Below are positions 1-64,000 of a DNA stretch of 64,000 bases, piece after piece. Within the stretch, counting starts at the first letter, position 1, and each line of letters opens with the position of its first letter. The notes beneath the pieces were generated by a model. It made no database searches. It was not told the DNA's origin and was given only the letters and a program-made list of their open reading frames with translations. The position numbers and the translations under genes were made by a program. Source of the DNA: Bacilli bacterium (GTDB taxonomy: Bacteria; Bacillota_I; Bacilli_A; RF39; UBA660); assembly GCA_017541445.1 (NCBI GenBank), contig JAFXZC010000006.1, positions 104,386-168,385 on the forward strand, written 5' to 3'.

Positions 1-19
1 AAAAGACTAATATAGCCTT

Positions 20-925
20 TTATTCTAATCTACTAATTATCTTTTTTGCATTATTTATAGTAGCTTCATCATAATAATTCTTACTAAAATTCAAAGTACT
101 TAATGTATAGTAAGAATAATTTTCATTTTTACCAGAATCATAACTATTTGCCAAATTAATTAATGAAGTTTTTAACTCTTTAACTAATTTATCATCTATT
201 TTCTTGGCAAATACAATAGTATCAGTTTTCTTTCCATAAGGAGCATTATAACTTTCATGTCTCTTAATAACTACTTTATTTTCTAAATCAATTTGATAAT
301 AAGTACTTTCATAACTTCCACCATCATTTCTCATAGTTGTAAATCTTTCATCAGTAATTAATTGGAATTTATTTTCATTATCAATTGTAAATGTATAATC
401 ACCACTTAAAGCAATCTGCTTTTTCATAATAACAGAAGGAATAGCCCAATCACTCGTATCTACATCTTTTAACATTTCATTTGGAATCATAGCAACCAAA
501 TACCAAAAAGCCATATCATCTGTTCCTACTTCAGGTATTGACTCATCAACTAAAAAGCTTACCTTACCGCTTATATCTACTTTTAATATTTTATAAGTAT
601 CACTACCGGAACCAACTTGTTTAACTTCAACAAACATAGTATAATCTTTTAATTCTTTTTCCTTAATATTCAAAACGTCTGAATATAAATAATAAAATAC
701 ATTTAATTCATCTACAGAACTAATTATATATTTAGTCTCCTCAGGAGCTTTTTCAAAATACTCATGTGTTTGTAATTCATACTTTTTAACTTCCAATTGT
801 TTTTCTTCTTCTTTTGGTTTTTCTTCTTCTACCTTAGGTTTTTTAAAAATTATAATACCAACTATTACTAAAACAATAACACCTAAAGCAATACCACCTA
901 TTATTAAAAGTTTCTTCTTATCCAT
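20..925 (-). CDS. Membrane-anchored protein of unknown function
   Basis: A 301-residue protein with a short basic N-terminus, one strong hydrophobic helix (about residues 5-24) and then a charged Glu/Lys linker followed by a mixed alpha/beta domain predicted to lie outside the cell. No family is recognised. An in-frame ATG three codons upstream (934) touches the GAAGGG ribosome site with no spacing, so the ATG at 925 (MDKKKLL), about 9 nt after the site, is the better start. The gene is separated from its upstream neighbour by a terminator, so it probably has its own promoter. Confidence 0.75.
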   Translation of the reverse strand: MDKKKLLIIGGIALGVIVLVIVGIIIFKKPKVEEEKPKEEEKQLEVKKYELQTHEYFEKAPEETKYIISSVDELNVFYYLYSDVLNIKEKELKDYTMFVEVKQVGSGSDTYKILKVDISGKVSFLVDESIPEVGTDDMAFWYLVAMIPNEMLKDVDTSDWAIPSVIMKKQIALSGDYTFTIDNENKFQLITDERFTTMRNDGGSYESTYYQIDLENKVVIKRHESYNAPYGKKTDTIVFAKKIDDKLVKELKTSLINLANSYDSGKNENYSYYTLSTLNFSKNYYDEATINNAKKIISRLE

Positions 926-993
926 AAATAACATCCCTTCTATTCTTAAAACGAACTTATTATTATGTTATATATCAATTATATCATTTAATA

Positions 994-1026
994 AAAGAAG
1001 AAAAAACTATTTATTTTTTCTTCTTT
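994..1026 (-). terminator. Rho-independent terminator of the radical SAM cassette
   Basis: Two 13-base arms (994-1006 and 1014-1026) are perfectly complementary around a 7-base loop, directly after the stop codon at 1028. The A/T-rich arms provide the U-tract on the minus strand. Confidence 0.75.
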
Positions 1027-1027
1027 A

Positions 1028-2038
1028 CTACATCATAATCCACTCTTGTAAATATTTTATTTCGCTACCACAATAATTACATTTTTTATCTTTAACATCA
1101 ATAGAAGCACCACAATTATGACATTGTAATATATTAGTACCACCTTTTAAATCTAATGTACCTTGATCATGTCTCTTTAAAACATATTCTTCATTTAAAA
1201 ACTTACTACTTATTTTACCATTACTATAATAAACTACTCTTACATATGCTTTAACTTTAACATATAAAATATTATCTTTAGTATATTCACTAAAATCATC
1301 ATAATCAATAATATCATAATCAATAACACTACCATCACTATAATACTTATTCCTTAATTCATAATTTAAATTATTAAAGAACACTTTTTTATCTATATTA
1401 GTTCTATTCCAAAAATCTATTTGTTTCTTATTTAATCTTTCTTTATATCTTTTAATAGGTCCTAATACTACATAACCATCAATAATATAAAAGAAATAAT
1501 ACAATATTAAACTTAAAATAAAACCATATACAAATACTTTAATAATATCAATATTATTAAATGTTCTAGAAGTAGTTTTAATAAATAATAATGCTAATAA
1601 CAAACTAATAATTAAATCAATAATACCAGTAATAATTCTATACTTATTACTTCTTAAAACTAAATCATAATGATACTTACTACCTAAATCTTTATCTATA
1701 TAATCAATATTATAAAAAGTTCCACAATATGGACAACCATCTTTAACATCTTTTAATTTAGATTCCATACCACAATTAGGACATTTAAAATCTTTATCCT
1801 CAATTTCTTTAGATATAAAAGTATATTCTATCCTAGAATCAAATATCTTTTCTTTATTAACTAATTTATTATTTAAATAATATTCCTTTTCACTAATAAC
1901 ACCATTAGAAATATCATCATTTACACTATTATTAGTATTTCTTTCTAAAATAGTATTTCCTACTATATATTTAGTTCTAATATTAATATTTAATTTATCA
2001 AGTTTCTCATTATGTAAACTATCTGATATTAAAGCCAT
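1028..2038 (-). CDS. Tim44-like domain membrane protein with two zinc ribbons
   Basis: A 336-residue protein. An internal zinc ribbon (CPNC...CPYC, near residues 81-103) is followed by two hydrophobic helices (about 137-190). A C-terminal region resembles the Tim44-like/NTF2-fold domain of Firmicutes membrane proteins and ends in a second zinc ribbon (CHNC...CNYC) and a Trp-containing tail, an arrangement known from Tim44-like zinc-ribbon proteins. It is the last gene of a four-gene cassette with a radical SAM enzyme and has an AGGGTGG ribosome site 9 nt after the preceding gene. Function unknown; its constant company with the maturase would suggest handling or display of the modified product, which is inference. 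Confidence 0.7.
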   Translation of the reverse strand: MALISDSLHNEKLDKLNINIRTKYIVGNTILERNTNNSVNDDISNGVISEKEYYLNNKLVNKEKIFDSRIEYTFISKEIEDKDFKCPNCGMESKLKDVKDGCPYCGTFYNIDYIDKDLGSKYHYDLVLRSNKYRIITGIIDLIISLLLALLFIKTTSRTFNNIDIIKVFVYGFILSLILYYFFYIIDGYVVLGPIKRYKERLNKKQIDFWNRTNIDKKVFFNNLNYELRNKYYSDGSVIDYDIIDYDDFSEYTKDNILYVKVKAYVRVVYYSNGKISSKFLNEEYVLKRHDQGTLDLKGGTNILQCHNCGASIDVKDKKCNYCGSEIKYLQEWIMM

Positions 2039-2047
2039 ATAACCACC

Positions 2048-2392
2048 CTATCTATTATTATTGTTATTATTAGATGAAGAACCACCACTTGATCTTCCAC
2101 CACCAGATGAAGGAGTATAATGATTAATAACGTTAAAAATAGCATTACTCATAACTAAACCATCAATAGACGTAGAAATACAACGAGCATTTATAACTTG
2201 AGCAGTACTAACATCTCTACCAACCATTAGAGTAATATTACTTCTATTAGCTTTAATAACACCATTTTTATTAGTTGCTAAAAAATTATAAATATAATCA
2301 AATTCTTCTTGTGTCAATTCATAATACCTTGTTAAATCAACACATCTTTTCATTCTAATCAACTCTTCATAAGTTTCAGGTTCTTTAGCCAT
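2048..2392 (-). CDS. Small protein with Gly/Ser/Asn tail, candidate radical SAM substrate
   Basis: A 114-residue protein directly downstream of a radical SAM/SPASM gene; its AAGGAG ribosome site is formed by the last codons of that gene. The first 90 residues look folded (two Cys at about 17 and 71). The tail is low complexity: SSGGGRSSGGSSS followed by a run of six Asn and Arg. A folded leader-like part plus a repetitive core beside a SPASM maturase is the usual layout of RiPP precursors, but no known precursor family is recognised. It could equally be a structural partner protein. Confidence 0.65.
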   Translation of the reverse strand: MAKEPETYEELIRMKRCVDLTRYYELTQEEFDYIYNFLATNKNGVIKANRSNITLMVGRDVSTAQVINARCISTSIDGLVMSNAIFNVINHYTPSSGGGRSSGGSSSNNNNNNR

Positions 2393-2394
2393 AA

Positions 2395-4131
2395 TTACAA
2401 CTCCTTATCTATATAATAAAATTCAATATTTTGAAATGGTAAATTAATTGCTTGAATATGATAATAAGCATTATTCTTTTGTTTTAAATAATGATAATCT
2501 CTTAAACTAGATGTTGTAAAAAACATATTATTAGGATTATCTTTATCATATTCATCTTTATATTCTTTTATTAAATTACTAATATCATAAACATAATAGC
2601 AATTTCTATTTAACTTACTTTTATCCAAAACACCCTTATATATTTGATGAGTAGCAATATGTCTTTGTTTAGTTCTACCTTCATCACCATATTTAACTAA
2701 ATCTCCACTTAATAGCATCATATATAAACTATTATTATCTGGATAATCACATACTTCATTTATTAATTTCTTTTTTATATAAATTAATACTTTACTAGAA
2801 GGAGTAATATAAACTATATCTCTATTATTCTTAATTACTTGTGATTCTAATTTATATTTATTACCATCTACTTCTAACATAAAACTATTACTATCATATA
2901 TATATTTTAAATTATTATCTTCCTTAATAATCTCTTCTAAAGAAGGATAATCATTATTAACTACTTTAGGTCTATATTCATTTAAATCAATAACTCTCAT
3001 TTTAGCTAAATAATCATAAACAAATTCATCATTATATTCATCTTTTGCATAATTTCTATCTTTATACATTTCTTGCTGTAATTTACAAGTATAACTCTTA
3101 TTAGAATTATAAGTATTCTTAACAAAAGGACAACCTGTTTTACATAAATATAAATAACCACATTTACTACATTCATCATTAAAAGGTAACTTATTATGAT
3201 TTTTAAATATCTTAGTAAAAGCATTTTTTAATATTTCTTCTACACTATTATTATAAATATTACCATAATAATAATCTTTATTCTTTTGACCTCTTACACA
3301 AGAATAAATATCTCCATTTCTTTCTAATAAGAAGAACTTCTCTCCACAATTATCACAATTAGTACAATATTCTGGACTAAATTCATCAAACCATGGACCA
3401 TTAACACCACTATCTAAATCAGTTCCATCGAATTCTTCATGCATTCTTTTATAAAATAATACTTGTTCATCTTCACTCATATGATGTAATAAACCATTTG
3501 AATTATAATCAAACCCTATCATAAAATTAAAATCATTCATATCTAAACAAGTATTATTATTTAAATATTTAATATCATTAATTATTTCATCTAACTTATC
3601 ATAATGTTCCTTAAATATAGTAGCAGATACTTTCTTCTTATTAGGTATACCTTCTAATAATTTAATATTATTTAATATCTTATTTAATGTTTCTTTATTA
3701 TTCTTAGTAACCCTAAATTCATTATGTAATGATAAAGGTAAATCTAAACTACCAGATATAGAAACATTAAATTCTTTAATAGTATCTATATGTTTATCTA
3801 AATTATACATATTAGTCTTAATATGAGGTTTGCCTACTTTAAAACCAGCATTAGTTATTATATCTTTATTTTCTTCATAATAATTATAAATATATTTTAT
3901 TAAATCATGAAAATCTTCTTTAGATAAAACAGTAACTTCTCCACCATGTAATGAAATATTAAATGGAATAACATTACTTTTCTTAAATTTTTTAATAGCA
4001 TAATCTAATGTTTCTACATAACCATACTGGCATTCTTCATCTACAGTATTATCTTCTAAATAGCAATACTTACATCCCATATTACATGCCATAGTAGGAA
4101 CATATAATAAATGTATATATTTATAATTCAT
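2395..4131 (-). CDS. Radical SAM/SPASM domain enzyme, candidate peptide maturase
   Basis: A 578-residue enzyme. The motif CNMGCKYC near the N-terminus (Cys 16, 20, 23 of this start) binds the SAM-cleaving Fe-S cluster. A SPASM region (CTNCDNCG, then CVRG, then CSKCGYLYLCKTGC and a final Cys) supplies ligands for auxiliary clusters. About 200 residues follow with no recognised domain, so it is longer than usual SPASM maturases. Start chosen at the ATG at 4131, eight bases after GGGAG; the upstream TTG at 4137 is too near. It is likely cytoplasmic and co-transcribed with the LRR protein gene upstream and the 114-residue candidate substrate downstream. Confidence 0.85.
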   Translation of the reverse strand: MNYKYIHLLYVPTMACNMGCKYCYLEDNTVDEECQYGYVETLDYAIKKFKKSNVIPFNISLHGGEVTVLSKEDFHDLIKYIYNYYEENKDIITNAGFKVGKPHIKTNMYNLDKHIDTIKEFNVSISGSLDLPLSLHNEFRVTKNNKETLNKILNNIKLLEGIPNKKKVSATIFKEHYDKLDEIINDIKYLNNNTCLDMNDFNFMIGFDYNSNGLLHHMSEDEQVLFYKRMHEEFDGTDLDSGVNGPWFDEFSPEYCTNCDNCGEKFFLLERNGDIYSCVRGQKNKDYYYGNIYNNSVEEILKNAFTKIFKNHNKLPFNDECSKCGYLYLCKTGCPFVKNTYNSNKSYTCKLQQEMYKDRNYAKDEYNDEFVYDYLAKMRVIDLNEYRPKVVNNDYPSLEEIIKEDNNLKYIYDSNSFMLEVDGNKYKLESQVIKNNRDIVYITPSSKVLIYIKKKLINEVCDYPDNNSLYMMLLSGDLVKYGDEGRTKQRHIATHQIYKGVLDKSKLNRNCYYVYDISNLIKEYKDEYDKDNPNNMFFTTSSLRDYHYLKQKNNAYYHIQAINLPFQNIEFYYIDKEL

Positions 4132-4143
4132 AAACAAAACTCC

Positions 4144-6045
4144 CTAACCATTATAATAAACATCTATATATAATAAATATCCTTCATCTACAATTTTTAA
4201 TTGTAAATCATTACTAATTTTTAACAAGCCATCATTTTTAGAAATACTAATTATCTCATTGACATTTCCACTTATTTTAATAGAATATATATTTCCCATA
4301 CTAGTTTCCTCAATCTCAAGTAATTCAAATTCATAAATAGGATCATAATCATCATTATAAATAGTATCACTAAAATTAGGAGTTAAACCAATCATTTCAT
4401 AACCATTAAGTGTAGTTTCACCATCTCCAGAAAAATGTAAAACCTTTGTAGGACTTTCTTTAAACGCCCTTTCATTAACAATTGTACCAGCAGGTATTTT
4501 GATAGTTTTTAAACTATCACATCTTCTAAATGCAGAAGATCCAATTTCTGCTAATTTACTATCATTACCGATATTAACTTCTTTTAATTTAATATCACCA
4601 TAGAAAGCATGACCACCTATTCTAGTAACTTTATCAGGTATATCAATCACTTCTAAAGAAGTACAATTTTCAAATGAATTGCCTCTTATCTCAGTAATAT
4701 TATCAGACAACTTAACACTCTTTAATGAACTTGCATTTTTAAACATTTCCCCACCAAATTCAATTACAGTATCAGGAAATTCTACTTCAACAATAGACTT
4801 ACAATTATAGAAAGAAGCACCACCTATGGTTACTAACTCATTTGGGATATTAACTTCTTTTAACATATAACAATTTTTAAAAGCTTGACCTCTTATTTCT
4901 GTAATAGTATCAGGTAATTTAACTTTCTTTAAAAAGAACATATTAGAAAATGCGTTACCTCTTAAACTAACAACAGGTTCACCATTATATTCTTCAGGTA
5001 TCTCTACCGAAGTAAAATTAGTTAAACCAAATGCATAATATCTCATACCATATCCATCTTCTTCTTTTTCATATATAATATGAGGATTTATAAACAATAT
5101 TAAAGCAACAACTATTGCAACAACATTTACTATTAATCTAAATGATTTCTTATCATCTTCTACTAAACTACCTTTAATATTCATAACAATATTTGATACT
5201 TTTTCACTAGGTCTACTCTTTACTTCTTTAATAATATATTTCTTAACATCTAATGATTTAGTACTCTTTTTAAATATAAAAAGAATAATAATACCTACTA
5301 AATAAGTTAACAATGGAAAATGAAAAAATATCATTACAACAAATACAAATAATAATAAAGAAAAAATATAATTTAAGTTATTCTTTCTCTTTAACAAAGC
5401 ACTAGGAATTTTAGTATTATTCATTCCATAACTAGCATTTCTTAATTCTTTATTAATAAAAGATTCAACCATTTCATCTTCACTTAATTTATACATACTA
5501 TCAAATTTACTATAATTAACAACTGTTTTAGGATCTTTATTATAAGTTACATTAACTGTATCATTAGATACTTTAGATCCACAAAATTGACAAAACTTAT
5601 CGGTCAAAGCAAGTTCTTTACCACAATTTTTACATTTCATAGTAACACCTTCTCCATTAGTAGCAAATGATAAAACATCAACCTTTGCATCCCCACCAAT
5701 AAACGATTTTTTCTTTGCAACTGCACTGATAGGAACTACTAAAAAAGCACCAATAAATACAGCAAAGAAATCAAGAGTTGCAATACCAACTGCAACAGAA
5801 TACGTTGTAAAAAAATCAAAAAACAATAATATAAGAGCTCTTATAGTAAATAATTCCCAAAATAATCTTTTCGGATCTGCTTCACTATATATTTTAGATA
5901 AAGGCATTAATACAAATAAAGACATATGAATAGACATAAACATTTCCATAAAAATAATTATGCCTACATCATACACACTACCTTCTTCAGCAAAAACAAT
6001 AAAAGGCATTAATAAAAATAATAACCATAACACTTTCTTTTTCAC
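4144..6045 (-). CDS. BspA-like leucine-rich-repeat membrane protein with zinc ribbon
   Basis: A 633-residue protein starting at GTG (the nearby ATG is out of frame and meets TGA at once). It has a signal-like first helix, two or three membrane segments in the first 110 residues, a zinc ribbon (CKNC...CQFC, about residues 136-156), two further hydrophobic segments near 225-260 and a helix near 300-320. Residues about 340-530 carry BspA-type LRR_5 repeats (pattern: LPDTITEIRGQAFKNC, IGGASFYNC and so on), normally extracellular ligand-binding modules. It heads the radical SAM cassette, overlapping no gene and lying 12 nt from the maturase. Confidence 0.8.
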   Translation of the reverse strand: MKKKVLWLLFLLMPFIVFAEEGSVYDVGIIIFMEMFMSIHMSLFVLMPLSKIYSEADPKRLFWELFTIRALILLFFDFFTTYSVAVGIATLDFFAVFIGAFLVVPISAVAKKKSFIGGDAKVDVLSFATNGEGVTMKCKNCGKELALTDKFCQFCGSKVSNDTVNVTYNKDPKTVVNYSKFDSMYKLSEDEMVESFINKELRNASYGMNNTKIPSALLKRKNNLNYIFSLLLFVFVVMIFFHFPLLTYLVGIIILFIFKKSTKSLDVKKYIIKEVKSRPSEKVSNIVMNIKGSLVEDDKKSFRLIVNVVAIVVALILFINPHIIYEKEEDGYGMRYYAFGLTNFTSVEIPEEYNGEPVVSLRGNAFSNMFFLKKVKLPDTITEIRGQAFKNCYMLKEVNIPNELVTIGGASFYNCKSIVEVEFPDTVIEFGGEMFKNASSLKSVKLSDNITEIRGNSFENCTSLEVIDIPDKVTRIGGHAFYGDIKLKEVNIGNDSKLAEIGSSAFRRCDSLKTIKIPAGTIVNERAFKESPTKVLHFSGDGETTLNGYEMIGLTPNFSDTIYNDDYDPIYEFELLEIEETSMGNIYSIKISGNVNEIISISKNDGLLKISNDLQLKIVDEGYLLYIDVYYNG

Positions 6046-6093
6046 ATAAACACCTCTATATTCTACTTAAATAATTATATCATATTTAACCAA

Positions 6094-6117
6094 CAAAAAA
6101 AGGACTTAATAGACCTT
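6094..6117 (-). terminator. Terminator after the PNPOx-like gene
   Basis: Short stem AAGG(T)C/G(T)CCTT with one mismatch and an oligo-U tail on the minus strand, one base after the stop at 6119. Confidence 0.55.
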
Positions 6118-6118
6118 C

Positions 6119-6511
6119 TTAAAACTTATATACTACTGGTTCTGCATCAAAAGAATAAACAGTTGCAACAGCTTTATCTATAACAAATACAACAGTATTA
6201 CCATCATTCTCATCATACATATTTCTTAAATCAGGATATGCATCTAACATAGCTTTTCTAGCAACAGTTCTATCATCTTCTTTAGCAATACCTTCTACTC
6301 TTATCCATTTACCGTCATACATAGCACAAATCTCTATATTTGGATTTTCCATTATTTGATGTGCTACTTTCTTACTCTTTCCTGTTTGAATATATAATTT
6401 ATCTTGAAAAATATTAACAGTACCAAATGGTCTAACATGTGGTTGATTATACTCTACTGTAGCTAAATAATAAGTTCCAGCATTCTTTAAAAATTCATAA
6501 GTTTCTTTCAT
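6119..6511 (-). CDS. Pyridoxamine 5'-phosphate oxidase-like flavin-binding protein
   Basis: A 130-residue single-domain protein of the PNPOx-like split-barrel family. Typical segments are YYLATVEYNQPHVRPFGTV at the N-terminus, a basic KSKKVAHQIMENPNIEIC stretch and an acidic central helix. Members of this short family bind FMN, haem or F420, and their substrates are mostly unknown; it is not a biosynthetic PdxH. An AGGAG site precedes the ATG, and a TATAAT box lies at 6530-6535, only 18 nt from the start codon, so the leader is very short. Confidence 0.85.
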   Translation of the reverse strand: MKETYEFLKNAGTYYLATVEYNQPHVRPFGTVNIFQDKLYIQTGKSKKVAHQIMENPNIEICAMYDGKWIRVEGIAKEDDRTVARKAMLDAYPDLRNMYDENDGNTVVFVIDKAVATVYSFDAEPVVYKF

Positions 6512-6541
6512 ATTATCACTCCTAAAATAATTATAACATAA

Positions 6542-7060
6542 TTACTTTCTTTTTCTAATTAATTTAGCAGGAACTCCTCCTACTATTGAATATGGTTCTA
6601 CATCTTTAGTAACAACAGCACCAGCACCTACTATAGATCCTTTGCCTATCTTTACACCTGGTAAAATAATAACTCTAGCACCTATCCAAACATCATCTTC
6701 TATAATAACAGGTTCTTTCTCTTTAAAACCTTGATCTATCATTGGAATATCAGTTCTATCAAATTGATGATTTCTCGTATATACATAACAATCAGGTCCC
6801 ATCATAACATTCTTGCCTATTGTAGTAGGACCATGTAAAAAACTATTAGCACCTATACCAGATCTATCACCAATAATAACATCATTTTCAAAATGACACA
6901 TCCAATTAATATTAATTTTTTTAGCTTTACTACCAGTTATACCCCTATATAAATGACCTCTCCATTTACAAGAAGGCATACCAAATACCCTACAACTAGT
7001 TCTAGGCAAGTGTTTAGCTATCGTTTCATAAAAGAATCTACATATTTCTCTTCTTATCAT
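6542..7060 (-). CDS. Hexapeptide-repeat acyltransferase
   Basis: A 172-residue protein with left-handed beta-helix hexapeptide repeats ([20 protein letters not shown]..., [37 protein letters not shown]). It ends with the [14 protein letters not shown] motif typical of the maltose/galactoside O-acetyltransferase and WcaF-like group. It likely transfers an acetyl group from acetyl-CoA to a sugar; the acceptor cannot be told. Its ATG lies 5 nt from the stop of the lipoprotein gene upstream, so the two are co-transcribed. Confidence 0.85.
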
Positions 7061-7064
7061 ATAA

Positions 7065-7628
7065 TCATATCCCTTTTAAATCTAAAGTTTTAAGATTAAT
7101 CTTATTACCATTCTTAATATATTTATTTAATAAATCATTAACACTTAAATACTCTGATTCTTTACTATATTCTTTATCATCATAAATAAAATATTCATCA
7201 TCAGTAATATATTTAAAATAGTATCTAGCTACTTCATCTACTTTATTATTATTCATTTTATATATTAAATATTCACCATCTTCATAATTATTATAATTAT
7301 AAACAAAAAGCATACCATTATCATATATATCTACTTTAGATAAATTACTATAATACTTACTATCTATTAATTCTTCTGCATTATTACCATTCATATAATA
7401 AATATCTAATATCTTATATTCAATTTCATTATAACCTAATAAAACTAATTCATCTTCATTATTATTATCTATATCATAATATAAATAGAAAACACTAACA
7501 TAATTATTACTATCATATCTATCTTTAAATTCATCAATAATATCATCATAACTCTTATTATTTACTTCTTCTTTCTTACAACCAAATAAGAATAAACAAA
7601 TAAATAAAATAATAACTATTTTTTTCAT
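7065..7628 (-). CDS. Lipoprotein of unknown function
   Basis: A 187-residue lipoprotein: a basic start (MKKIVI), a hydrophobic core and a lipobox LFGC with Cys near residue 17. The mature part is rich in Asn, Asp and Tyr and has no recognised domain. The ATG at 7628 is preferred over one five codons upstream because AGGTG is placed 4-5 nt before it. The gene starts next to the end of the nucleotidase-like gene, within one apparent operon (8205 to 6542). Confidence 0.75.
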
Positions 7629-7635
7629 ATTACAC

Positions 7636-8205
7636 CTAATCATTTAATAATAATTTTTCTATTTCTTTCCAACCATAATGATAATCATAACCAGCTCTAA
7701 TAACATCATCATCTACAATAACATCTTTATTATGATAAGAAGGAAATAATATTTTCATTTCTACATCATTTTCAAAGTTATTAACTCTATCATCTATTTG
7801 AATATCTGCTTTAAATATATTTTTAACAGCAGTAAATATAAAATGTTCAGGATTTAAAAAAGGTAAATACTTAATTAAAAAATTATATTTATCAGCAAAT
7901 ATTCTACCAGAACCTTCTATATTCATAGGACTAACACAAGCAGAACAAATATATATATCATACTTCTTATTTAACTTTTCAATTACTTCAATAGCATCAG
8001 GTAATATATTTGGATTCTCATATAGATTTCTATTATTTAAAAACTTATTAAATTCTTCTCTTCTATCATCTGGTATACATATTTGATCAATATAATAATC
8101 AGTAAAATCATCTACAACATAATTAGTATGCATAAAATCATTTACAGCTTCAACAAAACCAGAAAAAGTAATTACTTCATCTACATCTAATAATATTTTC
8201 TTCAT
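7636..8205 (-). CDS. HAD-family 5'-nucleotidase-like hydrolase
   Basis: A 189-residue HAD-superfamily protein. Motif I is DVDEV (residues about 7-11), motif II lies in ICSACVSP and motif IV is IQIDDRVNNFE. This layout matches the 5'(3')-deoxyribonucleotidase (NT5C) group, in which the first Asp is the nucleophile. A likely role is dephosphorylation of deoxynucleoside monophosphates, though the substrate is not certain. A related protein is encoded at 41319-41891. A GGAG site sits 5 nt before the ATG, and the gene is 2 nt from the ComB-like gene. Confidence 0.8.
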   Translation of the reverse strand: MKKILLDVDEVITFSGFVEAVNDFMHTNYVVDDFTDYYIDQICIPDDRREEFNKFLNNRNLYENPNILPDAIEVIEKLNKKYDIYICSACVSPMNIEGSGRIFADKYNFLIKYLPFLNPEHFIFTAVKNIFKADIQIDDRVNNFENDVEMKILFPSYHNKDVIVDDDVIRAGYDYHYGWKEIEKLLLND

Positions 8206-8207
8206 TA

Positions 8208-8900
8208 TTACTCCATATCTATTCTTTTAATAATAAAACCTTTATCATCTTTATCTACTCTTAAAACAAAATTAAATTTATTATAATCAACACAATAATA
8301 AAAATCATTTCTAGGTAATATATCTTTATATTTATCATCAAAGAAAGCACTACCACCATATTCTTTTAAATGTTTAATAGAATCAGTTAAATCCATTTCT
8401 TTACCTTCTATTAAAGATTTAATATATAATGCACATAACTCATCTTCTTCACTTTGAATATTACCTTCTCTACCCATAGCTACTAAAGAAACAACATCAT
8501 AATTAGAATTCTTTATATAATTAGCAATAGCTTTAGCATTTACTAAACTACCAGTTATTATTTCTTTAGCATTAATAGCATTTTCTATACCTTGTGTACC
8601 AGCACTAGTAGTATGATAAACAACTTTATCTGCTAAAGAAACATCAGCTATCTCTGTAGGTGAATTACCATAATCATAACCATCTAATTTAATAGCATGT
8701 CTTTCACCAATAATAACAATATCATTATTATTCTTTTTATATTCTAAAGGTAACAAATAATCACCAATTGGTCTTAATTCTCTTGGGTTCTTATCCATAA
8801 TATATGCTTCTAAACTAAATGCTCTAAATACATCTATTATTACAGTTAATCCTTCAGCATATTTTGCTCCATCTAAACAATGTAAAATATTTATTTGCAT
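8208..8900 (-). CDS. ComB-like 2-phosphosulfolactate phosphatase family protein
   Basis: A 230-residue protein with the ComB family signature: a VIIDVFRAFS segment near the N-terminus, a NSP motif (GNSPTEI) and TTSAGTQGI corresponding to the usual TTTNGT. ComB hydrolyses 2-phosphosulfolactate in coenzyme M synthesis, but many bacteria without that pathway keep a homologue, so the substrate here is unknown. The ATG at 8900 (MQINIL) is chosen because GGTGAG lies 7 nt before it; the longer TTG start would run into that site. First gene of the 8900-6542 operon. Confidence 0.8.
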   Translation of the reverse strand: MQINILHCLDGAKYAEGLTVIIDVFRAFSLEAYIMDKNPRELRPIGDYLLPLEYKKNNNDIVIIGERHAIKLDGYDYGNSPTEIADVSLADKVVYHTTSAGTQGIENAINAKEIITGSLVNAKAIANYIKNSNYDVVSLVAMGREGNIQSEEDELCALYIKSLIEGKEMDLTDSIKHLKEYGGSAFFDDKYKDILPRNDFYYCVDYNKFNFVLRVDKDDKGFIIKRIDME

Positions 8901-8919
8901 AAATAAACTCACCAAAAAT

Positions 8920-8925
8920 ATTATA
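8920..8925 (-). promoter_or_regulatory. -10 box with very short leader, ComB-like operon
   Basis: TATAAT on the minus strand ends 19 nt before the ATG at 8900, leaving a leader of roughly a dozen bases made almost only of the ribosome site. No clear -35 box is seen. Confidence 0.5.
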
Positions 8926-8930
8926 ACATA

Positions 8931-8954
8931 AAAAACCTAATTTCTTAGGTTTTT
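8931..8954 (-). terminator. Terminator after the DUF4190-like gene
   Basis: Perfect stem ACCTAA/TTAGGT (extended by A-U pairs) with loop GAAA and a U-tract, overlapping the stop codon at 8953. Confidence 0.8.
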
Positions 8955-9576
8955 AATCTTCTCTATCAATTATGCTTTTTTCACAATAATACTTATTATG
9001 TGTTTTACTATTATATAATATTAATTCTTTATTATCAAAAGATACATTATATTCAGAAATATATAAACTATCTTGTAAAACACCATCTACAACAAATTCA
9101 GTTCCTTCTAAATTTAATTTATCATCAATATAACTATATTTACCTTTAACATAATTATAATCTAATTCATTAAATTTAGACCATTTAAAGCCATTATTAG
9201 AATTAAAAGTAACATAAACGATATAATTATCATCTGAATTTAAATAACAGTCCCAATCCCCTATAATTGATGTATTATTACTCTTTTCATTAACAAACTC
9301 TACAAATCTATCAATACTATCTTTATTAACATTTATAGCTAATATAAATATAGCAAAGAATAATAAAACAAATGACCAAATAATATTAAATATAAAAGCA
9401 ATACTATTTAATATAATTCCAGCATACTTTTTACCACCAGTAACTACATTAACAATACCAATTACTACTCCAATAATAATTATAGGTATAACTATAACTC
9501 CTAAAAAGATAGAAAGAACTATACTAATAATACCAATTACTAAAGAAGTAGTAGCTAATCCTTCATTATTATTCAT
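8953..9576 (-). CDS. DUF4190-like membrane protein
   Basis: A 207-residue protein. Two hydrophobic segments separated by a Gly-rich turn (SLVIGIISIVLSIFLG...GGKKYAGIILN) match the DUF4190 family. A roughly 100-residue C-terminal domain (GDWDCYLNSDD... onward) looks beta-rich and lipocalin-like but is not assigned. The ATG at 9576 (MNNNEGL) is preferred because AGGA stands 9 nt before it. An upstream start at 9597 would overlap the preceding gene by 17 nt. Function unknown. Confidence 0.7.
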   Translation of the reverse strand: MNNNEGLATTSLVIGIISIVLSIFLGVIVIPIIIIGVVIGIVNVVTGGKKYAGIILNSIAFIFNIIWSFVLLFFAIFILAINVNKDSIDRFVEFVNEKSNNTSIIGDWDCYLNSDDNYIVYVTFNSNNGFKWSKFNELDYNYVKGKYSYIDDKLNLEGTEFVVDGVLQDSLYISEYNVSFDNKELILYNSKTHNKYYCEKSIIDRED

Positions 9577-9580
9577 AAAA

Positions 9581-11152
9581 TCATTTCCTATATTCATTTA
9601 CTCTAAATTGAACTAAACCTTGTACTCTATCAGTAATAACTTCTTTCTTTTTATTACTATACTTATATAAAGTTCCATGTAGATTAACAATATCATAATC
9701 TCTTAAATAATAAACTAAATCATCATTAATATATTGATATTGATATACACTATCAGATATTAAAGTATTTTCTTTACCATCATACATATATAATGTACCA
9801 ACCTTATTACCATAATTAGTCAAATAATATATTCTGTCACCTTTTTTATTTATAAAATAATAATTAAAACTATACACAGAATCATTAACTTTAGTAGCTT
9901 TATTTCCTTCAAGATAATACAAAACTCCTGATCCAACAACATCTACACCACTAAATATATAAAAACCATCGTTACATTGAATAAAACCACCAGAAACATC
10001 AGAAATCAATAAACTGTTATTACCTTTTTTAATATTATAGTAATTTAAATCTTTATTACCCTTAACATAATAAACTTCTTTCGCATCATTTATTCTTGCA
10101 TAACCACTTCTACCATATTCTTTATCTATTAATTCACTATCAGATTTACCAATTTTAATATAAAGAACATAATTACCTTCTTCAACAACAGTATATAATA
10201 ATATGTTAGCATCAACATCTACAGCTTCTAATGCATTAGCATCTTTTACATAAACACTAGACTTACTTCCATTATAATAAAGAATACTATTTTCATCACC
10301 ATTCTTCATAACATAATAAATATCATCACATTCATCAGAATCACAATAAAATTCTTTTACATCACTATTAATAGTAGTTGATTTTTCATTCTTAATAGTA
10401 TAAACAATTAATTCATCATCATTATTAATATATACTACTTTAGAACCATCTTTACTAAATTGATATGATTTTACTTTATTAGTTATAACAACATTATCTT
10501 TTTTACCATTTAAAAAACTTAAATATAAATCATCAGTTCCATCTTCATAAAGAATATTATCATTAGTAAATGCAACATCTCCAGAAACATTTTCACCTAT
10601 TTCTTTAATATCACCATTTAATTTATAAGAAAAAATAGTTCCAGTAGTATCAATTGCAACAACATACTTATCATCATTTGTAACAAATGAAGCAGAATAA
10701 TTACTTATAATCTTTTTATCTTTATTCTTTTTAACATCATAAATATATAAATCTACACTTTTCTTATATAAGAAATATCTAGGATTCTCATTAAAGAACG
10801 AAATATAACCAATACCATCTCTATTAGAGAAAGAAACAGCTTCACTTGGTTTATCTCCATCTTTTAATAAATATAAATTATTATCTTTTCCTTTATAAAT
10901 AATAGGATATTCATGAACACCTTGCTTATAAAGAATAACACCAACAATTACACAAATAATAACACAAATAATACTACCCAAAATAATACATCTTTTTTTG
11001 TTAAATTTTACTTTCTTTTTAGGCTCCTTATTTTTTTCCTCATCAATAAGTTCTTCATCTATTGTTTCTTCTTTTATATCATCTAGGACTTCCTCTTTTA
11101 ATTCTTTTTTAACAATTTTTTTCTTCTTGCTATCTTTAACTCTTTTTGCCAT
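9581..11152 (-). CDS. Membrane-anchored beta-propeller-like surface protein
   Basis: A 523-residue protein. It has a very charged cytoplasmic tail (residues 1-53, Lys/Glu-rich), one membrane helix (about 54-75) and a long extracellular part made of repeating strands (patterns such as LYYNG, LYLLKDG, VVYINNDDELIVY, LYMYDGKENTLISD) as in DUF5050/TolB-like propellers. The gene lies directly downstream of the F1-like motor operon but after its terminator, so it has a separate transcript. A functional link to the motor is possible from position only. Confidence 0.75.
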   Translation of the reverse strand: MAKRVKDSKKKKIVKKELKEEVLDDIKEETIDEELIDEEKNKEPKKKVKFNKKRCIILGSIICVIICVIVGVILYKQGVHEYPIIYKGKDNNLYLLKDGDKPSEAVSFSNRDGIGYISFFNENPRYFLYKKSVDLYIYDVKKNKDKKIISNYSASFVTNDDKYVVAIDTTGTIFSYKLNGDIKEIGENVSGDVAFTNDNILYEDGTDDLYLSFLNGKKDNVVITNKVKSYQFSKDGSKVVYINNDDELIVYTIKNEKSTTINSDVKEFYCDSDECDDIYYVMKNGDENSILYYNGSKSSVYVKDANALEAVDVDANILLYTVVEEGNYVLYIKIGKSDSELIDKEYGRSGYARINDAKEVYYVKGNKDLNYYNIKKGNNSLLISDVSGGFIQCNDGFYIFSGVDVVGSGVLYYLEGNKATKVNDSVYSFNYYFINKKGDRIYYLTNYGNKVGTLYMYDGKENTLISDSVYQYQYINDDLVYYLRDYDIVNLHGTLYKYSNKKKEVITDRVQGLVQFRVNEYRK

Positions 11153-11223
11153 AATATCACTTTCTTTCCATTGTAATATATATATAAATTATAATATTTA
11201 TATACCCTAAAATCAAGCACATT

Positions 11224-11245
11224 AAAAGGGATGATTTCTCATCCC
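11224..11245 (-). terminator. Terminator of the F1-like motor operon
   Basis: Stem GGGATGA/TCATCCC with loop GAAA followed by UUUU on the minus strand; the stop codon of the last gene is inside the stem. Confidence 0.85.
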
Positions 11246-11775
11246 TTGCCTTCTTTTTTCTTAATAAACTTATTTCTCTTAAGTACATTTAATAAACTAT
11301 TTAAAAATATATAAGTAGCATATAAGAATATGAATATACATAACATAATAAATAATACTACAACATACCAGCTACTAGATATTTCTACTATATATGAGTA
11401 AAAAATATTTTTAAAATATAACATAATAAATATTAATATAGCATTACTTATAGAAAATAATACTCTAAAAATATTACCACTAAAACTACATAAATTAAAC
11501 ATAATAACTGGTATTAAAAATAATACTACAGAATATAATGTATATGTCGTTATAAAAAACGACTCAATAATTAAGAAATAATAAATAAATAAAAATGATA
11601 ATGCAAGAATATCCAAAAATTTTAAATTCATAAATAAACCATAAAATGAAATATTACTATTAGTTATTGTCCTTTTGGATAATAACCATAACACTACCAT
11701 TAATAATATAGATAAAATAGGAAATATAATTAAATATGGTAATAAATAACTTAATTGATAAATTACCTCATTCAT
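11239..11775 (-). CDS. Five-helix membrane protein of the F1-like motor operon
   Basis: A 178-residue, very hydrophobic protein with about five membrane helices and a basic tail (KRNKFIKKKEGKG). It is the last gene of the ATPase operon, 3 nt after the epsilon-like gene and before a strong terminator, so it is made together with the motor. It does not show the Arg-bearing helix motif of F-ATPase subunit a (LRLF.N type); one Arg occurs in NIFRVLF but the surroundings do not match. It may be a membrane anchor or stator of the machine. The function is unknown. Confidence 0.7.
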   Translation of the reverse strand: MNEVIYQLSYLLPYLIIFPILSILLMVVLWLLSKRTITNSNISFYGLFMNLKFLDILALSFLFIYYFLIIESFFITTYTLYSVVLFLIPVIMFNLCSFSGNIFRVLFSISNAILIFIMLYFKNIFYSYIVEISSSWYVVVLFIMLCIFIFLYATYIFLNSLLNVLKRNKFIKKKEGKG

Positions 11776-11778
11776 AAA

Positions 11779-13373
<1,595 letters not shown>

Positions 13374-13378
13374 CTACT

Positions 13379-14167
13379 TCACCCCTTTATTATCCTATAA
13401 TTACTAATTTGTTTCTTGAACGCTTTAGAATTCTTTTCTTTTCTAGCAATTCTAATTTGTTCAGTTTCTAATTCTTCTATTTTCTTAATAGATTCTCTTG
13501 TTATACGTTCACGCATTACATTCTCAGATGCATAACTATTACTTTCAAGTACTTTTATTTGATAACAAATACCTAAAGCAATAATACTTGCTATTAAACC
13601 ATTAACATCTGTTTCAATAACATAATCTATACTTGTATCAATATCTTCTTTATCTTCATCAGTTAATTCCAATGGAAATAACCTCATAGTTTCATATGTT
13701 ATCTCACTAACAGAATGATAATAATTTAATAATACATTTATTTCTTTAACTTTCTCTTCTCTTATATATTCAGATACTATCTCGCTCATCTTAGCATATT
13801 CCTTAAAGAAATCGTCTTTCGCTATCTTTAATAATATCTTTTCATCATCTAGATGAGCTAACTTTCTTCCGATAACAATCTTATAAGATTCTTTATCGCT
13901 CATTATTGAACTTTGTAATTGATGATTAAAGTTACCACAGAAACCATAATCATTACCAATATAAATATTTAATATACTACCATTAGGATTGGCTTTTAAC
14001 ATTTTATCATCCATCTTTAAATTGGTATTATTTATTAATGAAGCCAATGTCCTACGTAGTTCTTTCTCAACTATTCTATCTTTAGCTGCTTGTCTTTTAG
14101 CTTTATCTACTCTTATCAAAGAGTGAAAATTCATAACCTTAACAATGTTCTTAACACTACTGGCCAT
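13379..14167 (-). CDS. atpG: F1-like ATPase gamma subunit (central shaft)
   Basis: A 262-residue protein with the gamma layout: an N-terminal helix (MASSVKNIVKVMN), a central Rossmann-like domain introduced by GNDYGFCGNFN (71-81; normal gamma has SDRGLCGGFN) and a long C-terminal helix with the spaced SxNVMRERITRESIKKIEELE region. It is somewhat shorter than usual (about 285). It overlaps the end of alpha by 11 nt and lies 5 nt before beta. It is expected to form the rotating shaft linking the alpha/beta hexamer to the c subunits. Confidence 0.88.
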   Translation of the reverse strand: MASSVKNIVKVMNFHSLIRVDKAKRQAAKDRIVEKELRRTLASLINNTNLKMDDKMLKANPNGSILNIYIGNDYGFCGNFNHQLQSSIMSDKESYKIVIGRKLAHLDDEKILLKIAKDDFFKEYAKMSEIVSEYIREEKVKEINVLLNYYHSVSEITYETMRLFPLELTDEDKEDIDTSIDYVIETDVNGLIASIIALGICYQIKVLESNSYASENVMRERITRESIKKIEELETEQIRIARKEKNSKAFKKQISNYRIIKG

Positions 14168-15752
14168 TTTTCTCTCCTATAAAGCTAAATCTTTCAATTA
14201 CTTGTTCTTTAGTCATAGGAGAAAATTTATATTGGTTCAAAGCATCCAAAATCTTTTTACCTTCAAATAATTTTTCTTGCAACTCTTTACTCATTTCATC
14301 AACATTTGCTAATTCATAAACTTCTCGAGTTTCAAGATAACTTAATAACTTATATCTTACTACAGCACCCAGAGCTTTCATTGCCGGATCTTGAACAGCA
14401 CCACCTAAACGCGATACTGAAAGACCATAATTAATAGCAGGCTTAATACCTTTTTGGAAGTTCTTACTAGATAGAACAATTTGTCCATCTGTAATTGAAA
14501 TAACGTTTGTAGAGATATAATCAGTAATATCTGCACCTTTTGTTTCAATTACTGGAAGTATTGTAATACTAGCACCACTCTTATATTGACAGCCTCTTTC
14601 AAGCAATCTTGAATGTGCGTAGAATATATCAGATGGATATGCATCACGTCCTGGAGACTTACCAGATATCAAACTTATTTCACGATATGCAAGAGCATGT
14701 CTTGATAAGTCATCAATTGTAACAAGAACATCAAATCCTTGTTTCATAAATGAATTGGCAACACTCATCGCAAAATAAGGTGTTAAGTAAATAACTGGAG
14801 GTAAATCATCATAGAACGCAGTTACAATAATTGTATACTGTGCAGCATCCCTCTTTAATAACTCATAATATATTTCTTTAACTTCTTTTTTAGTTTTACC
14901 AATAGCAACATACATACAAATAACATTTCGATCTTTTTGATTACAAATTGTATCCAAAAGTATTTGTGTTTTACCAGTCTTTTTATCACCAATAATTAAT
15001 TGTCTTTGACCTTTACCTATTGGATAAATTAAATCAATACCAGCAATACCTGTTTCTAATGGTCTCTTAACATCTGTACGATCCATTATAGGAGTAGGAA
15101 GTTCTTCTATTGGAATCATAGTAGTGTTAGAGAATTTCTTATTAGCAAGTTTATCATAACCAAACATATCTATTACTTTACCTAAACTCTCTGAAGAGAA
15201 TTCACCCATAAATTCCTCATTAGTTTGATAAACAACATCTCCAACACAAATCTTTTCAGTTTGAGAAACAACAGCAACAATAGCATGGTTAGTCTCTAGC
15301 TTAGTAATATAACCAATTGCCTTATTAGCAATATTAATTTTTTCATAGAAAGCAGCACCACTAATACCTACAACTTCAATAATAAAGTCTTTAACATTAG
15401 TAACTCTACCCACACCAAAAACATTCTCACCCGTTTGCATGTTTAAAATTTTCCTGTCAATTAACTTATCAACATAATTTAAACCTGCTGACTGAGATGC
15501 ATTAACTGCCGCAGGTGCTGGATTTGCACTAACCGCAGGTTCTGCTACAGGAGCAGATACCTCAACTGGTTTTTCTTCAGCAACAGCACTAGCTACTGGT
15601 CCTTCTACTTTATTTTCTTCCTCTATTTGTGTAGTATTTTCACCAGAAAAAGGTTTAACTTCTTCAACTGTATCAGTACTTTCAACATTATTGGAATTAA
15701 CCTCTGGTTCACTTACAGTCTCACTTAAAACTGCAGAATCTTTTTCTTCCAT
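14157..15752 (-). CDS. atpA: F1-like ATPase alpha subunit with N-terminal extension
   Basis: A 531-residue protein. From about residue 90 it is alpha-like: Walker A GDKKTGKT (255-262), YVAIGKTKKE, VLVTIDDLSRHA, SGKSPGRDAYPSDIFY and the arginine finger in SVSRLG (Arg448) that completes the catalytic sites on beta. The first 88 residues are an acidic then Pro/Ala/Val-rich, probably disordered tail that normal alpha lacks; there the N-terminus contacts subunit delta. The tail may be a tether to another component. The ATG follows AAGGAG. Confidence 0.92.
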   Translation of the reverse strand: MEEKDSAVLSETVSEPEVNSNNVESTDTVEEVKPFSGENTTQIEEENKVEGPVASAVAEEKPVEVSAPVAEPAVSANPAPAAVNASQSAGLNYVDKLIDRKILNMQTGENVFGVGRVTNVKDFIIEVVGISGAAFYEKINIANKAIGYITKLETNHAIVAVVSQTEKICVGDVVYQTNEEFMGEFSSESLGKVIDMFGYDKLANKKFSNTTMIPIEELPTPIMDRTDVKRPLETGIAGIDLIYPIGKGQRQLIIGDKKTGKTQILLDTICNQKDRNVICMYVAIGKTKKEVKEIYYELLKRDAAQYTIIVTAFYDDLPPVIYLTPYFAMSVANSFMKQGFDVLVTIDDLSRHALAYREISLISGKSPGRDAYPSDIFYAHSRLLERGCQYKSGASITILPVIETKGADITDYISTNVISITDGQIVLSSKNFQKGIKPAINYGLSVSRLGGAVQDPAMKALGAVVRYKLLSYLETREVYELANVDEMSKELQEKLFEGKKILDALNQYKFSPMTKEQVIERFSFIGEKNGQ

Positions 15753-15779
15753 AACTACAACTCCTTTTTACCCTATATT

Positions 15780-16507
15780 TTAATTTAAACTATAATCGTA
15801 CATTTTATTCTTATATATAATCTTTATACCTTTATATACATTCTTATCATATATAGTCTTTATCCTATTGTCAATATAATCATAATTTTCTTTTTGATTT
15901 CCGACGTAAACATATATGATTGGATCACAAAACCCCATCTGACTATCTAGGTAATCAACAAAACTTTCAATTTCGAATTCATACCTTTCATTCATATAAT
16001 CATTATAAATCTTTTCATCAATATTTTTAATATTTTCTTGAATAGAATCTAGAAAACCTTCCTCGTCAGAGGTTAATATATTATAAATACCAACTTTATT
16101 TATATACTCTTTTACTTTAACTAATTGATTATATTCATTATAACCATTTCCATTAGCAATCATACTAGCAAATTTCTTTACTATATCTTCACTATTGAAG
16201 GAGAATTTACTATCTACTCTCTTAACTATTTCAAGCAAATTCTCTACTTCATAGTTATTATTATTATCAAGATATACTAATGTTCCAGATTTTCTGTTTT
16301 TATCATTAGATGTGTCCTCATTATTCTTTTCTTCTTCTATACTATTATTTTCTTTATCTTTATTTTGTTCTTCATCATATTGTTGTAACTTAAGAACAAA
16401 ATAACTTCTACCTTGTTCATTAATATTTTTGACTGTACTCTTTAATATAAAGAATATAACAACAGTCATAATTATTAATATAACAATTATTGCTATAATA
16501 GTTTCCA

Positions 16508-16508
<1 letters not shown>
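15780..16508 (-). CDS. Candidate b/delta-like peripheral stalk protein
   Basis: A 242-residue protein at the atpF-atpH position. One N-terminal membrane helix (2-23), a charged linker (about 40-75), a helical domain (about 85-185) and a C-terminal strand region ending VYKGIKIIYKNKMYDYSLN. That end resembles the close of delta (IGGxVIRxGDKVIDxSVRG). The architecture suggests one chain combining a membrane-anchored b with a delta cap, that is, the stator that holds the alpha/beta head. Similarity is weak and the call depends on gene order. Its ATG overlaps the c-subunit stop (TAATG). Confidence 0.6.
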
Positions 16509-16765
<257 letters not shown>

Positions 16766-18406
16766 CTATTCATCATAAAATTTATAACTAAAATTCAAAT
16801 TCAAATCATTAGCTCCACAATCTCCACCAGTGGTTTCTACACCTTCAGGAGATAATGTACAAAATAACATATTTGTTAAAGATATAGTATTTTCATAAGC
16901 AAGACCTCTGTCTTTCTCAAGTTCAAATGAACCTAAATAAGTACCATTTGAGTTAACATCTTTAGCAACTAAGTTTTGAGTAAATGTATACTCTTCAGTA
17001 CCATTATCAGAAGTTCCTTTAAGAACAACATTAGCAGTATTAAACTTGTAATATTGATCAACATCTATTTGATAATCTATCTTTATTTTTGTATGCCAAT
17101 CATAAGTATTACTACCAGGATTTTTTTCCATAAATGTCGTTTTAGATACTTTATTAACTTTAATTTCATAATTAATATCTTTAGTTCTTATTTCTACTTC
17201 ATCTTTAGTAACCTCTAACTCAGCACCAACTAATTGATAAACTAAAGAAATCTTATATGAAGTACCAGGTTTTCTATCCAATATTACATAAGAAGTTCCA
17301 TCTTTATCAAGAACTTTCTTTTCTTCATCATTAATTAGTAAATAAATACTTTGATATTCACTACTTGGATCGAAAACAGAATATCCAACAGTAATTGAAG
17401 TAGCATCTGCAGATACACTCTTTAATGCAACCCATCTTGAGAAATCATAGAATTTAGCAGCTGCTCTTGATAAACTGACATTTGTATTATCGTTTACTCC
17501 TCCAACACTCTCTGTCAAATTGTTAATACTCTTAATAACAGCATTTAAATACTCATCATAATAGTTATTAACATTATATTCTTCTTCGTCTTCATCATAT
17601 CCTCCGCCGCCGGAGCCACCTCCGCCGCCAGAACCACCAGATCCTCCACCATTACCAATTTGATTAACAGTTTCTGTTCCATCAATTATATCAGGATCAG
17701 TATTACCACTCAATTTAGTAACTTTACTAGGATCAAATTCATTTGTACTACCAATAATGTTTTTTAAATCAACTTTTTTATCATTAAATATCATTGTTTC
17801 ATTTGCAACATCAAAGTTTAAATTAGAACCATTTAATACAACTTGTGCAATAGTTTTAAAACTTAATAAGTTATTAGCAAATGATGGATTACCTTGTTTA
17901 TCCAAATCTATGATAACATATCCAGTTGTTTTTAAAACATCACTATCATTACTTACTATATTACTATCAACTATTAAATATTTTCTATCATCAAGTTTAA
18001 ATAGTTTAGTTGGAGAAGACTTAACTATTCTAGTCTCGCCTTCTACAACATTTACATCTCCACTACTTAATACTTGGTAACCTATACCATATAGATATAG
18101 ATTTGTATCATTTTCTTTATATACTACAGCATTCTTTCCAAGAGAATATTTATATGTTTCACCATCTTTTTTCTCATACATATAATATTTCTTGTCCATT
18201 TTTTGTGTTATGTATGCTTCTCCAGAAGTTAAAATATAATTTAAATCCTCATCATATAAAACACTACCTACTGCAACATCATATTTAGTTTTATCATAAG
18301 ATAAATACCTATAAATAAATATACCGAAAGTGACAATTACACCAATTACAAATACAGTTAATACTCCAAAAAGCTTAAGTGTATTTTTCTTTAATTTTCT
18401 TATCAT
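16766..18406 (-). CDS. Single-pass surface protein of the motor operon, at the subunit a position
   Basis: A 546-residue protein with a basic N-terminus, membrane helix (9-33), beta-rich membrane-proximal module (about 35-245), a Gly/Ser linker (about 250-269), a short acidic helical segment and two fibronectin type III-like domains (about 325-545). Its module resembles that of the 1982-residue neighbour: KLDDRKYLIVDSNIV here, KISDSKFMIVGNDIT there. It ends 12 nt before c, the slot of subunit a in atp operons, but is unrelated to a. It is predicted to lie outside the cell, anchored next to the motor. Confidence 0.8.
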   Translation of the reverse strand: MIRKLKKNTLKLFGVLTVFVIGVIVTFGIFIYRYLSYDKTKYDVAVGSVLYDEDLNYILTSGEAYITQKMDKKYYMYEKKDGETYKYSLGKNAVVYKENDTNLYLYGIGYQVLSSGDVNVVEGETRIVKSSPTKLFKLDDRKYLIVDSNIVSNDSDVLKTTGYVIIDLDKQGNPSFANNLLSFKTIAQVVLNGSNLNFDVANETMIFNDKKVDLKNIIGSTNEFDPSKVTKLSGNTDPDIIDGTETVNQIGNGGGSGGSGGGGGSGGGGYDEDEEEYNVNNYYDEYLNAVIKSINNLTESVGGVNDNTNVSLSRAAAKFYDFSRWVALKSVSADATSITVGYSVFDPSSEYQSIYLLINDEEKKVLDKDGTSYVILDRKPGTSYKISLVYQLVGAELEVTKDEVEIRTKDINYEIKVNKVSKTTFMEKNPGSNTYDWHTKIKIDYQIDVDQYYKFNTANVVLKGTSDNGTEEYTFTQNLVAKDVNSNGTYLGSFELEKDRGLAYENTISLTNMLFCTLSPEGVETTGGDCGANDLNLNFSYKFYDE

Positions 18407-18419
18407 AACCTCACTCTCC

Positions 18420-21400
18420 CTACTTATTGACCGTTAGAATCGTTTCAACATTCGCGGTGACGACGCCATCATCATCCAGGAATTCCATAACAACTCTATA
18501 TGTATTTTTTGGAATTCTAACACCAACATTTAAAACGAAGTATGAAATATTATCATCTGTAATCCAATTTATACTAACTTCATCTAAGTTTTTAAATAAG
18601 TTTATACCAGTACTCTTTTCAGTATATAATGAAGCCCTAACTTTTCTTGCATTATGACTTCCATATAAATCGAAGAATGAAATTCTAACTTTCTTACTAT
18701 TTGAATCTTCTTCAATACTTGCAGATACACCTGAATAAGATAATGAACCAGTCAAGTTAAATTCTGTAGTAATAAAATCTTCTTCATAAACACCATCATT
18801 ATTTCTATCAGCATAGAACACAACTTTAGCAGAACAAATATCAGTCGAACTACAATTAATATTATTACCTAATTTCTCTCTATAACTAGGTCCTTCCATT
18901 GTAGATATAGAAATCAATTCGCTTTGTCCATTTTTAATCAAATATACAAAGAAATGATATCTTTTTCTAGCATCAGCATCAGCACGTCTATCTGAAAGAC
19001 CACTTTGAACCAATTCATTATTACCTGAATAGAATCCTTTGTATCCACCCATTGAACCAGCTTGATCCAACAATGTAACTAATAATTGAACATTTGAAGT
19101 TTGAGTATCTTCAACTAGTTTAACATTTACGAATGGTCTAGATAATATGAAATCAGTAACATTCGCATTTTTAACAGCATTCTTAGATAATACATGTTCA
19201 TGATTTTCAGAGTCATTATAATATGGATAAGCAAATACAACATAATTATCATCTGTAGTCATAGAATTATCAGGAGTAGTAGGATGTTCAGGATCACCTT
19301 GTATTCCACCATATGTAGGTGTTATATCAATATAAGTGACATTATCAGAACTCTTAAAGATTGTATTATCGGTAGTAGCATATGCATATTTAACCACTTC
19401 AATACCGTCAGCACGATTTCCATTTTCATCAATATAAGTAGTTCCTGGTACTCTTCTATAAACTTCAAATTTAATACCATCAAAGCCTTCCAAATATTGT
19501 AAATTATAAGTAACTTTTAAGAATCTATCATAATAATCATGAGATACACCCTCACCATAATCATAACTTGCTTTCATAGCAGTTATACCAGGGTTATCAG
19601 ATGTTTCAATAGTGTAACTTGGATATGTTCTATCAGCATCATACCAAGAACCATAAATTGATTCATCAAGGAAATTATAATCCAAATAATCAAAATCTTT
19701 TGGAGAAGCACCATCTTCAAATGAATACTTAAATATTATTCTATAAATAGCATCAACTTTGTCTAAACCATCAATAGTTATATTATTTAGTATTGTATTT
19801 TCACCATTTTCAGATACAAATAATTCATTTAACTCATTTACTTTAAATGAAGTATAAGCACATTCAAATCTAAAATCATATAAACTACAATTTTCATTTA
19901 CATTTGAGAAACCTTCACCTTCTACATATTTTTGAAGATAAACATAAGTTGTAATTGGTTTAGATGTACTAATAATAGGCTTAAATTTAAATCCACCTAT
20001 TCCATTATTTACATCAGAAGCGCTCAATGAAAGTGATGGTGTATCACCAATAAAATAATAATTACATGATGCACCAGGAATTAAATCACCAGTACTAGAA
20101 GAAATAACCTTACAATCACTTTGTTTATCAATAGTATAAGAGCCAAGTTTCTTAGGCATTAAAGCAACTGATACATTATTACTATTTTTACATACTAATC
20201 CTCTTGTAGTAACACTACAATTATTGAATTTTAAAGGATCTACACTAGTATCGTATTTAGAAGTAACTTGTAGATAATTTTGAGCACCTATTCCAATACT
20301 ATAATCAATATCACCATAGTACTTACCTCTATCAAATACATAACTTACAACACCATTATCATTTGCGGTTAAAGTATAACCTTCAGTTGGACTTATTTCG
20401 TTATCAAATCCAGCAATTTGAGTATCATACAATAATCTAATAGATAAAGTTATATCAACTTTTTTATTAGTATCATTTTCACTTATTAATTCACCAATAT
20501 CAGAATGATAAATCTTAAAGCCTGAATAATTAATTCCATTTACAGAAATTCTTTCAATATCATTTCTAGTCTTATATAAAGTAACTGTTTTATCTGGAAA
20601 ACCAGTTCTTGCACCAGTAAATTTCAATTCGTAAACAACAACTTTATCAGAATACCAATAACTATCATTTGCAGCAGATGTTAATAATACACTCAAATAA
20701 TTTCTAGTACCTGAATGATGTAATGTATATCTAGGAGTATAATCAACAAGACTTGTAATTGATTCATTATCAAAAATACTATCAAAATACCAGCCATCAA
20801 ACATCGAATAAGTTGTTATAGGACTAATTTGTGGATTACTATAGTTAACTTCTCTTAATTGAACTTTATAATATAATACTGGATATCCATTTTTCGTTTT
20901 ATTAAAATCACCATTTGTTGTATAAACAGTACCTGTAGCATGACGTTCTCCATCAAATGAAATACAATTTTCTGTTTCAGCACCATTTATCTTACATAAT
21001 GCAGTAACTTCTTCAGAAGTAATACCATTAGAAGTAATTCTATAATATAAAGATTGCTTTCCATTATCAACATAGATAGCTTCGTCAACATCCATAATGT
21101 CATATCCAAAAGTAACACCATCTGCATCACGTTTTGACAAATAAGCATATACAACAGGCATTTGTTTAGGAGGATTTTGAACATCTGTAGGAATAGCATC
21201 TAATACTTGTTCCTCATTTTGTCTTCTAATAGTCATTTGAATATTAAAGTTAAAATATCCACCTCTATAATAATGTAATTTATTTTGTAATTCTTCACTA
21301 GTTAAATCATCAAATAAATATGAAATACAACCAGTTGAGCCATCAATCATATTATTATTTATTAAATTATATGTTCCAACTGTTCCATTCTTAGTATATG

Positions 21401-24368
21401 TTCCTAATAATTGATTTTGATCATCATGAACAAGCTCTAATTTAATTTGAGTTATATCATCAAGAGATATACCATCAACACTTGGACATATCTTATATCC
21501 AATTACAGTTCCTTTATTTAAACCATCATTACCATTACTCTTAATTTCTTCAATAAGAGCTCTACTTTGTGGAGTAACATCACCAACTGAAGAAACATTA
21601 ACATTGTTAGAACTATTATCAATTGGAATAATATTTTTATATCTTGTATAATCATATGCTTTATATAATTCCATTACATATGTACCACTTTGTAAGCCAG
21701 TACCAACAGTAAGCATGTTTTTATTTTTATCACGATATGTTGGATTATCAAGGAAAGTTCTCTCAGTAATCAAATATGTTTTAGTTATATTATCTCCATC
21801 ACTATTATATAAAAGTGAAGAAAGATTACTTTCATATGGTTCATTATTATCGTCTTCTAATAGTGCTTCATAACATTTATTAGATTCAACACATTCACCA
21901 TCTGGATTATAAGAGCTATCAGAAGCATGAATTCTAACTAATAATCCTGTTAATGTATCAGATTCTAATTCAGTATCTTCTCCGTCTAATCCTTCACCAG
22001 GAGATAAACTTACATATTGCATGAAATAATAATTACCATTGTTTGGTGTATCAGGCCAATTTGCATGTAATGGATTTGTACTATCTGTTTTAAAATCATA
22101 TGTAGCTATACATACATTTTCATATTGACCAGTAGATCCGTCCTTATAATCAACCTCAGCATAAATTGACATAGTGTAATATGTATTCATCTTTAAATGA
22201 TTAAATCTAACAGGGAATGTCCATCTATGATCTGGATTTGATAATTTATCACCAACAGGGAAATTTTGAGTATCAGTTGTTAAACCATCAACACCAGTTA
22301 AATGAATAACTACATTACTATTAGGTCTAGTATTAATTGTTGATTCGATATCAGTAATTGTTACATTTACATCTATACTTTCAAATGTTACCCCAGTTTT
22401 TTGAACTTCAGCAATTGGTCCATTAACTCCACCAATAAAGAATGTTTCAGTTCTTCCAACTTCTTTTTCAACAACTTTCTCATTATCATTAACTACCATA
22501 ACAATATTAGCAGTATATGCCTTATTTCTTATAAGAACACCATCTTGTAGATACATTTCTATCGTACCAGCAACATTAGAAGATTTAGTAGCAACTAAAG
22601 TTCCAGTTTCGATATCATATATTTCTACTCTATATTCTTGAACAGCATTATCTTTATCAGTAATATTTCTTAACTGGAATGAGAATTTTCCAGATTGTTT
22701 ATTAATTGAATTTACAATACTATCATTTCTAAATTCAGGATCTTTCTTTAATGTTAATACATCTAAGTAAATAGGATCTCTAAATTGTTCTTCAGTATGA
22801 GTAACATTTGTAAATCCGTTAGTTATAGAAGTAACTTTTAATCTGTATTTTGTATTAGATTCTACATCAAATGCATTTCCAATAGTTAATTCACATTTAC
22901 CATTTTCATCAAAATAACCAGTTTGTTCAACTGAACCAGGAATCTCATTTCCATTCTCGTCTACGACTATATAGTTAAACATAGTTAATTCAGAACCATC
23001 TAATCTTCTTACTAAAACGCCATAAGAATCAGATTTATTATATGTTTTTTCTAAAACTATACCAATTGGATCAGTTACAAAGGTTTTTTGAATGAAATCT
23101 TTTTCATAGTCTTTTCCATTTTTCTTATAAGAAGCATGTACAACAAATGCATAATTTGTATTTGGATTCAATGCAGCTGCAGAGTTTGCAACTTGGAATG
23201 AACCGCTTCCAGCAGGATCAGATTGAGTATATACAACTTGATTTTTCTTAATATCAACAATTGATGTAACTATCAAACTATCACTTGGAATTTCAACATT
23301 AGTAACAGCACAACTATATGAAACTGTTGCAACAACACCATATTCTGAAACAATAAATTCATTTATTTGAAATTCAGGATCAGGAACTGTTACATTTTCA
23401 ATAACAACTTCTTCTTGAACATCGATATCTGTGTCAATAAATCCATCTTTTAAACCAGAAATATTAACGTTTGGAGTGTATCTACTACTACCTCCACCAG
23501 ATCCTCCGCCAGATCCCCCACCGGATCCACCAGAGCCATCTCCGCCTCCGTTTATTCCTGAACCATTTCCAGAACCATTACCAGAACCGTTTCCACCATT
23601 TACATTAGGATTGTCAATAGTGGTATTAACCTCATCAGGAACTATATCAATATTGTCATCACTATCAATTGTAATTTCACCAAGATTTAATTTAACTACA
23701 TCATCAACAGAAAGCTTCTTACTCTCCATATCTAATTTAGCACTACCAGCTTTTATTGAAAGATCTGAACTTATATTTTGAATTTCTAAATTTTGATTCT
23801 TTAATCTAACAATATTACCATCCAAATAAACAAATTCAACAAATCCGTCAGTAACTTTTTCAACTTTATCACCATGTTGAATAGTAATATCATTACCTAC
23901 TATCATAAATTTACTATCAGAAATCTTAATTAAGAAATTACTGAAATTTAATTTTTGACTTAAATAATTAATTTGATATGAACTACCATTCTTAGTAAAA
24001 ATAGAACCATTATAAACATTATAATAATGAAGAACAGCTTCATTTAGTTCTTCTAAATTTAAAACAACACTTTTTTTGAACACACCAATAGATCCGTCAT
24101 TATAATGAAGGAAAGAATCATCAGATATAGATACTTCTACATTATCAGTATTATCAAATTGTACTTCATTTCTTGCAGATACAACTTTATACTTAGAATC
24201 CTTATTAAAATAATAACTAGAACTAGTAGAATTTGCTGTATTATCAATAACATAACCATCATATTGGAAATTGTTAAAACTCTCATTATATCTTTTTATA
24301 CCCAAAAAAAACATAATTCCAATAACAGCAATTACCGGTATTACAATTAAAAAACCTTTCTTTTTCAT
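18420..24368 (-). CDS. Giant Fn3-like surface protein (1982 residues) of the motor operon
   Basis: It starts at the ATG at 24368 (MKKKGFLIVI) after a GAGTGAG site; the longer open frame to 24437 runs into the promoter. One membrane helix (5-24), the shared module (about 30-255), a Gly/Ser/Asn linker (about 256-293, repeated GSGNGSGN and GGGSGGGS units), then about 1650 residues of beta-sandwich domains of fibronectin type III-like pattern (repeated LxxxxxYxxxVxxxY). No C-terminal membrane helix or LPXTG signal is seen. It is probably an elongated extracellular stalk or adhesin. It heads the transcript that also makes the F1-like ATPase, only 13 nt from the next gene. Confidence 0.82.
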   Translation of the reverse strand: MKKKGFLIVIPVIAVIGIMFFLGIKRYNESFNNFQYDGYVIDNTANSTSSSYYFNKDSKYKVVSARNEVQFDNTDNVEVSISDDSFLHYNDGSIGVFKKSVVLNLEELNEAVLHYYNVYNGSIFTKNGSSYQINYLSQKLNFSNFLIKISDSKFMIVGNDITIQHGDKVEKVTDGFVEFVYLDGNIVRLKNQNLEIQNISSDLSIKAGSAKLDMESKKLSVDDVVKLNLGEITIDSDDNIDIVPDEVNTTIDNPNVNGGNGSGNGSGNGSGINGGGDGSGGSGGGSGGGSGGGSSRYTPNVNISGLKDGFIDTDIDVQEEVVIENVTVPDPEFQINEFIVSEYGVVATVSYSCAVTNVEIPSDSLIVTSIVDIKKNQVVYTQSDPAGSGSFQVANSAAALNPNTNYAFVVHASYKKNGKDYEKDFIQKTFVTDPIGIVLEKTYNKSDSYGVLVRRLDGSELTMFNYIVVDENGNEIPGSVEQTGYFDENGKCELTIGNAFDVESNTKYRLKVTSITNGFTNVTHTEEQFRDPIYLDVLTLKKDPEFRNDSIVNSINKQSGKFSFQLRNITDKDNAVQEYRVEIYDIETGTLVATKSSNVAGTIEMYLQDGVLIRNKAYTANIVMVVNDNEKVVEKEVGRTETFFIGGVNGPIAEVQKTGVTFESIDVNVTITDIESTINTRPNSNVVIHLTGVDGLTTDTQNFPVGDKLSNPDHRWTFPVRFNHLKMNTYYTMSIYAEVDYKDGSTGQYENVCIATYDFKTDSTNPLHANWPDTPNNGNYYFMQYVSLSPGEGLDGEDTELESDTLTGLLVRIHASDSSYNPDGECVESNKCYEALLEDDNNEPYESNLSSLLYNSDGDNITKTYLITERTFLDNPTYRDKNKNMLTVGTGLQSGTYVMELYKAYDYTRYKNIIPIDNSSNNVNVSSVGDVTPQSRALIEEIKSNGNDGLNKGTVIGYKICPSVDGISLDDITQIKLELVHDDQNQLLGTYTKNGTVGTYNLINNNMIDGSTGCISYLFDDLTSEELQNKLHYYRGGYFNFNIQMTIRRQNEEQVLDAIPTDVQNPPKQMPVVYAYLSKRDADGVTFGYDIMDVDEAIYVDNGKQSLYYRITSNGITSEEVTALCKINGAETENCISFDGERHATGTVYTTNGDFNKTKNGYPVLYYKVQLREVNYSNPQISPITTYSMFDGWYFDSIFDNESITSLVDYTPRYTLHHSGTRNYLSVLLTSAANDSYWYSDKVVVYELKFTGARTGFPDKTVTLYKTRNDIERISVNGINYSGFKIYHSDIGELISENDTNKKVDITLSIRLLYDTQIAGFDNEISPTEGYTLTANDNGVVSYVFDRGKYYGDIDYSIGIGAQNYLQVTSKYDTSVDPLKFNNCSVTTRGLVCKNSNNVSVALMPKKLGSYTIDKQSDCKVISSSTGDLIPGASCNYYFIGDTPSLSLSASDVNNGIGGFKFKPIISTSKPITTYVYLQKYVEGEGFSNVNENCSLYDFRFECAYTSFKVNELNELFVSENGENTILNNITIDGLDKVDAIYRIIFKYSFEDGASPKDFDYLDYNFLDESIYGSWYDADRTYPSYTIETSDNPGITAMKASYDYGEGVSHDYYDRFLKVTYNLQYLEGFDGIKFEVYRRVPGTTYIDENGNRADGIEVVKYAYATTDNTIFKSSDNVTYIDITPTYGGIQGDPEHPTTPDNSMTTDDNYVVFAYPYYNDSENHEHVLSKNAVKNANVTDFILSRPFVNVKLVEDTQTSNVQLLVTLLDQAGSMGGYKGFYSGNNELVQSGLSDRRADADARKRYHFFVYLIKNGQSELISISTMEGPSYREKLGNNINCSSTDICSAKVVFYADRNNDGVYEEDFITTEFNLTGSLSYSGVSASIEEDSNSKKVRISFFDLYGSHNARKVRASLYTEKSTGINLFKNLDEVSINWITDDNISYFVLNVGVRIPKNTYRVVMEFLDDDGVVTANVETILTVNK

Positions 24369-24405
24369 ATGCTCACTCTCGATTCTATCATAATTATCTA
24401 ATATG

Positions 24406-24414
24406 ATTATAGCA
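24406..24414 (-). promoter_or_regulatory. Extended -10 promoter of the ATPase transcription unit
   Basis: TGCTATAAT on the minus strand, about 38 nt before the ATG at 24368 and just after the terminator of the giant gene. The -35 region is poor, as is usual with an extended -10. Confidence 0.6.
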
Positions 24415-24435
24415 CACCAATATGAAAAATGAAAC

Positions 24436-24475
24436 AAAAAACAATAAAAGAAGGAATCATTTTCCTTCTTTTATT
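24436..24475 (-). terminator. Terminator between giant-protein and ATPase transcription units
   Basis: Arms 24443-24456 and 24462-24475 form a perfect 14-bp stem with a 5-base loop that contains the stop codon of the giant gene; a U-rich tract follows on the minus strand. Confidence 0.85.
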
Positions 24476-27400
24476 TTTGTCTCATTATTTTTTAAATATT
24501 TTGCCAAAATCAAAATAGATAAAGCAATAAATCCAACTATAGATAATACTATAATTAACGCAGAAACAAATGTTACTTTGATAGATTCTTTACTTCTGTA
24601 AAATTCTATTAATCTCTCGTCTTTATCAATAATATTATCTACTGTTTCATCAAATGAATCAGCCATTTTTATTTCAGAAGTACTCTCAGCCGTTGGAACC
24701 TGATAAACATAATATTCATCAGATGCAGGATTATAAGCAATGCTATAAGTAGCATTCTTAGCAGGAATACCTCCTTCATATCTTTCTTCTCCAATAACAG
24801 TTTCTATTGGATGTTCATTTAATTTTCTAACTAAACTTTTAGCTTCTTCATAAGATTTATTTTCTTCAATATATTGATTACTATCTTTAGATAATTGATA
24901 GTATTCTCTAATATATTCACCTAAAGAAACATCTTTATTTGTTTCTTTACCAACAATATTACCATTTCTATAATTAAAAGCTACATAACTACCATCTTTA
25001 TATTCAACAAACATAATATTTGTATTATTACCAATAGTACTACTTATACTTTTAATATTAATATTTTTAAAGTTTTTAGGTAAAACAATTTGATCTTTTA
25101 AACTATGAATTTTACCATCAATTCCAAGATAAATCATATATTCTTTATCATTGTAATTATCAATTATGTATGAATCACTCACAGATTCAAGACCATTATC
25201 AACAACTTCAAGTTTATTATTTTTAACATATATTTTTTTATTAACAACTTGACCATCAATTGTAGAATATGAACCATAAGTTTTAATAACTTGGCCGGCA
25301 TATTCAAATTCATATAATGGAGTATCTTCTGCTAAAGTAAGATTTTCAAAATCATCAATCTTTGTTTTACCAGTTTTAATATTATAAATATTTTTATTAT
25401 CTAATAATATTTCATCTCCAAAAATATTCGTTGCATTGTTAATTTCAGTAGTTCTTTCTACTTCAGCTAACTTATAAACAACATTATTATATGCTCTAGA
25501 ACTAGTAGTAACCAATCCAGAATCAATATTATTATAACCATCATCTCCTGGTTGAATAGGTAATTCTGGAGCTTCAGAAGAATTATCTTCTTCTGAAGTA
25601 TCCTCAGTATTCTCTTCAATTATCTCTTCATAACCATTTGATTTCAATTCAGCATTAGTAATAACACTACCATCATCTAAATAATAATAATTATCATCAA
25701 TAGTTGTTGAACTATTAACTAAATCTTCAGCCTTAATAGAAATAACTTCTCTACCTGAATAATTACCAATTGTAATATCAAAATCAGATTCAAAATCATA
25801 ATAGAATGTATATGTTTGTTTATCAATAGAATACTCTACTCCATTAATTTCAAACCAACTTGAAGTAGCACTATCAATATCAAAGAATTCAACATTAATC
25901 TTATTTACATCAGATGCATAAACATTTACTCTTGGAATACCAGAATTAATACTGTTAAATTGAACTGCAGCAGATCCATATAATGGTAATCCAGTTTCAT
26001 TTGGTTTATGATACTCTTTTTTAATCCTATATTTTGTAGGGAATGATGTATAAATAGAACCATTTATATCCAACAAATCAGGATTAGGTATAGCAAGTAT
26101 TCCATCAGGATTTGGATTAAGATCTGTTAAACCATTCTTAATATGTGGGAAATATGTTGCATTATTATTAACAAATGTTCTATTATTTAATTCACTTAAA
26201 TCATAATCATAAGTACCATAAGTATTTTGAGTACTAACAGCATGAGTTAAATATCTACCTGTAGAAAGAACAGTATCATGTGCTAAATCATAACTATTTA
26301 TATTTGATTCTGGAACATTTGCTAATGAGTAAGAAACAACATTATAATTTGTTTCGTTTCCAGTAACTACACCAAGTACTGAATCTTTATTAATTTGAAT
26401 ATCTTTATAAACATAAGGATAATCAATATCTGCTTCAGCATATCTCCAATTACATATTGCACTATTTTGTGCAGCAGTTATTTTATTTTGAACTTCTGTA
26501 TCACTTGCAGTAACTAATGTTTTAATAGTTGAATTAGAAGCTGTACCTCTTAATATTGCATATGGTATTTGAATTAAAGTATTCAAATAATATTCACCAT
26601 ATTGTTCAGTATTAGCACCAGTACAATCATAAGTAATTGTTCTATAGTTGTATGCAGTTGCAGGACCTCTATCAATATAACACTTACTACCAGATAAATC
26701 ACCTTCAGCACATTCATATAGTTCAGTTTCTTTATTATAAGTAGCATTTTTAACTTGAATACAACGTGAACTATCATCTTGACTAGAAGGAGTTTGTCCA
26801 GAAGGACACTCATATTTTACTTGAGGATTTGAAACTGTAGATGATCTAGGATGATATTTATGATCATAAGTTCTATTAGTTACGTAATGTGATGTAGCTA
26901 AGTAATCACCATTATGGTAACCAGGCTCTTTAGCACCACCATTTATAAATCCACAATATGATATATCACGACAATAAACAGAAACGGAGATTGAATTACT
27001 ATAAATTCTTGAACTAGCTTCTGTTGTACCAACAACAGAATCCTTCTCCCATCCACCTATTAAGCCTCCTGCTAAAGTTGTCTCAGAAACAACAACTGAG
27101 TTAGCAACATAGTTACCATAAACTTTATATACATAAGAATCGTTTTGAATTTCAGTCTTATTTGGAATAAATCCAATAATACCACCAACATATCCTTTTG
27201 CATCAGTACCTGTTGAAACAACTACAGCAGTGGAAATATTATCATAAACATTTCCTTTTCTACTATTCATTCCTCCAAGAATACCACCTACGTAAGTTTT
27301 ACCTACAACTAAAGTATCTTTTGTATTACTACCAACAGTCTCAGATGTTACTTGAGTATTATGTATAGAAGTCCAACCCATAACACCAGCAACTCCACCA

Positions 27401-30400
27401 GCATATTCATTTTTAGAAATAATTGTATTAGAAACAACAACAGCTTCAGATGTTCCATCACCAACTTGTCCAGTAATACCACCAGCACGGTTAGCAGCCT
27501 GAACTTTATTAAATGATGAAGACAATTTAGATATTGAACTACTTACACCAGTAACGCCACCAGCACAATTTCCTGCAGCAGTAATATTTAAATTAATTGA
27601 TCTTAAATTTGAACTACTATTACTATTAGTAGAACCAAATACACCACCGACATTAGAACCATTACCTTTTACTACATTCATAGTAGTATTTGAATCAATT
27701 CCAGAATATATATCACTTGGAACAGTAGAATCAGTTGGGAACGGAGTATTCTTACCAGATACAAAGTAACCATTACCAGATCCAGCTCCAACTGCTCCAC
27801 CAACGTAACTATTACCAAATGAATATATACCTTCAACAGCTATATTATAGTCATATGTACGAGCTTTACCATTTTCGGCATAACCCATATATCCTCCAAC
27901 ATAATCACCAGAGCCTACAATATAACCATTTTTAATAGTAATATTATTCTTATCTTTTATTTGGCTATAACCTATTAAACCACCAACATATTTTTTACCA
28001 TTGATATTTAAGTTAGAAGCAACAATATCTCTTATTTCATTACTTCTATTAGTTCCTATAATACCAACTCTTTCAACTTTCGGTGCATCAATTTTTATAT
28101 TTGTAAATGTTATAGGTACTTTACTATCAGAAGGTTTTAATAAACCATCAAGAGTTTTTATAATACCAAAGTTAGTACCAGAAGCACTTGATGTTGTACT
28201 TAATAATACATTTTCAAAGTCAACATCATACATTGAAACCATAACATTATCTATTAATCCAGTAGCAGAACCCATATTTTCAATTTTAATATTCATTAAT
28301 TTTGGATTTCTTTCATTTGAAGTATTAGCGAATTGTCTAACACCTCGTAACTTGTTAAATGTTAAACCACTCTTAACAGTACAAGAACTATGATCAAAAC
28401 AACCGAAATTAACATCATTCATAACTAAATAGTTTTGAGCACGACCAGCTACTATATTATTCCAATCATCTTTATTATAAATCTTACCATAGAAAGTAAT
28501 ATCTAATAAAATTGGAACAGAATAAGTTTTATCAGCATTATTTTTTACATAATGAATAGTATTTATTTGATAACTATCATAGTAATATTTTGGTATCGCT
28601 GTAATACTTACCATACTATCACCATTTGCTTCATCGTTTATTACACTTGGTTGTCCTATTTGCTCTAATCCATCAAATTCAAGAACAGTAATTCCTAAAC
28701 CATTTGGATTATGTAATTTTAATTGTATATCCGCAGCATCAGCCAAATACGATGGCTCATTAGAAGATAAAGGAACATAAGAATCATAAGTTCCATCAGG
28801 CTTTCTTTGACCATAACCTTTTTTATATGTTACAACCAAATCCTTAATAGTAAACATTTCTACGAAACGAATTTCCAAATCACCTAAAGGCTTATCAGTA
28901 CTATAACCTTCTTCACCTTCGTAGAAACCTTGATTAGGTAATGGTTCACCTGTTGCTAAATTTCTAATCATAGGAATATAACCAAATCTAACAACCTCAT
29001 TAGGTTTATCTGCATCAACAAATTTACCTACTCTAAATCCTTTAGCAAAATTTCCACCTTCTACACACCTAGAACTACCATTAGGATCAACATCACAATT
29101 ATAATCGTAATTTAATACCCAACTCTCATTAGATAAACCAATTCTATTAGCAAATACTAGTGGATTTATCATATCTTCTTGAGTTAATAAAGTTTCACCA
29201 GAAGTATTTTTTGTATAAACACTATTAATACTTTGTTTATCCCAAGCATAGTTACCATTCATGGCAATTAATGAACCAGATGTTCTATGAACTTCTTTAC
29301 TATCAGTACTTGATGTTAAAATATCACCTAAAGATAATGACTTAGCAATTTTATTTGAAGGAATTACAACATCATTTACCTTACCAACAATTGATCCCAT
29401 ATAGTTTGTTCCAACTATATTAATTTTAGAAATACAACTCTTAATATAACCACCATTAGTACCAGCAATACCACCAGCATTAACGAATACAGTAGATATA
29501 TCACCAGTAGTATAAACATCTTCAATATTACCAAATTCTAGGAATCCTACTATACCACCTACACCAGCAACATCACCAGGTCCATAAGTAGTAACTCCAT
29601 CAACAACACTATATCTCTCAATATTAACACTTAAATATCTAACAAATACATTGTTAATAACAAGATTCTTACCATAACCTACAATACCACCTAAATTCAA
29701 AGTAGAAGTATTGTTCATATGAACTAAATTATTAACATCTATTACTGGTTTACCACCAGAATAAACAACATCTCCATCATCATTTTTTCTGTATTTTACT
29801 AAGCCAAATTTATATACAGAAGAATTCATAATGAATCCACCATTACTATAGCCAACAATACCACCGACATACAATTGTCCACTTCCACCAGCTCCAACTG
29901 TAACATCAGACATATGAACATTATCAACAATAGCACTGCTACCCATAATGCACATTAAGCCGCCATATTTTCCATAATTAGTTCCAGCATAATTATTTGA
30001 AACATAATTATTAACGAATCCATCAATTGTTAAATTCTTTATAGAACCATTTACAGTACCAAATAGACAGTTATCAACCTCTAATCCAGAAATTACATGG
30101 CCTCCACCATCTATCATTCCTTCTACCTTTTCAATAAATGGTCTTTTATCATCACCAGAAAATCTACATTTCTCATCACTACAATCTAGATCTTTAGTTA
30201 ATAAGAAATTAATAGTATTATTTGCAATACCAGTTTTTATATTTTCAAGTGAATCAACACTCATATATAAAGACATAGGTAATAATATATTTAGTGATCC
30301 ATTATGACAATCTAATGCACCACCATTTGCAATAGAACCATTTTGTCTACCTGTTCCACCACAAGACTTACTTGTACTAGAATCAAATCTTGAGTTACCA

Positions 30401-33400
30401 TCATCGTTATAATATAAATCTGTTAAAATATAATCATTTTTATATACAAAAGGATCTTTTATATATAAGTATACAAAAGTAATACCATCTGAGTTTGGAG
30501 TACCACCCCATTCTACAGCTACATTAGATAAATCTGTAGAAGTCTCATTAAAGTTAATATCTCTAATTAAAGCACCTACTATTCTCTTACCAATAGGAGC
30601 TCTTACTGATAATACAACTTGAGCATTATATTTTGATTTATAAGTAGTACTATTTGTGAAACCAGTAGCAAAGTCAGCTTTATTTTGAGTATAAGACTCA
30701 ACAGCCAACACCTCAATTACTCCATCATCTACCTTAACATTATCAACACTTATAAAGTCTTGAGGAGGCATACAACTTGGCATAACTAAATGAGGGAATG
30801 TACTTGATCTCCATGCTTCATTAGTTAAGAAAACACCATGAGTATTTAAGATTTCATCTAAGAACATTTTATCTTTAAAATATAGTTTTGTAATAGGTTT
30901 AGAAATAGCACCACTATAATTTTTAGTAGATACATTATAAATATTAACTATATTACTACCAGATGCTTTAGGAATACTACTATCTCTAGTAGGATAAATA
31001 TTCGCAATAACCGCATCTTGAGAAGAAGAACCTTCTGGTAATGTTAATCTACTAATTGCATCATGTTCGGCATCAAAATTAGTATTATATCTATCGTTAC
31101 TATATCCTAATATATCACCATAAGAAATAATATTTCTAACAATAGCATTAGATGAAGAACCTAATATTAAAGCACCAGTATAAGAATTATCTACTCTTTT
31201 TTGAACATAACTCCTACATTCACTACTTAAAATAATACAACTTCCACCTTCAGAAATAGGATTTCCTTCATCATCAGTTATAACTTCATCATCAGCATCT
31301 ACACATTGTCCTAATTCATTTAATTTGTATGTATGTTTCCACTCTAAGCAAAATCTTGCTGGATTAGAAGTATTATCGGAGAATTCAACTTCATTATCAT
31401 ATATCTTAATATTTACTAATGAATAAATATTTTCAATTACTGCATTTAATGAAGCACTAGTTGCAATTATAGCAAGACCTCTTCCCTCACCTGTTGTTGC
31501 AATAGGAGCAACCATATCTTCACCATAAATATATCCATTTCTAATAGTACCTTGGTTAACAGCGTTAGAAACGTGTGGATTTAATACAATCGCACTATTT
31601 GTATGGAAATATAAAGGATCTTTTAATTTAACAACAAATCCATCAATTAAACCATAATTAATTTGAGCAACCAAAGCAGAATAAGTTGTTCTAAACGAAT
31701 CAGATACAACTGTATTAGTTTCATCATATCCATCTTTATACACTATAGTTTTATTAGCACCATCTCTAATAATTTCTTCAACACCCATAGGTGTTCCATT
31801 CTCTAAATCATAAGAGAATTCAACGTGATGATCTAATAACGATAAATCAGGATCAGCATTTATCTTTTCTTCGTCTATAGTATCATTAACAGTAGATACC
31901 ATTAAATTCAATACTTGACCATAATTTGAATTAGTTAATCCATGGAAACCACTTAATAACTTATTATGATTAAATATTATATGTAAATCTAGGTTCTTAA
32001 CTCTAGAACCACCACCAAGTGAATTAAATAAATAACTCATTCCACTACCAGTAGCCATAACAGCTTTATGACCTTGGAAATCAATTGAACCTTGGAAAGT
32101 ACCTGAATATGCACTTGAATTAGATTTATTTGTAAAATCCAAATCCGCAATAACAATATAATTACCATATGCATGCATATTAATAAATTCTTCAGGAGTA
32201 GCTATTGACCTAGACTCAATTTCAGTTGAGAAAGTATATGAATAAATATCATATAATCTGAACATTTCTTTCATTATATTACTATTTTCTTTATCAACAA
32301 CATATTTATCATTTATCGCTTCACTGAAATCATAACCATTTTCATGAGTTGCAACAGTTGTAATTCTAATTTCATATGACTTATCTCTAACTACTTCGCT
32401 TTGAACAAATGCATTAACAAAATCATAATCAAATAGTAAAGATGCAAAATCATTTTCAAAACATTCAGAAACAACAGAATCAGTACATGTTTCTAATATT
32501 CTTCTTCTTAAAGATTTAACTTCATTTCCATTAATAAAGAATCTTACATAGTAATCATACTTATACCAATCATTAAAGTACATCTCACCAGAACCACGAG
32601 TCTCTCCACTGATAATCTCACTTGTACCATCTAAAACACCAGAATGTGCTTCTTCCTCATTAGGATCTACTGAAGGTAAATACTCATCAAATAAAGCTTC
32701 ACATTCTTCGCTAGTCATACCATCAAGGCAGTATTTTTTATCAAGACCAGTATCTATGAAGGCAACGAAATAATCAGGTAAATCGCCACCATAATTAATA
32801 GAATCAGTTGTTCCAAAACTTGTATCATCTGGACTTAAAGGTTTACCAAATTCAATCTTCAAGTCTCTTAATATTATATCTGTATTATATCTATTAGGGT
32901 TACTATCTTGAACATAGAATGTTATATATCCAGTACTATCTAATCTATCAAAAGAATAAACATGTCTATTAGCAAATTCTTCACTATGAACAACGCCACG
33001 ACTATCAACAGTTGTAATACTAGAAATAAGATTACCAGTACCAGTAGCTCCTGCTGCTGCACAAGTTTTATAATTATATCCATTATTAATACAGAATGAT
33101 TGTTGACTTAAATTTAAAGTCGTCTCTCTTTGTACATCAACATTGAAAGAAATAGTAAATGGTTTACCAACTAATTCAGGAATATAAATAGCATATCCAT
33201 ATTGTGAATTCTTATTAGAACCTAATTTAACTTCATTAGAGTCAACAAGTAATTCTTTTCTATCATATGCATTAGAATCTGCACTTTGACTCTTCCATCT
33301 TGTATTATTTCTAATATCAAATCTATTAATATGATCTGGTTCATCATGATCTGAACTATCATTCCAATACAATCTCTCTAAATCATATGAAGCATTATCA

Positions 33401-36105
33401 ATTAATTTATTTAAATTAATAATACCTGATGTTCCAAGAACATGGAACTCATTAGCATAAACATCCTTCGCATAATCTTTTCCATCATAACCAACATTAT
33501 ATGCAGTTGCATTAAATGTAAATACATAATCAGAAAGATCTTTATTTAAAGAACTAATTGTAAGTCTTTCATATAAACCATCTTCAGCACTACAACTTCT
33601 AACAGTATTAAGTGTCTTAGAATAATAAACATCATCTCCATGTTTAACATCCAAAGATACAAATGATTGACCATATTTATCAGCAATAACAGCTTCATCA
33701 GGGTCTTCAACACAAACATCAAAATCAACATAACCAGCTGCTTTATAAGCATTTTTTATTCTTACTGTAGCTTCTTTCTTTAAAGTTGTGAAATCAGCAT
33801 TCAATACGCTATGATTTAAAACATACTGTTCTTGCGTTCCAGAAGTAAATGTCGGCAATATTTCAATAGTATAATCCGTCCTAGAATTCAAAATTTTATC
33901 CATCGATCCATCTTTATTAAAGGAAGCAGGAACCGAAGTAAGATTATTCAATTCATATTTTGAAACATAAAAATTTTCAGTATAAACAGTAGAACCATTT
34001 GCCGTTTCAGAATGAAGAACATATTTTTTAGCTTTCTTATCAAATATCTTTATATTAACGTTAGTATCCATCAAATCAAACAACTGATCAGAAAGATTAA
34101 CAAAACTAGCAGTAAAGCTTACATCACTTGCAGTAACAACCTTATCTTCAACTCTTATTAAAACTGTACCTAAAGAAGCGATATCACCAGTTGTAATTGA
34201 AAATTCTTTATTCATTAAATAATTTGGAACTACAACACCATCTGCAACATAATCACAATAAATCCTAATATAATAACGAGTTAAAATATCTAAGTTATTT
34301 AATGTAATCTTCGTATCAAATTCATTTTTTCTTTCAGGATCATCAAAAGAACCAGAAATAACTTCTCTTTCTTGACCATTCTTTTCAACATATACTTTAT
34401 ATCTAAATCTATAACCATCAGCTGCTTGTTTGAAAGTTACCTCGTCTTTATTAATAATCTTGACATCAATAATTCTCTTAGTAAAGTCAGTAGCACTATT
34501 TTCACCAGCCATCGCCAGAGTCGCAATTGGAGGAGTTTGTAATGTTTTTACATTCTTCTTTGTACCATTAACAACCGGCAGTTCATATCCAGTCGGATCT
34601 TTAACTACTAAATTCATATCATAATAAGTATTAGAAGTTAAAACATCTTTTGTATCAAAATCAATAGCATTATTCTTAACTATCTTTGCTAATTGAGATC
34701 TTGAGAAAATTAATGAAGTAACTTTTCCATCAGCTTTATTTGTTAAATCAACTGAAATAGAACTAATACCATATAATACTTCATCACCAGCAGGGTTACT
34801 TATATTTATATTATTCCATAAAATAGATCTAATTGATGGAATAGGATCATTCCAAGTGAATGAAACAGGATTTAAAGTTGATCTATCTTTTGTCTTTAAA
34901 GGAAATTCATATGGTTCACCAAAATCATGTAATTCAATACCATTAATAGTTATACGGAATTTACCAGTTTCCTTACTCTTTCCTTGGCCTCTATCCCTGT
35001 TAATATCTCCTTTTTCATTTTTATACTCATAAACAACTCTCATACCATAATTAGAATCAGGATGTAGTCCAGAAACTACTTGAGCACCAGACGAACTATA
35101 TGACTTAGTTGGAGCTGGATTAGTAGCACCCTCTTTATAGAATGATAATGTTGGAGCTTTTGTAATTCTCTTAGCAGGGTCATATACTTCTATATCAAAT
35201 CTTACAGAATAAACACCAACTACCAAATTAGTAATATGAACTTCAGGGTCAACATATTTCTCTTCAACATCTTTAGGATTATATCTTTCTGTTTGAATTA
35301 TTTGACCTCTTTTTTTCAAAGTATCTTTACTCTTATTTTTATTTTTATCGTTTTCACCTTCACCACCATCACCATTAGGATCTACAGCTTTATCTGGATC
35401 TGGTGCAGAAGCATCAATAGATTGAATTCCCATTAATAATATGAAATCTCCATACTTATAAGAACCATCGCCAAGTTCAATTAAATCAGTTTCATTAATA
35501 TTAGGAATTTCTCTATATATAAATTGATTATTACCATCAAGGAAATAATATCTAATATAATGATCACCAAAATATATATAAGAATGAACAGGTATTTCAT
35601 ATGGATGTGTCTCAGTATTAATAGTCAATTTTACTAAGTTAATATAAATACCACTATTTAATTCCAAGAAATTATAAGTTAAATCATCTATTTGCATCAA
35701 ACTATTACCATTATATATAACAGCATTAGATATAACAGTATCAACTTTAACATCTGATTTAACAAAATCAGTATCAACATACTTACCTAATTCACTTTGA
35801 ATATATAAAGTAGAATTATCATCAGATACAATAGGATAATCTAAAGAAATACTTTTTTTAGATGATTCACCAATAAAATATCTTTGATTACTTAAATATA
35901 TCTTTTGTGATAGCTTAACAGGAACTACAGTTACTTCATCACTATCAGCAGTTACACCTCCTGTTAAATTTGAAGATACAGTATCATCATTAAATACAAA
36001 CGCATCACTTTGCGTTTCATAATAAACACTAAACCTATTAATATAAACAAATATAGTTAAAATTATAAAAACTAACAAAGTTAATGGAACTATCGCTTTC
36101 TTCAT
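24457..36105 (-). CDS. Giant surface protein (3882 residues) anchored at both ends
   Basis: A membrane helix at 4-23 is followed by the shared beta-rich module (about 28-235) and a polar linker (about 236-262). Then come Fn3-like domains (about 285-870) and a jelly-roll domain resembling carbohydrate-binding modules (about 970-1095, ILRDLKIEFGKPLSP). Next are beta-helix segments with GLUG-type repeats (VGGIVGYSNGG, VGGLIGYSQ, AGGVAGVMGW, VGGIIGFIPN; about 1300-1500 and 2000-3000), further beta domains, and a second membrane helix near 3848-3868 with a basic tail. Both ends should be cytoplasmic, so about 3800 residues form one extracellular loop. Likely a binding or force-bearing surface protein. 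A GAAGGGAG site precedes the ATG. Confidence 0.85.
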   Translation of the reverse strand: MKKAIVPLTLLVFIILTIFVYINRFSVYYETQSDAFVFNDDTVSSNLTGGVTADSDEVTVVPVKLSQKIYLSNQRYFIGESSKKSISLDYPIVSDDNSTLYIQSELGKYVDTDFVKSDVKVDTVISNAVIYNGNSLMQIDDLTYNFLELNSGIYINLVKLTINTETHPYEIPVHSYIYFGDHYIRYYFLDGNNQFIYREIPNINETDLIELGDGSYKYGDFILLMGIQSIDASAPDPDKAVDPNGDGGEGENDKNKNKSKDTLKKRGQIIQTERYNPKDVEEKYVDPEVHITNLVVGVYSVRFDIEVYDPAKRITKAPTLSFYKEGATNPAPTKSYSSSGAQVVSGLHPDSNYGMRVVYEYKNEKGDINRDRGQGKSKETGKFRITINGIELHDFGEPYEFPLKTKDRSTLNPVSFTWNDPIPSIRSILWNNINISNPAGDEVLYGISSISVDLTNKADGKVTSLIFSRSQLAKIVKNNAIDFDTKDVLTSNTYYDMNLVVKDPTGYELPVVNGTKKNVKTLQTPPIATLAMAGENSATDFTKRIIDVKIINKDEVTFKQAADGYRFRYKVYVEKNGQEREVISGSFDDPERKNEFDTKITLNNLDILTRYYIRIYCDYVADGVVVPNYLMNKEFSITTGDIASLGTVLIRVEDKVVTASDVSFTASFVNLSDQLFDLMDTNVNIKIFDKKAKKYVLHSETANGSTVYTENFYVSKYELNNLTSVPASFNKDGSMDKILNSRTDYTIEILPTFTSGTQEQYVLNHSVLNADFTTLKKEATVRIKNAYKAAGYVDFDVCVEDPDEAVIADKYGQSFVSLDVKHGDDVYYSKTLNTVRSCSAEDGLYERLTISSLNKDLSDYVFTFNATAYNVGYDGKDYAKDVYANEFHVLGTSGIINLNKLIDNASYDLERLYWNDSSDHDEPDHINRFDIRNNTRWKSQSADSNAYDRKELLVDSNEVKLGSNKNSQYGYAIYIPELVGKPFTISFNVDVQRETTLNLSQQSFCINNGYNYKTCAAAGATGTGNLISSITTVDSRGVVHSEEFANRHVYSFDRLDSTGYITFYVQDSNPNRYNTDIILRDLKIEFGKPLSPDDTSFGTTDSINYGGDLPDYFVAFIDTGLDKKYCLDGMTSEECEALFDEYLPSVDPNEEEAHSGVLDGTSEIISGETRGSGEMYFNDWYKYDYYVRFFINGNEVKSLRRRILETCTDSVVSECFENDFASLLFDYDFVNAFVQSEVVRDKSYEIRITTVATHENGYDFSEAINDKYVVDKENSNIMKEMFRLYDIYSYTFSTEIESRSIATPEEFINMHAYGNYIVIADLDFTNKSNSSAYSGTFQGSIDFQGHKAVMATGSGMSYLFNSLGGGSRVKNLDLHIIFNHNKLLSGFHGLTNSNYGQVLNLMVSTVNDTIDEEKINADPDLSLLDHHVEFSYDLENGTPMGVEEIIRDGANKTIVYKDGYDETNTVVSDSFRTTYSALVAQINYGLIDGFVVKLKDPLYFHTNSAIVLNPHVSNAVNQGTIRNGYIYGEDMVAPIATTGEGRGLAIIATSASLNAVIENIYSLVNIKIYDNEVEFSDNTSNPARFCLEWKHTYKLNELGQCVDADDEVITDDEGNPISEGGSCIILSSECRSYVQKRVDNSYTGALILGSSSNAIVRNIISYGDILGYSNDRYNTNFDAEHDAISRLTLPEGSSSQDAVIANIYPTRDSSIPKASGSNIVNIYNVSTKNYSGAISKPITKLYFKDKMFLDEILNTHGVFLTNEAWRSSTFPHLVMPSCMPPQDFISVDNVKVDDGVIEVLAVESYTQNKADFATGFTNSTTYKSKYNAQVVLSVRAPIGKRIVGALIRDINFNETSTDLSNVAVEWGGTPNSDGITFVYLYIKDPFVYKNDYILTDLYYNDDGNSRFDSSTSKSCGGTGRQNGSIANGGALDCHNGSLNILLPMSLYMSVDSLENIKTGIANNTINFLLTKDLDCSDEKCRFSGDDKRPFIEKVEGMIDGGGHVISGLEVDNCLFGTVNGSIKNLTIDGFVNNYVSNNYAGTNYGKYGGLMCIMGSSAIVDNVHMSDVTVGAGGSGQLYVGGIVGYSNGGFIMNSSVYKFGLVKYRKNDDGDVVYSGGKPVIDVNNLVHMNNTSTLNLGGIVGYGKNLVINNVFVRYLSVNIERYSVVDGVTTYGPGDVAGVGGIVGFLEFGNIEDVYTTGDISTVFVNAGGIAGTNGGYIKSCISKINIVGTNYMGSIVGKVNDVVIPSNKIAKSLSLGDILTSSTDSKEVHRTSGSLIAMNGNYAWDKQSINSVYTKNTSGETLLTQEDMINPLVFANRIGLSNESWVLNYDYNCDVDPNGSSRCVEGGNFAKGFRVGKFVDADKPNEVVRFGYIPMIRNLATGEPLPNQGFYEGEEGYSTDKPLGDLEIRFVEMFTIKDLVVTYKKGYGQRKPDGTYDSYVPLSSNEPSYLADAADIQLKLHNPNGLGITVLEFDGLEQIGQPSVINDEANGDSMVSITAIPKYYYDSYQINTIHYVKNNADKTYSVPILLDITFYGKIYNKDDWNNIVAGRAQNYLVMNDVNFGCFDHSSCTVKSGLTFNKLRGVRQFANTSNERNPKLMNIKIENMGSATGLIDNVMVSMYDVDFENVLLSTTSSASGTNFGIIKTLDGLLKPSDSKVPITFTNIKIDAPKVERVGIIGTNRSNEIRDIVASNLNINGKKYVGGLIGYSQIKDKNNITIKNGYIVGSGDYVGGYMGYAENGKARTYDYNIAVEGIYSFGNSYVGGAVGAGSGNGYFVSGKNTPFPTDSTVPSDIYSGIDSNTTMNVVKGNGSNVGGVFGSTNSNSSSNLRSINLNITAAGNCAGGVTGVSSSISKLSSSFNKVQAANRAGGITGQVGDGTSEAVVVSNTIISKNEYAGGVAGVMGWTSIHNTQVTSETVGSNTKDTLVVGKTYVGGILGGMNSRKGNVYDNISTAVVVSTGTDAKGYVGGIIGFIPNKTEIQNDSYVYKVYGNYVANSVVVSETTLAGGLIGGWEKDSVVGTTEASSRIYSNSISVSVYCRDISYCGFINGGAKEPGYHNGDYLATSHYVTNRTYDHKYHPRSSTVSNPQVKYECPSGQTPSSQDDSSRCIQVKNATYNKETELYECAEGDLSGSKCYIDRGPATAYNYRTITYDCTGANTEQYGEYYLNTLIQIPYAILRGTASNSTIKTLVTASDTEVQNKITAAQNSAICNWRYAEADIDYPYVYKDIQINKDSVLGVVTGNETNYNVVSYSLANVPESNINSYDLAHDTVLSTGRYLTHAVSTQNTYGTYDYDLSELNNRTFVNNNATYFPHIKNGLTDLNPNPDGILAIPNPDLLDINGSIYTSFPTKYRIKKEYHKPNETGLPLYGSAAVQFNSINSGIPRVNVYASDVNKINVEFFDIDSATSSWFEINGVEYSIDKQTYTFYYDFESDFDITIGNYSGREVISIKAEDLVNSSTTIDDNYYYLDDGSVITNAELKSNGYEEIIEENTEDTSEEDNSSEAPELPIQPGDDGYNNIDSGLVTTSSRAYNNVVYKLAEVERTTEINNATNIFGDEILLDNKNIYNIKTGKTKIDDFENLTLAEDTPLYEFEYAGQVIKTYGSYSTIDGQVVNKKIYVKNNKLEVVDNGLESVSDSYIIDNYNDKEYMIYLGIDGKIHSLKDQIVLPKNFKNINIKSISSTIGNNTNIMFVEYKDGSYVAFNYRNGNIVGKETNKDVSLGEYIREYYQLSKDSNQYIEENKSYEEAKSLVRKLNEHPIETVIGEERYEGGIPAKNATYSIAYNPASDEYYVYQVPTAESTSEIKMADSFDETVDNIIDKDERLIEFYRSKESIKVTFVSALIIVLSIVGFIALSILILAKYLKNNETKIKEGK

Positions 36106-36134
36106 AAAAAAGCTCCCTTCTATTTTTTAAATAT

Positions 36135-36887
36135 TTATTTCAAATTACTTAACTTATCAACATCTTTAATTAGCAAAGCTGAACTATTAGAAAAATCAAC
36201 GCTATCATGAGATAAATTTACTTTAAAATCCTTATCAACAGCATAAGCATCTACCATAACATTTTTATAAACCTTAGATTCTTTCTTACTATAATCAAAT
36301 ATTTCTAAATCGCCTCTATATTGACAATCAACAAATGACATAGCAGGAATAACTACTTCATTTTCTCCAAAAACAATCTTAGTTTCTCTAACAAAGAAAT
36401 AAACATTATTACCATCATATAAGAAACCATTTCTTAATTCATAATCTTTTACTTCAGTATTAGATAAAGATAATTGATTATTTTCCATATAAATCATAGA
36501 AAAATAATTAATTTTATATTGAACAACATTAAATGCAGGATAAACAACAGACATAGTACTAGGGAAAATAACACTATCTTCACCAGTTAAATATAAAGGT
36601 TCTCTACCTAGTTCAAAAGAACCACCATTTAGTTCTAAATTAGTAATATTATTTTTTCTATTTAAAGTAATTGTTCCGTTAAAAACAAATCTTTCTCCTC
36701 CAATATAAGTATAAACTTCCTTATTTCTTATAGAATAACGTTCTATTTCTTTCTTTGCATAATGAGAAGACAGAATAACAACAATTACAATAATCACCGT
36801 AATTACAGTAAACAAAAAGAAAGGAGCTATCTTATTAAACTTCTTTTCTAAATCCTTAATATTAAACTTCTTGGCATCATTTTTCAT
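36135..36887 (-). CDS. Stand-alone membrane-proximal module protein of the motor locus
   Basis: A 250-residue protein: a charged N-terminal tail, a membrane helix (21-41) and a beta-rich domain to the end. Its size and pattern (GNNVYFFVRETKIVFGENEV, then DLEIFDY) resemble the first 250 residues of the 3882-, 1982- and 546-residue proteins, but it has no linker or ectodomain. It is the first gene of the locus, 29 nt upstream of the giant gene, with a good promoter in front. It may form or nucleate a ring made by the shared modules; that is inference. Confidence 0.72.
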   Translation of the reverse strand: MKNDAKKFNIKDLEKKFNKIAPFFLFTVITVIIVIVVILSSHYAKKEIERYSIRNKEVYTYIGGERFVFNGTITLNRKNNITNLELNGGSFELGREPLYLTGEDSVIFPSTMSVVYPAFNVVQYKINYFSMIYMENNQLSLSNTEVKDYELRNGFLYDGNNVYFFVRETKIVFGENEVVIPAMSFVDCQYRGDLEIFDYSKKESKVYKNVMVDAYAVDKDFKVNLSHDSVDFSNSSALLIKDVDKLSNLK

Positions 36888-36918
36888 ACATTTGCCTCCA
36901 ATTCTACATTCTAAAATA

Positions 36919-36947
36919 ATTTTAACACTTTACACCAAAACTATCAA
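36919..36947 (-). promoter_or_regulatory. Promoter of the giant-protein transcription unit
   Basis: TTGATA (36942-36947), 17-base spacer, TAAAAT (36919-36924) on the minus strand, 31 nt before the ATG at 36887. Confidence 0.7.
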
Positions 36948-36980
36948 CCAATTTAAATATAAAAATTAGAATTTTAAGGC

Positions 36981-37009
36981 AAAAAAAAATGTGCTGACAC
37001 ACACATTTT
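36981..37009 (-). terminator. Terminator of the structured RNA
   Basis: Stem AAAATGTG/CACATTTT with an 8-base loop and a run of nine U on the minus strand. It ends the RNA candidate just before the promoter of the giant-protein unit. Confidence 0.85.
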
Positions 37010-37309
37010 CTAGTTTGATAACATTTCTAAAAGATGTCACCCTTAAAGAAACGCTCGTATGAAGTAACTTTCTCCGTTTGGCCAAACACTTAATAGATAC
37101 GAGATTCATATAACTAGATTTTATAGATAACCGATTAAAGTTAAAAACAAAACCATCATCATATAAACTTAAAAAATTAAATTAAGTTATTTCTATCATC
37201 ATAACTTAATCATAGATAGCAAGGACGAATTAACGTCTGAAGATCAAGCAACAAATCCATTCGTACGAATAAATTTATTACTTAATCCATGCTATCAACT
37301 CTATTAAGT
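36981..37309 (-). ncRNA. Structured non-coding RNA candidate upstream of the motor locus
   Basis: The only gene-free stretch over 300 bases (36888-37374). A near-consensus promoter would start an RNA at about 37309 that ends at the terminator near 36981, about 330 nt. It has no convincing reading frame. It starts with a 10-bp perfect hairpin (ATTACTTAAT/ATTAAGTAAT) whose loop GATAGCATGG can pair with CCTTGCTATC about 75 nt downstream, a pseudoknot with one mismatch. More stems follow: GACG/CGTC, TTAAGTTAT/ATAACTTAA and CTCGTAT/ATACGAG enclosing the 12-base palindrome GTTTGGCCAAAC. Conserved landmarks of RNase P RNA, tmRNA, SRP RNA and T-boxes are not seen. An unknown class is possible; a long leader is the alternative. 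Confidence 0.6.
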
Positions 37310-37315
37310 AATTAA

Positions 37316-37344
37316 AGTATACCATTCATTTTTATAATTTGCAA
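37316..37344 (-). promoter_or_regulatory. Promoter of the structured RNA
   Basis: TTGCAA (37339-37344), exactly 17 bases, TATACT (37316-37321) on the minus strand; start expected at about 37309. Confidence 0.75.
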
Positions 37345-37374
37345 TACTATTTTTTAAAAAAATTAAAATTTACA

Positions 37375-38763
37375 TTAATTATTTTTTATTTCATTTAATT
37401 TATTAATAACTTTATTATATACTTCTACTCCATTATTAGCCAAACCACTAGATCCTTCTGGTTTAACAAAGTCGTCTATTTCTTTTAAGCAATCAACAAC
37501 ATTATCTTTATTAATTCTATCCTCTATTAATTTAAAACAAGTATTTTCATAGCCTCTAATTGCCGCTCCTGCTAATGCTTTATAATAAGCATAATCTGGT
37601 AATGTACTTACTTTATAAATAAACATAGCTTCTTTATCATCAACATCTCTAGCATTATATAAAATTATTTTATTAGATCTATATACTCCCTTATCTTCAT
37701 CAACACATATTAATTCTGCATCATCAGGAACAAAACAATCACAAATAGTGTCTCCTCTAATTAACCATCTAAATATCTTATCAATAGTACTAAAATTAAA
37801 TCCACCCATTTCTTGACCATCTTTACCATTTGGATTCCAATTATTACTAACAAGCACTTCCCCTATTTTATAATAACTACTATCTTTAAATAGAACTCTA
37901 TTATATAACTTAGGACCATTTACATATCTTAAAATATCATACTTACTAGTTAAATCACTCTTAATAATAGTATCTAACATTTTATCTCTATTAAATTTAA
38001 CATAACAATCTTCTTTATTATAACCATTATCTAATTCTTCTAAAATCATATAATATGCTTCATCATTAGGATTATCTTCATAAGCAATACCACAGCCTCT
38101 TAAAGTTGTTATTATTACATTATCATCACTAACAACAGAAGCAAAATGAACATGACCTTGAAATATTTCGTCATAATAATCAATAGTATGACCTCCTAAA
38201 ATAGGATCATTATAGCAAGAGACAAACCCTAAATCTTTACTATCCTTACTATCTTTTTTACTATTAATTAAATCTAATTGCTCTTTACTATTAGCATAAT
38301 AAAATTGTTTAATAGCACTACCATCATTCTTTTTTAAACTATCTTGATAGCCCCAAGTATTATACTTAGTAAAATCAATTCTAACATCATTAACAAAATG
38401 ACATAAGCCTATTTTTTTACCGCCTAATTCTAATTCATAAGAATGTTTAAAACTTTTAATATATTCAATATCATTATTATCTAATTTCTTATTAGTCCAT
38501 TCTTGATATCTATCCTTATTTTTATGATAAAAATAATTAAAAGGATCTCCACCTAATAAAACATATTCTTCACTATTACCCATTATATTAATAACATTAT
38601 TCTTTTTAAGTAAATCTAAAACTTCTTTTGGATTAGGACCTAATCCAACAACATCTCCCAAAGAATATATTTCTTTAATACCTTTTTTATTAATATCATC
38701 TAATACAGCTTCTAAAGGTTCTAATAATGCATGAACATCCGTTAAAATAGCAATTCTTCTCAT
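37375..38763 (-). CDS. Metallophosphatase-like protein with extra C-terminal domain
   Basis: A 462-residue protein. Residues 1-220 are a calcineurin-like phosphoesterase of the YfcE/MJ0936 type: DVHA (8-11), GDVVGLGPNPKE, GNSEEY, a GHT and GHVH, the usual metal ligands. The common GNHE/GNHD is GNSE here. About 220 further residues are unlike a simple phosphoesterase and include a Cys/Asp-rich segment and a C-terminal helical part (LPDYAYYKALAGAAIRGYENTC). Substrate unknown. TATAAT at 38779-38784 lies only 15 nt from the ATG and includes no long leader. Confidence 0.75.
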   Translation of the reverse strand: MRRIAILTDVHALLEPLEAVLDDINKKGIKEIYSLGDVVGLGPNPKEVLDLLKKNNVINIMGNSEEYVLLGGDPFNYFYHKNKDRYQEWTNKKLDNNDIEYIKSFKHSYELELGGKKIGLCHFVNDVRIDFTKYNTWGYQDSLKKNDGSAIKQFYYANSKEQLDLINSKKDSKDSKDLGFVSCYNDPILGGHTIDYYDEIFQGHVHFASVVSDDNVIITTLRGCGIAYEDNPNDEAYYMILEELDNGYNKEDCYVKFNRDKMLDTIIKSDLTSKYDILRYVNGPKLYNRVLFKDSSYYKIGEVLVSNNWNPNGKDGQEMGGFNFSTIDKIFRWLIRGDTICDCFVPDDAELICVDEDKGVYRSNKIILYNARDVDDKEAMFIYKVSTLPDYAYYKALAGAAIRGYENTCFKLIEDRINKDNVVDCLKEIDDFVKPEGSSGLANNGVEVYNKVINKLNEIKNN

Positions 38764-38789
38764 ATAATCACCAAAATAATTATAATAAT

Positions 38790-38813
38790 AAAAAAAGAGA
38801 CTTACAAGTCTCT
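38790..38813 (-). terminator. Terminator after the KOW/transglutaminase-like gene
   Basis: Perfect 8-bp stem AGAGACTT/AAGTCTCT with a very short loop and seven U on the minus strand, overlapping the stop at 38802. Confidence 0.85.
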
Positions 38814-39578
38814 CAAACTATTTACATAATCAATATCAAAATCAGTTTTAGATATATTACTAGGTAATTCAACGTCCATACCAGTATTATTATAATTTAA
38901 TATAGATAACGGAGTAAAATATTGAGTATATCTCTCATAACCTATACCAGCACAACATAATACTAATTCATCATCATCTTCAGAATCTAATATTTCTTTA
39001 TCTAAATTAGTATCAAAATAATAATACTTATCTCCAATTAAAACTAAATTAGTAACATAGAAATCTCCATTTTCATCTTTAGCTCCAACGTTTAATACTT
39101 TCATACCTAATCTTTTTAATATTTCACTAAACATATAAGAATATGTAACATAATCGGCTTTATTATTTATAAAACCATTATATAAATCCTCTAAAATAAC
39201 ATTACTAGTAACAGGAGCTTTAGCATTTTTCTCTTCTTTCATAGAAACTAAATAAGCTTGTACTTTAACAGCATTAGCTAAACAAATTTCAGCATTATCA
39301 CTCTTTACTAATTTTAATTCCTTAATAATATCATCTATTTTATCTTCAATTTCAATTAAAAAACCAATATCATTAGCATTAACTTCATCAACACATAATT
39401 TCTCTCTAATTAAAGATAAATTATCTTCAGTATACATTCTAGATTTATTATTAACATTAACTAAATAGGTATTATCTCCCCTACCTAAAACAGAAATAAC
39501 CTCTTTAACAATACCGTCTTCACCTGTTTTATTAATTAATACATGATCACCTTTTTTAAACAAAACATTACTATTCAT
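38802..39578 (-). CDS. Protein with KOW-like start and degenerate transglutaminase-like fold
   Basis: A 258-residue protein. The N-terminus (FKKGDHVLINKTGEDGIVKEV) looks like a small SH3/KOW-type barrel. Residues about 150-220 (YSYMFSEILKRLGMKVLNVG...YVTNLVLIGDKYYYFDTNLD) follow the transglutaminase core pattern, but the expected catalytic Cys and the His of the HAW motif are replaced, so it is probably not an active enzyme. ATG at 39578 is preferred because AGGTGG sits 8 nt before it. Function unknown. Confidence 0.65.
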   Translation of the reverse strand: MNSNVLFKKGDHVLINKTGEDGIVKEVISVLGRGDNTYLVNVNNKSRMYTEDNLSLIREKLCVDEVNANDIGFLIEIEDKIDDIIKELKLVKSDNAEICLANAVKVQAYLVSMKEEKNAKAPVTSNVILEDLYNGFINNKADYVTYSYMFSEILKRLGMKVLNVGAKDENGDFYVTNLVLIGDKYYYFDTNLDKEILDSEDDDELVLCCAGIGYERYTQYFTPLSILNYNNTGMDVELPSNISKTDFDIDYVNSLRDL

Positions 39579-39623
39579 CACACATACCACCTATTTAATC
39601 AAAAACATTATAACATACTTTTT

Positions 39624-40586
39624 TTAATTAATATACTCCATACTTGCTTCTTTTTTATTATTGATTATTCTTACCTTATATCCATTAATCATAGTAAAAG
39701 AAGGTTTAACATGACCTACATCAAATTTATAAATATAATTAATATCACCTAAAGCTTTTTTTATAACATCTTCATATTCTAAATTTAAATAACTATTTGG
39801 AAAGAAAACCTTACTAAAAACAATTAATTTAGTATATTCAAAATAACCAGCATATTTAAATTGCAATAAAGTATTATATAAGCATTCACTACTTAAACCA
39901 AATATATCAAAATACCATATAATACCATCATTTTTATATTTATCAATAAAATCTTTAGTACCATCATACTTAGTACCAATAATATCTTTTAAACAATCAA
40001 TACATCCACCTATTAATCTTCCACTAATATCTATATCTTTATTACTTAACCAAATATTATCAGTATCTAAATTATAAGTATTACCAATACCTTTACTAGA
40101 TTCATATTTATCTCTCTTATATTGTTTAACTAAATTACCTTTTAAAATATTTAAATAATTATCTATATTAATATCATCATAAAACCCAGAACAATTACAA
40201 GGACTATAAATAGTGGCAATATCTAACTTTGTAGTAATACTAAATAATAAACTAGTAGGGTCACTATAGCCACATATCCATTTAAGATTATTTTTAATTA
40301 CATCATAATCTACTTCTTCTAACATTTCTAAAAGAAAATCTCCTCCAGATGCTATTAAAATACATTTAATATTCTTATTTTTATATAATTCCATTAATTC
40401 ATTAGCTCTAGTAATTTTATCACTACTTACAATACCAGATGTTCTAACATTATCTGTTTCTATAATATTATAATTATTTAATTTCTTAATACTATTTTCA
40501 TATTCATCTATATTATCTAAAACACCACAACTGCAAGCTGTAATACCAATACTATCATTATCTTTTAAATAACTAGGAATTTTCAT
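39624..40586 (-). CDS. S66-family LD-carboxypeptidase-like protein
   Basis: A 320-residue protein of the LdcA/MccF family. The nucleophile Ser lies in GYSDPTSL, the Glu is probably in GLSSECLYN and the His in DVGHVKP. LdcA removes the terminal D-Ala from murein tetrapeptides in recycling; MccF relatives give immunity to microcin C. The context does not decide between them. The ATG at 40586 (MKIPSYL) has GGTGAT 5 nt before it and a TATAAT box at 40602-40607, giving a very short leader. Confidence 0.82.
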   Translation of the reverse strand: MKIPSYLKDNDSIGITACSCGVLDNIDEYENSIKKLNNYNIIETDNVRTSGIVSSDKITRANELMELYKNKNIKCILIASGGDFLLEMLEEVDYDVIKNNLKWICGYSDPTSLLFSITTKLDIATIYSPCNCSGFYDDINIDNYLNILKGNLVKQYKRDKYESSKGIGNTYNLDTDNIWLSNKDIDISGRLIGGCIDCLKDIIGTKYDGTKDFIDKYKNDGIIWYFDIFGLSSECLYNTLLQFKYAGYFEYTKLIVFSKVFFPNSYLNLEYEDVIKKALGDINYIYKFDVGHVKPSFTMINGYKVRIINNKKEASMEYIN

Positions 40587-40608
40587 AATATCACCAATAA
40601 TATTATAC

Positions 40609-40635
40609 AAAAAAAAGATTCCTTTTTGGAATCTT
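40609..40635 (-). terminator. Terminator after the Gln/Met/Pro-rich membrane protein gene
   Basis: Stem AAGATTCC/GGAATCTT, loop of five A, then eight U on the minus strand. Confidence 0.85.
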
Positions 40636-41278
40636 ATTTACAAGTAGAATCGTCGTCTTTTTCAAAATCTTCTTTTATATCATCAAAATCAACAAATTCA
40701 GATTCTTTAATATCTTTATCATCCATGTATTCTTCTAAAGCTTTACCTTTTAATGTTACAGAAATAGTTTTCTTATCACCAACTGTTGAAGTAGTATAAC
40801 TACATCCACTCTTGTAATCTTCACAAGGATCTTTATCTTTGTCATCAAATTCTAATAATTTGTAAACATCCTCTTTAGACATACCGCCTTCATCTTCATC
40901 ATATTTAGATAAATCAACTGATATAGATGTTTTTAATGAATATGGTTTACTTAATCTTTTTTTGTATACAACACTCATAGTAAGTTTACCACCAGCCATA
41001 TCTTGAGTACTTTCACATTTTAAAGATTTTACTAATACAACATTATAAACAACTGCTAAAACAACTAGAGCTAACACTACTATTAAGATTATCTTTCCAG
41101 CACCCAATTTTTTCTTAGGTGGTTGATAAATTGGTTGACCAAAACCTTGTTGATTCATTACTGGTTGTTGCATTGGCTGTTGCATCATTGGTTGTTGCAT
41201 TGGCTGTTGAGCCATTCCAGGATTCCCCTGTACTGGTGGGACACCACCATTGTTCATGTTTCCATAATTTCCGTTCAT
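40634..41278 (-). CDS. Single-pass membrane protein with Gln/Met/Pro-rich cytoplasmic tail
   Basis: A 214-residue protein. Residues 1-50 are low complexity (repeated QQPMQQPM units), followed by a basic stretch, one membrane helix (about 59-78) and an extracellular acidic domain with four Cys that could form disulphides. No family recognised. The tail may interact with cytoplasmic partners. Overlapping plus-strand open frames here are produced by the repeats. Confidence 0.72.
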   Translation of the reverse strand: MNGNYGNMNNGGVPPVQGNPGMAQQPMQQPMMQQPMQQPVMNQQGFGQPIYQPPKKKLGAGKIILIVVLALVVLAVVYNVVLVKSLKCESTQDMAGGKLTMSVVYKKRLSKPYSLKTSISVDLSKYDEDEGGMSKEDVYKLLEFDDKDKDPCEDYKSGCSYTTSTVGDKKTISVTLKGKALEEYMDDKDIKESEFVDFDDIKEDFEKDDDSTCK

Positions 41279-41318
41279 TCAAATTCACACTCTCTTATCT
41301 TAACTAGATTATAACATA

Positions 41319-41891
41319 TCAATATGTCATTTCACAAACAATATCGTATATTTCATTCCAATTATATACTCTTTTTACGTTCCTAGCTTGTGTAGTAAAA
41401 TCATTATGATATTGTAAAGTCTTAATTCCACTACAACTTACTTCATTACAATTTCTAGTATTATCATCTATAAATAAATCAATACCTTCATTAATACATG
41501 CTTTTGCTTTATCCTTTGCACATACAATCAACTTATCAAAACAAATTCCATTAGTAGTTAAATAATCATAACATAATTTATATGGATCTCTATATTCATT
41601 ATCATCTCTAGCAGTAATAAATACAATATTATGACCATCTTCTTTTAATTTATTTAATATTTCAATAACATTATCTTTTAATGGAACTATTTTAATAACA
41701 GATTCAGAATTAGCTCTACAAAAATCCATAAAATCTGGTAACATTCTATGAAATTTACCATAAGGATATTTTTTCTTATATAACTTATTTAAATCTAATT
41801 TATATTTAATTGCAATAACAGGTAATAAATTATAATACGTATCTGTAATAGTATCATCTATATCTATACCAATATTTAATCTTCTTTCCAT
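41319..41891 (-). CDS. HAD-family nucleotidase-like hydrolase
   Basis: A 190-residue HAD protein: motif I DIDDTITD (9-16), motif II FITARDD and motif IV LFIDDNTRNC. It belongs to the NT5C/YqfW-like group of putative deoxynucleotidases, like the protein at 7636-8205 but with a better conserved motif I. It overlaps the end of the upstream membrane-protein gene by 16 nt, so it is translated from the same mRNA. Confidence 0.82.
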   Translation of the reverse strand: MERRLNIGIDIDDTITDTYYNLLPVIAIKYKLDLNKLYKKKYPYGKFHRMLPDFMDFCRANSESVIKIVPLKDNVIEILNKLKEDGHNIVFITARDDNEYRDPYKLCYDYLTTNGICFDKLIVCAKDKAKACINEGIDLFIDDNTRNCNEVSCSGIKTLQYHNDFTTQARNVKRVYNWNEIYDIVCEMTY

Positions 41892-42271
41892 TCAGGATCA
41901 TCCTCATCATCAATATCTTCTTGATAATTCATATCCTCTTCATCATATACTAAATCTTGATCCTTTTGCAATTCTTCTAACTCACTTTTTTTAAACTTTA
42001 CAGTTTTTCCTATTAAAAATCCTTTTTTACTAAATAAATTATATCCATAATATGCACAAGCTAATAAATCTACTATTAATACTAATGCAAATATTAAAGT
42101 AGGACTTAATAAAAATCTTATAATTAAAAATAATAAAAATAAACAAATAGCGAATTTTATAGCAAACTTTACTTTATTTGGTTTTTCATATACTTTCTCA
42201 TATACATATTCTTCATTATTTTTATCTCTATAATAATCTAAAAATTTTTCAATGGTTTTATTCTCTTTCAT
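41876..42271 (-). CDS. Small membrane protein with acidic tail
   Basis: A 131-residue protein with two adjacent membrane helices (about 38-75), a basic connector and a strongly acidic C-terminus (DDEDDPEWKED). Family not recognised. It starts 4 nt into the end of the preceding gene, within the 44251-41319 operon of small membrane proteins. Confidence 0.65.
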   Translation of the reverse strand: MKENKTIEKFLDYYRDKNNEEYVYEKVYEKPNKVKFAIKFAICLFLLFLIIRFLLSPTLIFALVLIVDLLACAYYGYNLFSKKGFLIGKTVKFKKSELEELQKDQDLVYDEEDMNYQEDIDDEDDPEWKED

Positions 42272-42699
42272 AATTTACCACCTTTACTAAAGTATTTTAT
42301 CAATACTGTATTTAAAACACTTTGTATAATTATAACTAAACCAAATAATAATGCTCCAATATATTCATTAAATATTAAACAAATAACTAACATTAATAAT
42401 TCAACAAAATACATTACTATTAAGGTAATAACATCTGCTTTACCTTCTACTACTAGATCTTTATTCTTTTCTAAAATATAATTCTTTTTATATATAACAG
42501 CTAAAGAATAAATAAACATTAAAAATCCAACTAAAAATAAAATACCACCTATTATTTTTAAAATATTAATAGTTCTAAAATTAAATACCTTACTAAAAAT
42601 ATTTGTATTACCTATAGCAGATCCAAATAATAGAAATAAACCTACTAAATAAATAACAATACCTATTGTAAATAACTTTATTTCTATTCCTTTTTTCAT
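42268..42699 (-). CDS. Four-helix membrane protein of unknown function
   Basis: A 143-residue protein, almost entirely four membrane helices with short loops (breaks near residues 35, 72 and 108). No motif was recognised. It lies between the DUF6273-like and acidic-tail genes with near-zero spacing, so it is part of the same operon. Confidence 0.65.
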   Translation of the reverse strand: MKKGIEIKLFTIGIVIYLVGLFLLFGSAIGNTNIFSKVFNFRTINILKIIGGILFLVGFLMFIYSLAVIYKKNYILEKNKDLVVEGKADVITLIVMYFVELLMLVICLIFNEYIGALLFGLVIIIQSVLNTVLIKYFSKGGKL

Positions 42700-42700
42700 A

Positions 42701-43390
42701 TTACTCCTCTATACTATCCTTATTTACATTAATAACAGGTCTAATAAACATAATAGCATCACTTGTAACACTTTCTAAAATAATATCTTCTTCAATAGAA
42801 TTAACATTATAATATCTTAAATGTAATTTATAATCATCAAATAAATTCTTTATATCACTAACACTACTATATTCATCTTTCTTAGTATCACTTTCAGTAT
42901 CTATCATTGTTGCAAATCTACTACCTGTTAAGCATAAATAGAAAGGACAATCTTCTAATTTATAAATATCTTCCTTTTTATCATAACTATAATTTACTAA
43001 ATTATTAAAATCATCCAATTCTAATAAACGTATCTTATAACCACTCTTTTCAACTAATTCAATACCATCTAAATGTTCTTTAACAAAATCATTTTCTAAA
43101 TACTTTCTTAACTTACTTGTCTCATATATTTCTTCTAAAACATATGAATTATCTTCATTATAATAAAAACTACTACTTATTAAAGTAACATAATTATCTT
43201 TCTTAGAAGAATTCTTTATTACATACCATTCTTCATTATTTAATCTAATAGAATCTCCTACTTTATATTCTTTAAAAGTATAATTTCTATTAAATATACC
43301 ACCATTTTTCTTACTTATATGACTAAATACAACAACACTTAATATTAACAAAACTAATAAAACAATAGTAAAAAATAGTTTCTTTTTCAT
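42701..43390 (-). CDS. Membrane-anchored DUF6273-like protein
   Basis: A 229-residue protein: an N-terminal membrane helix and an extracellular domain with the pattern of DUF6273 (YKVGDSIRLNNEEWYVI near the start, a middle SKLRKYLENDF and the closing IRPVINV). Such domains occur in Firmicutes surface proteins; their function is unknown. The ATG at 43390 follows AGGTG by 6 nt; the GTG three codons upstream is part of that site. Confidence 0.7.
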   Translation of the reverse strand: MKKKLFFTIVLLVLLILSVVVFSHISKKNGGIFNRNYTFKEYKVGDSIRLNNEEWYVIKNSSKKDNYVTLISSSFYYNEDNSYVLEEIYETSKLRKYLENDFVKEHLDGIELVEKSGYKIRLLELDDFNNLVNYSYDKKEDIYKLEDCPFYLCLTGSRFATMIDTESDTKKDEYSSVSDIKNLFDDYKLHLRYYNVNSIEEDIILESVTSDAIMFIRPVINVNKDSIEE

Positions 43391-43399
43391 ATACTTCAC

Positions 43400-44251
43400 C
43401 TATCTATTAACTATTTCTTCTTTATAGTCTTTATTTACCGATACTAATTTCTTTTGTAAAAATTCATTAAATCTAACTATATTAATATTCTTAACTTCCA
43501 TTAAATGATACTCTAGATTATTAGCATATATTATTATTTTAGATAACTTACCATTCTTACCAATTTCTTGAACAACTCTATCAATATCTTCAACTCTTAT
43601 CTCTTCTAATTCTTCTTTATTTCTAATTTCGTAAACAACAGAATTTTTAGATAAATAATAATAAACAGGAACAATTCTCTTATTATCTTTTTTAACCTTA
43701 GTTTTTTCAACAGTCTTTTTAACTTTACTAATTTTAGGTTCAGCAACTTCCTCAGGTAATTTTTCATATTCAATCTTTTCATCATTAGTAATAATACTTA
43801 ATTGTTGAGTTTTATCACTTATATGTAATACTTGTGTCTCATATAATTTTTCATTATCTTCTTCATTCTTTTTAAATGTATCAACAAGACCTAATAAACA
43901 TAATAATAAACCTAATGTAGGACATACAAATATAAAATAACTAGTTTTATAAGTTTGTACTTTACTAACATCTTTCTTATGATAATAAATATCTATTTTA
44001 TCTCCTTCTTTAATATCTTCTTTATAATAAAAATTATAATTATATGTCTTACCATCTACATCATAAGAAACAGTTACATCATTATCACCTTTAGAATTGC
44101 TATTTTCAACTACTTTAGTAGTTTCACCCATAGTATGTACTAAGTCTCTTTCACTGCTAATTATATATACACAAATAATTAAAGAAACAATAAGTATAAT
44201 ACCTATCAATAAAAATATAATACTTCTAATATTAATCTCTTTATTATTCAT
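43400..44251 (-). CDS. DUF3592-like membrane protein
   Basis: A 283-residue protein with two membrane helices (about 12-30 and 105-122) flanking an extracellular segment (VTVSYDVDGKTYNYNFYYKEDIKEGDKIDIYY) typical of DUF3592 proteins. A long Lys/Glu-rich cytoplasmic C-terminus follows. First gene of the 44251-41319 operon. Function unknown. Confidence 0.7.
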   Translation of the reverse strand: MNNKEINIRSIIFLLIGIILIVSLIICVYIISSERDLVHTMGETTKVVENSNSKGDNDVTVSYDVDGKTYNYNFYYKEDIKEGDKIDIYYHKKDVSKVQTYKTSYFIFVCPTLGLLLCLLGLVDTFKKNEEDNEKLYETQVLHISDKTQQLSIITNDEKIEYEKLPEEVAEPKISKVKKTVEKTKVKKDNKRIVPVYYYLSKNSVVYEIRNKEELEEIRVEDIDRVVQEIGKNGKLSKIIIYANNLEYHLMEVKNINIVRFNEFLQKKLVSVNKDYKEEIVNR

Positions 44252-44310
44252 AATACAAACACCATCTATTCTAAGAGCATTATATCATAAACATACTCTA
44301 TAAAAAAGAC

Positions 44311-44337
44311 AAAAAAAGTAATCCAAAGATTACTTTT
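44311..44337 (-). terminator. Terminator of aspS
   Basis: Perfect 10-bp stem AAAAGTAATC/GATTACTTTT with a 4-base loop and U-tract; contains the stop codon at 44330. Confidence 0.85.
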
Positions 44338-46087
44338 CATCTAAATCAAATTTAATTTTTAACTCTTCTAATTGCTCTGGCATTAATTCAGCAGGACTAC
44401 CCATCATTAAATCTTGACCAGAAGCACTTGGTGGGAATGCTTGAACTTCTCTTAAATTAGGTTCATCTTTAATAAGCATTAATATTCTATCTAATCCAGG
44501 TGCCATACCACCATGTGGAGGACATCCATATTTAAATGCAGTAAATATAGATCTAAATCTCTTTTCTACTTCATCTCTTGAATAACCTACTATTTCAAAA
44601 CCTTTTGCTAAACTATCTAAATCATGATTTCTAATAGCACCACTAGCCATTTCATTACCATTACATACAAAATCATATTGATAAGCTAGTATACTCTCTA
44701 AATTAGAAGTATCATCATATGCATGAATTCCACCATGTGGCATACTAAATGGATTATGACAGAAATCCCATTTTTCTCTTTGTTCATCCCATTCAAACAT
44801 AGGGAAATCATTAACAATACATAACTCTAATCTATTAGGGTCTATTAAACCTAAATCATTACCTACTCTAAGTCTTAATAAACCTAATGCATTTTTAACA
44901 ATCTTTCTATCACCAGATATTATTAAAACTAAATCATTATCTTCTATTTTTAATTCTTTCTTAAGAGCATTTATTTCTTTTTCACTTACTACTTTAGCAA
45001 TAGAACCAGTTACTTCATCATTAAATTTTAAATAAGCTAAACCAGAAGCTTTTTTACTCTTAACAAATTCAGTTAATTCATCTAATTGTTTTCTACTATA
45101 TTTATCGGCAGCATTTTTAGCTACAATAGCATTAATAATACCTTTATTTTCTAAAACGTTCTTAAATACAGTAAATTCAGTATCTTTAAAAATACTACTT
45201 ACATCATTAATTAACATTTCAAATCTTAAATCTGGTTTATCAGAACCATATAAATCAATTGCATCATTATAAGCAATTCTTCTAAATGGTCTTGGAGATA
45301 CTTTCTTATTACTAAATTTAGTAAATGTATCATAGAATATTTCTTCACCAACATTTAAAACATCATCTTCATCAACAAAACTCATTTCTAAGTCTAATTG
45401 ATAAAACTCTAATGTTCTATCAGCTCTAGGATCCTCATCTCTAAAACATGGTGCGATTTGGAAATATTTTTCAAAACCACTAACCATTAATAGTTCTTTA
45501 TAGATTTGAGGAGCTTGTGGTAAAGCATAAAATCTACCAGGATACACTCTAGATGGAACAACAAAGTCTCTTGCGCCTTCTGGACTAGAAGCTGTTAGTA
45601 TTGGCGTTTCTACTTCAGTAAATCCTAAATCATACATTTTATTTCTTAGAAAATGTAATACTTCATTTCTTAAGAATAAATTTTCTTTTAATTTATTTCT
45701 TCTTAAATCTAAATATCTATATTTTAATCTATTATCTTCTGAAGTATTAACATCATCTACTATTGGAAATGGAAGTTCTTCACAAGTACTTAATATTTCT
45801 AATGATTCAACTTCTATTTCAATATCACCTGTTTCAATATTAGGATTCTTACTACTTCTTTCAACAACTTTACCAGATACTTCAATAACATATTCATTTT
45901 TTAAACTATTAGCTATCTCATAATTCTTATTATCAGGATTAACTACTAATTGAATAATGCCAGTTCTATCTCTTAAATCAATAAATAGTAAACCTCCTAA
46001 GTCTCTCTTCTTAGCAACCCATCCTGCTAAAGTAACATTTTTACCAACACTTTTAATATTAACAGTATTGTTATAAACCTTTTTCAT
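44330..46087 (-). CDS. aspS: Aspartyl-tRNA synthetase
   Basis: A 585-residue class II synthetase of bacterial type: an N-terminal OB-fold (VNIKSVGKNVTLAGWVAKKRDLGG), motif 2 FRDEDPRADR, an inserted GAD domain (about 290-410) and a C-terminal catalytic end with GGMAPGLDRILML. It charges tRNA-Asp (possibly also tRNA-Asn if AsnRS is absent, which cannot be judged here). The start at 46087 has AGGAAGGTG before it; the longer frame runs into the T-box terminator. Regulated by an upstream T-box. Confidence 0.96.
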   Translation of the reverse strand: MKKVYNNTVNIKSVGKNVTLAGWVAKKRDLGGLLFIDLRDRTGIIQLVVNPDNKNYEIANSLKNEYVIEVSGKVVERSSKNPNIETGDIEIEVESLEILSTCEELPFPIVDDVNTSEDNRLKYRYLDLRRNKLKENLFLRNEVLHFLRNKMYDLGFTEVETPILTASSPEGARDFVVPSRVYPGRFYALPQAPQIYKELLMVSGFEKYFQIAPCFRDEDPRADRTLEFYQLDLEMSFVDEDDVLNVGEEIFYDTFTKFSNKKVSPRPFRRIAYNDAIDLYGSDKPDLRFEMLINDVSSIFKDTEFTVFKNVLENKGIINAIVAKNAADKYSRKQLDELTEFVKSKKASGLAYLKFNDEVTGSIAKVVSEKEINALKKELKIEDNDLVLIISGDRKIVKNALGLLRLRVGNDLGLIDPNRLELCIVNDFPMFEWDEQREKWDFCHNPFSMPHGGIHAYDDTSNLESILAYQYDFVCNGNEMASGAIRNHDLDSLAKGFEIVGYSRDEVEKRFRSIFTAFKYGCPPHGGMAPGLDRILMLIKDEPNLREVQAFPPSASGQDLMMGSPAELMPEQLEELKIKFDLDEK

Positions 46088-46100
46088 CTTTTTCACCTTC

Positions 46101-46320
46101 CTAAAATAAAAACTAGTTTTCATCCACAAGGGACGAAAACTAGTTATTCCGCGGTACCACCCAATTTACTATTTACATAGTCTCTTTTATATAACGGTAT
46201 AAACCGGATTATATTTCTATAATCAACTCCTGAGTGTCTTCTCATTTTCATTGTTATTAGTTTACACCATCCACTAACTCTCTTTAAACTAGAAAACAAT
46301 ACTCTTCTCATTCAACATTT
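46101..46320 (-). promoter_or_regulatory. T-box leader of aspS, Asp specifier GAC
   Basis: The T-box sequence GGGTGGTACCGCGG lies at about 46147-46161, within the antiterminator. A 15-bp terminator (arms 46111-46125 and 46131-46145) followed by a U-rich tract comes next. Stem I shows AGAGAG and GGTG elements, and the 3' side reads GAAGACACTC, placing specifier GAC (46236-46238), an Asp codon, in agreement with the gene. Uncharged tRNA-Asp should stabilise the antiterminator and allow aspS transcription. Confidence 0.92.
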
Positions 46321-46328
46321 ATGCGTTT

Positions 46329-46356
46329 ATTTTATCACTTTTATTTAAAAAGTCAA
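46329..46356 (-). promoter_or_regulatory. Promoter of the aspS T-box transcript
   Basis: TTGACT (46351-46356), 16 bases, TAAAAT (46329-46334) on the minus strand. The -35 box abuts the end of the upstream gene. Confidence 0.75.
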
Positions 46357-46686
46357 TTATTCAACAATCTTGCAATCACAATAATCGCAAACTAATTTAC
46401 CAGCTGTTGCAGCTCCACAATGTGGACATATAGGAGGCAATTCATTAACCTTCTTTTGTTCATTAATAGCCATTTGTTTCTTTTCAGATTCCATTTTCAT
46501 ATCACTAACAACATTATTTGCTGCTTGATCAGCAACTTTATTAACTGCATTACCAATAGCAACACCTGCAGCTGCACCAATTGCACTACCTGCTGAATTA
46601 ATTAAACCACCTAATAATGCTCCACCTAATGGAGGCCTATGATGTCCTCCACCAAAAGGAGGTCTCACACCATCAAATAAACCCAT
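46357..46686 (-). CDS. Small glycine-zipper protein with zinc ribbon
   Basis: A 109-residue protein. The N-terminus is Gly/Pro/His-rich, followed by a glycine-zipper-like segment (LLGGLINSAGSAIGAAAGVA), a short helix and a C-terminal zinc ribbon (CPHC...CDYC). No known family. The zipper could insert in the membrane or drive assembly. An AGAGGTG site precedes the ATG. Confidence 0.68.
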   Translation of the reverse strand: MGLFDGVRPPFGGGHHRPPLGGALLGGLINSAGSAIGAAAGVAIGNAVNKVADQAANNVVSDMKMESEKKQMAINEQKKVNELPPICPHCGAATAGKLVCDYCDCKIVE

Positions 46687-46719
46687 AATAACACCTCTTT
46701 AACATTAACATTATATCAC

Positions 46720-47307
46720 TTATTTATTTTCTTTAACAACAGGTCTCTTAACTACATGTCTTTCAAATCTTGTTTCTTTTTCTATCATTTGACCTAATTC
46801 AATAGCTTTCTTCTCTAAATCTTCTAAAGTACCATCATTAACTATTTCATAATCATACTCTATTTCATCAACTAAAGCTTCTGTAACATGTGCTTTTTGA
46901 TCCTTAGTCAAACTAGAATTATAATCAGGTCTAGTAACATGTACAGTAACAGTTTCTGGATAAGCAACCTTAACAGAAGCAAATTCTTCTGGTAACCTTC
47001 CATCACTTATTGTAATAACATCAAAATATCTAGAATATATATCTATATCTTGTAATATTCTTTTAATAAAGAAATATTCATCAATTTGCTTTCTTATTAA
47101 TTCAGTACCTAAATCTTGTAATAATTGTCTAGGTTTAGTTTCATTATCTCCATCCCATTTAGCAATCTCTTTAGCATACATCTTAATATAAAAAGATATT
47201 TGAATATTAACTACATCTAAACCTCTACTTCTATAATAATTATCTAAATACTCAGCAGTAGAATCTTTACCACTATTAGCTTTTCCACCAAAAAATATTA
47301 TTTTCAT
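46720..47307 (-). CDS. P-loop nucleotide kinase-like protein
   Basis: A 195-residue P-loop NTPase with Walker A GGKANSGKDST near the N-terminus, resembling deoxynucleoside monophosphate kinases and dephospho-CoA kinase-like proteins. A conserved RLPEEF region follows and a DGTLEDLEKKA helix lies near the end, as in many small kinases. It probably phosphorylates a nucleotide; the substrate is not known. The ATG at 47307 follows GGAGGG by 4 nt. Confidence 0.75.
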   Translation of the reverse strand: MKIIFFGGKANSGKDSTAEYLDNYYRSRGLDVVNIQISFYIKMYAKEIAKWDGDNETKPRQLLQDLGTELIRKQIDEYFFIKRILQDIDIYSRYFDVITISDGRLPEEFASVKVAYPETVTVHVTRPDYNSSLTKDQKAHVTEALVDEIEYDYEIVNDGTLEDLEKKAIELGQMIEKETRFERHVVKRPVVKENK

Positions 47308-47350
47308 AACGCCCTCCAAAACTTCTATTAATAGATTATCAAAAACCAAT

Positions 47351-47379
47351 AAAAAAAACTAGATAAAACTAATCTAATT
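47351..47379 (-). terminator. Terminator after the GNAT gene
   Basis: 8-bp stem (one G-U) AATTAGAT/ATCTAGTT, 7-base loop, then six U on the minus strand; overlaps the stop codon. Confidence 0.75.
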
Positions 47380-47821
47380 TTTTTCTTCTTTCTACTACTA
47401 ATATATCAAATCCCAATTTTTCATATAAATCATTAGCTTCTTTATTATTAACAAAATTATCCATACGTAAATATTTAACACCATTCTTTTTACAATCATT
47501 AACAATTTGATTTACTAAACTAGTACCAATACCTTTACATCTATAATCTTTATTAACAGATACAATATCTATTTTAACTTCTACTGTTTTTTTAACAATA
47601 TTACCTTTTAAATATTCAGCAATAGTAAAACCAACTATCTTATTATCTTCTTCTGCTACATAGACCATAAAATCTTCATTATCAATTCTCCTATCTACAT
47701 AACTAGTTAAAATAAAATCATTACGATTATTCTCATCAAAATTATCAGCTTCGTATTTAACAAATTCAGTTACTAATTTATTTAAAATATCTTTATCATT
47801 TATTGTAGCTTTTCTAATCAT
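47369..47821 (-). CDS. GNAT-family N-acetyltransferase
   Basis: A 150-residue GNAT protein with the acetyl-CoA binding motif DYRCKGIGTSLVNQIV and the closing NDLYEKLGFDI. The acceptor substrate is unknown. Overlaps the end of the upstream BtaA-like gene by 8 nt, so they share one mRNA. Confidence 0.85.
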   Translation of the reverse strand: MIRKATINDKDILNKLVTEFVKYEADNFDENNRNDFILTSYVDRRIDNEDFMVYVAEEDNKIVGFTIAEYLKGNIVKKTVEVKIDIVSVNKDYRCKGIGTSLVNQIVNDCKKNGVKYLRMDNFVNNKEANDLYEKLGFDILVVERRKKLD

Positions 47822-48986
47822 TTATATCACCATTCTTTTTAATTAAAGCCAATATATCTGTATCAGGTTTCATTTCAGGAGCTCCACCATAAGTAGGAAT
47901 TTCAGTCAACTGAATAGCATAATTCATATCAACTAAAGCTCTATGTGATAATAAAACATTATGCACACCTGCTATATTTAATTGAATAGCATCACTTGCC
48001 ATATCAAAATCTTTTCTACTAATTTTAAATTTCTCTTCTTTAACTACTTTCTTAAACCATTCTAATCTCATTCCTTGATGATAAGCACTTATTCTTCCAT
48101 CTTCATTTAACATTGGAATTAAAGTTTCATCTATTAAAGATATTATTGTTTCCTTAGCTAAATAGAAAGGAATATTAGATAAGAAAATAGTATCAAATTT
48201 ATCATCTACTTTATCTCTAATATCAACTATATTAGACAAAACAAAACTTATATCTACACTATCTAATCTTTCTTTTACTAATTCATAGTTTTCTTTAGTA
48301 GCCAAATAACCAAATGCTTCACTATCAGCCTGTGCACATTGAATTAATCTTATTGCTTTAAACTTTCTAGGCATCAAAGAAGGACCTACTTCTGTACTTA
48401 AAAAATAATTAACTAATTCATTATTTGCTTTACCAGTAACTTTACCAGCTAATATAGCAGCACCTATAATAGGATTAAATTTTAATTCCTGTAAAGCATT
48501 CTCTTCTATTCTTCTTGCTTTTGTAAAATAGTCCCAAAATGGATATGCAGCACATTCTTGATAATTATCAATAACCCTTCTTAATATCTTATGATTTAAA
48601 AAAGAACTATTAAAAGACGTTAAAAAATTTAAATAATCAACATATTCTAATTGCTTCATAGCCCATATTTTTAAACATAAAACATAATATTGAATAGAAT
48701 TTATATCATAATTAACTATTTTAGTAGCACCATTCAAAATAGAATCAAACATATAAGCTCCGCCACCAGCAACAGTTAATACACTACTATTTGGTTTAAC
48801 ATTTCCCATTACTGCCATACGAACATTATCTGAAGAATTTAAATAAAAATGTGGATTACTTTCAAACATTTGGTCATTATCAAAACCAACATTATAATCT
48901 GCTCTAGAATAAGCGTTTTCAAAACAATAGAAGATATCTTCCATTGCAATACTTTGATCAAAATCTGTACTTTTAATATATTCCAT
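47814..48986 (-). CDS. DUF3419/BtaA-like aminocarboxypropyl transferase family protein
   Basis: A 390-residue protein. The SAM-binding loop VLTVAGGGAYMFDSILNGA and the following KIVNYDINSIQYYVLCLKIWAM match the DUF3419 family, which includes BtaA, the enzyme that moves the 3-amino-3-carboxypropyl group of SAM to diacylglycerol in betaine lipid synthesis. The downstream FDTIFLSNIPFYL also fits. The real acceptor in this organism is unknown. Start at 48986 follows AGGTGG. A shorter relative is encoded at 52922-53866. Confidence 0.7.
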   Translation of the reverse strand: MEYIKSTDFDQSIAMEDIFYCFENAYSRADYNVGFDNDQMFESNPHFYLNSSDNVRMAVMGNVKPNSSVLTVAGGGAYMFDSILNGATKIVNYDINSIQYYVLCLKIWAMKQLEYVDYLNFLTSFNSSFLNHKILRRVIDNYQECAAYPFWDYFTKARRIEENALQELKFNPIIGAAILAGKVTGKANNELVNYFLSTEVGPSLMPRKFKAIRLIQCAQADSEAFGYLATKENYELVKERLDSVDISFVLSNIVDIRDKVDDKFDTIFLSNIPFYLAKETIISLIDETLIPMLNEDGRISAYHQGMRLEWFKKVVKEEKFKISRKDFDMASDAIQLNIAGVHNVLLSHRALVDMNYAIQLTEIPTYGGAPEMKPDTDILALIKKNGDIND

Positions 48987-49050
48987 ATTAACCACCTGAT
49001 TTTCAATGTTTACAATTATTCCACACCAATTACATTTTACAAAATCATGA

Positions 49051-49075
49051 GAAAAAAGGCAAATTATTTGCCTTT
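49051..49075 (-). terminator. Terminator after the GNAT/transglutaminase-like fusion gene
   Basis: Perfect 9-bp stem AAAGGCAAA/TTTGCCTTT, 3-base loop, U-tract on the minus strand. Confidence 0.85.
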
Positions 49076-50011
49076 AGATACTTTTATACTTATACCACTT
49101 AAACAATGTTTGACATACTTATTATAATTAATTCCATAACTAGGTTTATCAAATTGATATAATCTTGTTTTATTAACATTACCATCCTTAATAGTAGCAA
49201 CAAACTTTTTAACAACATCATTTAATAATTCTTCTTTAGATTCATATTCATGTATACCTTTATATTTAATCCAAGCATTTTCTAACCAATAATATTTATT
49301 ATTATCATTAAATACTATAAAAGCATGACTCATTTCATTTTCACTAGAACTATATACCATAAAATAACTTCTACAATCTATTTTTAATTCATCTAATAAA
49401 TATCTCTCTAATTCAACTTGATCAAATACATAACCTAATTTACTACTTAAAACATCTTTAGGACTCTGTAAATAGTATTCTTCTTTAAAATTCTTATTAG
49501 GTTCAATAAAACATTTACCATTCTTATCTCTATAACCTAATTTAATATTTAATTTATTTAATAATCTATTCTCAATAAAATCATATTTATAAATTAATGT
49601 TCTACCACTAGATACTTTATTAAAATTTAATCTTTCAAAAAATCTAACCGCATCTACATTATTTTTATTTAACCAAACATATAAATATCTACAACTAACA
49701 ACTAGATTATTTACAATATCAGTACCTATACCATTATTTCTATATTCATCAAATAAATATATTTCATCAATCATCTTACCATCTTCATAATTAACAATAG
49801 CATATGCACCAGCAATTTCTTTATCTACATATATAATTTTATAATTTTTATAATTTTGTTCTATATTTAAAACAATATTATTTTTGATCTTTTCTTTTTC
49901 ATCAAAAGATAACTTCTTATCAAGTTCATCATCTAACATAGTAACCATTTTAATACTAGTTAAAAGTTCAATATCTTTTTGCTTAGCACTAACTACTTTA
50001 TAATCAATCAT
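49064..50011 (-). CDS. GNAT acetyltransferase fused to transglutaminase-like domain
   Basis: A 315-residue two-domain protein. Residues 1-145 are GNAT (YRNNGIGTDIVNNLVV is the acetyl-CoA loop, VRFFERLNF the end). Residues about 165-300 match a transglutaminase-like family of Firmicutes (LGYVFDQVELERYLLDEL, MSHAFIVF, YWLENAW): the His and an acid are present, but where related proteins usually have Cys in GVCWDQVE this one has GYVFDQVE, so the second domain may be inactive. Start at 50011 (AAGGA 9 nt upstream) rather than a TTG inside the ribosome site. Confidence 0.75.
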   Translation of the reverse strand: MIDYKVVSAKQKDIELLTSIKMVTMLDDELDKKLSFDEKEKIKNNIVLNIEQNYKNYKIIYVDKEIAGAYAIVNYEDGKMIDEIYLFDEYRNNGIGTDIVNNLVVSCRYLYVWLNKNNVDAVRFFERLNFNKVSSGRTLIYKYDFIENRLLNKLNIKLGYRDKNGKCFIEPNKNFKEEYYLQSPKDVLSSKLGYVFDQVELERYLLDELKIDCRSYFMVYSSSENEMSHAFIVFNDNNKYYWLENAWIKYKGIHEYESKEELLNDVVKKFVATIKDGNVNKTRLYQFDKPSYGINYNKYVKHCLSGISIKVSKGK

Positions 50012-50053
50012 AATATCGTTTCCTTTCAAGTAATTATATTAACAAAATATAAA

Positions 50054-50079
50054 ACAAAAAGATAGTATTAACTATCTTT
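50054..50079 (-). terminator. Terminator of the thyX-like gene
   Basis: Perfect 9-bp stem AAAGATAGT/ACTATCTTT with a 4-base loop, followed by U residues on the minus strand. Confidence 0.85.
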
Positions 50080-51516
50080 ATTATCTTTCTTTAAAACAAC
50101 TACTCCTCTTAATTTACAACTATCTTTACCTTCAGGACAATAGCCTAATACCTCACAAGTAGGGCCTAATCCTTCGCCAATTAAAGGAGAAACTTTTTTA
50201 ACTTTAGCAACCATTTGGTTTACTAATCCTCTAATTTCCCATTGAGCTTTATTACAACATCTCATTCTACTAATCCATTCTAATGTTCTAGCACTCATAG
50301 TAGTTGTAATATTACAAGCATTACCAGCTAAATAGAAATAAACTAAATCTTCATCTCTAACACCAGCTTCTCTAAATTGTTCCATCATTAGTTTATTATC
50401 AGCAAATATCTCTTTATATTCACCTTCATGATTTGCTTTAACACTATCTGGCATTACATAATTATCTAAATTCCAAATAGGGGCAAAATCAGGAACTAAT
50501 AAAGAATGCATTCTATGTCTAGTAATATGAGTTAAAACAGCTAACGAAATAGGGATTTGGAATGTATAGTAAACTTGTTCTAATTCTCTTTGATTCTTTT
50601 TATGAATAATACCTTGCATAATATCTCTTTTAATAGTTGGTTGAAAATCACCTAAACTATGTAACAAGTTTTCTGAATCTTCATAGCTTAATTGATATCT
50701 AGACATTAAAGTAGATACTAATACTTTCCAATCAGCATTCTCAGTATAATCTACCATATTAACTTCATTCAAAAGACTATAATCCCCTTGATATATTTCT
50801 TTTTTAGCTGCAGGAACTAATTCATCTACAAAAGCTAATTTATCTTCATAATAGTCTTTTTTACCTTCATTATCTAATGCTCTTGATAAATAAGGGACCT
50901 TAGTATCAAGCATTTCTTTTAACTTAATACCTAATTCATGTAATTCTGTAATATGAGATACTTTACCATATAACATATCACTAGTCATATTCAATAATTC
51001 ATTAGCATCACATCCCATAATAATATTACTATGGAAACAATATGGCAAAATATATCTACAATCTTCTACAGGTAAACCTTCATCTACTAAATCACCATAT
51101 CTACCAAATAAAGATTGCATATAATTTCTATATGTTCTTTGTAAACTTTCATTATTAGGTAATACATTACCTTCTTTATCTTTAAAATCAGGTACATAAA
51201 AACCAACATTTCTAAAATCAACATTTCTTCTAGACTTAATAGTAAAAGATGTTAATCTATATCCAATAATAGTTTGTTCTACTATTGGTGATACATCTTC
51301 TATAGCAAATACTAAATAATCATGTTCAGATATAGATTTATGTCCATAACCTACTATAGCTCTTGCTAATTTTAAATTACTCTCATAATCTTTATGTGTA
51401 TTCAATACTTGTGTTACAGTTCCATCAGCTCTAGATAAATTACCTGCTGAAGCAACTATTTGAATTCTCTTTTCTATTTCTTTCTTGGTATTATTACCAA
51501 GCATAACTACTTTCAT
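50068..51516 (-). CDS. thyX: Tandem ThyX-like (flavin-dependent thymidylate synthase) protein
   Basis: A 482-residue protein with two ThyX-like halves; normal ThyX is about 220-250 residues. Half 1 has HKSISEHDYLVFAIEDVS and GYRLTSFTIKSRR; the latter keeps the spaced Ser and Arg of RHRxxSxxxxSxR but loses the first RH. Half 2 has THITRHRMHSLLV (RHR kept, later Ser lost) and MSARTLEWISRMRCCNKAQWEIR, the typical close of ThyX. Cys-rich C-terminus (CEVLGYCPEGKDSC). ThyX makes dTMP from dUMP with FAD and methylene-THF. The two halves may share sites within one chain. The ATG follows AAAGGAGAG. Confidence 0.85.
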   Translation of the reverse strand: MKVVMLGNNTKKEIEKRIQIVASAGNLSRADGTVTQVLNTHKDYESNLKLARAIVGYGHKSISEHDYLVFAIEDVSPIVEQTIIGYRLTSFTIKSRRNVDFRNVGFYVPDFKDKEGNVLPNNESLQRTYRNYMQSLFGRYGDLVDEGLPVEDCRYILPYCFHSNIIMGCDANELLNMTSDMLYGKVSHITELHELGIKLKEMLDTKVPYLSRALDNEGKKDYYEDKLAFVDELVPAAKKEIYQGDYSLLNEVNMVDYTENADWKVLVSTLMSRYQLSYEDSENLLHSLGDFQPTIKRDIMQGIIHKKNQRELEQVYYTFQIPISLAVLTHITRHRMHSLLVPDFAPIWNLDNYVMPDSVKANHEGEYKEIFADNKLMMEQFREAGVRDEDLVYFYLAGNACNITTTMSARTLEWISRMRCCNKAQWEIRGLVNQMVAKVKKVSPLIGEGLGPTCEVLGYCPEGKDSCKLRGVVVLKKDNKDS

Positions 51517-51688
51517 ATAAACTCTCCTTTTACCAATTTTATCTCTACTAAAAACATCTTATCATAAAGTATTTTTTATTAAAAGTGTATTTTTTACACA
51601 TTTATTACCAAACTCCCTATTTATAGCAAAAAATATTTTATATTATTGACAATCATTTACAAAATACACGTAAACATATCTTCATATA

Positions 51689-51697
51689 TGATATACT
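51689..51697 (+). promoter_or_regulatory. Extended -10 promoter of the FemX/MurM-like gene
   Basis: TGATATACT on the plus strand ends 16 nt before the ATG at 51714, giving a very short leader. A TTGACA at 51646-51651 is too far away to be its -35 box. Confidence 0.55.
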
Positions 51698-51713
51698 ATT
51701 ATTAGGTGATATT

Positions 51714-52907
51714 ATGGAATTCATAAGTAATCTAAAAGAAGAAGAATATAAAAAATTCTGGTTAACTATTAATAATAATCATTTTTTACAAAGTTATGGT
51801 TGGGGACAAGCTCAAGAAAAAAATAGAAATCAAAAACCATACTATGTAGGATTAAAAGATGATAAAGGTAAAATAGTTGCAGCTGCTCTACTCCTAAAAA
51901 AAGAATTACCTTTTAAATTATCTTATTTTTATGTTCCTCGTGGTTACACTATGGACTATACAAATAAAGAAGTATTAAAAGAATTTACAGAAAAAATAAA
52001 AGAATTTATTAAAGAACAAAATGCAATCTATTTAAAACTAGACCCACCTATTATGTATCAAGAATTAACTCCTGAAGCACAAATTGTTGAAAATGGAAAA
52101 AACAATTTTGAATTATATGAATATTTTAAATCACTTGGTTATATCCATAAAGGATTTAATAAACTATATGAAGGAAACCAACCTAGATATACATTTAGAA
52201 CATATTTCGATAAATACAATTCATTTGAAGAAATAGAAAAATCATTCTCTTCATCTTTCTTTAAACCAGTTAAAAGATCATATAATTATTTACTAGAAAT
52301 ATATGAATCAGATGAAGTTAAAACATTCCATGATTTAATAAAATTAATATCATCAAAAGATGGATTCCACGAATATTCTCTAGATTATTATCAAAATGTC
52401 TATGACGAATTAAAAAAAGATAATCTAATAAAAATATTTAATGCTAAAATTAATCCACAAAAAATAATAACAAGTCTTGAAGAAGAATTACAAAAAGAAA
52501 AGAAAGAAGAAAGAAAAACTAAAATACAAAAAGATATAGATTACTTTAATAATCTTCCTTCTAAAGATGAATATACATGTGCTTCATTAATATGTACATA
52601 TACTAATACAGGTGCTTGGTCATTATATATTGGTAATGATGAAGTTGCTACATATACAGGAACAGTTAATAGATTGTATTACGAATTTATTAAAGATGCC
52701 TATGAAAACAAATATGAATATATAGACTTATTTGGTGTAGTTGGCGATCCAAATACTAAATTTAAAAATTTAGCAGGTATTTACGAATATAAAAGAAAAA
52801 TTGGTGGAGACCTAATTGAATTTATTGGTGAATTTGATTTAGTAAATAAACCATTCTTATATAAAATATTACCTACATTATTAAAAATATATAGAAAAAT
52901 AAAATAA
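51714..52907 (+). CDS. FemX/MurM-type peptidyltransferase of cell-wall bridges
   Basis: The only plus-strand gene, 397 residues. FemABX signature regions: a W in QSYGWGQAQEK, FYVPRGYTMDY, an inserted coiled-coil (about 245-280, Lys/Glu-rich) and the C-terminal GAWSLYIGNDEVATYTGTVN and YIDLFGVVGDP. Proteins of this family use aminoacyl-tRNA to add bridge amino acids to lipid II in the cytoplasm; MurM, FemX and FemA differ in the amino acid used and cannot be told apart here. AGGTGAT lies just before the ATG. It implies a peptidoglycan wall. Confidence 0.87.
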   Translation: MEFISNLKEEEYKKFWLTINNNHFLQSYGWGQAQEKNRNQKPYYVGLKDDKGKIVAAALLLKKELPFKLSYFYVPRGYTMDYTNKEVLKEFTEKIKEFIKEQNAIYLKLDPPIMYQELTPEAQIVENGKNNFELYEYFKSLGYIHKGFNKLYEGNQPRYTFRTYFDKYNSFEEIEKSFSSSFFKPVKRSYNYLLEIYESDEVKTFHDLIKLISSKDGFHEYSLDYYQNVYDELKKDNLIKIFNAKINPQKIITSLEEELQKEKKEERKTKIQKDIDYFNNLPSKDEYTCASLICTYTNTGAWSLYIGNDEVATYTGTVNRLYYEFIKDAYENKYEYIDLFGVVGDPNTKFKNLAGIYEYKRKIGGDLIEFIGEFDLVNKPFLYKILPTLLKIYRKIK

Positions 52908-52928
52908 AGATGATAACATCTTTATTTT
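52901..52928. terminator. Bidirectional terminator between convergent genes
   Basis: Perfect 12-bp stem (52901-52912 and 52917-52928) with loop ATAA, T-rich on both sides, containing the end of the FemX/MurM-like gene and the stop region of the minus-strand gene. Confidence 0.85.
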
Positions 52929-53866
52929 TTATTTGTCTTAGTTAATATTAAACATCTATCATGATCATAAGAACGACTATTTGCTATATCATATAATCTT
53001 TCATTGCTTTGTAATTGTGAAGCACATACTCTAGATTGTGAAAATAATGCAGAATTACTACCAGTAATAGTATTAACAATCATACCTTGATCACACAACA
53101 AATTAAATAATCGTTTTTCTACTTCTTTAAAATCACTATAAGTAACAATTTTATCAGTAGATAAGCTCTTTTTTTCACATAGATAATCTAATATATTAGA
53201 CATAATTATTAAATTATATAATACACCGGGTTCTAAAGACTTATTAACATCTAATATATTAATACTATAATGTTTAATTATTAAACCTTTTAAATAAATC
53301 CTTACTCTATCATAGTCAGTTTGACTATTTAAATAACTACATCTATTAGGAAAACACTTTTCCGTATTTAATAACATTGGTAATAAAGGTAACTGTCTTG
53401 AATTTCTTTTTTGTAAATCATAGTTAAATTTAATCATTTCACTCCAAAATAATTGATATTTTTCAATCATTCTAGATAACAAACTTTCAATTTCTCTACC
53501 AACATATCTTGCATTATCAGAATATATTAAACTACCTAAATATCTTTTAAATTCACCACAATCAGGAATTGTTTCTATTACAGATCTCTTTAAACCTAAA
53601 GAATAATATTCTGTTATAGGTGAAATATCAAAAGTATCAACATTTATAATACCTTTACTAATTAAACTATATAAATAATCACCACTAGATAATACTGTTA
53701 ACACTCTTCTAATTCTTTTAAAATCAATTAATTTTAAGATTTCTTTCTCATCTTCATTAGGCCAAGCATAGCTCTTTTGCCATTTACCACCACAAGATTT
53801 CGATATTTCTCCTCTTCTAACTTGACGAGCAATTAAATCTTTATACATCTCAATATCTTTACTCAT
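52922..53866 (-). CDS. DUF3419/BtaA-like protein, short paralogue
   Basis: A 314-residue protein. VLTVLSSGDYLYSLISKGIINVDTF followed by DISPITEYYSLGLK is the SAM-binding part as in the protein at 47814-48986 (VLTVAGGGAYMF...YDINSIQYYVLCLK). The N-terminus has a KSCGGKWQKSYAWPNEDE segment resembling the RYxxxWEDxD start of that family. The C-terminal half diverges. Function unknown beyond probable SAM use. Confidence 0.6.
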   Translation of the reverse strand: MSKDIEMYKDLIARQVRRGEISKSCGGKWQKSYAWPNEDEKEILKLIDFKRIRRVLTVLSSGDYLYSLISKGIINVDTFDISPITEYYSLGLKRSVIETIPDCGEFKRYLGSLIYSDNARYVGREIESLLSRMIEKYQLFWSEMIKFNYDLQKRNSRQLPLLPMLLNTEKCFPNRCSYLNSQTDYDRVRIYLKGLIIKHYSINILDVNKSLEPGVLYNLIIMSNILDYLCEKKSLSTDKIVTYSDFKEVEKRLFNLLCDQGMIVNTITGSNSALFSQSRVCASQLQSNERLYDIANSRSYDHDRCLILTKTNKK

Positions 53867-53930
53867 ACTAATCCCTCAAATTAGTGACATATATTATAAC
53901 AAAGAGGCTTAATAAGCGCAAAAATAACCA

Positions 53931-53957
53931 AATAAAAAGTGATAAATAATTATCACT
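53931..53957 (-). terminator. Terminator after the histidine phosphatase gene
   Basis: 8-bp stem AGTGATAA/TTATCACT, 4-base loop, U-rich tract on the minus strand. Confidence 0.75.
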
Positions 53958-54594
53958 CATCAATATTTATAACTTCAATATTTTTAACAATCATACCATC
54001 AAAAGTAACTTTAAATACTTTAGGAGATACCCAACTACCATCTACTATACCTACTTCATTGTAAGTTAAAATTATTTCATCATCATAATTCTTACCTACT
54101 TCACACCAAGCAGATAGCAAACATGTAAGAGCACAAGCATGAGAAACTACAACCACTCTATTACCAGCTTCATACATTAAAATGTTCTTCATAGCTTCAG
54201 TCATACGTTTTTTAGTTTGGTTTAATGATTCACCACCATTTAATTTAAAATCAAAATCTTTATTTTGTAAGCGATTGAATTCTTTCCAATCCATATCTCC
54301 CATTTGACCTATTTTTCTTTCGCCTAATCTTTCATCTACATTCAAAATAGTATTATTTTCTAAAGCAAAGTATTTAGCTGTTTCCATAGAACGCACATAA
54401 CTTGAAGAATAAATCGCATCAATATTTTTTAATTCATTCAACTTAGATACTTTCTCAGCAAACTTTTCTCCACTAACACTTAATATTAATTTTTCATTTA
54501 ATAATTGATTATTATCTCCATCTTTAATAATATTGTAATTATTTTTGTTAGTAGCATCAGCATGTCTCATTAAATAAACAACAGTTTCATTCAT
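53953..54594 (-). CDS. Histidine phosphatase family protein
   Basis: A 213-residue member of the phosphoglycerate mutase-like branch-2 superfamily. Phosphate-pocket motif LMRHAD (residues 8-13; more often LxRHGE), DAIYSSSYVRSMETA, ERKIGQ and the second catalytic His in VVVSHACAL. A phosphatase acting on a small phosphate ester is likely; the substrate is unknown. Translation is coupled to the upstream gene (TAATG overlap). Confidence 0.85.
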   Translation of the reverse strand: MNETVVYLMRHADATNKNNYNIIKDGDNNQLLNEKLILSVSGEKFAEKVSKLNELKNIDAIYSSSYVRSMETAKYFALENNTILNVDERLGERKIGQMGDMDWKEFNRLQNKDFDFKLNGGESLNQTKKRMTEAMKNILMYEAGNRVVVVSHACALTCLLSAWCEVGKNYDDEIILTYNEVGIVDGSWVSPKVFKVTFDGMIVKNIEVINIDE

Positions 54595-55067
54595 TAAAAA
54601 ATCACCTCAAATATTCCAAATGAAATAGCCATCATTATTAATCCAGCAAGTAATACACCAAGTAAAACTGCTATAACACTCTTTTTAAAATCTAATTTTA
54701 ATAAACTTGCTCCTAAAGTACCAGTCCAAGCACCAGTACCAGGTATAGGAATTCCTACAAATAACAGTAATGAAATAAATACACCTCTACCAGCTTTTGA
54801 TTGTAATTTTTTACCTGCTCTTTCACCTTTTAGTAAACACCAATTACAAAACTTACCAATTACTTTTTTATCTGCACCCCATTCTAATATCTTTCTAGCA
54901 AAAAGATATATAAAAGGTACAGGTACCATATTACCTATAATACATATAATAAATGAAATTATTTCATTTAACCCCATACCTACAGCAATAGGTATTGCTC
55001 CTCTTAGTTCAACTACCGGAACCATTGATATAAAAAAAACTATAATATATTTTAAAATTTTATTCAT
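54594..55067 (-). CDS. COG2426 small multidrug export-like membrane protein
   Basis: A 157-residue integral membrane protein: VPVVELRGAIPIAVGMGL near the start and IPIPGTGAWTGTLGASLL in the second half are diagnostic of the COG2426 (Sm_multidrug_ex) family, with four or five helices. The export function is annotated for the family but poorly proven. Overlaps the phosphatase gene downstream. Confidence 0.85.
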   Translation of the reverse strand: MNKILKYIIVFFISMVPVVELRGAIPIAVGMGLNEIISFIICIIGNMVPVPFIYLFARKILEWGADKKVIGKFCNWCLLKGERAGKKLQSKAGRGVFISLLLFVGIPIPGTGAWTGTLGASLLKLDFKKSVIAVLLGVLLAGLIMMAISFGIFEVIF

Positions 55068-55103
55068 TATTTAACTCCTCTAATGTATAAATAATTATAC
55101 CAT

Positions 55104-55128
55104 AAAAAAAAGAAGAATGTTATTCTTC
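55104..55128 (-). terminator. Terminator after the NTF2-like gene
   Basis: 7-bp stem GAAGAAT/ATTCTTC, 3-base loop, eight U on the minus strand. Confidence 0.8.
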
Positions 55129-55698
55129 CTTTTGACCTACAGGTAAAACATACCATCTAAGACCTATTTTAGCTAGAATAATACTATCTGTAAAATAATC
55201 AACATTACCATTTTTATCTTCTATAGTATATCTAACTTTATAATATCTTAATTCCTTAATCTTTTTTACTTTAATACTATAGTATTGTTTTAACATTTGT
55301 TTATAACCAGCTTCTTCATTTGCAGTAAATTCAGAATAATTATAATTAACATCATATTCTTTAATCGTATACGTATAATGCTTAAAAGATTCGTCTAAAG
55401 CATCAACAAATTCTTTATCATTTTCTTTTTTAAACGCTTTTAAATAATCACTATATACAGTTGAAGTAACAACTTTAGCATTAAAGTTTTTCATTCCTTT
55501 AACATATTTGTTTACTACTCTATTTGGACTCATTACAACAGAGAAAAGAAAAACAAAAAGAACAACAAAGAAAACTAATACTCCACCAAGAAGAATAAAT
55601 AATCTCTTATTATTAATCTTCCTCTTCTTACTAGTATTCTTTTCAACAGTTACTTTTTCATCAGCTTTTGGTTTACCAATTAACTTTTCATCATCCAT
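55120..55698 (-). CDS. Membrane-anchored NTF2-like extracellular protein
   Basis: A 192-residue protein with a Lys/Glu-rich cytoplasmic start, one helix (about 33-54) and an extracellular domain of about 135 residues beginning SPNRVVNKYVKGMKNFN. The order of helices and strands suggests an NTF2/DUF4878-like fold. Function unknown. It lies downstream of the short transcript described at 55762-55906. Confidence 0.68.
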   Translation of the reverse strand: MDDEKLIGKPKADEKVTVEKNTSKKRKINNKRLFILLGGVLVFFVVLFVFLFSVVMSPNRVVNKYVKGMKNFNAKVVTSTVYSDYLKAFKKENDKEFVDALDESFKHYTYTIKEYDVNYNYSEFTANEEAGYKQMLKQYYSIKVKKIKELRYYKVRYTIEDKNGNVDYFTDSIILAKIGLRWYVLPVGQKEE

Positions 55699-55754
55699 AA
55701 CTTATCCCTCATCTTCTAATAAAAGAATAATACATTTTTTATTTAAAATCAATC

Positions 55755-55785
55755 TAAATAAAAGAAGACACTATTGTGTCTTCTT
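55755..55785 (-). terminator. Terminator of the short transcript
   Basis: Perfect 10-bp stem AAGAAGACAC/GTGTCTTCTT, 4-base loop, U-rich tract on the minus strand, far (170 nt) from any stop codon. Confidence 0.85.
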
Positions 55786-55906
55786 ATAAAGTGTGAGTTT
55801 GAGTTTATATATTATTTAATTGTATAGGGTATATAATTAAATTATTATTATCTTTATTTATACGAGTGTTAATCTTTTCTTTTTAATCTCTATTCATTCC
55901 TCCTAT
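55762..55906 (-). ncRNA. Short transcript under Pho-box-like repeats (RNA or micropeptide)
   Basis: Between a TATGAT -10 box (55913-55918) and a strong terminator lies a gene-free unit of about 145 nt. It starts with one of the strongest ribosome sites of the window (AGGAGGA, 55898-55904), but the only ATG sits one base after it and encodes just four codons (ATGAATAGAGAT, then TAA). A nine-residue Lys-rich peptide from an ATT start is possible but weak. It may be a small RNA whose AGGAGG is accessible or masked, or a micropeptide mRNA. The promoter region carries three 11-bp-spaced repeats, so the neighbouring response regulator may control it. Confidence 0.4.
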
Positions 55907-55927
55907 AATCACATCATACTATTTAAA

Positions 55928-55956
55928 TATGAAAATTATGTGAAGGATATATGAAA
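55928..55956 (-). promoter_or_regulatory. Triple Pho-box-like direct repeat
   Basis: On the minus strand TTTCATA, CTTCACA, TTTCATA at 55950-55956, 55939-55945 and 55928-55934, with an exact 11-base period. They overlap the -35 position of the TATGAT promoter, as for PhoB/OmpR-class activators. The same box occurs before the response regulator gene. Confidence 0.6.
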
Positions 55957-55958
55957 TA

Positions 55959-57392
55959 TTAGTGTTTCTTTTTCTTCTTTATTTTAAACCAAAAAGTACT
56001 ACCTTGATTCTTTTTACTAATAACACCATATTCACAATTATGCATTTCTAAAGTGTTTTTAACAATAGATAAACCTAACCCAGTACCTACAATATTTCTT
56101 TTATGATTCTTTTCTTTCTTATAATACTTATCCCAAATATTTTTTATATCTTCATCAGAAATACCTTTACCAGAATCTTTTATTTCTACTAAATAATATC
56201 TTTTCTCTTCTTTAACGTTTACCCATATTTGTTTATCATCACCAGTATAATTTAAAGCATTATTAATTAAATTATAAACAACCGAATTAATCTTTTCTTT
56301 ATCAGCATATATAATAACATCCTTAGGACACTCTACATTAATAACATATCCTTCTAATTCTTTAATAATTGCATATTTATTAACAATACTATCAATTTCA
56401 TCTCTTAAATTAAACGTCTCTTGATTTAAAACTTCAACATTAGCTTGTAATTTTGATAAAGTTAAAATATTACCAACTAAGTCATTTAATCTATCTGCTT
56501 CATCTATAATAACATTTAAGTTCTCATCTCTTTTAACTTTATCTTTATAAGTAATATCTCTTACCATTTCAGCATATGCCTTAATCATAGTTAAAGGAGT
56601 CTTTAAATCATGAGATACATTAGCCATTAAATCTCTTCTAAATTCATCAGTTTTACTAACTTCATTCTCTAAATAATTCAATGAATCAGCTAATTCATCT
56701 ATTTCTAATATATCACTCTTATCAAATACAACATTATAATTACCATTAGCAACCATTTTAGATTTCTTAGTAATATTCATAATTGGCTTACTAAACTTTC
56801 TAGCTAATAAGTAACTTATAAAAATAGCTAATATAATAGTAATAATAGTTAAATATATTAATTGTTCTTGAATAACACCATTATTCTTATTAATATCTCT
56901 TAACATTGTAAAAATATATACATAACCATGATCTACCTCTACACCATATAATAATGCAGAAGATTTGTAATCAGGATTAACTAATTCAATACCACTAGTT
57001 ACTTCACCTTCTTCACGAAGTGTCATTTTATATTCACTAATATCTAAATCTCTTCTTGTTTTACCTAATAAACAACCTACAGAATAATCATTATATAAAA
57101 CACTCATCCCATCATTAGTAACATATTCAATACAAATAGAATTTTCATAGACAACACTTTTAAAATATGACTCTAACTCATTATCATCTAATTGACGTAT
57201 CTCTCTAGCAATATTTTCAATATCTCTAATTTGATACTTTCTATATAAATAAGATGATAATAATGATTGAGAAATCCATAACAAAGAAATAATAAAAATA
57301 GAAAATATAATTAAATATAATAGTATTTTATTTCTAATACTACTTAATTTTCTAAAGATAAATAAATTACTTATCTTTTTTCTTATATTCAA
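55959..57392 (-). CDS. Sensor histidine kinase (PhoR/HAMP type)
   Basis: A 477-residue kinase: helix 1 (about 22-45), extracellular sensor (about 50-175), helix 2 (about 178-197), HAMP linker, HisKA with phospho-acceptor His in MANVSHDLKTPLTM (near 258) and an HATPase domain (NALNYTG, DSGKGISDEDI, GTGLGLSIV). It overlaps the response regulator by 26 nt and appears to start at TTG, with GGAG/GTAGG upstream; no ATG is available nearby. It phosphorylates the partner regulator. The signal is unknown. Confidence 0.9.
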   Translation of the reverse strand: MNIRKKISNLFIFRKLSSIRNKILLYLIIFSIFIISLLWISQSLLSSYLYRKYQIRDIENIAREIRQLDDNELESYFKSVVYENSICIEYVTNDGMSVLYNDYSVGCLLGKTRRDLDISEYKMTLREEGEVTSGIELVNPDYKSSALLYGVEVDHGYVYIFTMLRDINKNNGVIQEQLIYLTIITIILAIFISYLLARKFSKPIMNITKKSKMVANGNYNVVFDKSDILEIDELADSLNYLENEVSKTDEFRRDLMANVSHDLKTPLTMIKAYAEMVRDITYKDKVKRDENLNVIIDEADRLNDLVGNILTLSKLQANVEVLNQETFNLRDEIDSIVNKYAIIKELEGYVINVECPKDVIIYADKEKINSVVYNLINNALNYTGDDKQIWVNVKEEKRYYLVEIKDSGKGISDEDIKNIWDKYYKKEKNHKRNIVGTGLGLSIVKNTLEMHNCEYGVISKKNQGSTFWFKIKKKKKH

Positions 57393-58038
57393 ATTTATAG
57401 CCTACTCCTCTAACAGTTACAATAAAATCTCTATATTTTCCTAAATTATTTCTTAATGTTTTAACATGAGTATCTATAGTTCTATCATCACCATAAAAAT
57501 CGAATCCCCAAACATTAGTTAAAAGTTGTTCTCTACTTAAAGCAATATTATTATTAGCAATGAAATATTTTAATAAATCATATTCTTTAGGTGTTAAATT
57601 AATTTTTTTATCATCAACATAAACATCATGAGCTTTATCATCTATTACTAATCCATCAAATACAAGATTATCATTTTCACCAACAGTTCTTTTTAAAACA
57701 GCTTTAACTCTAGCTACTAATTCTTTAGGACTAAATGGTTTAGTAACATAATCATCTACACCTATATCAAACCCTGTTAATTTATCATATTCTTCTCCTC
57801 TAGCAGATAGCATAATAAAAGGTGTACTTTTCTTTTCTTTTATTTCTTTACAAGCTAAGAAGCCATCCTTTTTAGGCATCATAATATCCATAATAATTAA
57901 ATCGTAATCTATAGATAAAGCTTTTTCAACAGCTTCTTCACCATCTTCTGCTTCATCAGTTTCAAAACCATCTAAAGAAAGATATTCTTTAATAACTGAT
58001 CTTATTAATGGCTCATCATCTACTATTAATACCTTCAT
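57367..58038 (-). CDS. Response regulator, OmpR/PhoB family
   Basis: A 223-residue regulator. Receiver domain: acidic pocket DDE (7-9), phospho-acceptor Asp51 in LIIMDIMMP, and Lys in TKPFSP. The C-terminal winged-helix DNA-binding domain has LTPKEYDLLKYF and DDRTIDTHVKTLRNNLG. Activated by the adjacent kinase, it probably binds the direct repeats found upstream of itself and at 55928-55956. GAGGTG lies 7 nt before the ATG. Confidence 0.93.
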   Translation of the reverse strand: MKVLIVDDEPLIRSVIKEYLSLDGFETDEAEDGEEAVEKALSIDYDLIIMDIMMPKKDGFLACKEIKEKKSTPFIMLSARGEEYDKLTGFDIGVDDYVTKPFSPKELVARVKAVLKRTVGENDNLVFDGLVIDDKAHDVYVDDKKINLTPKEYDLLKYFIANNNIALSREQLLTNVWGFDFYGDDRTIDTHVKTLRNNLGKYRDFIVTVRGVGYKFEYKKKDK

Positions 58039-58053
58039 GAAATCACCTCAACA

Positions 58054-58089
58054 AGTATACTATACCATTATTGTGAAAAAAATATGAAA
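58054..58089 (-). promoter_or_regulatory. Promoter and Pho-box-like repeat of the two-component operon
   Basis: TATACT -10 box at 58054-58059; direct repeats TTTCATA (58083-58089) and TTTCACA (58072-58078) with an 11-base period cover the -35 position. This suggests autoregulation. Confidence 0.6.
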
Positions 58090-58090
58090 A

Positions 58091-58110
58091 AAAGACGTTT
58101 TTTTACGTCT
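58091..58110 (-). terminator. Terminator after the YebC-family gene
   Basis: 6-bp stem AGACGT/ACGTCT, 6-base loop, seven U on the minus strand. Confidence 0.75.
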
Positions 58111-58825
58111 ATAAATTCACATTATGATAAATATTAGTAATATCATCTATTTCATCTAACATATTATATAATTTATTAAAGTTTTCTAAATCTTCACCTT
58201 CTAAAGTAATCATATCTTTAGCATACCATCCATTTTCATCAATATCATAATCAACATCAGGTATTACAGATTCAATAATATCTTTTACTTTAGAACCATC
58301 TTCATATTTAACAGATACATTTAACATATCACCATCTGCTTCATATTCAACTGGTTCAATACCAGCATCTAAAATAGCCATTAATAATTCTTCTTCTTTA
58401 TCAGATTTAAAACTCATAACACATAAATTATCATAATTATAAGAAACAGAATTACTTACTCCTAAACTCTTATTTAATTTATTAAATGCCGCTCTTACTT
58501 CACCAACTGTTCTATTAACATTATCAGTTAATGTTTTAATCATTAAAGTAGAAGCACCAGGGCCAAATCCTTCATAAATTATTTGAGAATATTCATCTTT
58601 TCCAGCACCTTTAGCTTTATCAATAGCTCTATTAATAATATCTGCAGGTACTTGATCTTTTTTAGCTTTCTCAATTAGTCTTTTTAAAGCACTATTACCT
58701 TCTACTTCAGTACCACCATTCTTAGCTACTAAATATATTTCTTTAGCATAAGTAGTATATAGTTTACCTCTAGCAGCACCATTACTTTTTATTTTAGCTT
58801 CACGTACAGCATACGCTCTACCCAT
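58109..58825 (-). CDS. yebC: YebC/PmpR-family protein
   Basis: A 238-residue protein with the YebC signature: an N-terminal segment with KIKSNGAARGKLYTTYAKEI, ALKRLIEKAKKDQVPADII, then YEGFGPGASTLMIKTLTDN and a C-terminal alpha/beta domain. Family members act as DNA-binding regulators or, as shown for YebC2-type proteins, help ribosomes through proline stretches; this one cannot be assigned with certainty. GAGGTG site before the ATG. Confidence 0.92.
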   Translation of the reverse strand: MGRAYAVREAKIKSNGAARGKLYTTYAKEIYLVAKNGGTEVEGNSALKRLIEKAKKDQVPADIINRAIDKAKGAGKDEYSQIIYEGFGPGASTLMIKTLTDNVNRTVGEVRAAFNKLNKSLGVSNSVSYNYDNLCVMSFKSDKEEELLMAILDAGIEPVEYEADGDMLNVSVKYEDGSKVKDIIESVIPDVDYDIDENGWYAKDMITLEGEDLENFNKLYNMLDEIDDITNIYHNVNL

Positions 58826-58837
58826 AAAATCACCTCA

Positions 58838-59782
58838 TTATTTTTTCTTATATTTTAATATAAAAGGAATTGCAAATAATCTAGGTATTTTTCTAGATAA
58901 TTTACTCCTATATTTTTCTAACGTTTCATAATAAACAGATAAATTCTTACTTCTAAAATTCAATATTTCTTCTAATTTATCTCCATCATCATAGTATCCA
59001 CCATAATAATTCTTTTCAGAAAATAGCCAAACACCTAAAAATCTAAATGAAAGACCATAATATTTTAAAATATTTACAATAAATTCAGAATATCTAGTTC
59101 TAAACTTTTCTCCTCCACTTAAATTATATGTTTTTCCATTAATTTCTTTTAAATTATCAATAGCACATACAAATGCATAACCAGCATCTTCAGCTGAAAT
59201 AGTTTCTAAATTTGAATTCATATTAACATTATATATAATTGCATCTTTTTTAGGATCACCTAATACATAAGCTAACCTAAAAATAGTATAATTCTTTATT
59301 GAATCCTTAATATAATCTTCACATTTTACTTTATATTTAGAATAATAATCAAAACTATCATATTCTAATTCTGACTTAACTGTAATCTTTTCTTTTTCTT
59401 CTTTTTTACCATATACAGAAGTACTAGATGCATATAACAAATGGCAATCAGGATTATATCTCTTAATAGCATTACATATAGTTTTAGTTCCTCCATAATC
59501 CATCTGTTCACATAAATCATCTCTTAAATTTGCCATTGGTGGAATAATACCAGCTAAATGAATAACTATATCGTTATCTTTAACTAAAGAATCGACTAGA
59601 GAAATATCATTTACATCTCCGTAAACAATACTTACCCTTTTTCTAAAATTCTTTAACTTCTTATAAAGAAGTTTAGTTTTTAAATCCAAAACAGTAATAT
59701 CATATTTACCTTCACTAAGTAAAAATCTTATTACTTGATAACCAACCATTCCACCTGCCCCAGTAACTAATACTCTTTTCAT
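58838..59782 (-). CDS. NAD-dependent epimerase/dehydratase family protein
   Basis: A 314-residue extended SDR protein: Rossmann motif TGAGGMVGYQV (7-17), catalytic Ser in LLYASSTSVYG and YxxxK in YYSKYKVKCED. The nucleotide sugar or other substrate is not evident. It lies between yebC and tsaD with short gaps and GAGGTGAT sites, so it is probably co-transcribed. Confidence 0.85.
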   Translation of the reverse strand: MKRVLVTGAGGMVGYQVIRFLLSEGKYDITVLDLKTKLLYKKLKNFRKRVSIVYGDVNDISLVDSLVKDNDIVIHLAGIIPPMANLRDDLCEQMDYGGTKTICNAIKRYNPDCHLLYASSTSVYGKKEEKEKITVKSELEYDSFDYYSKYKVKCEDYIKDSIKNYTIFRLAYVLGDPKKDAIIYNVNMNSNLETISAEDAGYAFVCAIDNLKEINGKTYNLSGGEKFRTRYSEFIVNILKYYGLSFRFLGVWLFSEKNYYGGYYDDGDKLEEILNFRSKNLSVYYETLEKYRSKLSRKIPRLFAIPFILKYKKK

Positions 59783-59797
59783 CTAATCACCTCAGAA

Positions 59798-60811
59798 TTA
59801 ATATATTTCATCACTACTAGTAGCATTTAAATCCAAATCAGCAAATTGACCTTTTAAATATAAAGGATATGCAGCTGCACCTATCATAGCTCCATTATCT
59901 GTACAATATAATAATCTAGGAACAGATAAATCAACGCCATATTTGTCGCAAACCTTTTGCATTTCTCCTCTTAAATACTTGTTAGCTGATACTCCTCCAG
60001 CTATTATCATATTTTTTACATTATACTTTTTAATTGCTAATTCACTTTTTCTACATAATTCATCAATAGCAACATCTTGAAAAGATCTTGCTAAGTCATT
60101 ATTTCTAATTTCATTACCTCTTTGTTGTTCATTATGAACCAAATTAATAATATTACTCTTTAAACCACTAAAGCTCATATTAAATGTATCATCATTCATT
60201 GGTTTTGGCAAATCATATGTATGCTTTCCTTCTAGAGCAGCTTTTTCTACTTTTGGACCACCTGGATAACCTAAACCTATAACTCTTGCTACTTTATCAT
60301 AACATTCGCCAATAGCGTCATCTAAAGTTCCACCTAAATGTTCAAAATCATAATCACCTTTCATCATAATCAAATCAGTATGACCACCGCTTACTACTAA
60401 AGCTAACAATGGGAACTTCATAGGTCTTTCTAAATTATTAGCATATATATGACCAGCAATATGATTAACAGCTATTAATGGCTTCTTATATACAAAAGAT
60501 AAAGTCTTAGCAAATTCAACACCTACTAATAAACTACCCAATAAACCAGGTGCATAAGTTACAGCAATAGCATCTATTTGATCCATAGTCATATTAGCTT
60601 TATTTAATGTTTCTTCTAAAACCATTGTAACATTCTCAGTGTGCATTCTAGATGCTATTTCAGGAACAACACCACCAAATTCAGCATGAGTATCCATTTG
60701 AGTTAAAACAGTTAAGTAAATACATTCACAACCATTTTTAATAATAGCCATACTAGTCTCATCACAAGAAGACTCAATACCTAATATATATACATCCTTA
60801 TTTTTTTTCAT
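59798..60811 (-). CDS. tsaD: tRNA N6-threonylcarbamoyladenosine transferase TsaD
   Basis: A 337-residue TsaD (Kae1 family): ILGIESSCDETS at the N-terminus, metal-binding NHIAGH, VSGGHT and GECYDKVARVIGLGYPGG, with later SFSGLKSN and GGVSANKYLR. It transfers the threonylcarbamoyl group to A37 of ANN-decoding tRNAs together with TsaB and TsaE, all encoded within 2.5 kb. The ATG at 60811 is preferred over 60820 because AAGAG lies nine bases upstream; the gene overlaps rimI. Confidence 0.95.
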   Translation of the reverse strand: MKKNKDVYILGIESSCDETSMAIIKNGCECIYLTVLTQMDTHAEFGGVVPEIASRMHTENVTMVLEETLNKANMTMDQIDAIAVTYAPGLLGSLLVGVEFAKTLSFVYKKPLIAVNHIAGHIYANNLERPMKFPLLALVVSGGHTDLIMMKGDYDFEHLGGTLDDAIGECYDKVARVIGLGYPGGPKVEKAALEGKHTYDLPKPMNDDTFNMSFSGLKSNIINLVHNEQQRGNEIRNNDLARSFQDVAIDELCRKSELAIKKYNVKNMIIAGGVSANKYLRGEMQKVCDKYGVDLSVPRLLYCTDNGAMIGAAAYPLYLKGQFADLDLNATSSDEIY

Positions 60812-61232
60812 TATCAACATCTCTTTTCATAATTAATGCATCTTCATTACCATAGTATTTTTTTCTTACATTAATTACCTTAAAATTATTTTTCTTATAA
60901 AATTCAATAGCTGCATTATTACTTTCTCTTACTTCTAGCATTATACTGTTGATATCTTTATAATTATCAACAATATAATTTAATAATTTAGTACCAATAC
61001 CTTTATCACGATAATCTTTATTAACTATTATATTAACTATATCTATATTTTCATATAGTTTATTAATATGAATAAAACCAACTAAATTATTATCTATATA
61101 ATAACCATATATAAAATCATATTTAGATTTAACTAAATCATCTAATTTATATAAAGTATTAAAATTATTATTTAATTCTTTACCTAATTCATAAAAAGAA
61201 TCAATATCTTTAATATCTATTTTATTTATCAT
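60798..61232 (-). CDS. rimI: RimI-like GNAT acetyltransferase
   Basis: A 144-residue GNAT protein with DYRDKGIGTKLLNYIV (acetyl-CoA site) and EVRESNNAAIEFYKKNNFKVI, close to RimI-type ribosomal-protein alanine acetyltransferases. The order tsaB-rimI-tsaD is common in Firmicutes. Overlaps both neighbours. Confidence 0.82.
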   Translation of the reverse strand: MINKIDIKDIDSFYELGKELNNNFNTLYKLDDLVKSKYDFIYGYYIDNNLVGFIHINKLYENIDIVNIIVNKDYRDKGIGTKLLNYIVDNYKDINSIMLEVRESNNAAIEFYKKNNFKVINVRKKYYGNEDALIMKRDVDNEKK

Positions 61233-61791
61233 TTAAACCAGTAATTCCTTTTGCATATAAAGGTTTAACATTATGAGGATTTATAGATTCAATCTTTTTA
61301 CTATATTCATAAACTTTATTATAATCTATCTCAACATCATTTATAACTTCATTACTATTTTTTAGCTCTTCATAGGCTGATTTAGGCATATATTTAATCT
61401 CTTCTAACAAATTATTGTCTTTATCAAAAAAGCCTACAAAAGCACCATTTTTATCCTCATTTGCTATTACTTTTTTTCCATCTACATTAACAGCCATAAT
61501 AGATAAAGAATCTAATGTCTTAATAGGAATATTTAATGCATATGCAATAGTTTTAGCAATAGTAACAGCAATTCTTTCACCAGTAAAAGAACCAGGTCCA
61601 TTTACTACTAATATTTCTTTTAAATCACTAACATCAATACTAGCTTCATTTAAAACATCTCTAATAGTAGGTAAAGTTACCTGACTATGTTTACTATTAG
61701 TAGATATATTTTTAGAATTAATAACATTACCATCTTTATATAAAACTATTACTACATTTTTATCATGTGTATCTATAAATAATGAATACAT
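61222..61791 (-). CDS. tsaB: TsaB, t6A synthesis scaffold
   Basis: A 189-residue TsaB: SLFIDTHDKNVVIVLYKDG at the start, VNGPGSFTGERIAVTIAKTIAY and TLDSLSIMA are the family's conserved segments. It lacks its own catalysis and bridges TsaD with TsaE. TATAAT with a 24-nt leader precedes the ATG. Slightly shorter than typical (about 220). Confidence 0.92.
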   Translation of the reverse strand: MYSLFIDTHDKNVVIVLYKDGNVINSKNISTNSKHSQVTLPTIRDVLNEASIDVSDLKEILVVNGPGSFTGERIAVTIAKTIAYALNIPIKTLDSLSIMAVNVDGKKVIANEDKNGAFVGFFDKDNNLLEEIKYMPKSAYEELKNSNEVINDVEIDYNKVYEYSKKIESINPHNVKPLYAKGITGLNDK

Positions 61792-61834
61792 AATAATCCC
61801 TCTTTCAACCGCCCTATTATATCATAAATTAGGC

Positions 61835-61856
61835 CAAAAAAAAACTCTTTCGAGTT
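61835..61856 (-). terminator. Terminator of tsaE
   Basis: 5-bp stem AACTC/GAGTT with stable loop GAAA and nine U on the minus strand. Confidence 0.75.
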
Positions 61857-62307
61857 ATAAAACAGATTGACATAGATCTTCGTATTTTTCACCATATGGT
61901 GTAAATACCAATACTCTAGTATTTTCATCAATTACTTTAAACCTAATATCTAATCTTTCTTCTGGAAGTTGATCTTGAATCATCTCTGGCCATTCTATAA
62001 TAACAACACCATCTTGATTCAAATAATCTTTTAATCCAAAATCTTCTTTTGAATCATCAAGTCTATAAACATCCATATGATATAAAGGCATTTCACCATC
62101 AGGATATTCTTTAACTAAACTAAAAGTAGGACTAGTAATTGTTTCATTTAAACCTAATGCTTTTGCAAAACCTTTAACAAATACAGTTTTGCCACTTCCT
62201 AATTCTCCATCCAAACAAATAACCATACCAGGGAATTTTTCACTCTCTAGATTTTCAGCTATTTCCATAGTGTCTTCTTCAGATCTAGATGTATATTTGT
62301 AATTCAT
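61855..62307 (-). CDS. tsaE: TsaE, t6A synthesis ATPase
   Basis: A 150-residue TsaE: Walker A GELGSGKT (34-41), TSPTFSLVKEY (switch region), MDVYRLD and IIEWPEM. It hydrolyses ATP to reset the TsaB-TsaD complex. TATAAT at 62325-62330 lies 17 nt from the ATG with GGTGAT in between. Confidence 0.93.
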   Translation of the reverse strand: MNYKYTSRSEEDTMEIAENLESEKFPGMVICLDGELGSGKTVFVKGFAKALGLNETITSPTFSLVKEYPDGEMPLYHMDVYRLDDSKEDFGLKDYLNQDGVVIIEWPEMIQDQLPEERLDIRFKVIDENTRVLVFTPYGEKYEDLCQSVL

Positions 62308-62376
62308 ACTGTATCACCAAAAACATTATAACAATATTAACAATTATTTTTCAACTATTATGTAATAATTTACAAA

Positions 62377-63474
62377 CTATAGACAAGTTTTTGCCTTACC
62401 AAATATGGCAGTATAAGTACCTGAATCGTAATGTAACCCATCTTGAGTTTTAAAACTACTCTTTATAGTATTATAAACATCACAATACTTTATATTAGTA
62501 GCACTTATACCATTCTTTAATCTAGTATTAAATTCAATAATATTACTATTTTTTGTAGAATAACCATGCTGAGCTTCTATTGCTTCATTAACAGGGTTAA
62601 CACTTACTAATACAATATTTTGGTTTTTCCAACTAGTTCTAGCAAGTTCATTATATTTAACAATATATTTATCAATATCACTCAAAAGAAAATTAACACC
62701 CATATATGAAATAATATTAAAAGTAGTATTAGGATATTGAGTAATTAAATTATTAATAGCTGGAACGGCACTAGAAGCAAACCAACTATATCCCATTGAT
62801 CCTTGTGCAATAAAAATATCATTTCCATGAACTTTTGCACCACTACTATTAAAAGTACAACCATTATATGAACCAGTAATCGCTGCACACATACCAACAG
62901 TTCGAGAATCACCTACATGAATAGTGACTGTACCAGCAGGAACGGAACTAGGTGTAGTACTACTTGAAGGACTTGTACCATAACTAGTAGAAGATTGTTG
63001 TTGCTGTTGCTGTTTAGCTTCTTTTTCTTTCCTAACCTTCTCTAACGCCCTGGCATAAGCCAAATCTTTATCTTTACGTTCTTTTCCAGCACGACTTAAA
63101 GCTTCTAAAACAGCTTTCTTTTCTTCTTCATCTTGCAATGCACGAGCATCTCTAAATAATTTAATAGAATCTTTATTTGCATTATCAAAACAAATAACAA
63201 TACTAGAAGAACTAAATTTTTCCCCCAATAAATTATCAAATAAAAATATAATAAAAGATGGTAAAACAAATACTAAAAGCGCAGCCACTAAAGACTTTAA
63301 CATATTAGGCAAATATTTTTTTATATCTTCAGACCCAATAACAGCTTTTACAACATTTGAAACACCATTATATATAATAATAATTGGTAACATAATAAAA
63401 AGAATCTTAAATATAATTTTAAGAAATAATAAGAAAGTTAAAATTTCAGGATTTTGACATGGAGTTAATTTCAT
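62377..63474 (-). CDS. Membrane-associated SGNH/GDSL hydrolase-like protein
   Basis: A 365-residue protein. It starts with two or three membrane helices (about 10-85), followed by a charged coiled coil (about 105-160), a run of seven Gln and a Ser/Thr linker. The C-terminal domain (about 180-365) has VGDSRTVGM, with the catalytic Ser of block I, and DGLHYD with His near the end, as in SGNH esterases acting on cell-wall or polysaccharide esters. The ATG at 63474 (MKLTPC) has GGTGAT and a TATAAT at 63491-63496; the longer open frame is only the rRNA terminator region. Confidence 0.78.
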   Translation of the reverse strand: MKLTPCQNPEILTFLLFLKIIFKILFIMLPIIIIYNGVSNVVKAVIGSEDIKKYLPNMLKSLVAALLVFVLPSFIIFLFDNLLGEKFSSSSIVICFDNANKDSIKLFRDARALQDEEEKKAVLEALSRAGKERKDKDLAYARALEKVRKEKEAKQQQQQQSSTSYGTSPSSSTTPSSVPAGTVTIHVGDSRTVGMCAAITGSYNGCTFNSSGAKVHGNDIFIAQGSMGYSWFASSAVPAINNLITQYPNTTFNIISYMGVNFLLSDIDKYIVKYNELARTSWKNQNIVLVSVNPVNEAIEAQHGYSTKNSNIIEFNTRLKNGISATNIKYCDVYNTIKSSFKTQDGLHYDSGTYTAIFGKAKTCL

Positions 63475-63508
63475 ATTATCACCAACTACAATTATAACAA
63501 AATATAAT

Positions 63509-63539
63509 AAAAAAAGCGCTAAATATAAAAATTTAGCGC
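63509..63539 (-). terminator. Terminator of the rRNA operon
   Basis: 9-bp stem GCGCTAAAT/ATTTAGCGC with a 6-base loop and seven U on the minus strand, just after 5S. Confidence 0.9.
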
Positions 63540-63548
63540 AAAAAAAAA

Positions 63549-63651
63549 TTGGCAACTACCTATTTTCGCAAGAAACTATCTTCGGCGTATAAGTGCTTAA
63601 CTACTCTGTTCGGGATGGGAAGAGGTGTATCCACTTAGCTATCGTCACCAA
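63549..63651 (-). rRNA. rrf: 5S ribosomal RNA
   Basis: The minus strand reads GGTGACGATAGC, GGATACACCTCTTCCCATCC, CGAACAGAGTAGTTAAGC and ends GTAGTTGCC, the usual 5S landmarks; about 103 nt. Ends are given to within a few bases. Confidence 0.95.
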
Positions 63652-63701
63652 TAAAGGATTTTGTCCTTTAAAAACATGATAATGCACAAACAAATAATAA
63701 T

Positions 63702-64000
63702 TAGGATTAAATCCTCGTGTTATTAGTACAGGTCAGCTCAAAGTATTGCTACTCTTCCACCTCCTGCCTATCAACGTTGTAGTCTTCAACGACACTTACT
63801 TATTACTAATGGGAAAATTCATCTTGAAGGGGGCTTCACGCTTAGATGCTTTCAGCGTTTATCCCTTCCGCACATAGCTACTCTGCAATGCAACTGGCGT
63901 TACAACAGATACACCAGAGATGCGTCCATTCCGGTCCTCTCGTACTAGGAACAGCACTCCTCAATTTTCCTACGCCCACGACGGATAGGGACCGAACTGT
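63702..64000 (-). rRNA. rrl: 23S ribosomal RNA, 3' end (partial)
   Basis: The minus strand ends with GCTGACCTGTACTAATAACACGAGG and contains the sarcin-ricin loop (AGTACGAGAGGACCGG) and AGCGTGAAGCCCCCTTC. The gene continues beyond the window. The 50-nt spacer to 5S holds a small hairpin AAAGGA/TCCTTT. Confidence 0.97.

Follow-up and report, generated by a model that had tools for sequence, protein, structure and literature searches.

Mycoplasmas provide the experimental precedent for an F1-like ATPase and surface proteins acting together (PMC12994834). The Type 2 F1-like ATPase is part of the gliding machinery of M. mobile, where the F1-derived motor (G1-ATPase) has been proposed to drive extracellular legs, whereas the Type 3 F1-like X0 ATPase is needed for the function of MIB-MIP, by a mechanism that is still unknown; the clusters of both types encode a protein with 12 transmembrane (TM) helices (PMC12994834). 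The proteins of the mycoplasma clusters outside the F1-like part are dissimilar to subunits a, b and c, and protein 2 of these clusters is dissimilar to delta (Beven 2012, PMC3369863). These ATPases raise the question of what stands in for Fo in systems that pair an F1 motor with surface proteins.

The window, that is, the whole 64-kb stretch of DNA analysed here, contains a locus in which genes for homologues of F-type ATPase subunits adjoin genes for giant surface proteins. We consider it probable that this locus encodes a non-pumping, stator-held rotary F-type ATPase that is predicted to spend ATP on moving giant, likely glycan-binding surface proteins rather than ions. The locus consists of 11 genes, all on the minus strand, in the order T250-S3882-S1982-S546-c-b242-alpha-gamma-beta-epsilon-like-A178 (Table 1), and adjacent genes overlap or are separated by no more than 88 bases. 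The genes, sizes, single strand and tight spacing given in the preliminary description were all recovered by translation with table 11, and Pfam supports alpha and beta (PF00006, E 1.5e-71 and 1.1e-69), gamma and c. The start listed for c is a TTG (84 aa), but an ATG at 16753 (81 aa) matches the relatives better.

Table 1 Genes of the window locus and their recurrence in relatives.
Gene	Position	Strand	Loci with profile match (of 42)	Features
T250	36135..36887	-	35	250 aa; one N-terminal TM helix and, close to the membrane, a predicted extracellular domain
S3882	24457..36105	-	27	3882 aa, giant surface protein; TM helices at residues 4-22 and 3849-3867
S1982	18420..24368	-	34	1982 aa, large surface protein; N-terminal TM helix, membrane-proximal domain, Gly-rich linker; relatives have Fn3-type repeats
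S546	16766..18406	-	36	546 aa; N-terminal TM helix, membrane-proximal beta domain, Gly/Ser linker, two Fn3-like domains
c homologue	16508..16762	-	36	PF00137, E 3.4e-7; without ion-binding carboxylate
b242 (b-delta fusion)	15780..16508	-	37	242 aa; a single TM/stalk helix, a helical bundle and a C-terminal beta part resembling delta; predicted peripheral stalk
alpha-like	14157..15752	-	39	531 aa; PF00006; 95-aa acidic Val/Ala/Ser/Pro-rich N-terminal tail
gamma (central shaft)	13379..14167	-	42	262 aa; PF00231, E 4.8e-21
beta-like catalytic subunit	12015..13373	-	40	452 aa; PF00006; TIGR01039, 468.7 bits
epsilon-like small protein	11779..12018	-	39	79 aa; named by position
A178	11239..11775	-	39	178 aa, membrane protein with five hydrophobic segments (hydropathy); candidate membrane stator

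No separate delta gene is present within the window locus. The protein initially called b/delta-like held up as a b-delta fusion by both profile and structure prediction: the comparison of b242 with canonical delta (hhalign) gave P 1.6e-5 over 27 columns, and in a Foldseek search with its AF2 model (mean pLDDT 81, pTM 0.52) the first 30 rows were all ATP synthase entries, with weak single E-values. We predict from these models that b242 is a b-delta stator fusion that forms a peripheral stalk. The identification of epsilon stands less firmly, on gene position plus a weak profile match to canonical epsilon (hhalign P 0.057 over 57 colinear columns, compared with 0.36-0.77 for four non-epsilon controls), and the protein is shorter than canonical epsilon, which has about 130 aa.

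Searching for the same gene block in related genomes, a check proposed at the outset, showed that the locus is widespread. The window gamma has 759 homologues at E <=0.001, of which 120 were listed; an alignment of the window gamma with 23 of those listed, run against a collection with one genome per species, identified 42 loci, mostly in MAGs, under record titles that include Bacilli, Bacillales, Bacillota/Firmicutes, Mollicutes/Tenericutes, Erysipelotrichaceae and Clostridia. Profiles for the individual parts were built from the window and the relatives' loci, and genome-wide questions were put to the relatives, the window itself being a 64-kb stretch. Given that the parts recur in 42 loci, the arrangement is not due to chance. 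Missing parts fall at contig ends, the exceptions being S3882 and, in three loci (L002, L003 and L007), T250, which in extended stretches of these loci (L119, L120 and L126) lies upstream of S3882 as it does in the window. Two layouts are found, namely, T250-S3882-S1982-S546-c...A178 in the window and these same three loci, and S1982-S546-c...A178-T250, with S3882 next in many cases.

S3882 is the most loosely placed part. Among the 15 fetched loci that lack a match to its profile, L007 carries S3882 in its extended stretch, and a search of 12 genomes (a set that leaves out G005 and G032) detected S3882 elsewhere in nine, with G014 counted as positive, and did not find it in G008, G017 and G039. 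One genome, G015, encodes two full-length copies, and five others (G033, G035, G036, G040 and G042) contain several long matches located either next to one another or on different contigs, which suggests that in these six genomes S3882 paralogues accompany a single F1 part.

The tie between the motor and the surface proteins, proposed in the preliminary description, is backed by co-occurrence in addition to synteny. Across 60 genomes of one order, strong S546 matches were detected in the same five genomes as gamma (G002, G047, G070, G079 and G085) and in none of the remaining 55, save for a weak 41-residue match in G100. In G070, the block is split, with S1982, S546 and S3882 on one contig and c to T250 on another, and there is no S546 in the 1.8 kb read beyond c. 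In G047, the block is reordered such that gamma is located behind A178 and S1982-S546-T250 reside on a different contig; the two stretches retrieved from this genome showed no S3882. To judge from gene content, the parts of the locus travel together even where the operon is broken up. This is a conserved system, of which we found no report in the literature searched.

The locus resembles canonical F1Fo in gene content, with homologues of alpha, beta, gamma, c and b/delta, and in gene order (c, b-delta, alpha, gamma, beta, epsilon-like), in keeping the catalytic motifs and in having a beta subunit that scores over the cut-off of the AtpD model, if narrowly (cut-off 462.85). It differs in that no subunit a is found and the carboxylate of c is missing, b and delta are fused and the epsilon-like protein is short, four surface proteins and A178 are added, beta forms a separate clade, and alpha and gamma fall below the cut-offs of the respective models (389.2 against 484.45 for TIGR00962 and 45.2 against 194.45 for TIGR01146). 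Using our own motif patterns over the window and the loci, we found the P-loop and the GER motif in all 40 beta sequences, a strict Walker B pattern in 29 of these 40, the arginine-finger motif SR[LVI]GG in 37 of 37 alpha sequences and the P-loop pattern in 34 of the 37, in agreement with the initial observation that the catalytic sites are intact. Mean pairwise identity in the loci is 0.70 for beta (n=40), 0.67 for the alpha core and 0.53 for gamma.

With the mycoplasma Type 3 system, the locus shares an F1-like part without a recognisable ion channel, the operon organisation and the association with surface proteins (PMC12994834). The mycoplasma clusters, however, encode the 12-TM protein, a small cytoplasmic protein and a protein of ~87 kDa with two C-terminal TM helices, and contain no recognised a, b or c, whereas the locus family retains c and b-delta and belongs to a different beta clade; by hydropathy, neither a 12-TM protein nor a large protein with two C-terminal TM helices is present in the window locus. 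Compared with G1-ATPase, which likewise is an F1-derived motor associated with extracellular proteins, the differences are that the gliding ATPase has no c subunit and that its beta has an N-terminal extension, described as involved in a twin motor (PMC12994834), whereas in the locus family alpha, not beta, is extended in some members. The beta of the window scores 418.5 bits against the mycoplasma F1-like family model NF045934 (cut-off 570) and 412.1 against the model of the N-ATPase, an alternate F1F0 (TIGR03305, cut-off 752), below the cut-off in both cases. In a tree of 57 beta sequences, the locus family forms one group with 100/100 support, apart from both the mycoplasma-type and the canonical beta; this tree is midpoint-rooted and has long branches, so that a sister relationship to the mycoplasma types is neither supported nor contradicted. 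The preliminary description held that the known mycoplasma clusters differ from this combination, and the NF045934 score, the separate 100/100 beta groups and the retention of c and b-delta all bear this out. By the features compared here, the locus family resembles the mycoplasma systems in outline and is a member of neither Type 2 nor Type 3.

The tails of alpha vary in length and are mostly acidic and rich in Glu, Val, Pro and Ser. They are N-terminal in the window, L002 and L007, and C-terminal tails of up to 644 aa occur in other members (the tailed set also includes L011, L014-L017, L021, L024 and L025). Possibly, the tail acts as a spring, a tether or a cytoskeletal contact.

Hydropathy places a hydrophobic helix at the N-terminus of each of the four surface proteins, and in S3882 a hydrophobic helix is found near each end in all 12 complete proteins read, that of the window included. 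The S3882 of the window itself has no Pfam match; among the 12 family members, GLUG repeats are detected in nine and a Gly-rich domain of the ALK/LTK type, which elsewhere is known from animal receptors, in three (E 3.1e-45 and 7.8e-42 in the orthologues L117 and L118). The fn3 domain is found in 11 of 16 members of the S1982 family, whereas the S1982 of the window has no fn3 match in the Pfam scan. When compared with the PDB, the S3882 family profile matches two chains, one of which is 1gui (laminarinase 16A, E 3.6e-4), a carbohydrate-binding module. The best match in the PDB is the GLUG-bearing chain 3n6z (E 5.1e-7), deposited under the name of a putative immunoglobulin A1 protease; it spans profile positions 1618-1746 and coincides with the GLUG repeats of L115 at 1635-1660, and we set aside the reading as a protease domain in favour of shared repeats. 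The matches of the S3882 family suggest that S3882 may bind glycans.

We weighed four other explanations and take them in the order of their weight. The first, which we consider unlikely, is that the complex is not a motor for motility or adhesion but a mechanical capture-and-release device, in which ATP-driven changes would return a ligand-bound surface complex to its starting state, the mode of action proposed for MIB-MIP. Such a device would have a precedent in mycoplasmas, the multiple copies of S3882 in some genomes are reminiscent of the multiplication of MIB-MIP pairs in one mycoplasma (PMC12994834), and the depositors' name of 3n6z would fit, but the overlap of that match with the GLUG stretch speaks for repeats rather than a protease, and no protease or immunoglobulin-binding Pfam family was matched in the surface proteins.

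Next in weight, and likewise improbable in our assessment, is an export or assembly machine, whereby the F1 part would act in the manner of FliI/FliJ and energise the secretion or assembly of giant surface proteins that are passive afterwards. Giant proteins do require export, F1-like ATPases and FliI share a common fold, and translocation has been considered for the mycoplasma types (Beven 2012, PMC3369863). The window beta, however, is far below the cut-off of the FliI/SctN models (217.3 against 619.1), and the N-terminal hydrophobic helices of the surface proteins would suit ordinary Sec export. Furthermore, the c subunit and the b-delta stalk are conserved in the locus, whereas FliI and SctN are homohexamers without either, and we know of no role of c or of a b-delta stalk in FliI-type export.

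The third alternative we regard as much less probable still: the complex would be a cryptic ion pump or ATP synthase, with A178 as a subunit a that escapes recognition and with a different path for the ions. A178 is a multi-TM protein encoded in the same operon, and 26 of 35 A178 sequences contain an R/K-D/E pair; the beta score over the AtpD cut-off and the near absence of other rotary pumps point in the same direction. Apart from the locus alpha/beta pair, which PF00006 finds over the cut-off across 23 of the 42 genomes, we detected a lone PF00006 match of 85-103 bits in seven genomes titled Clostridia or Clostridium, no H+-PPase over the cut-off in any of the 23 genomes, and a V-type I subunit in a single genome of the 42, G034, where it lies on contig C16 beside a second, V-type-like PF00006 pair. 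Against a pump stands, however, the lack of detectable similarity between A178 and canonical subunit a (hhalign probability 6.9%), as well as the absence of the charge pair from the A178 of the window. As initially noted, no subunit a gene is seen in the window, and PF00119 has no match in any of the 42 genomes with the locus (the control was positive in 9 of 14); a subunit a encoded elsewhere and co-occurring strictly with the locus, singled out beforehand as the contrary observation, was looked for in this search, and the ion-free reading stands unrefuted. Among 146 genomes of one order, gamma is present in nine and PF00119 matches in two (one over the cut-off), and among 95 genomes of another order, in seven and four, respectively; the two sets are disjoint in both orders, and the majority of the genomes have neither. 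Thus, these lineages, which largely lack F1Fo and in which the locus is accessory, can do without such a pump.

The evidence from c also speaks against ion flow. The column that holds the carboxylate, read by eye as Glu in 17 aligned canonical c subunits (from 17 of 18 operons fetched), contains Thr in 17, Ala in 17, Ser in two and Met in one of the c homologues of the locus, that is, a non-acidic residue in 37 of 37. Acidic residues elsewhere in c are an Asp one residue earlier in L011, an Asp at the extreme C-terminus in L023 and a residue near the start of helix 1 in L013, L035 and L036. Among 120 listed of 1286 further matches, 119 were scored, and helix 2 is free of acidic residues in all of them; the initial observation that c lacks its carboxylate extends to every homologue scored. 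At the same time, c is the most conserved protein measured, with a mean pairwise identity of 0.74 (n=37), compared with 0.46 for canonical c (n=17) and 0.69 for canonical beta (n=22). Apparently, c is under tight selection for some role unrelated to the binding of ions. A decaying F1Fo relic beside unrelated surface genes, which the loss of subunit a and of the ion site and the broken frames in a few loci (L031, L040 and L042) could suggest, is extremely unlikely given that the conservation of c exceeds that of canonical c, the catalytic motifs are retained, and surface proteins and motor co-occur even where loci are split.

The initial interpretation, namely, an F1-like ATPase that acts on surface proteins without ion flow, is supported by the absence of subunit a, the recurrence of the block in relatives and the co-occurrence of its parts. 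Since b242 is a predicted b-delta stalk, alpha3beta3 would have a stator, against which gamma and the c-ring could turn, and A178 would replace subunit a as the membrane anchor. The torque of gamma and the ring would then be transmitted across the membrane to the single-TM surface proteins: either the TM helix of one of them would lie in or against the c-ring and rotate along with it, or their membrane-proximal domains would be deformed by the ring. S3882, tethered at both ends, would be an exchangeable end effector that grips glycans, with movement, adhesion or capture as possible outputs. More tentatively, and with more doubt than confidence, we propose that the locus family represents a third, separate F-type class in non-mycoplasma Bacillota, in which an ion-dead Fo ring serves as a transmembrane drive shaft: the ring, rotated against the b-delta stator, would turn or crank single-TM surface proteins, one motor being combined with interchangeable glycan-gripping S3882 heads.

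If the non-pumping reading is correct, selection can maintain a c-ring for a function unrelated to ion transport, and a rotary membrane motor can have a c-ring yet operate without ion flow. With part of Fo, that is, c and b-delta, still recognisable here, structural work and comparisons to ordinary Fo offer a way to approach the question of what replaces Fo. Public databases label members of the family 'F0F1 ATP synthase' or 'F-type H+-transporting ATPase', names that would lead one to assume, wrongly, that these uncultured gut bacteria possess an ATP synthase; the present finding corrects this annotation.

Two neighbouring regions of the window can be mentioned in addition. Downstream of the locus, at 9581-11152, a one-TM protein is encoded that has a weak beta-propeller match (PF16755, below the cut-off) and matches in 0 of the 42 loci. 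At 2395-6045, a Radical SAM/SPASM protein adjoins a BspA-type LRR protein with a zinc ribbon.
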